From the NCBI GenBank assembly GCA_963924555.1, contig OZ004589.1, positions 4,588,001 through 4,652,000 of the forward strand: DNA of 64,000 nt, written 5' to 3'. Positions within the stretch are counted from its first letter, which is position 1; each line of letters starts with the position of its first letter. The notes beneath the pieces were generated by a model that was given only the letters and a program-made list of their open reading frames with translations, had not been told where the DNA came from and ran no database searches. A program made the translations under genes and the position numbers. Origin of the DNA: Crambe crambe. Taxonomy: Eukaryota > Porifera > Demospongiae > Poecilosclerida > Crambeidae. Of this stretch, positions 1-64,000 are shown piece after piece.

Positions 1-32
1 TGGGAGCTTCATATACTTTAGGCTTAATCTTT

Positions 33-433
33 GCATAGGCGGAGGAACATAAATTTACCTGGGGGGGGGGGGGCACCATGCATACCCGACAATAGTTATA
101 AAAAACAAGAGTCATAATTCTGTCAACACAAACAAGTTATATATGTAGCTAACAGTAATAGATACCAAAATAATTCTTCCTATGTTCATTTAGTTCAATA
201 AATTCTTTTGCTACTTGGTAAACCTCAATTTTGTCCGTCATATCTTTATGAGTGATTTTCATGTTTGCATATTAATTGTCAATAGAGTTGAAAATGTTTC
301 ACTTTGCACATGCAGTCATGTATAATTGTCTCCTACAATGACAAATACTGTAGTTGAATGAAATCTGGGGGGGGGCCAAAATTATAAGTCTAAAAATCTG
401 GGGGGGGGGGGGGCAGGGTTCCTCCACCTATGC
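33..433. repeat. G-rich MITE with short inverted ends
   Basis: The ends are inverted copies: GCATAGGCGGAGGAAC on the left and its near reverse complement (GTTCCTCCACCTATGC) on the right. Runs of 7 to 13 G lie just inside the ends and near position 365. No coding capacity is seen. The short terminal repeats and small size fit a non-autonomous DNA transposon; the superfamily is not resolved because no clear target duplication is visible. Confidence 0.5.
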
Positions 434-471
434 TTTGTGTACATGGTTATCAATCTTTTGAAATCCTAGCA

Positions 472-582
472 CATTGAAGGTGTTCTGTCTTCAAGTAGGA
501 GGGAAGTTAGCTATTTTGGAGTCATGAAAGAAAATATTAGTCCAATGGGGCAATCCATGCCATCCCTACTTAGAGAGTATAC
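472..582. repeat. Dispersed repeat fragment, second copy at 42538-42670
   Basis: This stretch matches 42538-42670 with scattered changes (shared words such as ACATTGAAGGTGTTC and AGTCCAATGGGGC). Its right end, CCATCCCTACTTAGAGAGT, also ends the repeat units at 61.2-61.7 kb, so it is probably an edge of the same mobile-element group. The rest of 583-1229 holds no gene I can support. Confidence 0.45.
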
Positions 583-1229
583 TGTCTTACTCTAGCTGAT
601 ACCATAGACAATGAAGATAACATCAGATCCCATAAGTATAACACCCTATTATAATTATAGTACCAGTAAGCCATGTACTGCAGGATCATACATAACACGT
701 AAAAAAAATTAATACCATGCCGACCTGAGGTAATGTCTGAGTCCACAGTCACTATACTATCAGTCTCATGCAGCATCACTACTACCACTACATCTTGTGG
801 TGATCCCTTTGTGTTGATCATTGATAGAAGGAAGATACTTTGAGAATATTACAGCTAGAAGAAGAAACTTGAAAATAGAAGCATTACTAATCATACACCC
901 AGTGTTCTTCTTCAGCAGCCTGTTGAAATTCTATACGTTCTGTCTGCATGACATTATTATAAGTCATGCATGCACTCTCCAATACATGATTATAAAACCT
1001 ATACTGGATTGTGGCTGATGCATGACTGGCTTCTGTTGTTGAGTTGTGGCCACAGTAGTCTGTGGGAGGGAGAGGCCCAGGAGTGGTAGTAACAGTAGTA
1101 CATAATTATAATAAAAATTATAGCTGATTATCAGTGATGATACTTATCATGTGTACAGTAGCTAGCTAGCTAGTTCATTGTTTATTTTATTCATAGATCT
1201 GAATGTCAGTTATTGATAGTTTCTTTTTC

Positions 1230-2664
1230 TCAGTCTGTGCATGGCAGAATCCGTGAGTATGCATCACTACGAGTGTGGCTCATTCTTGACGCTGAGGCTG
1301 AGCCACGATATCTTTGATGGATGTTCAGCAATGTCCATTTTTCTGCGCATGCATGTATGCATTAAAGCCATGTAACTACCAACCATAGCTAAACTTACTT
1401 TTTAAATCTTTTCAGCACAATGATCATAATTCCAATGCATAGTGCTATGGTTAACTCTATAGCTACAGTGCAGCCAACAATAACGAAACCAGCAAGATCT
1501 ATAACACCATCATCAATAGTGAATTTGTCTCTGTCAGTTGTACTTGTGCATTCAGCATCATCAAATGTGGAGATGATTGGTTCACATGTTTTATCAATGT
1601 TGAGTTGCACACCTTGAATGAGGATGGACTGAGTAGAGTTTATCCATCGCTGAATAAAAGTCAGTAGTTGTCCTGCTGTGGTCCGTAATGTCCTCTTGAT
1701 GTGTGCCCTGTAGGTCACATGATGAGGAGACTGAGGAATGAAACATAGAAACTGTTCCATTGCTATGTGGGATGCAGTAAAACAACATCCACAAGCTTGC
1801 TGCACTTCCTGGACCAACAGGTCTGTGATATATCTGAGTTTGAATAGTGTGTTAGTCCCCCTCCACTGAATGCAGTCATAGACTCCACTTAGTCGAAGCT
1901 GGAACAGTGAGTCTGGGATTTATCATGCAATGTCACGTCATTTATTAGGCTACATATTTAGCTAGATAGTTAATACAATTACCTTCTTTACTGTTATGTG
2001 AAATGGAGAAAGCGATTGAGGTTTGAGGATTTGTAGTGGGTGATAATTGAGGAGTTGTAGTGGGTGATGATGTGGTGGTGGTATCTGAAAAGAAAAAAAA
2101 ATGGTCCAGCTGAATATACAGTACTATGGTGTTGACAAGGACATAATTATTATTGAGGCAAAGGGGACCTCTTGCAGAGCTTAAGGTTGCAGGGGTGTGT
2201 TCACTCATGAATTATTCATGAGCAAACACATAATCATGAACGAACACGCCCCCGCCACAGTGATTATATCATATACAAATAAAAGACAAAAACCTAAACA
2301 TGGAAAAAAAAAAGCTACAGCTGCAGGTATTTTTTCATACTCCAAACGGGTGTGACAAACACTGGAACCATAAATAATTCTCTCTGAAGCATCATTGTGA
2401 AAAAGTGAAAAAGGATTGTAGCACCAGTTGCCACACCACCTGTCATGAGAATTATAAACTAGCTACTCCTACACTTAGCCTCATGAAATCTATAAGAACA
2501 CAATCAATAAGCTAGTTGATGTCATTGCTATAACTATTAGCTATGTAAACTACATTTGGATACAAAATTTTATACTCACTTTCTCCACATTCTGATAAAA
2601 CAGTATGTACAAAGGAGTTCAAAACCATTAAAATGGTCACAATCCATTGGTATTGTCCTTCCAT
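1230..2664 (-). CDS. Leader-stalk-SEA-like-TM membrane protein, Ig-less family member
   Basis: Four exons are proposed. Exon 1 (2664-2580) is a signal peptide starting MEGQYQWIVTILMVLNSF. Exon 2 (2084-1983) is a Thr/Ser/Pro stalk rich in TTTT and SPTT. Exon 3 (1912-1399) carries the SEA-like domain, with CGC, HHVTYRA, QLLTFIQRW and FDDAEC blocks, then a transmembrane helix ending in KRFKK. Exon 4 (about 1342-1230) is a tail fossil. Exons 1 and 2 end in phase 1 and exon 3 in phase 2, exactly as in the paralogue at 19.7-23.5 kb. No Ig exon is visible between leader and stalk, unlike the paralogues at 5.1 and 25.0 kb. In the tail, DNA similarity to the intact paralogue (GSAS, then ILP) lies one frame away from the spliced frame, which would stop after about 25 residues. 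It may be a functional short form or a decaying gene. Confidence 0.6.
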
Positions 2665-2814
2665 GGAGAGATATACTTGCTCAGAATTATTATAGCTAGC
2701 AATCAAAGTATAGCTATAGCTATTATATCTACAAGGTATTCTGCTGATTTTCACAAATCTGATTTATACTAAGATAATAGCTAGCTTAAGTCTCTGAGTC
2801 CAGGAAGAATTCTT

Positions 2815-2850
2815 CACTTCCGTAGCGCGTTCGTGAATGCGTGATAACTA
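2815..2850 (-). promoter_or_regulatory. Conserved upstream block of the leader-exon family
   Basis: Read on the minus strand, CGCATTCACGAACGCGCTAC lies about 160 bp upstream of the leader ATG at 2664. Close versions lie upstream of the leader exons at 5857, 27802 and 42882, in genes whose downstream parts differ. Conservation outside the coding exon suggests a shared promoter. It could also be simple duplication carry-over. Confidence 0.4.
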
Positions 2851-3545
2851 GCTGCGTTGTGGGCCTGCGGCATAGATACTATACTCCGCCCCGGGATTGG
2901 AAACGGGAGATTTCCCGCGGACACTCCGTGTTGGAGGAGAAGTTACGCGCGGAAATAACCTATAAGAATGGCTTAGGAAGCATATTATAGATGAGCTGAA
3001 AGGACAAGGTAAGCTACAGTACTTACATGTAGCTATAAATAACAATCATCATTTAGCAATACAATAAATTTACATCACATGGTCTGTTGCTGAAGGCTTT
3101 TCTAGCAGATGATTCTATCTACTGAAGCTACAATCCACACTATAAAATTTAGCTTTTTTCTTCCCTACATGAAGTCTTTGAAAAGTAACATAAACTATAA
3201 ATTAATGTTGTAGAGTAGCTAAGTGATCAATTATTTTTACCAAGTGCACCTGATATCCTTGATTATAGAAGCAGGTGTCCGAAAAAAAAATCAAAGATAA
3301 AAGTATCAGATGGATAGAACAGTTTATGGATTATCAAAGTTAGAAGACAGAAAGTTCTATCCTTCCCCTATCTGTATCTCCAGTCAAGCTTCAAATACCA
3401 CTTGTGAGGGAATAGACATGCAGGACTGATACCAGCAGCAGAAAACAGACTTATCAAGTCTCAAAAACTAAACAAAAATCACCAAGTGAACATAATACTT
3501 TGAAGTGTTACATGAGTGCCTCAGGAAATAAATAATGCACTTACA
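2851..3545. other. Intergenic, no gene seen
   Basis: A GC-rich patch (2870-2960, with CCGCCCCGGG) lies just upstream of the leader gene and may be part of its promoter region. The remainder is AT-rich with no convincing exon, ORF or RNA gene. Confidence 0.4.
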
Positions 3546-4108
3546 TAGGGTAGGTGTGGGTATTGTGAGTCAGTCCCTATTATGGGTTCACCACTTGATA
3601 AGAATCTACAAGAGTTGATACTTTAGATATGAAAATTTAATCATTTTTTTGGTCTTTTGATCAAATAAAATCATCCAGAAAATGCCTTATTCATGCATAA
3701 CATAATCTTAAATGAGAAGTTTAAAAATGGGTACAATCGTAACCAATCTGAATAAAAAAAGCGCAGGGAAGCAATGATGCCACAAGATGGAGTAAAAAAT
3801 GAATTTTAAAGTAATCTAAGGTTATTATTTTTATTTTGTAGAAATCTTAGCTACATTATCAATTTTTAGAGACAAAAATCAAGCCAGCGACTCATAATTC
3901 ATACCTATGACTCATAATACCTTCCTGAGTATGTTATGTAAGATCATAACTCCTATCTACAAGATGCAATATTTTTATTACTTTCTCCACACATTAGTTC
4001 TACATAATCTATTTTATATCTGGAGCAATTTTCAGGATTCTAAGATAGTCCATTTCCAAGAAAAGAGCAACAATACTTAGCTGACTCATAATACCCACAC
4101 CTACCCTA
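3546..4108. repeat. TA-flanked MITE (Tc1/mariner-like ends)
   Basis: The left end TAGGGTAGGTGTGGGTATT is repeated inverted at the right end (AATACCCACACCTACCCTA), and the match continues into TGAGTCA. Both ends abut TA, as expected for a Tc1/mariner-type target. A second, inverted copy lies at about 9915-10361, sharing the interior words on bases around GCGCAGGGAAGCAATGATG. No transposase remains. Confidence 0.65.
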
Positions 4109-5135
4109 AACACGTTTGATGCTAGAAGTAAACACTGTATCCGTGACCATACAGATATTGGAGGCTATAATGAAAGTGATAAAACTTATTATGTAGTATA
4201 GCTAGTTCACTGATCTTTCACACCAAACATGAGTTTAAGGCACTTTTAGGTAACCAATATTTAGACAGAAAAAAGGGTTGATTTATAATTTAACCAACTT
4301 AGCCACAATAATAACTACTATGAGAGGAATCAGCATCCCTTTTTGCCTATTAATTGTAACAACTGTCAAGTTTCGTAACTAAACTATGAACAGTTACAAT
4401 AATAATGAATAATCGTTCACATTTTCTCAATTTATACATGTGGCTGTTGAGAGCTGACACATACAGATCACAAATTAATCCAGCCTTCTATATAGCCTAG
4501 GCTATAGAGGGTATCTATAATTATCATGATTATTATTTCTATATCCTATAGCTATCTATATCCTATATCCTCTAGGCTAGAGGATATGTCCAATTTTTCA
4601 TGGTGAAATTTTCTCTGAGAATGCTTGAATTAATAGCTATAGCATCTTATATAAAAGTAACACCCTATCACCCACTGTAGTAACACCCTTTAGTGGTTCA
4701 CTCATACACGATTATATAGCTTGGTGTTGTGTATTTTCTCCAACCTATAGCTAAAGTCATGATAAATGCCAACATGTTTCGACAGCCATCTTCAGGGCTG
4801 AACAAAAATCATTACCTTATTGTAACCCAGATGCTTTTTATTTAGGTGACTTTAGGCCTCTATAGCTATAAACAAACTCTATAAGGATGCTTGGTAACAG
4901 TTCTAAGCCAATGTCTCTGTTATTTGTCAGCTTCTATAGTAGCCTGTTGAATCGACTCTCCCTCCTGCATGTTCCACCCCCACATCACACACTACCACTT
5001 CCACCTCTGTTTGCATGATGCATAGAATAGCCTGTATCACCTGAATTGTCACTCACTATATAACTCCTCAAACCTCAATTGCTTTTACCATTCATAAAGG
5101 AGGTGAACAAGACAATGCATAAAATTAATTTGTAG
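4109..5135. other. Intergenic, no gene seen
   Basis: AT-rich, with short local palindromes such as CTATATCCTATAGCTATCTATATCC near 4540-4580. The part next to 5135 (5060-5135) is antisense to the stalk exon of the 1.2-2.7 kb gene, belonging to the inverted segment described under findings. No further exon can be supported. Confidence 0.4.
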
Positions 5136-5857
5136 TTAGCTAGCTAAATATGTAGCTAGAGCTAACATTCCAACAATGATGTAACATTGCATGATATATC
5201 CCATATTCATTGTTCCAACTTGGGATGATATTATCATGAGTGGGGCTGCAGTGGTGTTACCTGAAAAAAAAAAAAAAACAACAAAAAAACAAAACAAGAC
5301 TGATAGCTATTTTGGAGATGAAAATGCTCATTGTCCCCTTGGGGATTGATGTTTTATTAACTATATTAAATTTTTGTGCCATGTACAACACATTTTAAAA
5401 AAAATCCTACCTATCTGAGCTTTGAAAGTGCATATATCAAAATTTCCAGCACCTATTGCACCCAAGCATCCATATTCGCCTGCATACACACTCTGAAAGT
5501 TTGTAAAATTGAGTTCCAAAAAATTTGGACTTATTGACCTCAAGGAACAACTGCAGTCATCGGGGGTTAGAATAGCAGAATATTTAAACCACGCGATTCC
5601 ATTGACACCATTTGCACCGGAGTGTTCACAGAAGACAGTGGCTGAACCTCCTTCAGGGATTATCAGAGGATTGGTGGGTTTTTTGATGAAATCTACAAGA
5701 AAACAATCAAAATGTCATTGGTAGCTATAATTATTGTGAACCACATTTGCAAATATATAATTTTATACTCACTTTCTCCACATGCCGATAAAACTATATG
5801 TACAAAGGAGTTCAAGACCATTAAAATGATCACAATCCATTGGCTTTGTCCTTCCAT
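5136..5857 (-). CDS. Small single-Ig surface protein with hydrophobic C-terminus
   Basis: Three exons with matching phase-1 junctions give 163 residues. Exon 1 (5857-5773) is a signal peptide (MEGQSQWIVIILMVLNSF). Exon 2 (5692-5411, 282 bp) is an Ig-like domain running from FIKKPTNPL through FCEH, GIAWF and GEYGCLG, with extra cysteines (DDCSC) between. Exon 3 (5260-5136) reads NTTAAPLM and ends in a hydrophobic run, IMQCYIIVGMLALATYLAS, directly at the stop. There is no basic cytoplasmic tail, so the end looks like a GPI-attachment signal or a simple anchor; this is inference. Exon 3 is partly made of sequence that is antisense to the 5' end of the SEA-like exon of the paralogue at 1.4 kb. 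The intact reading frame contrasts with the stop-carrying copy at 42.9-44.2 kb. Confidence 0.6.
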
Positions 5858-5999
5858 GGAGAGATAATCATATAGTCCTACTTAAAGGCTTAATTATGAT
5901 TGCTCAGATTATCTATAATCAAAGTATAGCTATATCTACAAGGTATTCTGCTGGCTGATTACTAGCTAGTTAAGTCTGTGAGTCGGTAGCCTTCTTCCA

Positions 6000-6040
6000 C
6001 GATCCGAGTGTTCTCCGTAGCGTGTTAATGAACGCGCGAC
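6000..6040 (-). promoter_or_regulatory. Conserved upstream block of the leader-exon family
   Basis: The minus strand reads CGCGTTCATTAACACGCTAC, followed by GGAGAACACTCGGATCGTGG. It matches the blocks upstream of the other three leader exons and lies about 150 bp upstream of the ATG at 5857. Role as promoter is inferred from position and conservation. Confidence 0.4.
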
Positions 6041-6096
6041 ATAGCTGCGCTGTGCGCATGCGCATATGCGATCTAGCATAATTATGCGCATACTGA

Positions 6097-6155
6097 AACG
6101 TGCATATGAACGTGCATATGAAACGTGCATATCCTCTGAAAAACGTGCATATGAG
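6097..6155 (+). repeat. Short tandem repeat, ACGTGCATATGA units
   Basis: Four imperfect copies of ACGTGCATATGA follow one another, interrupted once by TCCTCTGAAAA. It sits directly upstream of the LINE fragment and downstream (plus sense) of the leader-gene promoter region. No function is evident. Confidence 0.6.
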
Positions 6156-6164
6156 TGTGGCATC

Positions 6165-7346
6165 ATGGGGAAGACATGGAGATTGCTGAGATCCTGGTAC
6201 ACGGCCCCAAAGAGTTGTGTCCCACTCAATGGGAAGACATCCGAACCTCACACCATGGAGTGTGGCCTCCTTCAGGGCTTGGTCCTCTCCCCCACCCTGT
6301 TCCTGCTTGTGCTAGACCCCCTCCTTCAACATCTGGAGAAGAACCAGCTGGATCCGTGTGTGGCTGGGTTATACGTAGGGGGGTTTGCTCATGCAGATTA
6401 TGTACTAGCAGGGACACCCTGGACTCCCAAATTGGAACAGTGGAAGAGTTTGTAGCCACAAATGCTTTATGTTCCAAATGCAAAGAAGCTGCTCCTTGCC
6501 TATCCAATTGCAGAGTCAATTGACTTGTCTGCTGACAGGTCCCAGGACTACCAATATCTTATAGGCACTTGGCAGAGGCAACTGGGGAGAGGGGGAGAGG
6601 GGGGGCACTCTGGGATGAGACGACCAGTACTTCGCATTTATCCATTCAGGAATTGGGTGGTTTCCAGCAGTCCTGCTATTTGGGAGTGAAAACTTGTACA
6701 TGACTGAATCCCTAGCTTGAATCTTTCCAAGCTGAGATTGACCGTCAAATCTTGAAACTGCCCCGACATCACTTTAGCAGGGCTACTAGACTCACTCTGG
6801 AGTGGCCCTCAATGACAGCATGTGTATATACTACAGCGGAAACTCCTCTTCATCCAACGTGCATCCACAAATGAAGAGTCCCTCGGTCATCTATTTCTCA
6901 CTCACCTCATGGGAGTGAAATTCCACTTCAGATTGTAGAAGGGTCAGAGACATGGAACTGCTACTCCCATCCTGTCTAGAGCATACAAGTACCACAACAG
7001 CATGCAGCTGCGGTTGCTAAGGAGTCTAGTTGGATGAAACTCTGGGACGCAGCCCTGGATGGAGGCACAGCCGGCACCACTGCCTTACAGAACCTGTATA
7101 GGGAGCTGACCAGACCCTCATATGGTTCCAGCCCTTGCCCTCGATGTGATATGCAAGTCACTCCTCTCCCATGAATGTGGACAGGATCCTCTCTTGCTCT
7201 GACATCACCAGAACCCGACCGACACTTGTTATAAATCATTTTTATGTTACACCTGAGTAGCCTCCCTCAGTCACCTGACATTTTTTCTTTTTTTCCCTGC
7301 ATATGCCCTTTGGGCTTTACATCGCTAAGATCGATTGATTGATTGA
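6165..7346 (+). pseudogene. 5'-truncated, decayed LINE (non-LTR retrotransposon) fragment
   Basis: Translated pieces in shifting frames match the reverse transcriptase and C-terminal part of a LINE ORF2: ECGLLQGLVLSPTLFLLVLD, then GLYVGGFAHADYVLAG, where the catalytic Asp pair reads DY. Further on come LESFQAEIDRQILKLP and LTLEWP, as in the region after the polymerase in many invertebrate LINEs. The end reads GGGCTTTACATCGCTAAGAT followed by GATT repeats (7331-7346), a typical LINE 3' tail. Frameshifts and stops break every frame and the second catalytic Asp is lost, so it cannot encode an active enzyme. The plus-strand ORFs here are fragments of one element, not genes. Confidence 0.7.
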
Positions 7347-9507
7347 TAGCTCTTATACCATGCACGTATACCCATGCACACTTAGCTTTTTTTTGTACAA
7401 AGTCTTTGATCAGAAAAATAGAATGTGTAAAAGCAAAAATCAGCCAGGTAGCTCGGCTGCTAAGTGCTGATTTCACATCTTTTGCTCCTCAGTCTCTGCC
7501 ACTCTTCTCTTCTAGACAATGAGTCATGACATTAGAGTCAGCTTGGTTGCTTTGCTCACTCACTGAATATCCCCGACCGCCATATATGAACGGATACTGC
7601 AGAGGACAGTCTGGACATTAGCTAATAAAATAAAATTCCACGATGGAAAGATAGGGCAAACCTGCACCAATTAAATATGAACACGAGGGATCAATGGAAT
7701 AATATCATGCAGAGAATCCACCACAAAAGAAACGTCTAAAGATCACTCAACGTCAGGCAATCTCATCGATAACCTATAGCAGCAGAGTAATAGGTCACTA
7801 ACAGCAGGTGCAGTGAATTCCTTTGTCTTGAGAGATGCTAGTGGCACATTCGTGTAGTGTAAGGGCAGAGGAACAACAGACCAAGAAGCAGTCCGACTAA
7901 TTATCTGCACATGTACATTAGACAGATGCTACGTAGATGAATGATATACCAGTGCCATGAAATTCTTTGCTGGAGAAGAAGTAGCTAGGATTGTAGTCTA
8001 TATTGTCAACTGCTTGCAGTGCTGCTGATGTAAAGACACCACAACGCAACTTCGGGGGGCACACAATGCCATCTACCCTAAATTGTTCACAAATTGCTTA
8101 TTATCAGATGTCATATTCAAAAACGGTCACAAGCTGATCTTGGTGCTTTACGTATGTTGGAGTGAGTATAATGACTGTGTTACAGCATTTTGCACTGAAT
8201 GTACCATTGAATGAAAAGGCTTGGCTGAACATTCCTTACTACTTTTGGCATGTGCCAAATGGATTATCATCCATATGATAACAAGCTTTCTTAAGAGCAT
8301 CACCAATATTATTATTGAACGCATTTCTCCCCTACAGATGTGGTATAAGATCAGAAAGCAGCATGATATTCATGATTCTGGCATTTCTAGCTCTGTTGTA
8401 CAATGCTACAAGATACCTATACAATGATAGTTTGCTTCACTGAAGGGCAATCATGTCACATAGCTGGTGCCAATCTGGCTATAAGAGACTTCAAGCTCTA
8501 GTGCAATAATCAACAGTGGCTAGATCACTATCACCTGTACACAGCAGTAGCATTTTCAGTAACCATTAAATAGCTGTTTGAAAGATAATTAACTTATGGG
8601 TAATGACTATCATGTCAAGGGATATTTGTATGCAAATTTACACCTTCAAAAAGTATGGTCCATTATGTGTAGGATTAGGTAATGTGCAAAGTGTCATGGT
8701 TTTATCCCAAAGTGCACATTACTTTTGCTATCATGGTTATCATTCTTGAATATTATTTTTACCTTGTATGTCTTGGGTGGCGGTATATCTATGTTATTCA
8801 CTTGGTTTTCGTCTGTTTATTCATTTGGTATATAGCTATAAGATGTTAGTTGAAGTTAGGGAACCCTCACACACAGCAAGTGGACAATTAAGAGGGAAAG
8901 CCACACTTCTAACTTATTATTCTGTCTTTCACTGCTAAGTGAAAATCATAGTTGATCAAGCACACAAATTACCATCAGATACAGACAGATGTGTGTAGCT
9001 ACATCAGGCCATATCCTTATAGACTCCCAACATCACTTGATCTATAATAGCTGTGTATGAAAAAATATGGGACCCTTCCAGAAAAGGTAATAGTAGCATG
9101 CCTACACAGGCAGTAAGTTCACTAAGAACAGTTTAAATGACTTAAATTCAGTCTTATGCAAGCTAAGGCCTTTATTGAACAAAAAGGTACAGGTGACCTT
9201 GATATTGTAAGTCAGGTAGATTCTATGAACTATTAACACAGTCATGCAGCAGAGAGAATTGGGGCACATAAAGACTATAAGGATCTATCATTAACAGTCC
9301 ACCACATTAAAAAAATTGTGACAAGGTTTTCTTGGTCTGCTAATTCAGTAGCTATAACCATTACCATCACTATCAGAGGTAGTAGCTAATTAGACTATGA
9401 CAGTAATATCTAGTTACATTTTATCCACTCCACCAGGTCTCTCCTCAAATTCAATTTCTAGTCACTCAATCAAACCATCTCTCAACTCAACATGCAACTC
9501 CACTCAC
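7347..9507. other. Intergenic, no gene seen
   Basis: AT-rich with only short chance ORFs. The stretch 7478-7560 (CTTCTCTTCTAGACAATGAG and around) has relatives near 26395-26460 and, inverted, near 41350-41430, so it is a dispersed repeat. No exon or RNA gene can be supported elsewhere. Confidence 0.4.
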
Positions 9508-9690
9508 CAGTAGCCTAAGGTAGCAGCACTTGATCTTCTTGGGTGATTTTGTTTGCCAAATGTAGAACGACTCGGAATTTCGAAGAACTGCAGAAAGTGA
9601 ACCTTTTATAAGCCGCTGCTGCAGTCCAGTCAGGAAATCGGTGCAAGGTCGAGGTAGGAAGTACACCCTTTTGACTCTGATCGAGGTCAT
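9508..9690 (-). CDS. Putative first coding exon of an unrecognised gene
   Basis: On the minus strand an ATG at 9690 opens 61 codons ending in a strong donor (CTACTG then GTGAGT). The translation starts MTSIRVKRVYFLPRPC and contains LTGLQQRLIKGSLSAVLRN and KKIKCCYLRLL. The base composition is richer in CpG than the surroundings, as expected for coding sequence. I do not recognise the family. No downstream exon could be assigned in 7.3-9.4 kb, so this may be a gene remnant or an exon joined across a long intron. Confidence 0.3.
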
Positions 9691-9914
9691 GATTTCATTG
9701 CATGACGTTCCAATAATAATGATGATCACAGGTTAAAATCATCAATCGTAAACGGAAGTGATGCATGAGGGCAATGAATTATGGAGAGTTTATGTAACAA
9801 GATTAGCCTAGAGCCTCTTGTAGCAATGTGCAGCATTTGACACTGAGCAACTTAATCTGAAGTCTTGAACGTAATTAATGAGCCGAGCTCGTGGCTTTGA
9901 AAAGGGCTAGAATA

Positions 9915-10361
9915 TCTTGGAGAATGCTGAGTTATTAGGCTACAGAAGTATGAAAGGTATTGTTGCTCTTTACTTGGAAATGGACTATATCTTAGAATGC
10001 TCTAGATACAAAATAGGTTATGTAGAACTAATAATAAGTGTGGAGAAAGTAATAAAAATATTGCATATTGTAGATAGGAGTTATGATCTTACTCAGGAAG
10101 GTATTATGAGTCAAAGGTAGGCTTGATTTTTGTTTCTAAAAATTGATGATGTGGCTAAGATTTCTACAAAATAAAAATAATAACTTGTAGCATCATTGCT
10201 TCCCTGTGCTTTTTAAAATTGGTCCATTTTTAAAAGTTCTCATTCAAGACTATATTTATAGCTATGCATGAATAAGACATGATCAAAATACCAAAAAAAT
10301 TAAGTTTTCATATCTAAAGTATCGAGTGGTGAACCCATAATAGTACTCACACCTACCCTAG
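9915..10361. repeat. Inverted copy of the 3.5-kb MITE
   Basis: The right end reads TCACACCTACCCTA, and the interior mirrors 3546-4108 in reverse orientation (for example GTATTGTTGCTCTTTACTTG and the GATAGGAGTTATGATCTTAC region). The left terminal repeat is lost or badly diverged. Short ORFs inside are not genes. The following bases to 10967 hold a tandem pair of TGATAGGCTCCA-type units (10549-10618) and no gene. Confidence 0.6.
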
Positions 10362-10974
10362 AAGCTATGACTGCTTGGATGATACATTACTCAAAGGATA
10401 TCGTAAAGCCACACCCCATTACGAAATATGACGCGCGTTACGTTACATCCGTCCGGTCCAGAAAAAATCTGGAGACTCGACCATGCGTGTTTGACCAGAT
10501 CCAAGCAAAAAAAAAAAATAATGAGTGGGCTGGCTCGCGAGACTAGAGCTGATAGGCTCCACTCCACTATCCAATGCTAGAGCAAGTGAGCAGCTGATAG
10601 GCTCCATTCCACTATTCAACTGAGAAACTCCATACATAGAAAGCTGTAGATATCTACCACGAGCACTTAGATAAAGCGCCTACAATCCACTTAGATAAGC
10701 CTAGCTAGCTTGATTACAATTGGAGCACGCGCATTATGCACGCACAGCGCTACTAATTCGGGGACAATTAGCTAGCTAGCTCGCTCGCTGATGATATCAT
10801 GACCTATTGACCTTTCAGGGTTCAGCTACTGCTGCGGATCATCAAAGGAAGTTTTCTGACAGCATTCCTCTCTGCTCACAGGATATGACGTTCATTTATA
10901 CAGCTACTGTCATAGAAGAATGTAGGAGTGCAAACGAAAGTTTGCATCTCATCCAGGGAATAGCTATGCTTTGG

Positions 10975-13900
10975 TAGGGTTGTCAACCTGAAAATCCAAA
11001 CTTAAAGTTTTCACTAAGCTACTGCAGCTAGACTTAGTACCTTTGAATAGCAATCCAACGGTGGTAACAGTTCTGCCTGAAAACTCCTGTTTTCTCTGCT
11101 TGGTACTTGCAAAGTTGCCGGGTCAAAGGTCACGTTATGATGCTATCGCAAGCACGTGCATAGATTGCCTATCGACCAGTTGTGACAAGTTTCATCAAAG
11201 TTTCTAAGCAAGGTAAGCCCTGTAGTCCTCAGATAAGGCATAGACAAGCTGTTCTGAGGTAATGGTGAGTGCAGAACTTGCCAGTAGTAGCAAACCCAGA
11301 TATAAATTGTATATCTTGTAAGTCACAAGGTGGCCACCAGATTGCCCTTAGGGTAGCATCATATAGGCATGTCCCTCAGTAGTGTGCTCACTTGGAATCA
11401 TTTGCTGTGTGCACTTCTAGCCATCTGGGCAAGTCATATTTCATTTTACTATGGTGTGATATGTAATAGTGTTCTCAACATGAGTCCATTTTTAATCAAA
11501 CACAGGAATATTGAAGCCTACAAGTTGTACTTTGTATTCAAATGCCTGTACTTGTCGTTTGCAGTGTACAGCTACCTTCCTACTGTTGTTTCCTATAAGC
11601 ACTTAATTAACCACACATACTAAGTGCCAGCATAGGTGATAGAATGGATTTCAAAGTGGGGAGGCTGTTTCTATGCCCTATGCCAAGGGGATGTCTTCTT
11701 CTCCTGCCCAAAACACACAAGTATAAAAAATCAGTTGAGTCACATTGTTAAACACTGTGATGACCATTACCTATTTTGGGCATTAATTAGAAAATCTGGT
11801 ACAAAAAGTGGGGATGGCCCAGCCTCCCTCTTCTGTCACCTATGCAGTGAGAATATGAACTGTTATTGAAGATGATCTAGTGCACTATTTTCTACAGTAC
11901 TCGATCTCAATGGCAACACATGGTGAATTGATTGGGCTACTGTACCAAGCTGAGTCCAAGTGTGATAAACACAACACTAAAGAGTTGTCAAACCTGTTGG
12001 TGACCCTTTTCAAGGAAAGGCACCCTTCCATATACATTGGCCGCCCACGCCGCTTTTTAAACACTGTACAAAGGATAGCTGCACCTACGAGACCATCCAT
12101 GATCGGAGAAAGCAAGCTGGATGGGGATTGTCTTCGTGCTTACATGAAGAAAACATGGGAACCAAGAATAAGGAACCCAGCACCAACAGGTATGCTGTTT
12201 CGGTGCACTAAACTTAGCATTTCTGAGTGACCTTGTACACTCTGTTAAATGTGTACTTTTGACCCTTTCAGATGCTGATGATGCTCCTTTTCCAACCCAA
12301 TTGACTGATGCTGGCCTGAATGAAGAAACTCTAGAAGCATCTCTCGCACTACAAAGTGATTGGTGCGTCAATGATGTTCCAACTGTTGGATTCTATAGAT
12401 GCTTACATAAATTCTTGGTAAAGTGGCCCAAATCCCGTTCAATGACTAAAACAGCTGTAGGGAAGTTCTATATGGGAATCGACCACAATTTTAAGCAAAA
12501 AGGCTCACGTCCTGATAACATTTATCGCTTTGTAGAGAAGATCATTCTGTCTGATGAGCCTGATTCCAGTCCCATGAACTACGGCATAGGCTATCAGCAA
12601 ATTCATCACCTCAGAAGAGAGCTAAAAGATCATACCCATCTAATACAGGATTTAGAATCCAAACTGACAGTAACAGACACAGAGCTAGACATTGTGAAGA
12701 GGAAAGTCGATAGTGCTGAAGAAGAGCTAGTTCAAGCCAAGCGTGCAGCTGAAAATGCTACACACAAAGTCGCTTTTCTTGAGCAAAAGAGTAAAGCTGC
12801 AATAGCTAGTGAATTGAAAGCGATTAAACGCTATGAACAATTCTGCCAAGACCACATGCACTATGAGGATGAACTACTAGAAGAATGCTCACATCTCTCT
12901 GACCAGGTGAAGCTTCTTGAACCAATTGCAGTGGACCATAGTCAGATAGTGTTTCACACAATTGAGAACGGAAAACAATTCACACCGGCTATCAGGGCCC
13001 TGTATTACCAGCTTCTTGCAGACCAGGTGCCTCTATCAAAAATCAAAACTACCATTAAGGCTGTGATCAAGTGCTTCTTTCCTTCAGCTGATGTCAGCAA
13101 TTTACGGTTACCAAGTGAAACCTGTGCTAAGTACATGCGACAACATGAGTTAAAAACTGTAAGCATGGTTCACAAGGCAAGGGTTATTTCTCAAGCAAGT
13201 TCTGTCCACTTGAACTCAGACGGGACAACTAAATTTCAGAGAAAAATAGGAGGCATTGCGTTCAATGGATTGGTGATCTCTGTCAATGAGCTCCCGGATG
13301 GTAGTGCTGAGAGCATAATTGCTGATATGTCTAGAGAGATAGAGAAAATGAGAGATATTGCTCATATGTTGAAAATATCCAATGCTGACAAAATCAACTG
13401 GACGCTTGTTTCAGCAGCAACTTCAGACTCCGCATCCACCCAAAAGAAGTTCAATCACCTACTCCAAGAGAAGAGAGAAGAAGATGAGCAAAGGTTTGGC
13501 CCTGCTAGTGGTGATGCAATGGATGTCATTGAGAACTTCTGTGCAATGCACTTAGGGGTGAACTTGCGTAAAGCATTTCTTGATGGCCTGAAGACTGTTG
13601 AGTTAAGTAGCAGAGGACAACAGATGAGTGAACGCCGTGAGTACCACCAGACCGACACTCTAGTTCATGAGTTTTGCAAACTTTTCGGCCGTCACGGAGT
13701 GCCTGAATATGGGTGTGGTGCATCTGGGTTTCTTGACTATCTGAATTTGATGCTTGATAGGCGTTGTTCTGATTCTGATCAAGCGTACTATGCAGTTTGT
13801 TCCAAAGTGTCTCTAGACCGTCAGGTGGGAAGCCGATATTTCGTGACTGCTCATAATGCGTGCAAGATATTGTTTCTCACTCAAGCTGCATGCGAGTTCT

Positions 13901-15893
13901 TGGAGTATACTGGAAAGAGCACAGATGGAAACAAGCTAGAATGTGATGTGTATCAAAAGTTACATGACCCTGACGAGCTATCAAGGCTCAAAGCTGATGC
14001 TCTCATGTTTCATCATGTCTATGCTGATCTGATGATGTTGGCCAAGTCCACAGAGCTCTCTAAATCCACCTGGGATATGAATGTGCACTATTTAGAGCTA
14101 GCGAAATTCCTGGAAGCAGTGCAGATGGAACCACAGCTAATGATGAAGAAAGACCTGAGAATTTTTCCTTCTGAAGAGTGTCTCTATGCTATTGGTTCAA
14201 GCACTAACCATCGAGCTCGCTCAAAGTACTCCCCTATTGAGAAGCGGCTTTTTCAGTCTGATTCATTTGATGATGATATGCTTTTCCCCCTGCTTGCTAG
14301 TGGGGCTGCAGCAATGAAGAAAAAGCTATACGCCTATGCCAAGAATCAATTGCCTGGTGGTCTATATTGGGATCCAGAGGGAGAAGTGAAAGAAATTCTG
14401 AAGAAACTACCTCCCACAAATGACCTGTGTGAAAGCCTTTTGGGCCTTAATGATCACTTGACAACTAGCATTCCCAACCTATGCCAACTCACTCGGTCCA
14501 ACTTGATTGAAACAAAGAAGAACAAAACCATGCAATGGTTGGACGAGCTTCCGCAAGAAGAGAGAGATCAAGTTGTTAACTTTGCTGTCAGGTTGAGGGA
14601 AAAGGTAAAAAGTGACTACAGAGAAGAGCGAGAACACGTCAAGGCACAGAGAAGCAAAAAACTAATGGAGCAAAAGCAGAGAAGAGATGCTTTGAAAAGA
14701 AGAGCTCAAGAAGAACTCAACAAGTTAGACAAGCTTCATCTGATCACCTCAGTTGCCGAACTACGAGAAGCTATAGCAAACATTGACGAATCTGAATTAT
14801 CTGCTGCAAAGAAGCGAGATAAGAAGATGTCATTGTTGAAAGACCAGATCAATATCCGAAAGAAAGTGTACAAGGAGAACATAAGAATACCATTCTCTCA
14901 AGGTGGGAAAAAGCGGCCTGTGGCCACCATAGCATCTGAATTAATGGAATTCATGGCAAGTTCTGAACTAAGTAGCAAGCACTGTGATGTTGACCCAGCT
15001 ACCCTAGTTGGCAAATCTATTGAGCACAAATTTGAACTCGATGGTGGTGAGTTCAAGTGGTTCCGAGGCTTTGTTATTGACTATGATGCTAAGACCAGTT
15101 TGCATGAAGTTGTGTACGAAGGTGAAGAAGAACACTGCCACTTCAACCTTCTAGAAGACCTATTTGCGAAAGACCTCAGAGTTATTTAATTGTTTTTATG
15201 GCACAAATACATCTTTTTGGTTGTTTTCATATGTACAATGATCTTTATGGTCTAAACAGAATGAGATATCACACAATGAATACGCGTAATAGACTACTAC
15301 ACCATTCTTGGTCCTAAGAATCATACTCTTTTAGCAGTGTAGAACATAATGGACTGTAACATCCACAAAGCATGACAAGAAAAGTAGCTGAGAACCATGC
15401 AAATTGGCATAATTGAGTGTACATTGAGTGTATCAGCATAGTACAACTTACCCAGATGGCTAGAAATGCACACAACAAGTGATTCCAAGTGAGCACACTA
15501 CTGAGAGACATGCCTATATGATGCTACCCTAAGGGCAATCTGGTGGTCACCTTGTGACTTAATACTTCATATCTTGGTTTGCAGATTTTCACTCCTGAAC
15601 ACCTTATTATTTCAGAACTGCTTGTCTATGCCTTATTTCTATTTGTATGAGGACTACAGGGTTCACTTAGCATAGAAAGGTCAGTACCGTTCTTGATCTG
15701 ACGATGACAGGTGAAAATTGCTTGACGTCATAATTTGACCTTCGACCTGGCAACTTTGCAAGTCCAGAGCAGAGATAACATTAGTTTTTAGGCAGAACAA
15801 TTACCGCCGTTGGATTACTATTCAAAGGTACTAAGTCTAGCTGCAGTAGCCTAGTGAAAACTTCAAGTTTGAATTTTCACGTTGACAGCCCTA
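10975..15893 (+). mobile_element. 4.9 kb DNA transposon with long terminal inverted repeats
   Basis: The ends read TAGGGTTGTCAAC and, inverted, GTTGACAGCCCTA. The inverted repeats are long and diverged: about 10975-11434 against 15446-15893. The flanks carry a direct repeat GCTTTGG (10968-10974 and 15894-15900), which looks like a 7-bp target-site duplication (two further bases also match, so 7-9 bp). The element carries one large two-exon gene (11880-15189). An intact reading frame, long repeats and recognisable target duplication suggest a fairly recent insertion, but divergence between the arms argues against a very recent one. The superfamily is not identified. Confidence 0.75.
11880..15189 (+). 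CDS. Large transposon-encoded protein, probable transposase
   Basis: Exon 1 (from ATG 11880 or 11910 to 12189) joins exon 2 (12272-15189) in phase 1 across an 82 bp intron (donor GTATGC, acceptor CCTTTCAG), giving up to 1,075 residues. Numbering the large ORF from 12259, residues about 115-175 form a coiled coil (HLRRELKDH onward). Candidate acidic catalytic positions sit in NSDGTTK (D321) and TSDSASTQ (D390). A CAMH motif (C428, H431) follows. Residues about 785-830 are very rich in Lys, Arg and Glu. The C-terminus (about 915-970), GKSIEHKF then FKWFRGFVIDYD, resembles a small Tudor/chromo-like barrel. Position between long inverted repeats supports a transposase. I cannot name the superfamily, and the catalytic assignment is inference. 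An N-terminal exon upstream of 11880 remains possible. Confidence 0.65.
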
Positions 15894-15900
15894 GCTTTGG

Positions 15901-18900
15901 TATGGCTGGTCCCACTTTTCAGCCAGTATTGAGGCTAGGCGTTTATATATGACTGCTGCTGCACCTCCACAACCACCAGAAGGGGACATGATAAAGAGGG
16001 GTAAAAGATAGGCTTCAGTAAAAATAATATGCTGGCATAATTCTCAATTATAGGTAGCACCTAGAACTATAAGCATTATATTCAAGAATAGATTAGGATA
16101 AATTTAACTAGGGATACACTGGGTGCAAACCTCGCTCATGCTTTACCACTCTTGCTAGATATATAGATGCGTGCGCATAGTTGGGAATGGGGGGAGATTT
16201 GATCCTGTACAGCAGACTGGGAAAAGAAGAATATGGTTATTAGTGCTATAATTATTGAAATGACTACCATGTCAGAATCAAGTGAAACTTGAGCCCAATG
16301 AAGATCATGATACATGTACATGTTAAGAAGCTGCTGAAGTTCATAATTGAAGAAAATGATGATGTGAAGATGTGAAGAAAATGATGATATGAATACAGCA
16401 AAACTTTTATTATGATATAATCAAGATTGCAAGATAAGAATTATGAAATTAGTGACCACAGTTTGACCACTAGCTACCTGTGTTGAGATTGAGTGCAATT
16501 ATTTTCTATGTTGTATAATATTATTGTTTGCTTGTATATGTGCATATGCATGTATTATTAGGTGCCAGTTTGACCATAGCTACGAAGAAAATGGTGATGC
16601 CCTAGATAGTGAGATCATGGTGAGATGTTGCAGAGATGGAAGTGGTCATCACTTACTAGTGACTTCTAGATATCCTCAAAATATCAGGTAGTGGTCATCA
16701 CTTTATAAGCTCAAGATGGTGGAAGACAATCAAGAGTGGAGAAGTAGCTGGAAATCTGGCTACATTTCACATAATGCTCTAGAGAGTGAGCACTCCAAAA
16801 GGTGTTATACAAAGGTAAATAAGGATGCAAAGTTTAGCGATCGGTCCTTAAAGCACATTGAAGATATGGCAGGAAGTAGCTATATCATGGTCGACCATAA
16901 TATTATAATGAGTTCAATTGAACTAAAGTAAAGCGCTCGGAATTAATGTTTGCTGAGTCAGCCTTTATGAGTCACATGGTATGAAAATGGCTACAACTAT
17001 CTTTCTTCCTCTAGTGAATCTCAATCAGATATTGAGGTGATAGAAGATGCTAAAGAAAACGATGTAAAAGTTACGTCATTGTTTGATCGACTGAAATCTC
17101 TGTCACCAGGAAGTACCATCAAGACCATGAAAAATATTGACCAATATGCCACCCAAAGGTAAACGTAGATGCAGGGGATCTTTATCAAGTGATCCTAAAA
17201 AATCAGAGAATTAGGGAAAACGAAATAGAGCCTTTTTGTGTTCAACAAGGATACTTATTTTGCACAAGATGCAGTACCCAATATGAGGGCAATAGCTGAG
17301 CATTTGAGTCCACAATCGATGCATTAAAGGGAGCGTTATCATCCTATCTTGCTCTCTCTACAGATATTTGTGAAGATTTTAACCCAATGGAATGGAATGG
17401 TGGAAACTACATTCCACAGAGCTTCCAAATTAGTCAGTAGCTTTTAATTAGCTAACAACCTTCTTCAGCAGCTGCAGAATTATTGAAGCAATCTTTTGGC
17501 CCCAGCAAGACAATAGCCTTCAAGACTATATTGAAACTGTGTCCCACCAGATCTTATTTATGTCTTAGAGAAGGGAAACCATCTTTAGGACAAGATAACA
17601 CATGTTCGATGGTAAAGTGAGATCCACAGGTACAATTTTTTTAGAGGGGAACCATATATCTCAGAGCCTGCCAGACTAGCAATAGACCTGCATGTCCTCT
17701 TGATGATCTGGCCCTTCGAATGAGCATGGAAGATACCTGTCTCTGAAAATGTTATCAAGAGTTACTCCCAAGTTGACTGGGCAAACCTGGACTGTCATTT
17801 CATGGACACTGACTTCTCCCAAGTCAACATTGGACAAGACGCAAATGTATCTTGTGAAATTTCAACTTACTGCAGTCAACTTACTTACTGCAGTCAACTT
17901 TGGCATCCACACCTTTTCAAGGATGTCAACACTATTGAGAAAGTTCAATGGCGTGCCACCATATTTATCCTGGGAAAATTAAATCTCACCTACAAATCAA
18001 ACTACAACTACTTCTTTTATCACTCTGGACTATATCTGGTTTTCTACAAATCCAACCAGGGCAGCATTGAGCAATAAATTGGAGTACAAGTTTAATCACA
18101 CCATTGTAGGTCGCCACTTCTATTTCAGTAGAATGACACGGCTGTCGAACTCAATGTCTCAAGTGAATCTTGAAGAATCATTTCAACCTCAACTCCTAAA
18201 ATTTTTCACGGCACATTTCATAAACAAGTCAGGCTATGTATATACCATAATGCTGTCACTACTAAAAAAAAATTTTTCCGCCACTACCATAGTCTTCTAA
18301 TCACCTTTGTACATAGCTAGCTACTTCACTTTTTTTTATCCTACTTTATTTCCAGCTTCACCAGCAACATATTAGCTATTTCACTTTGTTTTAGTTCTGT
18401 AGCACCAAACTCTTTGTATAATGACATGTTGAGAAGTAAAAAAAAATAATAATAATAAAAAAAAACTTAAAAAAACAACAACAAAAAAAACAACAGGTCT
18501 GATAAACAAACACAAAGCAATGAAAATTTAGTTACTCCTTTAAAGGAAATCCCCTGGTAGCTATATCACCACTGCCTGGTGAGAGGTAAAAGAATCTCAG
18601 CAATTGCTGCTATTTATTCTGAAGTACTTCTTGGAGTGTTGAACTTACCACTGGATCTGTTGATGGGGATATTAAAGTTTGTTGATTTTGTCAGAGGCAC
18701 CTTGATTCTGAACATGAATGCATTTGATGGCATGTAGCTAAGTCAGTATAGTAATTATGGACATTCATCACGTTTCAGAAGTCACTCAGCTACTCGAAGA
18801 TGCTAATGTACCCAAATTGTATTTCATCCGAATCTTTAATATGCTTCTTAGAGTTCAAGACTTGCATTATTATGTCTTCCTTGGTACTGAATAATTATAG

Positions 18901-19692
18901 CTACTGGTTTCAAAACTATCTATCACATCTAATCCTCCTAATTTTGATAACCACACCTATATCACCCAACTTAAATCCCTACTTCACTCCCCCTTCAGCA
19001 ACAAGTGAGTCAAGTAACCCCTTACCCATACCCATCACCAAACTCAAGAACCACAGCAATAATCATTACAAACTATAAGCATTAATTATAAGCTACATTT
19101 AAACTACACGCAAAATCAAGGACAATTTTAGAACCAAATCTGCTTAAAATGAAGTAACTCTTAATATGTTTCGATTGGTATCCCATAACCTTTGATATGG
19201 ATGAGTGCCTTGTGTCATTATGGAGGGCCATACGTACGTAGGTCATCCCTCTCTAGCTCTGACAAGGAACTCATTAACCATAGCTAACTCATCTTCCTTC
19301 ATGTGACTAAGTGCCAGCTACAGTACAGCTGCACTGTTGTTTTAGCTGTTTGCTTTTAGCTACTCTGATAGATTAAATCCTCTTACATACCTTGATTATT
19401 TAGCCTATAATGAGTTTCTCATTGCTAGCTAATGGGATATTTTACAAAATAGGTATAGCATAATCGATCAATATAGCTAGTTCATTGGCTATAATTATAG
19501 CAAGGGAGAAGTGAAATAATTATGAAGAAGCTAGCCACTACCAGTGTAATACTCTGAGCAGAGTATGTAAAGGTATAGGAGCCATAATAGCTACGATATA
19601 TCCAGAACCTAAGTACTTCAATTGGCTAGAAATAGAGTATAGCTTAATACTCGATGTTCTGTACTGTATAATCACTGATACAATTATTACAG
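15901..19692. other. Long AT-rich stretch, no gene supported
   Basis: Several broken reading frames between about 16.7 and 18.3 kb look like remnants of protein-coding sequence (for example DIEVIEDAKENDVK near 17030 and EPFCVQQGYLFCTRC near 17225), but stops and frameshifts prevent any model and I do not recognise the family. The stretch 18925-19065 (ACTTCACTCCCCCTTCAGCA and around) is a dispersed repeat with a second copy at 63476-63620. 18440-18495 is A-rich low-complexity DNA. Confidence 0.4.
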
Positions 19693-22600
19693 TCATGTAT
19701 GTATATACATGTTTGTTTCATTGAGTGTCGGGTTGGGAGAAGGAGATTCACTCAACTTTTCCCTTATGGGGAACCTGCATTTTTGTGGCAGAATCTCTGT
19801 GTACACATCACTAAGTCTGTGGTTGTCACTTTCTTCATGTAGCTTAGCTGACGCTGAGCCATATGCTTGGTTCACAGTGATGTCATAACCCTTACTGCTG
19901 GCAGTAGTGTTCATTTCCCATGCAGACTGTGATGGCTTCCTGCAGTTATAATGCATATTAATTTGCACTGTCACATAATTATTAAACTTACTTCATTAAT
20001 CTTTTCCGTACAATAATCATAATAGCACCACTGACTACTCCAATGACCAGAATTATGGCTACAGTGCAGCCTACAGCAATGCCTACAGCAGACTTTACAG
20101 CACTGTCAACACTCACAGTTGTTATCATCTCAGTGGTTATGTCAGTTGTGCATTCAGCATCATCAAATATGGAGATGATTGGTTTACATGTTTTATCAAT
20201 GTTGAGTTGCACACCTTGAATGAGGATGGACTGAGTAGAGTTTATCCATTGCTGAATGAAGGTCAGTAGTTGTCCTGCTGTGGTCTGTGATGTCCCGTTA
20301 ACTCGTGCCCTATATGTCACATGATGAGGAGACTGAGGAGTGAAACATATGAACCGTTCCTCAGCTATGTTGGATGCAGTAAAACCACACCCACAAGCTT
20401 GCTCCATTTCCTGGACTAACAGGTCAGTCGTATCTCTGAGCTTGGAGAGATGGTTGATCCCCCTCCACTGAATGCAGTCAATAATGCCACTTAGTCGAAG
20501 CTGAAACAATGAACCTGCCATATGGGATTTCCTCATAATCATGAAACACCATGCAGTGGCTAACTAGTGATTATTCACCTCCTTCATTGATAAGAGAGAG
20601 TGTGGTTAGAGTAGTAGGTGGGGCTGTGGTGGAACTCGAAGGGAAAGTAGTGGATGGGGTTGAGGTGGGACCTACCACAAATAGTTTTCACTACAGTACA
20701 ACCATTGATTACATGTAGAGGTGGAGTGTTTGCACATCACAGTGGTTTTGTGGTATCATATAGCTCACTCATTAGTAGAAATGAACAATTTTAACTCTGC
20801 AAAGTTTTACCAGTGCAGACAGTTCCTTCTACAGTGCATGTATCGATGGCTATACACACAAATAAAAAGTTCCAGGAGGGTTGTACACCATCAGAGCTAC
20901 AGTTATCAACCCCACCAATACATTCATTGATGTCCGCACTCATCCAGGATTCAGTAATCTGACATACCATAATTTGCTTTCATTTCATTGTTAGTATTAG
21001 AGCTTAATACAAGCTAGCTGTATTGTATACGAAATTAATTTAACATGAACATTTATTACACAAATAACATGAAATTACAGTCAGTAATTGAAACATACCT
21101 TCACAAGTGGTTCTTCCATCTCCAGTGTATCCTTGGTTACATGTACAGGTGAAGCTTCCAGGAGTGTTGGTACACATAGCATTAAGATGACAGTTGCTAT
21201 TGGCACACTCATCAATATCTGCACTTGGGATTCAGTAATCTAGCATAGCTAATTAGCTACATTTAATAAAAACAGACCTTCACAAGTGGTTCTTCCATCT
21301 CCAATGTATCCTTGGTTACATGTACAGTTGAAGCTTCCAGGAGTGTTGGTACACATAGCATTCAGATGACAGTTGCTATTGGCACACTCATCAATGTCTG
21401 CACTCGAGATTCAGTAATCTGGCATAATCGCATTTAATAAAAACAGACCTTCACAAGTGGTTCTTCCATCTCCAGTGTATCCTTGGTTACATGTACAGTT
21501 GAAGCTTCCAGGAGTGTTGGTACACATAGCATTCAGATGACAGTTGCTATTGGCACACTCATCAATGTCTGCACTCGGGATTCAGTAATCTGGCATAATT
21601 GCATTTAATACAAACAGACCTTCACATATGGTTCTTCCATCTCCAGTGTATCCTTGGTTACATGTACAGTTGAAGCTTCCAGGAGTGTTGGTACACATAG
21701 CATTCAGATGACAGTTGCTATTGGCACACTCATCAATGTCTGCACTCGGGATTCAGTAATCTGGCATAATTGCATTTAATACAAACAGACCTTCACATAT
21801 GGTTCTTCCATCTCCAGTGTATCCTTGATTACATGTACAGGTGAAGCTTCCAGGAGTGTTGGCACATGTGGCATTCAGATGACAGTTGCTATTGGCACAC
21901 TCATCGATATCTATACATGTGTGTAGTGCATGCAGTTAGTTCAAGTGCAATAAAATGGTCACACATAGAACAGCAGCTAGCATACATGTATAGCTATTGA
22001 ACTTTTCAATCATGCATTATATTGCAATACAATATTATCTATGCTATAATGTAGCTAGTATCATTATCTTACCAACACAATTAATGCCATTTCCAGTGTA
22101 TCCTTGGTTGCATATGCAGTTGAAGCTCCCAGGAGTGTTGGTACAGGTAGCATTGGAGTCACAGTTGTTAGTGGTAGTGTTGCACATATCAATGGCTTAA
22201 AAATAAATACGTAGCTCCATGATTTTTCCTTTCCCTGGCCCCCCTTAGTCTGGCATAGCCAACCTTTTACAATTGTGACAGTCGAGGGTAGAAATCAAAC
22301 ACGTTTTAGTCAAAGTTTATTTTTGTCATGACTGATGCTTTACAATAAAATTTTCTGCCTTTCGAACTTTTTTTTCAAAAGTAGAAAGCGTGAATAAAGT
22401 TTGATTTCTACCCTCAACTACTTTTCCTATGGGGAGGTAATTAAGTGTGTAAAGAGTCGGCTATGCCAGGCTAGGCCCCCCTCCCTCTGCCCTCTGTACA
22501 GTACTGCATAGCTACCATCATGCACTAAAATTACAGAGGTAATTGAGGATATATGTAACAATTACCTATAGGAAAATATTTTTTGACATTGTAGTAGCTA

Positions 22601-23451
22601 CAGTTGCTTAGGTGAATTAGCTACAGAATATATCTCCCGCTGTAGCTAATCTCCTTTAGCTAAAATTACCACCGTGTTCTTTCTTTCTGGATATGAAAAT
22701 GCTTATACATAGCTACATGTTACTGTAGCTACTATGAAGGAGTCAGCATGGCAGGGGTTATCTTTCATTGATGGTACTGTAAACTCACCTAATGTTATAG
22801 TGGCCGTGTGACCATTCATATCAGGCACTCCACAGGTGTAGGTTCCAAGTGGTGTCGTGGCATTATTCCTTCGATTCAGACGAACTTGATGAGTGTAAAC
22901 ACTCCTAGTAAAGTCACCATTTGGCGAGTTAACATTACGAGGGACCATGGTACCATCAGGGAAGTACCAGTCTCCCAAGGAATTTCCAGTAGTAGTGCCA
23001 TCAGCAGCCCTACAGCAGCGAGTGTTGACATTTGTAGTGATGCACACAAGAGAAGATCCAGGATCAGGATGACGAAGAACACCAACCCCAATATCAGTGA
23101 CAAATACAGTGTCACCAGGTTGATACACGACACCACTCAAGCTGAAATACAGTCCGGTGCTGGGAGTTGCAGTACCTGAAAGAATTGTCACTTTCCATCA
23201 TAGTTAATAGCTAGCTATACAATGACTCTCCAATAGCTATAGGGGAGGGTACAAAATTAATTTAGTACGTAAGCTGAGAGCTATGACTATTATGCTAATG
23301 GTCCCATCTCCTCCTACAAATATGTATAATCCTGAAGCAATAGCCAAACGCTCATTACATACGTACCTTGAGATTTGACACATCCTATAATTAGCGATAC
23401 TAGTAAAATCTTGCATTCAGACCTTTGCCCAACTAGGAGTGATGCCTCCAT
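19693..23451 (-). CDS. Ig-EGF-stalk-SEA-like transmembrane receptor
   Basis: Eleven in-phase exons give about 685 residues. Exon 1 (23451-23367) is a signal peptide ([20 protein letters not shown]). Exon 2 (23175-22789) is an Ig-like domain of the CC/FPDG type ([22 protein letters not shown]). Exons 3-8 (22195-22073, 21910-21791, 21739-21620, 21568-21449, 21397-21278, 21218-21099) each encode one EGF repeat; five start DIDEC and are calcium-binding. Exon 9 (20671-20579) is a Ser/Thr/Pro stalk. Exon 10 (20514-19992) carries the SEA-like domain ([26 protein letters not shown]) and a transmembrane helix ending RKRLMK. Exon 11 (19939-19693) is an 82-residue tail with tyrosines in [11 protein letters not shown] (NxxY) and VYTEIL. 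A type I receptor is predicted; the ligand and signalling partner are unknown. All junctions are phase 1 except the phase-2 link to the tail. Confidence 0.8.
20815..20925 (-). pseudogene. Decayed EGF exon inside the receptor gene
   Basis: On the minus strand ACATCAATGAATGTATTGG begins an EGF repeat (DINECIGG, then NCSSDG), but the frame breaks before the second half, where TGTACAACCCTCCTGG shows the usual NTPG segment one base out of frame. The acceptor is also damaged: intact copies read TGCAG, this one TGCGG. It lies between EGF exon 8 and the stalk exon and is presumably skipped. Confidence 0.6.
21099..22195 (-). repeat. Tandem array of six EGF exons
   Basis: Five exons of exactly 120 bp and one of 123 bp, separated by introns of 50-60 bp except the longer first (about 160 bp), are near-identical copies. 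The intron flanks are copied too (GATTCAGTAATCT in each). The outermost 5' copy (22195-22073) is the most diverged, with [11 protein letters not shown] replacing [10 protein letters not shown]. Recent tandem duplication or gene conversion explains the pattern. Confidence 0.85.
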
Positions 23452-23924
23452 TATTGGCTATGTATACAGCTCTGACTCATGAGAATATGGAAGACTACAC
23501 AGGGCAGACCAGTGTTTTAGATGAAGGCCTGCATGAGGATCAGGTCGAAATGTAATGAGTTTTTTGAAGCTGGTATATTGAGAAAGTTTGTTTAGTATAA
23601 AAAATACAGCTGGCTTTGAATAGTTATGACAGACCAGCTAAACTACTACAGTTTAGTTTATCCCTCTGATCATATAGTTAGTATATATTGGCCTACAAAA
23701 TAGTTACTTAGCTAGTTATAAACACAACAAATTAGTAGTTTATTGCATATATATGCTAGCTACTATAATTATAGTCTCACTTTACCTCTTTATATCGGTG
23801 CAGGGGGAGGGAAAAGGTCTCACATAGTAAACTTGTTCTACAGGAATTAATTTTAACCAACTATTAAGGTCATCAGATCTAATACTACCTAGGTAGGTTG
23901 ATCCAGAAGTTTCTGCTGGCACAG

Positions 23925-24268
23925 GTGCATGTAGCTACGTAGGTTCCATGGTATCATATTTCTTATTCCTCTGATTTAGACAAACTTTATGAATGGATCC
24001 AGTCCTAGTGATGTCACCATTTAATATACTGGCACTTAATTGAAGAGTGGACTATGCAAAGTGCCATTAATAGTGAAGTACCACTCCCTCATGATTCCCT
24101 CGATCTCTCCCTCCACAGCTGTTGTGTGCTAATGTTGCATGGTGATCTTACATACGAGAGCCAATCTATGGGGTCAGGAGAACTTGATGCAGCAGTTCAA
24201 TCAATGATAAGTACAATTATTATAATGTCACTAGGTTGATACACAACACTGAAATACAGTCATATATA
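23925..24268 (-). pseudogene. Fossil of the CC/FPDG-type Ig exon
   Basis: The plus-strand sequence follows the intact exon at 22789-23175 piecewise: CACAGGTG, TTCTTATTCCTCTGATTTAGAC, CCTAGTGATGTCACCATTTA, then CACTAGGTTGATACACAACA and CTGAAATACAGTC at the 5' side. Insertions, deletions and stops break it. It shows that the receptor gene once had, or neighboured, a second copy of this domain. The following 24269-24996 holds no gene I can support. Confidence 0.55.
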
Positions 24269-24996
24269 TTCAATAATTATGGCAACAATAAGAGATGCAT
24301 GGTCTAGCTAACACTAATGAGCTGCATTCTCAACTAGCTTGTTGAAGTGCTCATTGACAAGTCCTGAACACTCTCCTATAGTGATCATGATTATTATACG
24401 AATATTTGTATCATGCACAAGTAGTTATACACATGGGTATGACCTTGACCTTAATCACCATTACAATGGTTCACCTCCAGGATTTATTGTTGTTAGGTGT
24501 GAGTCATTTATGGATTGATGAGGCTGCACAACATCCATAGTAGCTACAATAGATGCATGCATGGGCTTCAAGTTGCAGAAGATTTTGCACATATAAACAT
24601 CTGTGGCATATGTGACCAGTTTAGGTGTTAGGTATAGAGGTATGTATAATATTTTTCTTGGAACACCATGATCATAAATTGAATCACTTCTCGCCCCGTA
24701 TAGAAACTGTTGTACTTCCAATTGCAGTAATCCAACTCTAGAATGACTTCTAATTCTCCTTCTTCTAATCCATAGGATTCCAAAGCAAAAAATGCTAGCT
24801 ATTTGGAGACCTGCAACTTACCTCACCATTAACAAGAGTTGGGTGGAAACTTCTACAATGAGGCCCATTATGAAACCCCAGTGCAAGATGTTTTATAAAG
24901 GAGATTGTTATAATTACATGTAGGAGAAGAAGAGGTGAGTTAGATATTATGATTGTGATAGCTATAATATCGTAGATTTCATTACAGTCAATAACC

Positions 24997-27802
24997 TCAA
25001 CACAAACAATAAGTAATTATTCTTATTATAGTCAAGAAAATAGACACTCGTACTGCTGGCAACATTATAAATAATGAACTTGACTGTCCACTGTTGGAAG
25101 AATCCGAAGTTGTTTCATTCATCTCCATTATTTCTGTTGTGGACAGTAATGTGAAATGCAAAGAAATATAGCAGCATGCATGCATGGAGAGAGATAGTTT
25201 GTAACAAAAAAACAAAAACAAACAATTAATAGCTATCTATTGTAGCTATGCACAATATTCACCTTTTAGTGCATTCCTTTTGTTCCTGATGTTGAATCAT
25301 TATCATTATAGTAGGACTATAATTACAGTGCTGGTGAAAATATACATGTGTCTGTATCAACTTGGGACCCTAATTATACTGCTGTATCATCCCAGTTGTA
25401 AAATATCTTGTTGATACAAGGTTGGTACAGGTTGATACACAGCTATAAACTCAAGTGTAGAAACTACTCATTTCTATGTCTAGTGTTATAGCCTAAAGAA
25501 TCTAGAGAGGGAAATAGTCATATTTTCCCTTCAAATGGCCCCCAATAATAATGACTCATATTTCCCTACATTATCTAGCTAGCTAGCTAGCTACAAATTT
25601 ATACTTTAGTTTTATATATTCACCTCCAGCTCCTTCACTGGTGAAAGTGAATGATGTAGTTGGAATCAGATGGGGTTGTGGGGCTGTGGTGCGGAAAAAA
25701 ACATGTAAGACTGTGGGATCTTGGAGGTGAAAATGCTCATGTTTTATTTTATAGATATGATGCATAACTGGTTAGTTCTTCATGACATTCATTATTATTT
25801 TTGTTTCCTTTAAAATGAAGTTATTTGATTTAACTAGTTGGTTAACTTGTGACCCATAATACCTTTTATGGAATGAAAAAAAAACAACATTTTTTTTGTG
25901 CCAGCCATGCTTGTAAATCAGATGGATAAAATTTAACAGTTAAGAGAATTTTCAATCATTTTGAAGAATTAGTAGGCCAGTATACTTTCTAGTTCCTGTC
26001 ACTGTACATGTATGAACTTCTTTGTGACGGTGGGAATTAAGTCCCTCCTGTTTGTATCCTTCCATAACTCCTATATAGCTATATAGCTACAGTATTGGTT
26101 CCCAAATCTGATTACTAAAGCTAGCTGTGTATAGCTACTCTAGTGAAAGTAAGATTTAGGCAGTCTGTAGCAATGCATAGATCTAGCTATAGTTCTATTA
26201 GACGGCATATAGAATTAGCCCACTTAGTAGGTGAAGCATTTTACAGGTATAGCTAAGCCATAAATATAAAATCAATTTAGCATTGCCTTCATTATAAATG
26301 TAAATGAGATTGGGTTCAAAAATAATTAATTTCAAAGTGGAGTGCATAGAGCTGATCACTTCTTCCATCTTTCAGCATTATCTTTTGCTCATATCTGCTG
26401 CTCTTCCCTTCTAGATGATGAGTCGTGAACATTAGAGTCAGCTTGCTCACTTTGCTCATGCACTTGCAGAATTTCCATTGCCATTAATTATAGCTAGACA
26501 TATTTGACACCATAAAGTTGCAGAATTTGAAAGAATCTGATATTAGGGCTGGGCATGCATGGGGCTGATGAGTGAAGTGTCGACTGTGCTGTACATAGCT
26601 ACTTTGGAATATATAGCTAGCTGTATACAGCTATGATGCTACATCACAACATTGTAATGAATGATACAGTAAATGATACAGTACGTAAATGAATGATACA
26701 ACAAATAACCTAAACACCATGCATGAAAGCGGTGAAAAAAGCCATAGCTGCAAGTATTTTTTCCTACCCCCAAACAGCTATTAGAAAATTTTATTGAATA
26801 TGTATGTGACAAACCCTTACTGAAATCATGCATGTGTAGATCATTACAAAACATTCTAACAGCTATCACTTCTTGGTTAGTTTACTTGTTTCTTTTATGG
26901 TGTTTAAACTATGGTAGGCTTTCCAGCATTGGATAATATGCTTGCAAATTCAAAATAATGCTATACCTTGTTACTCCTTTTGTTGGCGTAGCATTTCTAT
27001 AGCTTCAAACCTAGCCTCTTTCCCCCCCTTTTTGGGCTAGCTTCTCTCTCTAGTTGGAAACCCAGATGGTTATAATTAGTAGCTACGCTAGTATGCAGGG
27101 GGAAAAATCCTGTACCTTCTATCTGAACTTTGAAAGTACATATGTCAAAATTATCACCACCTAGTGCACCAAAGCATCCATATTTGCCTGCATAAGCACT
27201 CTGAAAGTTCGTAAAATAAGTTCCAAAAAATTTGCACTTATTGACCTAAAGGAACAACTGCAATCACTGGGGCGTAGAAAATAATCTTGCTTCTTTTATT
27301 GTGTTCATAATTTTTCTACTTGGTAGCTATGTGATTGGCCCATGGGGGAAAAAAATCCATGTACCTTCTATCTGAACTCTGAAAGTGCATATATCAGCAC
27401 TTATTGTAGTCATACCAAAGCATCCATACTCGCCCGCATAAGCACTCTGAAAGTTCGTAAAATTAAGTTCCAAAAAATTTGCACTTATTGACCTGAAGGA
27501 ACAATTGCAGTCATCGGGGGTTAGAAAAGCAGAACCTTTAATCCACCCGATTCCATTGACACCATTCGCACCAGAGTGCTCACAGAAGACAGTGGCTGAG
27601 CCTCCTTCAGGGATTATCAGAGGATTGGTGGGTTTTTTGATGAAATCTTTAAGTCAGTGGGATAATTAATATCATTATTATAATATGTAAATTACATTGG
27701 ATATCATTCATACTCACTTTCTCCGCATGCTGATAAAATCGTATGCACAAAGGAGTTCAAGACTATTAAAATGGTCACAATCCATTGGCATTGTTTTCCC
27801 AT
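24997..27802 (-). CDS. Single-Ig surface protein with stalk and hydrophobic end
   Basis: Four phase-compatible exons give 187 residues. Exon 1 (27802-27718) is the family leader (MGKQCQWIVTILIVLNSF). Exon 2 (27646-27365, 282 bp) is an Ig-like domain, FIKKPTNPL to DICTFRVQIE, very close to the one at 5411-5692. Exon 3 (25683-25624) is a short Pro/Thr stalk ending EGAG. Exon 4 (25133-24997) reads MNETTSDSSNSGQSSS and then a hydrophobic end, LFIMLPAVRVSIFLTIIRI, stopping four residues after ITYC begins. The end may be a GPI signal or an anchor, though two arginines interrupt it. The 1.4 kb intron between exons 2 and 3 contains a broken second Ig exon. Exons 3 and 4 are assigned by splice phase only and are less certain than exons 1 and 2. 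Confidence 0.5.
27116..27271 (-). pseudogene. Truncated, frameshifted duplicate of the Ig exon
   Basis: It copies the 3' half of the Ig exon at 27365-27646 (from the DCSCSF region to the donor). The 5' half is missing, and one T is lost in the stretch GTAAAATAAGTTCC (the intact copy has GTAAAATTAAGTTCC), which shifts the frame. The donor GTAC is retained. It is unlikely to be used productively. Confidence 0.6.
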
Positions 27803-27892
27803 GGAGCCTATAGCTAGCTAAATAATTATAGCTCAGAATAATTAGCTTTACACCAATCTAATTATTAAGATATTAGCTAGCTGGAATTCAGG

Positions 27893-27950
27893 CAGTCCAC
27901 GATACGAGTGCTCTCTCTGTACTGTAGCAACGCCTGGAGCGTTCGCCCAC
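27893..27950 (-). promoter_or_regulatory. Conserved upstream block of the leader-exon family
   Basis: The minus strand contains GTTGCTACAGTACAGAGAG then AGCACTCGTATCGTGG, matching the 5.9 kb block (CACTCGGATCGTGG) and the 42.7 kb block (CTACAGAGAGGACTCG). It lies about 100 bp upstream of the ATG at 27802. Confidence 0.4.
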
Positions 27951-28097
27951 GCGCGAGCGCGAAATATTAAGCAGTACGCGCGCGCATGTGCTGAGTGCAC
28001 GCTTTTCTTTTGGGGCGTGTCCAAAACAGAGTAGAACAAAATGAAAGCTATGGGCTCAATATCTAGGCATAGATAGTAATAATGTTAAGGTGTAAAA

Positions 28098-30020
28098 TAA
28101 TTATGCATGCCTTTCTTTAGCTCCAATGATAACTCAATTAGGTAGCACAGCTGCTTACTACTAATGGCCTTGATAGCAAGATGATCTCTAGCTATTTAAA
28201 GATGTTAGAGTAGGTGGTCTTGTTACAGGTGATCTGATTACATATTATTAGGTTTGTTATTTCGTTTCATTTTGTTTTTGTTTTTATTCTTTCTTCTTCT
28301 TCTTCTTCTTCTTCTTCTTCTTCTTCTTCTTCTTCTTCTTCTTCTTCTTCTTCTTCTTCTTCTTCTTCTTCCCACAGTTACTACAGATAGTGTCAACATA
28401 ACATGTGATCCAAATCGTGGACAACTCTTCACCACCAATCAACTTAACCTCACCTGCACCACCTACCTGAACCCACTCCTGTGAGTGTAATCCATGGGTG
28501 GGAAGGATCTTCTTCAGGTATGATTACATCAGGCACTAATGGCAGGACGATCAGTCCAGTCACTGGATCTGGAAACTGATACAGCTCTGTTCTCCGATTC
28601 AGTTCCTTGCATTCATCCGATACTGGGAATTATACTTGCACCTCTTCTGTGACCTCCCAATCAACTTCAGTAGCTATGTGACAGTGGATTGCAGTCTGCT
28701 GGTACTTTATTCAGTGGAGGTGGGCCAGGGGGCCTGAATATTTTTAACATGGTGATCTATAGACCCTTTAACATGTCCCTAGCTTTATCATATGTTCTAG
28801 AGAAGATGTAATAGACAATTTATTATCCATCCAATGAGGAAACAGTCCCTTTAGCTTTCAGTTGCTATAGCTATTAAGATACACCATAGCTAGCTAAGAG
28901 TTTATTGATCTCGCAGATATGTGAGTTACTATCAAAGTCTCCTACACACCTCCTGATCAGTACCTTGACTACTCTCCTCCCAACTATCGTGCTGCCTCCT
29001 CAGTCACTTTGACCTGTGTGGCATCTGGTACATCTGGGTCTGCCTCTTATCGCTGGTCCTCCACCTGCCCTAGCTGTTTTGCTTCCAGTTTGTCATCCAG
29101 AAGAATAACAAAAAAAAATCCTGACGGCCAGTGATGCTGGAATGCACACTTGTAGTGCAAGTGACGGTGCATGCAGGCAACACAGGGAGTAACAGTACTA
29201 CTATGAGGATATTGGGTGAGTGTATCTAATCATGCCTCATAACCCCCTCCTACCATCAACTACCATAATTTGCTTTTATTTCGTTATTATATTTTCGTAC
29301 ACTTGTACATGTACGAAAATATTTACAACGAAATGTGTAATTAGTATTACAAGCTAGCTGTATTGTAAGAAATCAATTTATTACATCAAATTATTTTTAA
29401 CATGAAAATTAATATTAGCGAATTACAGTAAATCTTTTCAAAGACCAACTTTATCATTATAGGTGCTGGCATATATATACCTTCATTTATGGAGGCACAC
29501 AGGCAGCACAACCACAAAATAGCTATGTCATTGTTGATATAGAAATTGGTATTCTAGCAGAAATAGGAGATTAGATATGTACTGCTGCACCAATTCAAGT
29601 TCATCAAAAGGAGTTATCACCTATCCTGATGGTAACAAGTACAGTAGTGGATACTATGCAAGTCAACACACAAGTGGAAATTATGCTGGATGTATTCAAC
29701 TCTATATTAACTAGTCTTATTATTCTTTTAATTATCCGGGTACTGGTATCTACACATGTACTATACCAGATAGCAATAATAATAATATTGCCATTAACTT
29801 CGGACTCTACAGGGAAGGATTCAATAGTAAGTTGGTGGTGATTAATGAAGCTATAATTATAATAATTATGTTTGCAGGCTTCCCCAGCATCTATCAGCTA
29901 GAACACTCTGATCCTCAGGATGATAATTATGTTGACTTTCACTTGCATGACTCAAAATGCACCTGCTGGGTGTCCATAAATAGAACTTTTCGTCCAGATA
30001 TAGATGGGTTTAAGTGAAGC
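28098..30020 (+). pseudogene. Pseudogene copy of four exons of the eleven-Ig gene
   Basis: This block duplicates 34136-35960, introns included. Exon 7 copy (28378-28719) carries a deletion after AACCCA and meets TGA at 28482-28484. Exon 8 copy (about 28917-29215) has an extra A in the run after AGAATAAC and an inserted ATGC near 29170. Exon 9 copy (29463-29826) has deletions in the INYNYW and GSYWY regions. Exon 10 copy starts at 29878 and loses similarity near 29965. No leader or downstream exons accompany it, so it is a partial tandem duplicate 6 kb upstream of its source. Its splice sites are still recognisable. Confidence 0.8.
28290..28370 (+). repeat. (CTT)n microsatellite in a splice-acceptor tract
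   Basis: About 80 bp of CTT repeats precede the acceptor of the pseudogene exon at 28378. The equivalent tract in the functional gene (34331-34352) has only seven to eight units. The long Leu or Arg reading frames across it are artefacts. Confidence 0.85.
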
Positions 30021-30937
30021 TACTATTGCTTTGAAATAACAACAGGTACTAAAACAATTTTTTAATGACAGAACAAGGAAGGTTTGCACTCCATTTTGGT
30101 AGTTTAAACTTGGTTCTATTTACTGTCGTTCCTGAGATATAGTGTATCGATAATACATGGTGTCCGATCTTTGATCACTTACTCTAGAGGTGAGGCTCCC
30201 TATTTTCTACTCATACTCAGTAAGCTGTGTCACATAGCACTAGAAAAGTGTCTCAGTCTGCATGGTCAATGTCACAGAATCTATGAAACAAGTCACACTC
30301 TTGACTGTGGTTATAATACTCCAACTGACTATTAGAACTAGTACTGTAGCCATTAGTATCTTTGCAGCTAGCCAAAGTTGATGGCGCCTACCTCACACGG
30401 CTAGCCCCCTAAAAGTCATGGCAGCTAGCTATGCATGCCTAGACGAACAGGGCAGGCATGCATGAACCTAGTTAGATGTCAGTACTCCAGCACAGTTTTA
30501 GCCAGGGTGTTCATATATCTAGGGGCTAACTCCAAGAAGCAAGAAGCTCTGCCCACCAAATCAAAACATATATCTATAAAACAATAGCTTATAGGCTATA
30601 GCAATTTTTATATGCCGTGGATCTTCCTCCTCCTCTTTCTAAGACTGCTTGTCATAGCCATCAGGATACACTCCACCTATCAAATAAAGGCTGTGACACG
30701 GCCATGCTGAACTCTTAGCTGATTGCCAGCACGCGCGTGGGCCATATCACCGGGGGAGCCCCCAAAATACAGCCCCCCCCCCCCCCCCCCTGGGGCTAGT
30801 GATATACGGCCAGGGAGCCCCATATCGCGGCAACGGACTTCCGGTGCATTGGAGATTTGTAGTAGCATAATACTTTGCAGATTTCTATAAAAGTTAAAGT
30901 GCACCAACTTGCAACAGAATATGCAAAAGCCAAGGTG
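30021..30937 (+). other. Upstream region of the eleven-Ig gene
   Basis: No gene is seen in 30021-30700. A GC-rich patch at 30720-30850, with an 18-base C run and words such as CACGCGCGTGGGCC and CGCGGCAACGGACTTCCGG, lies about 100-200 bp upstream of the ATG at 30938 and is the likely promoter area. This is inferred from composition and position. Confidence 0.35.
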
Positions 30938-33900
30938 ATGCAGGAGTTTTTAGTCTTTGTCTTGATCTTGATGGCTGGAGTCCTTCCAGTTAAGCCATGT
31001 GATGCTGGTGAGCTTTTGGAGCCATAGCTGTTAATTGAGCATGAGTTATCAAATAAGATAGTAGCTAGCTGGCTAAATAAGATCTTAATGTAGGGGACGT
31101 GAAGGTCAAGATTGTGCCTACATACACTGCACCCTCGTCCCCACTTGACCCTCCATTCTACCGTGCTGCCAGTTCCCTTTCCCTCTCTTGTGAAGTGGAA
31201 GGAGTGGAGGATGTTTCTGGTCTCATTTACCAGTGGACCTCCATCTGCTCTGGCAATTGCTTTACAAGGGGAATGACTTCCAGAAGTGTTTCCACTATTT
31301 ACGGTCTTCGCTCCATAGACAGTGGTGTGCACTCATGCATGGTGTATGACCATCTGGGTTGCAGTGGTACTGCAAACATCACCATCAAAGTAGTAGGTGA
31401 GCAAAATTAGCTATGGAGTGTTTGTAGTACATGTAGTAGCTAATTATAATGACAGCTATACAAAGTCTATACATATATAGACAGCATTTTACATGTGCAG
31501 TAGCTATGGCTACAGTAGCTATGGCTACAGTAGCTAGATACGTATAAATTTAGCCACAGCTGAAAGGACTGGAAATACAATTTTTTGGTGTCCATGCATG
31601 CATTTCAAATGCATGTTGAATACATTTAATTTTGGAAATCTCCCAAGGAAGCTTTATAGCTGATTTTGATGTTTCCTGCATATAATTATTTGCCCCATAA
31701 TATAGGTGCTGGTATTTATCTGCACCGTGGTAGAGGACAAGTCCTCCCCAATATCAGCGTCATTACCACTGACCATTCTGGTCGCATCCCAAGATTTCGT
31801 TGCTTCTCTGGTTCCTCCACCCCAAATGTCGGGAAACTGATTGATCCTCGTGGGAAGGACATCACTAATTCGCCTTCTGATCCTTTCATAGTTCAACAAG
31901 GATCTAGTTTTGAACCAGGCTCACTAGTGGTCAGTAGTGTGAAACCACTAAATTCAACTGATGTTGGAATATATACCTGCCACATACCGGATGAAAATGG
32001 AGTCTTGGTGGATGTGAATTTTGGACTTTACCTGTCTTCAATAACTAGTAATAATAATTCATACATAAGAGGGGAGGGGGCAACTCTTTATAATTTTTCA
32101 CTCAGACTTTTAACGATTTGTCTTTCTTTGCCCAGGTGGTCCTACTATAAGTGAATTAGACGATTCCCTTCTCAGTTCTCCTTTCACCATCTCCTGTTCG
32201 TCCCGTGACTCCCCTCCCACTGAGGTCATCTGGGAGAAAGATGGTGAAAGAATCTACTTCAACAGCTCCAGTATCTACCAGCTCACCCAGACACTTGTGA
32301 ATCGCAAAACTTCAACCTACAACAACACCCTCACCATCAATGGCACCATTGAAGACGTGATTGGAGAATACTGCTGCACTGTGACCAACAGGTTGGGGAC
32401 TTCAAACGAACTCTGCAAATCACTTAAAGGTATACTGGATAATGAATTAGCACATGCCTGCAATCAGACATGAAAGAGTGTCCTGACTACAACAGAATGT
32501 CCTGATTATAATAGAGTGTCGTGACTGTAATTGAGTGTCCTGATTATAATTATTGATATAGTGTCCCAGATAGAGTAGAATATCTTTGCATTTGAGTGAG
32601 TCCAAATTGAGGATCTCCCTTGAAGAGTGTATAGCTAAACCTGTGGTCAAAATGATGGATAAATCCCCCCTGCAGCTATAGACATCAGTGGTTATGAATC
32701 TCCTGTGGTCATTGGCCTTCAAAAGGACATCAATTGCACCACTTTTCTAAATGTGACAATGATGGAGTGGATACTAGTGGGTGTTGGGGAGCCTGTGGAG
32801 AGGAGTAATCGAGAGCAGAGTCTGATCCTAACACTCAACCCTGATACCACTGGATTGAATGGAGCCACCTTTACATGCAGAGTCACTACTGCAGAAAGTG
32901 GAAAAAAATTCGAGGAAAGCATTACTATCAAAGTCAAAGGTGAGCTAAAATGTATGTACGCTGTATGACTTATGCATATCATGTCAACCCAACTGTTTCT
33001 TTGTGTGAAACTTCTGATACTGATATGATAGGATTTTTAGTGCAAGGGTAAAATTTTGAAATATTGAGAACCATCCTTTATCAAAACCACAGAATCCACG
33101 CAAATTTTATCTCACAAAAATTAATCTATCATGTGGAAATTTCACCTCTTGTAGAACCCTTAAAGTGCATGGTTATATTATCAAGGGTTGCATTGACTAT
33201 GACCATAATCTGTTTTGGCCCCACAATTGGATCTTGCATGCATGTCTTTTTAATTTTATGGTACTATCTGTTGCGGTCCTACAGATAAATTTTCTTGACC
33301 ATTCTTATCAGTGGCATTGTAACATGATTTATAACATGATTTGTGGTTGGTGACAAGGTACAGCTGGCTACTTGGAAACTTGTCATAATAATATTTTGCC
33401 AACTACTAAGCATGCAGGCTACGTGGATCCTTAGCTGCACTCTTTGAAGAATTTTTTTTTCAATATTTATTGTTTGGAAAGACACATTTTGAAAATAAAA
33501 ATGAGTTGCTCACTATCAAGGCATGTGATGCATAAGGTGAACTCAAATTTAAGTAATCATGTTGTTCTATTTTCTATAATTATGTGGAGATTGCATCTCA
33601 TGCGAATCTTTGCTAGTTAGTCAAGCCACATTCACCATAGCTCCAAAGTTTGCTTGAGATGAGTGTATTATCTAATAGTTATTTTAAGATGGCTGGTCAT
33701 GAACCACAAGAATAATAAGGATAATGTAAACAAACCCTGAGATTCTTGTTCACAATAATTATTAGCAGTCCATTTTTATTACATGCAGAGTTGCAGCACA
33801 TTGTAGAGATTGGTGCTCTCCAGGGCTGCCCAGATGCAGGCAGCAATTTTTCTTTAAATTGCACCATTACTTCAGATTTCGTTCCAATGATACAATGGCT

Positions 33901-36900
33901 TGATCCCCATAGTAACCCAGTGTTGATTAATGGAAGTGATATATGGGTGGACCCTCTGGACATTGTAGGGAATACTACCACACTAGTTCTGAGGTTCACA
34001 CCTCTCAAAACGGCACATGGAGGAAATTACACTTGTGTCTCTATGATCAGCAAACCGTTTTCTATTAAACGAACGACTAAACACCTCAAAGCGAAGAGTA
34101 AGTAGTAAATAGATGACTGTAATTAAATTAAAGTGTAAAATAATTATGCATGCCTTTCTTTAGCTCCAATGATAACTCAATTAGGTAGTATAGCTGCTTA
34201 CTACTAATGGCTGGCCTTGATAGCAAGATGATCTCTAGCTATTTAGAGTAGGTGGTCTTGTTAGTGATCTGATTACATATTGGGTTTGTTGTTTTGTTTC
34301 GTTTTGTTTTGTTTTTGTTTTCTTCTTAATTCTTCTTCTTCTTCTTCTTCTTCCCGCAGTTACTACAGATAGTGTTAACATAACACGTGATCCAAGTAGT
34401 GGACAACTCTTCACCACCAATCAACTTAACCTCACCTGCACAACCTACATGAACCCATGTGTGAACACTCCTGTGAATGTAATCCATGGGTGGGAAGGAT
34501 CTTCAGGTGTGATTACATCAGGCACTAATGGCAGGACGATCAGTCCAGTCACTGGTTCTGGAAACCAATACAGCTCTGTTCTCCAATTCAGTTCCTTGCA
34601 TTCATCCGATACTGGAAATTATACTTGCGCCTCTTCTGTGACCTCCCAATCAACTTCAGTATGTGACAGTGGATTGCAGTCTGCTGGTACTTCATTCAGT
34701 GCAGGTGGGGGCTTGAATATTTATAACATGCTGATCTATGGACCCTTTACCATGTCCCTTTGTCACGTATTCACTAGAGAAGATTTATAGATAATATCAT
34801 TATTATCCATACAATGAGGAAACAATCCCTTTAGCTAGTTTTCAGTTGTGTGTAGCTAGTTATTAAGATATACCATAGCTAAAAGTTTATTGATCTCACA
34901 GATATTCAAGTTACTATCAAAGTCTCCTACACACCTCCTGATCAGTACCTTGACTACTCTCCTCCCAATTATCGTGCTGCCTCCTCAGTCACTTTGACCT
35001 GTGTGGCATCTGGTACATCTGGCTATGCCTCTTATCGCTGGTCCTCCACCTGCCCTAGCTGTTTTGCTTCCAGTTCGTCATCCAGAAGAATAACAAAAAA
35101 CATCCTGACGGCCCGTGATGCTGGAGTGCACACTTGTAGTGTAAGTGATGGTGCAGGCAACACAGGGAGTAACAGTACTACTATGAGGATAGTAGGTGAG
35201 TGTATCTAATCATGCCTCATAACCCCCTCCTACCATCAACTACCTTTTATTTCGTTATTATAATATTTTCATACACTTGTACATGTAAGAAAATTATTTA
35301 CAACGAAAATTTTAATGTGTAATTAGTATTACAAGCTAGCTGTATTGTAAGAAATTAATTTATTACATCAAATTATTTTAAACATGAAATATTAGCGAAT
35401 TATGGTAAATCTTTTCAAAGACCAACTTTATCATTATAGGTGCTGGCACATATATACCTTCAACATATTCCATTTATGGAGGCACACAGGCAGCACAACC
35501 ACAAAATAGCTATGTCATTGTTGATATAGGAAGTGGTAGCTATTGGTATTCTAGCAGAAATAGGAGATTAGATGTGTACTGCTGCACCAATTCAAGTTCA
35601 TCAAAAGGAGTTATCACCTATCCTGATGGTAACAAGTACAGTAGTGGATATGCAAGTCAACACACAAGTGGAAATTATGCTGGATGTATTCAACTCTATA
35701 TTAACTATAACTATTGGTCTTATTATTCTTTTAATTATCCGGGTACTGGTATCTACACATGTACCATACCAGATAGCAATAATAATAATATTGCCATTAA
35801 CTTTGGACTCTACAGGGAAGGATTCAATAGTAAGTTGGTGGTGATTAATGAAGCTATAATTATAATAATTATGTTTGCAGGCTTCCCCAGCATCTATCAG
35901 CTAGAACACTCTGATCCTCAGGATGATATGTTGACTTTCACTTGCATGACTCAAAATGCACCTGCTACTGACATCAAATGGTTCAGAGATGATATGAGGT
36001 TGGAAATCGATGGAAAAAACATTCAAATGAGCACAAGAATCACCTCAAGGCACAATTCTTACACTAACATCACTCTGAAGATTAATGACACTCCTGAAAA
36101 TATCACTGGAGTCTACACATGCCAAGTTGGAAATAAGTTTGGGAGCAATGATGAGACAGTAGAAGTAAATGGTAAATATAATTGTGTCATTTTAATTATA
36201 GCTCACCTGATCAAATACTTTTTTATGTACAGGTTTACAGATCTATTGCAATTCTTCTGAATTCATCGTTGGAGAGAATCTTAATTGCTCCTGTTCAAGT
36301 GACCTCGACCCAATATTAATCCAGTGGTTCTCAGGAAGTGATATCTACTCATCTCAGTATCGAATTGATGATGATACTCCAAACATCACGACTCCATTAA
36401 CATCAAACATCACGATTCCAATAACCACAGATGTGGGACACATTTATCGTTGTTCAGTGATAAGTCCATATGGCACACAACAAGACAACGTTACTCTACA
36501 AAATCCTGAAGGTATGACACTGTTATTACAAGCATCAGGAGGGAGGGTTGAACCTCCAATAAAAGACACTCCAAAGAGGACATTACATAATCTATAAAAA
36601 ATAGCCTCCAAACTTGAGAGAACAACCTCTCTACAGATGGGTCCCAAGTGTGTCACTGTATTATGTATATATATATATATATTCTAGCTATAATATTATC
36701 GTAGTTCTTTTTTATGATGACCTTGGATAAACTGAGCATGTGCTCTCATCCCACAATGTTTGCCTTTCCTTAGTAGAATAAATTGAAGCGGTCCTGCTAT
36801 TCCTGTAATGATGAGTATGTGAATTTATCCCTAGCTGTGGAGTTAATTTTGATTGCATGACAACTTGAATACCTGTAGTTCCTGATGATTGGTGTCAAGT

Positions 36901-38057
36901 CAGCATTAGTAACCTTGGTGGTGAAAATGCTCTACTTCTCAGTGAGCATTCCCTGGTATGCACCGTAACAGCAATTCCTGGCATGACACTCCCCCTTCAG
37001 TTGAGTGGGTGGGGCCTAATGGGACCATCCTATCAAGTGGAGGAAACAGGACTGTAGGTTCAGCGAATAAACAAGGAACTGTCTCCACCTTCTCCCTCTC
37101 CTTCAATCCTGTCCTCAACTCCGATGGAGGGACATACACTTGCAGGGCAGCTGTCCACGTTCCATGGATGAGTACACAACCAAGGAAGATCTCTGCCTCA
37201 TTTCATATGCCAGTCACAAGTGAGTCACGTGATCATGAATGGAAGCTGCCACTCATCCATAAATATAACACATGCGTACAGCTCAAGCCATTATCCAGCT
37301 GAAGATTTCTCCGTTACCTCACTGTGCCAACTGGGATGTAAGCATTACTTATGAGATAAAAGTTTGATTATAGTTATAAAGTAGCTACGTATACTCTGAG
37401 CTGTTCAAGTCGCTCCTGGAAAAGTGTTCCTGATTAGAGAGGTGTCCTTACTTCAGGGCAGAGGTATTGGAAGCAAGGTTCGATTGAATTGAAATGTACC
37501 CCCACAGCCACGGAAGCTCTAAATTCACTATAATTTGATATATTTGAGCATCAATGATCATTCTCTTGTTATTGATTGACAGTCACTCATTAAAGTTAAC
37601 TGTTTTCTCATTGCATTGGTCAGGCCTGGGCCTGGACCTGTTCCACTGCCTATGCAGGGGACACAGCTGCATATGCAGGGGGAATAGCTGTAGCTGGCTA
37701 TTCATAATGGCTTTAATAACAAAATTACAGGTGCATAAAGCTCTAGATGTGGAGGCCTCCATCAAAAGAGTACTGGAGAGTGCTGTGAGGGAGCGTTGTG
37801 ATTGCAACTTCAGCTCCAGGTCCATTTTCTCTGGAGAGTTCAGTTGCCAGTCCACCAGTTCCCTCATCACTCACGTTATTTACCGAGCCACTATCAATGG
37901 GACCAGTGACCTCCTTACTACAAACCAGATCATGAAGCATATTGATGACTGGCGTGAGTCCAGGGGCACTCTACTCTACAAAATATTCCGTTTGAAGGTG
38001 TCCAGCAAGAGTGAATGCCCACTCACCATTGATTCATTTGACGACCAAGAGTGCTAG
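30938..38057 (+). CDS. Large eleven-Ig-domain receptor-like protein, one frameshift
   Basis: Thirteen exons are proposed (about 1,318 codons). Exon 1 (30938-31007) is a signal peptide (MQEFLVFVLILMAGVLPV). Exons 2-12 each encode one Ig-like domain with phase-1 borders: 31094-31396, 31706-32047, 32136-32429, 32676-32939, 33789-34097, 34360-34704, 34902-35195, 35440-35829, 35881-36171, 36233-36511, 36879-37219. Canonical Cys-Trp-YxC positions are visible (for example LTFTC, IKWFRD, GVYTC in exon 10). Exons 3 and 9 are the CC type. Exon 13 (37624-38057) encodes a SEA-like domain ending FDDQEC at a stop, with no transmembrane helix. All Ig exons are multiples of three except exon 12 (341 bp), which needs one extra base in a C run at 36991-36995. 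It may be secreted or a recent pseudogene. Exon 13's membership is uncertain. Confidence 0.7.
31094..34097 (+). repeat. First five-Ig module of the large gene
   Basis: Exons 2-6 match exons 8-12 (34902-37219) domain by domain. Exon 2 and exon 8 share FYRAASS/NYRAASS, a Trp followed by clustered cysteines (WTSICSGNC, WSSTCPSC), and SGVHSC/AGVHTC. Exon 3 and exon 9 share GAG(I/T)Y and GIYTC.IPD. Exons 4 and 10 are ordinary Ig domains starting near ISELDD and IYQLEH. The order is preserved, so an ancestral block was duplicated, with exon 7 (34360-34704) at the seam. Confidence 0.6.
32478..32575. repeat. Imperfect minisatellite in an intron
   Basis: About five units of the form GTGTCCTGATTATAATAGA follow one another. 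A related array (GATGTCCTAGTATGACTA) is at 49733-49837. Both are intronic and show no coding potential. Confidence 0.55.
37624..38057 (+). CDS. SEA-like domain exon with its own stop
   Basis: From about 37741 the translation reads ALDVEASIKRVLESAVRE, then CDCNF, HVIYRATINGTS, QIMKHIDDW and IDSFDDQEC followed by TAG. It matches the SEA-like domain of the receptors at 1.4, 20 and 62.5 kb but lacks their transmembrane segment. A phase-1 acceptor (GGTCAG at 37618-37623) can join it to Ig exon 12, but the first 35 residues so produced (FHCLCRGHSCICRG) look non-coding. The DNA from 37575 to 37720 instead resembles the 5' flank of the gene starting at 46304 (shared TTGGTCAGGC, CTGTTCCAC, ATGGCTTTA). 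It may therefore be a separate chimeric gene with ATG at 37708. Confidence 0.5.
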
Positions 38058-38571
38058 CCTAAATTCCTTATGCAAAATCTAGCTACATAATTGATTACTA
38101 GCTATATCTAATGCTGTTTTTTCTAAAGCTGTTATATTAATTCATATAATTATAGCTTAGATGCTCCATGTGATTGCTGTGTTTTCTTGTTCAGTCATGT
38201 GGATAAACATGTCACATGACCTCTGTACTAAATTTTATAGTTATATCTATTAGCCATCAGTGGTAGCTATTATGGAAGCCATATCAATACTAATCTAACT
38301 CGGTCTCCAGCTATATTAGTTTTTCAGCAACATGCTCACTGTGCACCTTCTGAAAACATGACATGAAGCATTATAGCTACCTATCAATGGGATGTTGAAA
38401 AATGGGAAGCTATCAGTATATTGTGACACTCAACTTCAGACTGTACAGTTAACTAGCTACAGCTGTGCAGCCATGTGATTGAAATATACAGATATAAGCT
38501 CAGGGTTCTTGAGCATCCCATTGACCTGGCTATACTAACTTATTAAGATAACAATTATGTGTAGTCAGCTG

Positions 38572-39029
38572 TAGGCACAGGCAGATTATGCCAGCATAAA
38601 TTTTAGATAATAGGTACATCATGGCAAAGGGCGTAATTTGGCATAATTATGGCATAATTGGGCAATTTTTCTGGCATTACAACCCACCGTGCACTAGGTC
38701 TATTCTTTCTATTCAGCAGTGAATTACAGAATTAGCCTAGTAGTTGGCTAGTTGCTAAGTGCTAATTAAAAGCTACATATGCATGTGAATGTGATGTATC
38801 GTGCAACCATCTTCGGCTGTATCAGAAAGAGTTTTTCTGCTGCTTAGTGAAACTTTTGGAAGGAGAAAAATAATTCCCTCAAAAACTATGTAGAATCTTG
38901 TATAATGTTGCAATAATGACCATTAATGTTGGCATATTTGGGCATAATATTTGGCATAATAGGGCAAAAATAGTGGCAGTGCTAAAAAGCATAATAAGGA
39001 GGGAAATTGGCAGAATCCGCCTGTGCCTA
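38572..39029. mobile_element. hAT-like MITE with 8-bp target duplication
   Basis: The ends read TAGGCACAGGCAGATTATGCC and, inverted, GGCAGAATCCGCCTGTGCCTA. Both flanks carry GTCAGCTG (38564-38571 and 39030-39037), an 8-bp target duplication as in hAT elements. The interior repeats GGCATAAT-type words. A diverged fragment of the same family (GATTATGCTAGCATAAATTT) lies near 62153. Confidence 0.75.
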
Positions 39030-39114
39030 GTCAGCTGGCTCATTATTGTTTATAGCTAAGACAAAGAATAATTATAGATGGTAGAATTCCTTGAATCCAA
39101 GATACCTCTTGACC

Positions 39115-40629
39115 TCATTTTTTAATAGAATTCACTTTTAAGTTAAGTTTAATGTCATTCTTTGCCCTCAATATAAAATCCGTCACCATTTCCACTTCAT
39201 GTCTTTCGTCCACAGTCACTTGGAATTGATTGATTATAGTTGCAATAACAGTCTTCAATTCAGTGAGAGCAAAACTCTGTCCAATGCAATTGCGATGACC
39301 TGCCGAAAAGGGCATGTAAGCATATGGATTCCTCCCCTCAGCATTGTTGGGGTGGAAACGAAGAGGGTCATATTCATTGGGATTCTTCCATGTATCTGGG
39401 TGATGATGAATCAGGAAAATGCTCAACAGAATTGTTGTGCCTTTGGGGATCATGTGACCATCAACTTCTTTATCTTCTGCAATACAACGCACAAACTCAG
39501 TTGCAGGAGGATAAAGTCTCATGGCTTCTTTGATGCACCAGGTAGTGTATTTCAACTCATTCAGATCATCATATTCCAGCCATTCCCTCCCCCTAAGCAC
39601 TTCTCTCACTTCTTTGCGGACGTTGTCTTGATGTTTGGGGTGCTTTGCCAAGCAGTACAGTGTCCAGGAGATCCCACTAGAGGTCGTATCATGGCCTGCA
39701 AACAAGAATGTGTCAACCTCGTCTCTTATCTCCATGTCGGTCAGTCCTCTCCCATCTTCATCACGAGCTTTGAGGAGAATATCTATGAAGTCTAGGTGGT
39801 TTTTCTTCTTTAAGACCCTGGCCTCACTCCCTTTATCTGCTTCACCAATTTTCAGAGCCTTCTTTCTCTCCTTTATTACAGCTTCAGCAAAATCATGCAC
39901 CACTTGACAAGCTTGCTTGAATTTTCTTCCCGGTCGTGTGAAGTAGTAGTAAATCAAGTCATTTTCATGCAAAAAATTGACTACTCGATCACACCATAAT
40001 TCCTTCAAATCTGAGGCAGAACTAATGTACTGATGTTGAGTGTCAGAAAGCTGACAGTTGCTTTCACTGCTAAATGCACAGCGCATAATGATATCCAGTG
40101 AAAGTTTGCCAGTATCTTTGAATGCCAGGACTGTATTTCCATCACTTGCCAAGGTTCTCCACTTCTTTAACAGTATTTCCAAGCAGCTATTGAACACAGG
40201 GACATTCTCTCTAAGGATATCATAGTGGAAGGCTTGAGTGAGTAAGTGACGATTACGCTTCCATTTTTCTCCCTTAGAAAGGAGTAAACTATCTCCCAGC
40301 CAGGGTTTCAAAGAAGAATAATATGAACTCTTAGGTTCTTTGAGTAGCTTACTGACATCATTGCAGTGCGTGATCCAGACAACAGGATAGAATGGTCCAA
40401 TCCAAAACTTCATTACTTTGTATTTTCTCTCAAGGATATAGTTGAACAACCTTTCCATCAGATCTATTTGGTGTAAGTTCCCCCAGAGCCAATGGGTGGG
40501 CATGCCAGGGAGGTTTCTCATTGCCTTGCATCTCCTGTACAGACCCCACAGCTTTTGTGGGATGGAGAGTAGATGACACAATAGCAAAATAGTTATTATG
40601 ATACTCCAAGTAATATTATTCATTATCAA
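39115..40629 (-). CDS. Cytochrome P450, CYP4-like, intronless
   Basis: A single open exon of 504 residues, a normal length for a microsomal P450. The N-terminus is a membrane anchor (about residues 7-24, WSIIITILLLCHLLS) followed by a basic stretch and PGMPTHWLWG. The I-helix oxygen-binding motif is AGHDTT (311-316), the K-helix ExxR is E368-R371, and the heme loop is FSAGHRNCIG (441-450) with ligand Cys448. These match clan 4 enzymes, which mostly hydroxylate fatty acids and related lipids at the endoplasmic reticulum; the substrate here is unknown. No introns, frameshifts or stops interrupt it, so it is probably functional. Absence of introns could reflect retroposition or loss. It lies opposite in strand to the Ig genes on both sides and is not obviously related to them. 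Confidence 0.92.
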   Translation of the reverse strand: MIMNNITWSIIITILLLCHLLSIPQKLWGLYRRCKAMRNLPGMPTHWLWGNLHQIDLMERLFNYILERKYKVMKFWIGPFYPVVWITHCNDVSKLLKEPKSSYYSSLKPWLGDSLLLSKGEKWKRNRHLLTQAFHYDILRENVPVFNSCLEILLKKWRTLASDGNTVLAFKDTGKLSLDIIMRCAFSSESNCQLSDTQHQYISSASDLKELWCDRVVNFLHENDLIYYYFTRPGRKFKQACQVVHDFAEAVIKERKKALKIGEADKGSEARVLKKKNHLDFIDILLKARDEDGRGLTDMEIRDEVDTFLFAGHDTTSSGISWTLYCLAKHPKHQDNVRKEVREVLRGREWLEYDDLNELKYTTWCIKEAMRLYPPATEFVRCIAEDKEVDGHMIPKGTTILLSIFLIHHHPDTWKNPNEYDPLRFHPNNAEGRNPYAYMPFSAGHRNCIGQSFALTELKTVIATIINQFQVTVDERHEVEMVTDFILRAKNDIKLNLKVNSIKK

Positions 40630-40670
40630 TTACTGAATAGTTTTAATCGATCATACAGCAGTCCTTGCAC

Positions 40671-40677
40671 TTATATA
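40671..40677 (-). promoter_or_regulatory. Possible TATA box of the P450 gene
   Basis: The minus strand reads CTATATAAGTGCAAGG about 45 bp upstream of the P450 ATG, a good TATA match. A second TA-rich run (TATATATATATATA) lies 45 bp further up. A transcription start between 40671 and the ATG would leave a very short leader. Confidence 0.35.
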
Positions 40678-40984
40678 GATAAGTGAAGTTAATTAAGACC
40701 AACTAGCTAGCTACATGTTATATATATATATATAACCCATGCACAGTAGACATGCAATACAGATATAGCTATATGGTGCTGTACAGTGTATGTGGCGTGA
40801 ATATTATGAGGTGTGCATCATCACTGATTATTACTTCCTGTGAGTCATCTGTGTGAATTGTTATATGATCAGTTATGAATGTATCCATGCAGTGAGTAGC
40901 CAGCTAGCTTCCTGACAGAGTCAGATAAAAACAATACTTCACTGACACAGTACATGATACTGATTCATTTATAATAGCTACAGC

Positions 40985-41030
40985 TCTGCATCAAAATCTC
41001 CCACACACCTCCTGATCAGTTCCATCAATG
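40985..41030 (+). pseudogene. Fossil of Ig exon 8
   Basis: The bases ATCAAAATCTCCCACACACC and TCCTGATCAGTTCC match the start of exon 8 of the large Ig gene (34917-34955), after which similarity fades. It is a short relic. The surrounding 40678-42537 holds no gene I can support. Confidence 0.45.
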
Positions 41031-41489
41031 TGCAACTGGCACCACTATCACTGGTTACCTGCCATGACTGTGTTGGCTTCGAATTCTTCATACTGGTGCA
41101 CAAGTGCAGCTGCTGTAAATGATCCAATCAAAAAATAATAAATAAAATTAATAATAAATGACAAAATAACATAAAATGGCCCACGAAAAATAGCTAGCTA
41201 CTAGTTGCAAATCAGTCATTTTAATAAGGATGGCTGCCAGTATCTAAATGATTATTGCATGGTGCATTTCCAATGTGGGGATGTCCACATAGCTAGTGAC
41301 ATTTGTGTAAATGACCATGTAAATGAGGCCTATTATTGGGAGGGGGGAATATTCAGCGAGTGAGCAAAGCAAATAAACTGACTCTCAGGTCATGACTCAT
41401 TGTCTAGAAGAGAAGAGTGGTAGGAGGAAAAAATTTATTTCAAGTAAAAAGTAGGGATGGCTGTGTGCGGTTCAAAAAAGTTCAGCAAC

Positions 41490-41645
41490 AAGAGAGTGTT
41501 ACCCATCACCAATAATTACCAAACTATGAGATAACTATTGCTATTTCACTCACTCCCATGACAGGCCAAGATGAGATATAAAGGGAGTGAATAGCTTGTA
41601 GTTTGGTAATATTGGTGATAGTGTAATTAAGTTCACTCTCTATAT
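41490..41645. repeat. Foldback element
   Basis: GAGAGTG, ATCACCAATAATTACCAAACTA and TATTTCACTC on the left are mirrored by GAGTGAATAGC, TAGTTTGGTAATATTGGTGAT and CACTCTC on the right. The organisation matches the interior foldbacks at 56.4-56.6 kb, so it belongs to the same element group. Confidence 0.5.
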
Positions 41646-42537
41646 AGGCAACTCAGGGTTCTATCTACTGGGGGAAGCTTCTCTCCCAAAAATTTCCGTT
41701 GCAATAAAAAATAATTTCCATTGCAATTATTGTATATGTCCATTTACCACCCCTGGACATGATGTGGCAATCACACACACCCGATGCCAGTGGATTAACC
41801 ATAAAGAGATGAGTGCTTATATTCCAATCAATAATTACAGCTGCTAGCTAAAAGTCATTATTTGTATAATTATTATATTTTTGCAAAACATCAAGTGGGC
41901 ATGATTTGATATCCAAAAAGGGTGTGGTTAGGGAAAAGTGAATGTGGCCAAGGCAAAAATTTTCCCGCACGTAAGCGTGCAGATATCCTCCTATTAAAAA
42001 ATCCTAGATGGAACCCTGCAACTGATCCTGCTATTCAAGTTAAAGTTCATGTAATGTAGCTATGTGGTTCACTATATAATGCTGATGGAGCTCGTATCTA
42101 TACAGTTTATAATAATAAGATTGCCATTGACCTAATTTTGTACCATTTTTAAGGCCTTTATTGGTGTTTATGCATGTAACTGATATACTTGATTAGGCTT
42201 GATTCATAACCAGACCAGTGCCTTGGGTTTATGCTCTGAGTATCGATAGACCAACATCAAGAGAGGAAGCTAATGATAGATTCGCTAGCTAGCTAGTCAG
42301 TTGTGAGGTCAATGGGGCATAATGTCTAGCAAGCTGAACATGGGTTTAAAAGGAATACAGTGCAGCCAATTTTGAGTAGATTGGTATAAGAATTATAGCA
42401 TTTGAATGAACCATTTCTGAAAAATAAGTCGTTAATGATGATGATGATAGCTAATGATGATGAATGACCAGATGAAAACAGCGATTTTAGAAGTTGCTTT
42501 AACTTTGTCTTCTGTTCTTCATACTTGAGTCCTATAG

Positions 42538-42670
42538 AACATTGAAGGTGTTCAATTCTGTCTTCAAGTTAGGAGAGGAGAGCTAGAAGTATTCTGGAGT
42601 TATGAAAGAAAAATACTAGCTAAGTATTAGTCCAATGGGGCTATCCGTGCCATCCCTACTTCCCAGAGTA
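42538..42670. repeat. Dispersed repeat, second copy of 472-582
   Basis: Shared words with 472-582 include ACATTGAAGGTGTTC, GTCTTCAAGT, AGTCCAATGGGGC and CCATCCCTACTT. It ends shortly before the promoter block of the next leader-exon gene. Confidence 0.45.
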
Positions 42671-42710
42671 CTATATCTTGATACGCGTGTGCGGTAGCTA
42701 TAAGAGCTAT

Positions 42711-42755
42711 AGCGTTGTCACGCATTGACAAACGCGCTACAGAGAGGACTCGTAG
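42711..42755 (+). promoter_or_regulatory. Conserved upstream block of the leader-exon family
   Basis: CGCATTGACAAACGCGCTAC then AGAGAGGACTCG lies about 160 bp upstream of the ATG at 42882. It is the closest match to the block at 2815-2850 and has the same spacing from its gene. Confidence 0.4.
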
Positions 42756-42881
42756 AAGAAGGCGTATAGGTACTTAATTTTTCCTGGACTCAGAGCTAGC
42801 TAGAGACTTCAATTCAGCAGCTAGATTAGAGTTAGCTAGCTAAAATTATTCTGAGCAATAAGTAGGCCTATATATCTCTCC

Positions 42882-44154
42882 ATGGGAGGACAATGCCGAT
42901 GGATTATGAGCATTTTAATGGTCTTAAATTCCTTTATGCATACAGTTTTATCAGCATGCGGAGAAAGTGAGTATAATATAAAGTGAGTATAATATAAAAG
43001 TATGTAGCTATCCGAATGTAATTTACATAATATAGCTACCAATGACAGCCTATTATAATTATTATTATTGATTGTATTCTTATAGATTTCATTGAAAGAC
43101 CCACCAATCCTCTGGTAATCCCTGAAGGAGGTTCAGCCACTGTCTTCTGTAAACACTCTGGTGCAAATGGTGTCAATGGAATCGGGTGGATTAAAGGTTC
43201 TGCTTTTCTAACCCCCAATGACTGCAATTGTCCCTTCAGGTCAATAAGTGCAAATTATTTGTAACTTAATTTTACGAACTTCCAGAGTGCTTATGCAGGC
43301 GAGTATGGATGCTTTGGTATGACTGCAATAAGTGCTAATATAGAAGTATGCACTTTCAGAGTTCAGATAGAAGGTACATGGTTTGTTTTTTGTTGTTGTT
43401 GTTTTTTTATCTCCCATGGGCCAATCGTATAGCTAGCTACCAAGTAGAAAATTATAAATTCCATAAAAGAAGCAAGGAAACCAACTAATACTTACCACAA
43501 AAGAAAGTTTATATGTAGCTACATATGCAGTGACAGGAACTAAAGTATTCACCTTGCCCCTTGATATAACTGCTAGCTATAGCTAGCCTTCTCAATTCTT
43601 CAGAGGTGGATTAGCAGCTCTCTGTTGATGCATTTGTAATAATATTATAGTGATCACTTTAATGCATTTTTGTGGTTAGTTGTAAAGTGTATTTAACACT
43701 TGTCATTTCAGTATTTTTGTCAGTCCATCAGTCCGTTGTTCAGTTGAATAAGATTACAGCATTAAACTAGAAATTTGGTTAATTCTTCAAAATGGTCAAA
43801 AAGTGCTAAATTCCATCATTATGGCGGTCTACAATTACTATGGGTCACGAGTCATCATATTGTGCTAGTTAATTTACTTCATTTCAAAGGAAACACAATA
43901 ATGAATGTGATGATAGAATGTAGAACAAAATTTTAACCACAGTTACACATCATGGCCCCTAGGGGAAGATAAGCATTTTCATCTCTAAGATCCCCACAGT
44001 CTTATATAATGTTTTTTTTTTCTCAGATAATACCACCATCATATTATTATCACCAGTGACATCATTCGAAGTTGGAACAATGAGTCTGGGATTTATCATG
44101 CAATGTTACATCATTGTTGGAATGTTAGCTCTAGCTACATATTTAGCTAGCTAG
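42882..44154 (+). pseudogene. Pseudogene copy of the single-Ig surface protein
   Basis: The exon layout equals that of the 5.1-5.9 kb gene: leader (42882-42966, MGGQCRWIMSILMVLNSF), Ig exon (43086-43373, 288 bp) and C-terminal exon (44027-44154, ending GFIMQCYIIVGMLALATYLAS). Splice sites and phases are intact. The Ig exon, however, has an in-frame TAA at 43262-43264, where the 5.1 kb copy reads TTGGAACT and this one TTGTAACT; a single base change accounts for it. The product would stop after about 86 residues, in the middle of the Ig fold. A sequencing error or a polymorphic null allele are alternatives. Confidence 0.65.
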
Positions 44155-44358
44155 CCATAAATTAATTTTATGCATTGTTTTATTCACCTCCTTTATGGGT
44201 AGCTATGTGGAATGGTAAAAGCAATTGAGGTTTGAGGAGTTGTAGCTAGTGGGTGACAATTGAAGAGTTGTATAATAGTGTAAATATATAAGTGGAGTCT
44301 ATGACTGGGGCCACAGCCCCCCTCATTAAGTAATTGGTGGTATCTAGAAAGTTTTCAA

Positions 44359-44425
44359 GGTGAACAACTCAACATTAGTAAAGCATGTGAACCAACTATC
44401 CACAGTTGAATGCATAAGTACCACA
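44359..44425 (+). pseudogene. Relic of the SEA-like exon
   Basis: GTGAACAACTCAACATTAGT then AAGCATGTGAACCAACTATC follow the receptor exon segment coding [13 protein letters not shown], and GTTGAATGCATAAGTACCAC follows its DAEC region. The frame is broken. It is in the same orientation as the pseudogene just upstream, whose intervening segment is inverted. The following 44426-45027 holds no gene I can support. Confidence 0.55.
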
Positions 44426-45027
44426 TGCAAGAAAAACCACAACTGATGAAAATCACTCTTGTAGGCAGGAAGACTGTCATAAATACTTCCTCCATCAATT
44501 TCAGAGAAGGACGTACAAATCCATGCAGAGTACAGTCAGGTGATACTCCTGCTGGTGGACATAGGGGGTGGACATTTATACCTATGTAGCTATGAGCATG
44601 GTGAAATGTCCACCCCCTGTGCATGAGATTTAGTAAATGTCCACCCCCTGTGTGAGTATGGTTGAGATCTTCTCAACTGAATTTTGAGACAAATGTCACC
44701 CCATATTAGCTATCCTAGGATTGCCAACAATCATTATCAACCTTTATTTGAGCCAGATCAGTAAACAGTCTAGTTAATAGACATGAAAATGTTTGAGTTC
44801 GAGTCGGATGAAAAATTCTAACTTGCTATGATTGGATTACACACAGATATACATGGGCCATTTGCTGTAAAATGTAAGTATCAACCTAAAGTATAAACCT
44901 ACATGCTAGAATGCATACTGAGTGGCTATAATAAATTTGTAACAAGATAACTTCTGTAAAGGAAACTTCCATAACTCTCAACCACCATGGCCATTCTATT
45001 AAGTTACACATGTTTACTTACATAGCT

Positions 45028-46136
45028 CATAGATATAAGAGGTTTTACGGGATTGGAAACGCCCAATGAACTGCACAACCGAGGCGCGTTGACAGATGCG
45101 CACGCGCATGCAGCATTAATTATATTAATGGCCGTGAAAGGAGATCAATATTCACTCCTTTCAAGGCAGTTAAAGTGATGTTCTGCCCCTACAGCTCACA
45201 GAATAGTACAAGTAAGCTAAGGGGAAGGTATTGAAGAAGTGAAGAGTCAGAGAGTTGAAGTTGGAGAGTCTGAGGAAGGAAGTTATTAATTATTCATAAC
45301 TTTTTTCCTTGTAATTATAACTATGAGTACCTATCATTGCTCATTATACATTAATTTTATGTGATTGATTTGAAAGAAAGGCCAGAATGACTTTTGGTAT
45401 TAAAATTAGACATAAATTCATTATTATTATAGCTAGATAATTTTGCCCCAAAGTTATCCGCCAGTTTCTGCTCAGTTCTCCCTCATCAGCATTATTGCAG
45501 TACTTCCAGCTTTTGGCTGTTTGATTTTGACACCATCCATCTCAAGAATTCGGCTCAGTCAGCTGTCCTGTGGACCCTATGCATATTAGGGAGGAAATAT
45601 AGTAAGCTTGCCATCTCCATAGGATGACTATTGTATAGAAAACGAATGCACCAATTCCATTTACTGTTCTATCCTTTCCCTGAAACTACTAATACAGTTG
45701 CAATATTGTTAATCTATTTCTTGGGAGAGGGATTACAGTTTTAACACCACTTGCAAATGCTAGAGACAATATACGTCAGCTAATACAAAAACTAACATTA
45801 CTATTCCATGTAGCTAAAGTTTACATGCCTTTTGATCAGAAAATGAGCAACAGCAATTGATTCCATCAAGCGTGAGAGGGATTACAGTCCCATTAACCAC
45901 CACAGTAGTATTTGTAGGAATAAACTTGAAAATCTGAGCTAAAATTTATTTCATACAGTAAATCTATGCCCTAGTGTATTATAGTATCATTGGCATAAGT
46001 CTTACCTCACGGATCTTGTCAGAACAGCAACTTTGACAAAAGTGCTATGTCATTCAGCTGTCAACGCGCCTCGGTTGTTAGTTGCTAACGAGAGCACGTG
46101 ATCCGTTTCCAATCCCGTAAACCTCTTATATCTATG
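45028..46136. repeat. 1.1 kb inverted-repeat element
   Basis: The left arm starts CATAGATATAAGAGGTTTTA and the right arm ends with its reverse complement-like TAAACCTCTTATATCTATG. Similarity continues about 70-75 bp (GGGATTGGAAACG, then CCGAGGCGCGTTGACAG). Arms are about 45028-45100 and 46065-46136. The interior has no convincing ORF. It ends only 168 bp upstream of the next gene's ATG. Confidence 0.55.
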
Positions 46137-46303
46137 GTAAGATAGAATAGGTCTATCACGAAAGCTGAGTACGCGGTAGCAAAGATTATGACGTCATCAA
46201 AGGGCGCGCGATTACACTACTGCGCCTTGTTATTGATTGATAGCCAGTTTATTAACCTTATTTTCCAAAATATTGGTCAGGCGCCTGTTCCACCACCTAT
46301 GAA

Positions 46304-56287
<9,984 letters not shown>

Positions 56288-56294
<7 letters not shown>

Positions 56295-56734
56295 ATGCAA
56301 AAAATTTCTTCGAAATAAAAATGTGAAGTAGGGATGCTATTATAACTGCAGCTTCATTATGAAAAATAAGTACTGCAGCATCGAAGCAGTATGGCCCAAA
56401 AATCTAGCTGGAATATGTATTATAACTGCATGCAAGAGAGTGAACTTAGTGAAGTGACCCTTACCCATCATCAAGTACGAGATACTATTCCTACTTCACT
56501 CCCTTGGCCCTTGATCATGGGAGTGAAGTAGGAATAGTATCTTGTACTTGATGATGGGTAAGGGTCACTTCACTAAGTTCACTCTCTTGCATGCAGTTAT
56601 AATACATATTCCAGCTAGATTTTTGGGCCATACTGCTTCGATGCTGCAGTACTTATTTTTCATAATGAAGCTGCAGTTATAATAGCATCCCTACTTCACA
56701 TTTTTATTTCGAAGAAATTTTTTGCATTCACTTG
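56288..56734. mobile_element. 447 bp foldback MITE, copy 1
   Basis: The whole element is a near-perfect palindrome: the left arm from CAAGTGAATGCAAAAAATTT is mirrored by AAATTTTTTGCATTCACTTG, and the centre by ACTTCACTCCC and GGGAGTGAAGT around CTTGGCCCTTGATCAT. Its left edge coincides with the premature stop of the FN3 exon. A 447 bp copy lies at 59536-59982. Confidence 0.75.
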
Positions 56735-57748
56735 TTTGCATTCTTTTTCTTTGTGATTATGAAAATTGATAGACACTAAAGGCTTCCTTGATTGAACTAA
56801 ATTTATTTAATGATCAGTATTTCATTCTGTTCAGGGAGGAGAGTTTGAAGGATGATCATCTGCAGTGTAATGGAGTACTGAAAGGAGTGAACATTTAAAA
56901 AAGTGAACAGCATTAGCTAATTGTTACATATGTGATCACTGAAATAATTATTGAGATGGTACGTATGTCTTGCTTGAGGGAGGAGTATGGGGAGTTTATG
57001 CATTAGGTGTAGTGATCATAATAGTGGATGCCATCAAATGGCCACATCCTGTGCAGGTGTTATATGAGGAGAACTGCTATTAATTGCCCCACCCCTTTTA
57101 TGAGGTAATATCGCGAAGATTTTTTTCATACGAGGCTGCAGCACATTATAGATAGCCCAGCTAGATTTTAGGCTATCCCTACTTAACCTTTTTATTTTTT
57201 ACGCTCACTTGTTTCTATCCTTTTTCTTAGTGCTTGAAGTTGAATGAGGGAGGCTACAGTACAGTACTATACAAAGCCAGCTCTACATAAACCTCTTTTG
57301 TAGGTACATACAGTGTCTCTGGTTGAAGAATTTGTTTAGCTATTTAAGTTTTGTTGATATGAAACTTTACAGCAACAGCAATGTAAATGACATGTACACG
57401 GCATGGTGAAGTGAGCTGACTACACTACAGCCAAGTACTGGCTATAATGCTACTATAGGATGAGCATCTGTACTGTAATTCAGCAAGGAGTGACTGGAAC
57501 ATCATCAGATAATGAATGAAGACCTTGGCTATAGCTAAACTTAAGCTTACGTGGCTCCGCCCATAAGCCCCGCCCCCTTCAAAATGGCGTAGAAAGATTA
57601 GCAGCTGTGTTCCGAGTGCTATCGAATAGTGAAGTAGAGCCTTAGTCAAAACTAATAGCAAAAGATCAGCCTCTAGGTGCCGCTCTAACAGATGGCCAAA
57701 GCAGAATTTTGATGACTATAGCCAGTAAGTCGGTACGTCGATCTTATA
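56735..57748. repeat. Duplicated block, copies at 59983-60998 and 58025-58330
   Basis: Together with the foldback element, this forms a unit of about 1.46 kb (56288-57748) repeated almost identically at 59536-60998. Part of it (about 57450-57748) is present inverted at 58025-58330 and again directly at about 59190-59507. It contains no gene. ORFs such as the one antisense at 57425-57661 recur with each copy and are not considered real. Confidence 0.7.
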
Positions 57749-58403
57749 CATTATTATTATTATTATTATCAGAGAGTGCGCTAGCACTCTCTAAGTAGGG
57801 ATAGCGGGTCAAAGGTCATAAGACTGTATAAACTAAAAACTCTTCTTTCTCTTCTACCCTTACTCTACAGGTTCTCAGAAGGCTACAGTGAATTATTACA
57901 TCTACAAAGAAGAGAGGAGAATGTTCCAAAACCAAAAATTCATTCGCTAACATAAGAAAAAAACGATGTCTAAAATTGACTTTTGTTCTTTTTCTTTATA
58001 ATAATAATAATAAGGATAATAAATATAAGATCGACGTACCGGCTTACTGGCTATAGTCATCAAAATTCTGCTTTGGCCATCTGTTAGAGCGGCACCTAGA
58101 GGCTGGTCTTTTGCTATTAGTTTTGACTAAGGCTCTACTTCACTATTCGAGCACTCGGAACACTAGCCAATCTTTCGACGCCATTTTGAAGCGCACGTTG
58201 GTAGGGAGCGGGGCTTATGGGGGAAGCCACGTAAGCTTCCAAGTTTAGGTAGCTAATTTTATTCTTATCTGATGATGTTCTAGTCACTCCTTGCTGAATT
58301 ACAGTACAGATGCTCATCTTATAGTAGTATCACTACTGCCATTCAATTCTTTACATACACAAACTTACATTCAACTTCAAGCAATAAGAAAAAAGGATGG
58401 AAA

Positions 58404-58663
58404 CAAGTGAGTGCAAAAAATTTCTTCTAAATAAAAAGGTTAAGTAGGGATAGCTTAAAATCTAGCTGGGCTATAATAATGTACTGCAGCCTCGTATGAA
58501 AACAATCCCTACTTTTACAACTGTCATAGCTAGCTATAGGTAGTGGATGTAAATGTAGGGATTGTTTTCATACGAGGCTGCAGTACATTATTATAGCCCA
58601 GCTAGATTTTAAGCTATCCCTACTTAACCTTTTTATTTAGAAGAAATTTTTTGCACTCACTTG
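58404..58663. mobile_element. Foldback MITE, related family
   Basis: A 260 bp palindrome with ends CAAGTGAGTGCAAAAAATTT and its mirror, and arms containing TAAGTAGGGATAGC and CAGCCTCGTATGAAAAC. The ends resemble those of the 447 bp element. Confidence 0.7.
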
Positions 58664-58672
58664 TTATTATTA

Positions 58673-58930
58673 CAAGTGAGTGTAAAAAATTTCTTCTAAA
58701 TAAAAAGGTTAAGTAGGGATAGCCTAAAATCTAGCTGGGCTATATAATGTACTGCAGCCTCGTATGAATACAATCCCTACATTTACATCCACTACCTATA
58801 GCTAGCTATAGCAGTTGTAAAAGTAGGGATTGTATTCATACGAGGCTGCAGTACATTATATAGCCCAGCTAGATTTTAGGCTATCCCTACTTAACCTTTT
58901 TATTTAGAAGAAATTTTTTACACTCACTTG
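58673..58930. mobile_element. Foldback MITE, adjacent second copy
   Basis: A 258 bp palindrome close in sequence to 58404-58663, separated from it by TTATTATTA. The ends read CAAGTGAGTGTAAAAAATTT and the mirror. Confidence 0.7.
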
Positions 58931-59535
58931 TTTCTATCCTTTTTTCTTAGTGCTTGAAGTTTAATATAAGTTTGTGTATGTGGCAGTATTTACTGTCACT
59001 TCAACTGAGAGTATATGCATGCAGTGATTATTAATTTGACATGAGTATCTTTTTCTTTTGTAGGTAGCAGTCTCTGGTTGAAGAATTTGTTTAGCTATTT
59101 AAGTTTTGTCTATTATTTAATATAAAACTTTACAGCAACAGCAATGTAAACAGCAATGTAGCTAAATGACATGTGAGCTGACTACACTACAGCCAAGTAC
59201 TGGCTATAATACGATGAGCATCTGTACTGTAATTCAGCAAGGAGTGACTGGAACATCATCAGATAAGACGATTAAGCTAAGCTAAACTTAAGAAGCTTAC
59301 GTGGCTCCGCCCATAAGCCCCGCCCCCTAACGACGTGCGCTTCAAAATGGCGTCGAAAGATTAGCTAGTGTTCCGAGTGCTCGAATAGTGAAGTAGAGCC
59401 TTAGTCAAAACTAATAGCAAAAGATCAGCCTCTAGGTACCGCTCTAACAGATGGCCAAAGCAGAATTTTGATGACTATAGCCAGTAAGTCGGTACGTCGA
59501 TCTTATTATCCTTATTATTATTATTATTATTATTA

Positions 59536-59982
59536 CAAGTGAATGCAAAAAATTTCTTCGAAATAAAAATGTGAAGTAGGGATGCTATTATAACTGCAGC
59601 TTCATTATGAAAACCAAGTACTGCAGCATCGAAGCAGTATGGCCCAAAAATCTAGCTGGAATATGTATTATAACTGCATGCAAGAGAGTGAACTTAGTGA
59701 AGTGACCCTTACCCATCATCAAGTACGAGATACTATTCCTACTTCACTCCCTTGGCCCTTGATCATGGGAGTGAAGTAGGAATAGTATCTCGTACTTGAT
59801 GATGGGTAAGGGTCACTTCACTAAGTTCACTCTCTTGCATGCAGTTATAATACATATTCCAGCTAGATTTTTGGGCCATACTGCTTCGATGCTGCAGTAC
59901 TTGGTTTTCATAATGAAGCTGCAGTTATAATAGCATCCCTACTTCACATTTTTATTTCGAAGAAATTTTTTGCATTCACTTG
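59536..59982. mobile_element. 447 bp foldback MITE, copy 2
   Basis: Same length and nearly the same sequence as 56288-56734, including the same right flank (TTTGCATTCTTTTTCTTTG). The left flank is an ATT-repeat rather than FN3 coding sequence. Confidence 0.75.
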
Positions 59983-61037
59983 TTTGCATTCTTTTTCTTT
60001 GTGATTATGAAAATTGATAGACACTAAAGGCTTCCTTGATTGAATTAATGATCAGTATTTCATTCTGTTCAGGGAGGAGAGTTTGAAGGATGATCATCTG
60101 CAGTGTAATGGAGTACTGAAAGGAGTGAACATTTTAAAAAGTGAACAGCATTAGCTAATTGTTACATATGTGATCACTGAAATAATTATTGAGATGGTAC
60201 GTATGTCTTGCTTGAGGGAGGAGTATGGGGAGTTTATGCATTTGGTGTAGTGATCATAATAGTGGATGCCATCAAATGGCCACATCCTGTGCAGGTGTTA
60301 TATGAGGAGAACTGCTATTAATTGCCCCACCCCTTTTATGAGGTAATATCGCGAAGATTTTTTTCATACGAGGCTGCAGCACATTATAGATAGCCCAGCT
60401 AGATTTTAGGCTATACCTACTTAACCTTTTTATTTTTTACGCTCACTTGTTTCTATCCTTTTTCTTAGTGCTTGAAGTTGAATGAGGGAGGCTACAGTAC
60501 AGTACTATACAAAGCCAGCTCTACATAAACCTCTTTTGTAGGTACATACAGTGTCTCTGGTTAAAGAATTTGTTTAGCTATTTAAGTTTTGTTGATATAA
60601 AACTTTACAGCAACAGCAATGTAAATGACATGTACACGGCATGGTGGAGTGAGCTGACTACACTACAGCCAAGTACTGGCAAGTACTGGCTATAATGCTA
60701 CTATAGGATGAGCATCTGTACTGTAATTCAGCAAGGAGTGACTGGAACATCATCAGATAATGAATGAAGACCTTGGCCGGCTATAGCTAAACTTAAGCTT
60801 ACGTGGCTCCGCCCATAAGCCCCGCCCCCTTCAAAATGGCGTAGAAAGATTAGCAGCTGTGTTCCGAGTGCTATCGAATAGTGAAGTAGAGCCTTAGTCA
60901 AAACTAATAGCAAAAGATCAGCCTCTAGGTGCCGCTCTAACAGATGGCCAAAGCAGAATTTTGATGACTATAGCCAGTAAGTCGGTACGTCGATCTTATT
61001 ATTATTATTATTATCCTTATTATTATTATTATTATAA

Positions 61038-61743
61038 AGAAAAAGAACGAAAAGTCAATTTTAGAACTCGTTTTTTTCTTATGTTGGCGAATGAATTTTT
61101 GGCTTTTGAACATTCTCCTCTCTTCTTTGTGGATATATTAATTCACTGTAGCCTTCTGAGAACCTGTAGAGTAAGGGTAGAAGAGAAAGAAGAGTTTTTA
61201 GTTTATACTGTCCTATGGACTTTGACCTGCCATCCCTACTTAGAGAGTGCTACCGCACTCTCTGAAGAGTGCTACCGCACTCTCTGATAAAGAAAAAGAA
61301 CAAAAGTCAATTTTAGAACTCGCTTTTTTCTTATGTTAGCGAATGAATTTTTGGTTTTGAACATTCTCCTCTCTTCTTTGTAGATGTAATAATTCACTGT
61401 AGCCTTCTGAGAACCTATAGAGTAAGGATAGAAGAGAAAGAAGAGTTTTAGTTTATACAGTCTTATGACCTTTGACCCGCCATCCCTACTTAGAGAGTGC
61501 TAACGCACTCTCGATAAAGAAAAAGAACGAAAAGTCAATTTTAGAACTCGTTTTTTTCTTATGTTGGCGAATGAATTTTTGGCTTTTGAACATTCTCCTC
61601 TCTTCTTTGTGGATATAATAATTCACTGTAGCCTTCTGAGAACCTGTAGAGTGAGGGTAGAAGAGAAAGAAGAGTTTTTAGTTTATACTGTCCTATGGAC
61701 TTTGACCTGCCATCCCTACTTAGAGAGTGCTACCGCACTCTCT
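61038..61743. repeat. Three tandem copies of a ~225 bp unit
   Basis: Each unit runs from AAGAAAAAGAACGAAAAGTC to CCATCCCTACTTAGAGAGTG and ends in the palindrome AGAGAGTGCTACCGCACTCT. An inverted copy is at 57777-58000. Reading frames in the units repeat with them (LANEFLAFEHSPLFF) and are not considered genes. Confidence 0.7.
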
Positions 61744-62544
61744 GATTGTACTGTGAGCTGGAGACTTTTGGATAGAAGTAGAAGGACTATTGACAGAAGG
61801 CTATCCTCTAGTGTAGCAAGGAGTTTTACTCTGCCAAACCGTAAGTCCTACCAAAGCTGTAATGCTTACCACTAAATACAGAAGCATACAATCCACCTAG
61901 CACCTATGGTACTATCCAGAGTGGCTGTAGAAATCAATACAGCAATTACAATTGGAGGATTAGCTACTAACAGTTCCTGCATAATAATATGGCATTAGAT
62001 ATTAGCTATTTGTGGTGTACAACCCCATCCACTACTCTCCCTTCAAATTCCACCACAGCCCCACTATTCTAACCACACTCTCTCTTGCCACTATAGCTAC
62101 CTATCAATGAAGGAGATGAATAATCACATAGTTGTAGCTAGGCCTTGATGGATTATGCTAGCATAAATTTGAGAATAATAGGAGCTTTTGTATACATTGT
62201 GCAATTCTACATCATGGTAGTGGGTATCAATCAGTGATCTAATGGCAACAGAAGGAGCAGCTGAAATAGTTTTAACTGACTCTGAATGAGAGTCTGACCA
62301 TAGTGAAGATAATTGTAGCTTATAAACACTGATGCTGAGACTAATGCATTCATAAATGTTTGCTATATTAGAAAAGGGTCAACAGAATAATAAGCTAAAA
62401 AAGAATAATAGCAAAAATAAAAGAATAATAGGTGATATAAAAATAAGAATTTGAGAATAGAAAAAATAAAAGCATAATTCAAAGGCTTAGTTATAACCAT
62501 TAGTGTTAGCTACATGATAATGATGAAATCCCATGTGGCGGCAG
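61744..62544 (+). other. Upstream remnant with decayed stalk exon
   Basis: The stretch 62024-62115 follows the stalk exon of the 19.7 kb receptor (AACCCCATCCACTACT, CCTTCAAATTCCACCACAGC, AACCACACTCTCTCTT), but a deletion brings in a stop, the acceptor is lost and a short insertion precedes AATGAAGGAG. No leader, Ig or EGF exon is seen upstream. The rest contains AATAATAG-rich sequence (62390-62480). Confidence 0.5.
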
Positions 62545-63301
62545 GTTCATTGTTTCAGCTTCGACTAAGTGGCATTTTTGACTGCATTCAGTGGAGGGGA
62601 ATCAACCCTCTCTCCAAGCACAGAGATATGACTGACCTGTTAGTCAAGGAAATGGAGCAAGCTTGTGGGTGTGGTTTCACTGCATCCAATATAGCTGAGG
62701 AACGGTTCGTATGTTTCATTCCTCAGTCTCCTCATCATGTGACATACAGGGCACGAGTTAACAGGACATCACAGACCACAGCAGGACAACTACTGACCTT
62801 CATTCAGCAATGGATAAACTCTACTCAGTCGATTCTCATTCAAGGTGTGCAACTAAACATTGATAAAACATGTGAACCTATCATCTCCACATTTGATGAT
62901 GCTGAATGCACAACTGACATAACCACTGAGATGATAACAACTGTGAATGTTGACAGTGCTGTAAAGTCTGCTGTAGGCATCGCTGTAGGCTGCACTGTAG
63001 CCATAATTCTGGTCATTGGAGTAGTTAGTGGTGCTATTATGATTATTATAAGGAAAAGATTGATGAAGTAAGTTTAAAAATTATGTGACAGTGCACGATA
63101 GTAATTATGCATTATAACTGCAGGAAGCCATCACAGTCTGCATGGGAAATGAACACTACTGCCAGCAGTAAGGGTTATGACATCACTGTGAATGAAGCAT
63201 ATGGCTCAGTGTCAGCTAAGCTACATGAAGAAAGTGACAACCACAGACTTAGTGACGTGTATACACAGAGATTCTGCCACAAAAGTGCAGGTTCCCCATA
63301 A
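62545..63301 (+). pseudogene. 3' fragment of the SEA-like-TM receptor with truncated tail
   Basis: Exon 62545-63067 is 523 bp, exactly the length of exon 10 of the 19.7 kb gene, and keeps the full SEA-like domain ([10 protein letters not shown] to FDDAEC) and transmembrane helix (IRKRLMK). The tail exon (63124-63301) is the same up to SDVYT, then a 2-bp insertion (GTGTATACACAGAG against GTGTACACAGAG) shifts the frame; it reads QRFCHKSAGSP and stops, losing about 25 residues including the EIL after the tyrosine. No leader or ectodomain exons accompany it and the stalk exon upstream is broken. It is probably a partial duplicate, although a transcript from a new promoter could still encode a membrane protein. 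Confidence 0.7.
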
Positions 63302-63414
63302 GGGAAAAGTTGAGCGAGCCTCCAATGCAACCCGACACTCAATGAAATTATACAAGCTTACATAGGCATACATACATGACAATAATTATTATTGTGTATC
63401 AGTGCTAATAATTA

Positions 63415-63690
63415 CAAGTGAGTGCAAAAAATTTAAAAGGGATAACCATAAAATTTAGCTGCATTCCTATCACTCCTAGCCCTCCTTATTTCAATAACCA
63501 CGCCTATATATATCAAATCCCTACTCTTCTCTCCCCCTTCAGCAATAAGTGAGTCAAGTAACCCCTTATCCGTACCCATTACCAAACTCAAGAATCACAG
63601 CAATAATATTATTACAGAACTACTATTCCTACTTCACTCCTAGGCCTCCTTAGGAGTGAAGTAGGAATAGTAGTAGTGCTGCATTTCCAG
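63415..63690. repeat. Fragments of foldback elements
   Basis: CAAGTGAGTGCAAAAAATTT at 63416 is the terminal sequence of the elements at 58.4-58.9 kb. 63476-63620 is a copy of the repeat at 18925-19065, and CTATTCCTACTTCACTCCTA with its mirror (63624-63673) is a foldback like the centre of the 447 bp elements. Confidence 0.55.
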
Positions 63691-63789
63691 CACTATATTC
63701 TATGAAATCATACGCTATTTTTACCCCTTCTTCTCTAACAGCTTATCAAGAACTTGCAGATCTCCATTCTTGCACACACACTCAAACTA

Positions 63790-63996
63790 GTCTGGCGTAG
63801 CGGTGACCCTTACCATGGGCCAGAGGTTGGGTATCCCACCTGCTGACTCTACCACCCACCTTTTCCAAAGGCTCGCCATGTTTATGGAGGGGCAATGCCT
63901 CGATGTGGATTCGCCGCACACCCACCAGTCCAGCTAGCTGAGGTGGATGGGGTTGTTTAAAGACAACTTTGAACTCTATGTTTACCAGTGACCAGT
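63790..63996 (+). pseudogene. Possible retroelement Gag fragment
   Basis: Near the window end one frame reads LRWMGLFKDNFELYVYQ before a stop, resembling the W..F..NFELY pattern at the N-terminus of some Gypsy-type Gag proteins. The frame upstream (MGQRLGIPPADSTTHLFQ) is broken by TAG. The assignment rests on a short match and the element continues, if at all, beyond the window. Confidence 0.25.
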
Positions 63997-64000
63997 TTTT

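Follow-up and report, generated by a model that had tools for sequence, protein, structure and literature searches.

Codon-focused diversifying selection in a V-like domain of a candidate recognition-receptor family in the sponge Crambe crambe

In this work we describe the CCR-Ig family (a name coined in this analysis), to which the distal domain of gene A belongs, and find it to be under strong diversifying selection focused on few codons. Gene A lies in a 64-kb stretch of Crambe crambe DNA, by inference part of chromosome 9 and hereafter called the window, which holds five receptor-type gene models together with a whole-gene pseudogene and fragments (Table 1). No family matches were found in the 30 kb flanking each side, and the window, rather than being a self-contained complex, forms an outlying island whose large families have their arrays elsewhere. 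We take the codon-focused selection, next to a more conserved stalk, transmembrane (TM) segment and tyrosine-bearing tail, as sequence-level support for a recognition repertoire in the CCR-Ig family, in line with the recognition function suspected in the initial annotation, which also placed the locus correctly in a sponge. It is our favoured reading, held with somewhat better than even confidence, that the window is an island of germline-encoded recognition-receptor families, in which gene A would be a surface receptor binding varied ligands via variable stretches.

Table 1. Positions of receptor-type genes, modules and fragments in the window
Feature	Position	Strand	Basis or state
Gene D: leader, S/T linker, SEA-like, TM, short tail; 260 aa; without Ig exon	1230..2664	-	
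Gene D linker-intron-SEA junction; antisense strand matches the final exons of gene C and the C pseudogene	1893..2059	.	
Gene C: leader, one Ig, hydrophobic (GPI-like) C-terminal exon; 163 aa	5136..5857	-	splice model
Gene A: leader, V-like CCR-Ig, 6 EGF, S/T linker, SEA-like module, TM, 82-aa tail	19693..23451	-	splice model, Pfam EGF_CA, genome-wide copies
Gene A cytoplasmic tail exon, NQxYG and YxEI motifs	19693..19939	-	
Gene A SEA-like module and TM exon, SEA fold unconfirmed	19992..20514	-	
Degenerate EGF-like exon, without AG acceptor, outside gene A model	20809..20949	-	
Six gene A EGF exons, five in a 171-bp tandem array	21099..22195	-	
Gene A CCR-Ig exon, variable V-like domain	22789..23175	-	
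Variable cluster 3 (codons 71-73 selected), at C'-D if read as Ig	22922..22939	-	
Variable cluster 2 (codons 51 and 52 selected), at the BC loop if read as Ig	22979..23011	-	
Variable cluster 1 (alignment codons 28 and 29 selected), ahead of strand B	23063..23086	-	
Additional gene C leader and Ig exon copy	27360..27840	-	
Incomplete, broken copy of exons 7-9 from gene B	28076..29967	+	
Gene B: leader, 11 Ig-type exons (two CCR-like), SEA-like exon with terminal stop	30938..38057	+	frame broken in exon 12
Gene C pseudogene, whole gene, Ig exon interrupted by TAA; orientation opposite to C	42882..44154	+	
Gene E: leader, three Ig-like domains, FN3-like part (by eye)	46304..56290	+	
Inverted partial copy of gene A last two exons	62545..63304	+	SEA-like/TM open; tail frameshifted, read by eye

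Among paralogues of one haplotype, aligned over 56 copies, the variable sites of CCR-Ig cluster on a conserved frame (12 neighbouring pairs, 4.9 expected; P = 0.00025). Comparison of models M1a and M2a gave 2ΔlnL = 256.5, and 298.7 on another tree, with a selected class of 5-9% of codons at ω of about 4.5-4.8. The signal was likewise obtained from the C12 array alone (21 copies, 2ΔlnL = 101.4), the C10 array alone (11 copies, 68.2), the 5' half (154.6), the 3' half (111.6) and gap-free codons (192.4), and codons 29, 52 and 71-73 recur as selected in both arrays. For the SEA-like/TM exon, which served as control with 16 copies, the same comparison yielded 2ΔlnL = 8.3 (P = 0.015) and one site; these two modules made up the site test. 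When four tandem genes were compared module by module (six pairs each), dN/dS amounted to 0.94-1.37 for CCR-Ig, 0.24-0.82 for SEA-like/TM and 0.10-0.54 for the tail. Fisher tests of CCR-Ig against SEA-like/TM within gene pairs reached P < 0.05 in three of six array pairs and in none of the four gene A pairs, gene A showing ω of 0.66-0.83 against the array genes.

Several of these measures have to be read with care. Per-site counting found an excess of change at one site and a deficit at 20, and cluster 1 as well as codon 84 lie off classical CDR positions, other variable sites being scattered. Splitting the counts into variable sites (1.24) and frame sites (0.56) is partly circular because the variable sites were chosen by entropy, and the bin of pairs with dS 0.05-0.1, in which dN exceeds dS in 49 of 56 pairs, was not used as evidence since it favours low dS by design. 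Gene conversion is able to inflate an M2a signal; a four-gamete test for shuffling among CCR-Ig copies returned a fraction that stayed at 0.68-0.76 whatever the distance, without a trend (P = 0.38), so that conversion is neither shown nor excluded.

The gene A model is open over 685 aa in 11 exons, provided that the degenerate EGF exon is omitted. NQxY is present in 11 of 12 aligned tails and YxEI in nine, with YEDI in one more, and these conserved tyrosines argue for a signalling role of the tail, which in gene A stops after 82 aa. That CCR-Ig is an Ig domain is weakly suggested by a V-set_CD47 profile in nine of 26 copies (best E = 0.017, weak), by the best match of a PDB profile search (E = 0.069, weak) and by an AF2 model with strands in Ig order, but at a pLDDT of 45; the CCR-Ig exon of gene A has no Pfam match. 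For the membrane-proximal module, the identification as SEA could not be confirmed, as the Pfam SEA profile (PF01390) matched none of 17 copies, no match to the PDB was found and AF2 modelling of four window copies reached a mean pLDDT of 36. Genome-wide, the SEA profile gave no matches either, which shows little because control genomes were silent too.

Five receptor-type genes, the least number given in the initial annotation, were recovered as models, but an uninterrupted frame is confined to A, C and D; the openness of D presupposes a tail acceptor picked to hold the frame of its relatives, the frame of B is broken, and for E no 3' end was found, the gene becoming unreadable beyond 56290, where it enters a repeat array. 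The whole-gene pseudogene, a copy of gene C, was confirmed, as were partial copies, namely gene B exons 7-9, the gene C leader with Ig, and the inverted last two exons of gene A. Sharing of phase-1 modules held for all junctions except the phase-2 junction from TM to tail and the last junction of gene B, which is off phase 1 and sits after a frameshift. Exon borders were set by hand at AG/GT sites, and canonical splice sites are therefore partly given by construction. As for Ig/EGF modularity, Pfam Ig models exceed their curated cut-off in four of 15 Ig-type ORFs scanned singly (32114-32470, 34883-35206, 35409-36257 and 36946-37299) and in gene E, the remaining ORFs lying under the cut-off or having no Pfam match; EGFs, all six of the calcium-binding type, were found in gene A only.

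Outside the window, CCR-Ig arrays are located on C12 (0.09-0.60, 0.87-1.04, 2.5-3.4 and 6.66 Mb), C10 and C9, a gene B-type array on C11 and an array of the gene C Ig on C15. With 95 genome-wide matches of the SEA-like/TM exon and 299 candidate CCR-Ig copies, 150 of which were scored, module sharing is thus beyond chance. Searches for relatives outside Crambe crambe in genome_contigs and viral_contigs, neither of them a eukaryote collection, returned 26 and 35 pattern matches, respectively, none of which was confirmed.

The secreted and short-anchored forms noted initially were found again, though decay is not their sole source. Gene B, whose SEA-like exon has an uncertain start position, is a member of a conserved secreted class that has its principal array on a different chromosome. 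Its terminal stop was considered as a product of decay, and this was ruled out because 13 of 14 SEA-like exons from C11 stop 0-1 codon after the same ..EC (14 of 16 matches were retrieved, and one of those omitted, near 1215721, has an open frame). Gene C carries a locally born anchor: its hydrophobic last exon, found at this locus only, matches the antisense of the gene D junction, which we read as an exon born through local inversion and thus as a clear example of inversion giving a protein a new end.

A reading in which the island is mostly decaying remains of the arrays and now functionless, compatible with any interpretation of the families, draws on the gene C pseudogene, the broken gene B copy, the frame break of gene B itself, the truncated gene E, the frameshifted copy of the gene A tail, the lack of an Ig exon in gene D and the degenerate EGF. 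We consider it rather unlikely, since the models of A, C and D show no interruption of the frame and the SEA-like/TM exons of gene A and its inverted copy differ at ω = 0.37 (12 non-synonymous and 10 synonymous changes), a value leaving open which of the two was constrained. Clearly less probable still is that the Ig/EGF/SEA-like proteins are structural glue in adhesion or matrix and that their paralogue variation is tolerated drift. Ig and EGF modules are frequent in adhesion proteins. The whole-domain ω of CCR-Ig, 0.66-1.04 over bins of total distance and below 1 in seven of eight, would agree with such a role, as does a review describing sponge IgSF members as mainly adhesive (PMC11999971). 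Drift, however, yields no strongly selected class recurring at the same codons in two arrays beside a conserved module, and the tail tyrosines favour signalling.

The window had also been regarded as an allorecognition-like locus, in which some or all receptors would be polymorphic self-markers and sensors controlling sponge fusion or rejection, like Hydractinia Alr1/Alr2. Its gross make-up does resemble the Hydractinia complex, described as single-pass membrane genes of the IgSF that are clustered, accompanied by many pseudogenes and varied in their ectodomains (PMC11067881), and the distal domain is under diversifying selection. In contrast to that complex, the Crambe families have EGFs, an S/T linker, a SEA-like module, a secreted class and more copies, spread over several contigs, and the available part of a graft transcriptome study in Amphimedon (PMC5450542) contains no occurrence of immunoglobulin, Ig-like or receptor. 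At least 150 copies diversified among paralogues look more innate-immune than one- or two-locus allorecognition; the designation as an allorecognition-like locus finds no support here, the underlying function having little probability in our estimate, and an innate-immune repertoire fits better.

We propose a model for the recognition repertoire in which gene A, the best-preserved member in the window, would act as a single-pass receptor displayed on the cell surface, its outermost V-like domain binding varied ligands through few variable stretches, presumably loops, and being held off the membrane by the EGFs, the S/T linker and the conserved Cys-rich SEA-like module. The short tail may then signal via phosphotyrosine at its NQxYG and YxEI motifs, and ligands of microbial or symbiont origin would be expected over allogeneic ones. 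Paralogues would multiply in tandem arrays and be selected for different loops; islands such as the window may arise by dispersal, followed by decay through inversion, exon loss and point mutation. A bolder version, which we put forward as a possibility at somewhat less than even confidence, is a demosponge germline repertoire of at least 150 V-like copies that, though fixed in the germline, is antibody-like in placing CDR-like clusters on one conserved frame, at the base of animals, with a shared signalling stalk and tail and perhaps shuffled loops, combined with new C-termini created by local inversion, as from antisense intron to the membrane-anchor exon of gene C.

Among known systems, FREP, VCBP and Sp185/333 are germline-diversified invertebrate immune receptors. 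The Crambe families share with them large multigene size and germline diversification, featuring many paralogues with selected sites concentrated in the distal domain, but they are transmembrane with a tyrosine tail, and the 23 window proteins scanned contain no Pfam fibrinogen domain. Sponge receptor tyrosine kinases of the Ig type have an Ig ectodomain and a single TM as well, the tail of gene A in contrast being about 80 aa; a linkage to tyrosine kinases was rejected, none of the listed kinase matches having a coordinate inside the window. Sponge aggregation factors are likewise candidate self-recognition genes, yet no Calx-beta match occurs in the same 23 proteins, which also lack TIR, SRCR and NACHT domains and so differ from the sponge Ig-TIR, SRCR and NLR repertoires. 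These repertoires, as far as covered by the available part of one source (PMC6208332), are large in sponges too, variable loops not being described there, and Ig-type and EGF/Ig genes are reported there to be among the genes changing expression upon microbial molecules in Aplysina and Dysidea. Among the open-licence PMC papers returned by literature searches, no title or abstract beginning describes a variable Ig multigene family for a sponge.

It has long been asked how sponges discriminate self from non-self, and friends from microbes; aggregation factors, NLRs and SRCRs have been the candidates in the literature examined. With its mapped arrays, its conserved tail motifs and selection focused on few codons, this large Ig-type family provides named codons and exons for testing and, if our reading is true, would extend the CDR-like use of a V-like domain to a sponge. 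For Crambe crambe, deep long-read data and a second haplotype exist, PMC12166358 naming the published HiFi reads (ERR12015695) and the alternate haplotype (GCA_963924525.1).

The receptor island is a meeting place of members from several families, since matches of these families occur together in the window while their main arrays lie elsewhere in the genome. The searched assembly (143,139,886 bases, 119 contigs; odCraCram1.1 is given in the published description as 143,197,480 bases in 124 scaffolds, so that a few small pieces are absent from the searched set, PMC12166358) contains 95 matches to the exon joining the SEA-like module to the transmembrane segment (TM) and 299 candidates for CCR-Ig, our name for the V-like first-domain exon of gene A and its relatives, of which 150 were scored. 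The gene B Ig type accounts for 63 matches (52 on contig C11, eight on C16, three in the window) and the gene C Ig for nine (five in the window, four on C15). Eight profiles of modules, derived from window sequences and their relatives, gave no match at E<0.01 within 30 kb on each side of the window. The initial annotation, which described an Ig/EGF/SEA-like receptor cluster with pseudogenes, holds in outline for gene models, pseudogene and fragments, while SEA is a label by resemblance and the cluster is not a self-contained complex. The window itself, C12:4588001-4652000, very probably belongs to chromosome 9 of Crambe crambe.

Features of the window and of loci on other parts of the assembly (TM, transmembrane segment)
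Feature	Sequence	Position	Strand	Description
Gene A	window	23451-19693	-	11 exons, 685 codons
Gene B	window	30938-38057	+	leader, 11 Ig-type exons (two CCR-like), SEA-like exon closing with a stop
Gene C	window	5857-5136	-	leader, one Ig, hydrophobic C-terminus ending the protein (GPI-like)
Gene D	window	2664-1230	-	C-like leader, no Ig, then linker, SEA-like, TM, short tail
Gene E	window	46304-56290	+	three Ig-like domains, FN3-like part (by eye), then enters repeat array
Cytochrome P450	window	39115-40629	-	intronless open frame, ~504 codons, Pfam E 4.6e-112, mid-island
Transposon-like stretch	window	10975-15893		single 1005-aa ORF (12172-15189, +), ~450-bp flanking inverted repeats, 77% identical
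Repeat array	window	56282-61746		repeat units in direct and inverted orientation, part of them 97-99% identical; adjoins end of gene E frame
TC run	window	48362-48850		pure dinucleotide run, 489 bp
Reverse-transcriptase-like fragments	window	6045-7266		degenerate, by eye only
CCR-Ig arrays (main sites)	C12	0.09-0.60, 0.87-1.04, 2.5-3.4, 6.66 Mb
CCR-Ig array	C10	5.75-6.1 Mb
CCR-Ig array	C9	1.75-1.83 Mb
CCR-Ig/EGF locus	C12	6650001-6670000		three CCR-Ig copies, then 22 EGF exons in near-identical groups
I-set Ig exon arrays	C9; C13	2.6-3.4 Mb; 3.5-3.9 Mb		regular; apparently a separate large Ig family

Gene models were made by hand on the raw sequence, with frames and splice sites subsequently checked by script. 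Gene A starts with a leader and CCR-Ig (129 codons, named after its CCR..WYFPDG motif), followed by six EGF exons and an S/T linker; a single exon then encodes the SEA-like module together with the TM, and the tail has 82 residues. One degenerate EGF exon without acceptor is omitted. The acceptor of the gene D tail was picked to preserve the frame seen in relatives, the frame of gene B is broken at a C run in exon 12, and the start of its SEA-like exon is uncertain. Pfam backs the EGFs and some of the Ig exons; of 15 that were scanned one by one, 4 lie above the cut-off. The window further holds a gene C pseudogene with a single stop, a broken copy of gene B exons 7-9, an additional gene C-type leader with Ig, and an inverted copy of the last two exons of gene A.

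Outside the window, a 30 kb stretch of a C12 array repeats CCR-Ig, EGF in some units, SEA-like/TM and tail in tandem. Stops fall inside the matched stretch in 17 of the 150 scored CCR-Ig matches, and in five of these that were fetched the domain proper is stop-free. Many other Ig arrays occur in the genome; I-set candidates number 1138, and the 150 that were scored all lie outside the window. On C15, one locus close to the relatives of the gene C Ig shows a further Ig-like exon and another an SRCR-like stretch (both by eye), which suggests that this Ig type is part of larger receptors there. For gene B, the absent TM is most likely a family trait judging from the exon sequences, because 13 of 14 fetched SEA-like exons on C11 (of 16 matches) stop 0-1 codon past the same ..EC as in gene B; one of the two unfetched matches has an open frame.

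On moderate evidence from sequence and model, CCR-Ig may be an Ig domain: Cys, Trp and Cys follow in order (by eye), a PDB profile search weakly matched an Ig part of LRRC4B (E=0.069), 9 of 26 copies hit V-set_CD47, and AF2 orders strands B to G in a model of low confidence. We aligned 56 stop-free copies, 40 from the C12 and C10 arrays (taken from the 150 scored matches) and 16 of the 28 profile hits in the loci under study (12 partial or weak hits omitted). Most positions are near-fixed, with three variable clusters and some scattered sites, and variable sites neighbour each other more than expected by chance (P=0.00025). If the domain is an Ig, clusters 2 and 3 would occupy the BC and C'-D positions, as CDR1 and CDR2 do, and cluster 1 would precede strand B, which is not CDR-like.

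Codon site models were fitted with a purpose-written program, whose one-ratio likelihood (-7537.72) agrees with IQ-TREE (-7537.71). For 55 distinct copies, adding a selected class gave 2ΔlnL of 256.5 (298.7 with another tree), placing 5-9% of codons at omega of about 4.5-4.8; the selected codons are 28, 29, 42, 51, 52, 71-73, 84 and 113, of which codon 113 falls within an indel close to the FG position. Subsets of the data kept the gain: 101.4 for the 21 copies of the C12 array, 68.2 for the 11 copies of the C10 array, 154.6 and 111.6 for the two exon halves, each on its own tree, and 192.4 for codons free of gaps. The SEA-like/TM control exon (16 copies) gave 8.3 (P=0.015, one site). In a per-module comparison of four tandem genes, dN/dS was 0.94-1.37 for CCR-Ig, 0.24-0.82 for SEA-like/TM and 0.10-0.54 for the tail. 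However, Fisher tests of CCR-Ig against SEA-like/TM reached P<0.05 in three of six array pairs and none of four gene A pairs, gene A CCR-Ig showed omega of 0.66-0.83 against array genes, whole-domain omega was 0.66-1.04 in bins of total distance, and per-site counting yielded one site with excess change and 20 with deficit. Gene conversion is a possible factor behind the signal.

In the model that we consider most likely, receptors of the gene A type would carry their variable V-like domain on a conserved stalk and expose it at the cell surface, while tail tyrosines would pass on the signal, with paralogues under selection for different loops. Among 12 aligned tails from four loci, YxEI occurs in nine and YEDI in one more, and NQxY in 11; the short tail of gene D carries YSRI in place of YxEI and lacks NQxY. 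The Y-x-E-I motif is similar to a Src-type SH2 docking site, and the tyrosines would be the signalling residues. No window position is among the kinase matches listed. Because of copy number and spread, we favour microbial or symbiont ligands over allogeneic ones, which are possible. Ig- and EGF/Ig-type genes are among the responders to microbial molecules in two other sponges (PMC6208332), and the words immunoglobulin, Ig-like and receptor are absent from the available portion of an Amphimedon graft study (PMC5450542).

Gene C and its pseudogene share a last exon that aligns to the reverse strand of the gene D linker-intron-SEA junction. The pseudogene copy reaches a local score of 145 and gene C one of 97 (E-values 3.7e-25 and 1.1e-12, in this order), compared to 26 when aligned in sense; the highest scores among 300 shuffles were 28 and 32. 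In a genome search at E<=1, this exon gave two matches, both in the window and none outside. We take the gene D arrangement to be the older one, since the gene C last exon is confined to the window and the SEA-like exon is widespread; a local inversion would then have supplied gene C with its hydrophobic end, which may anchor the protein.

The opening bases of one unit of the array adjoining gene E recur at ~63412, next to the gene A copy, and 18920-19075, next to gene A, matches 63467-63622 (83%); near-identical copies of the array repeats are found at one fetched locus outside the window (L013). The sole Pfam match of the 1005-aa ORF is weak and of Tudor type.
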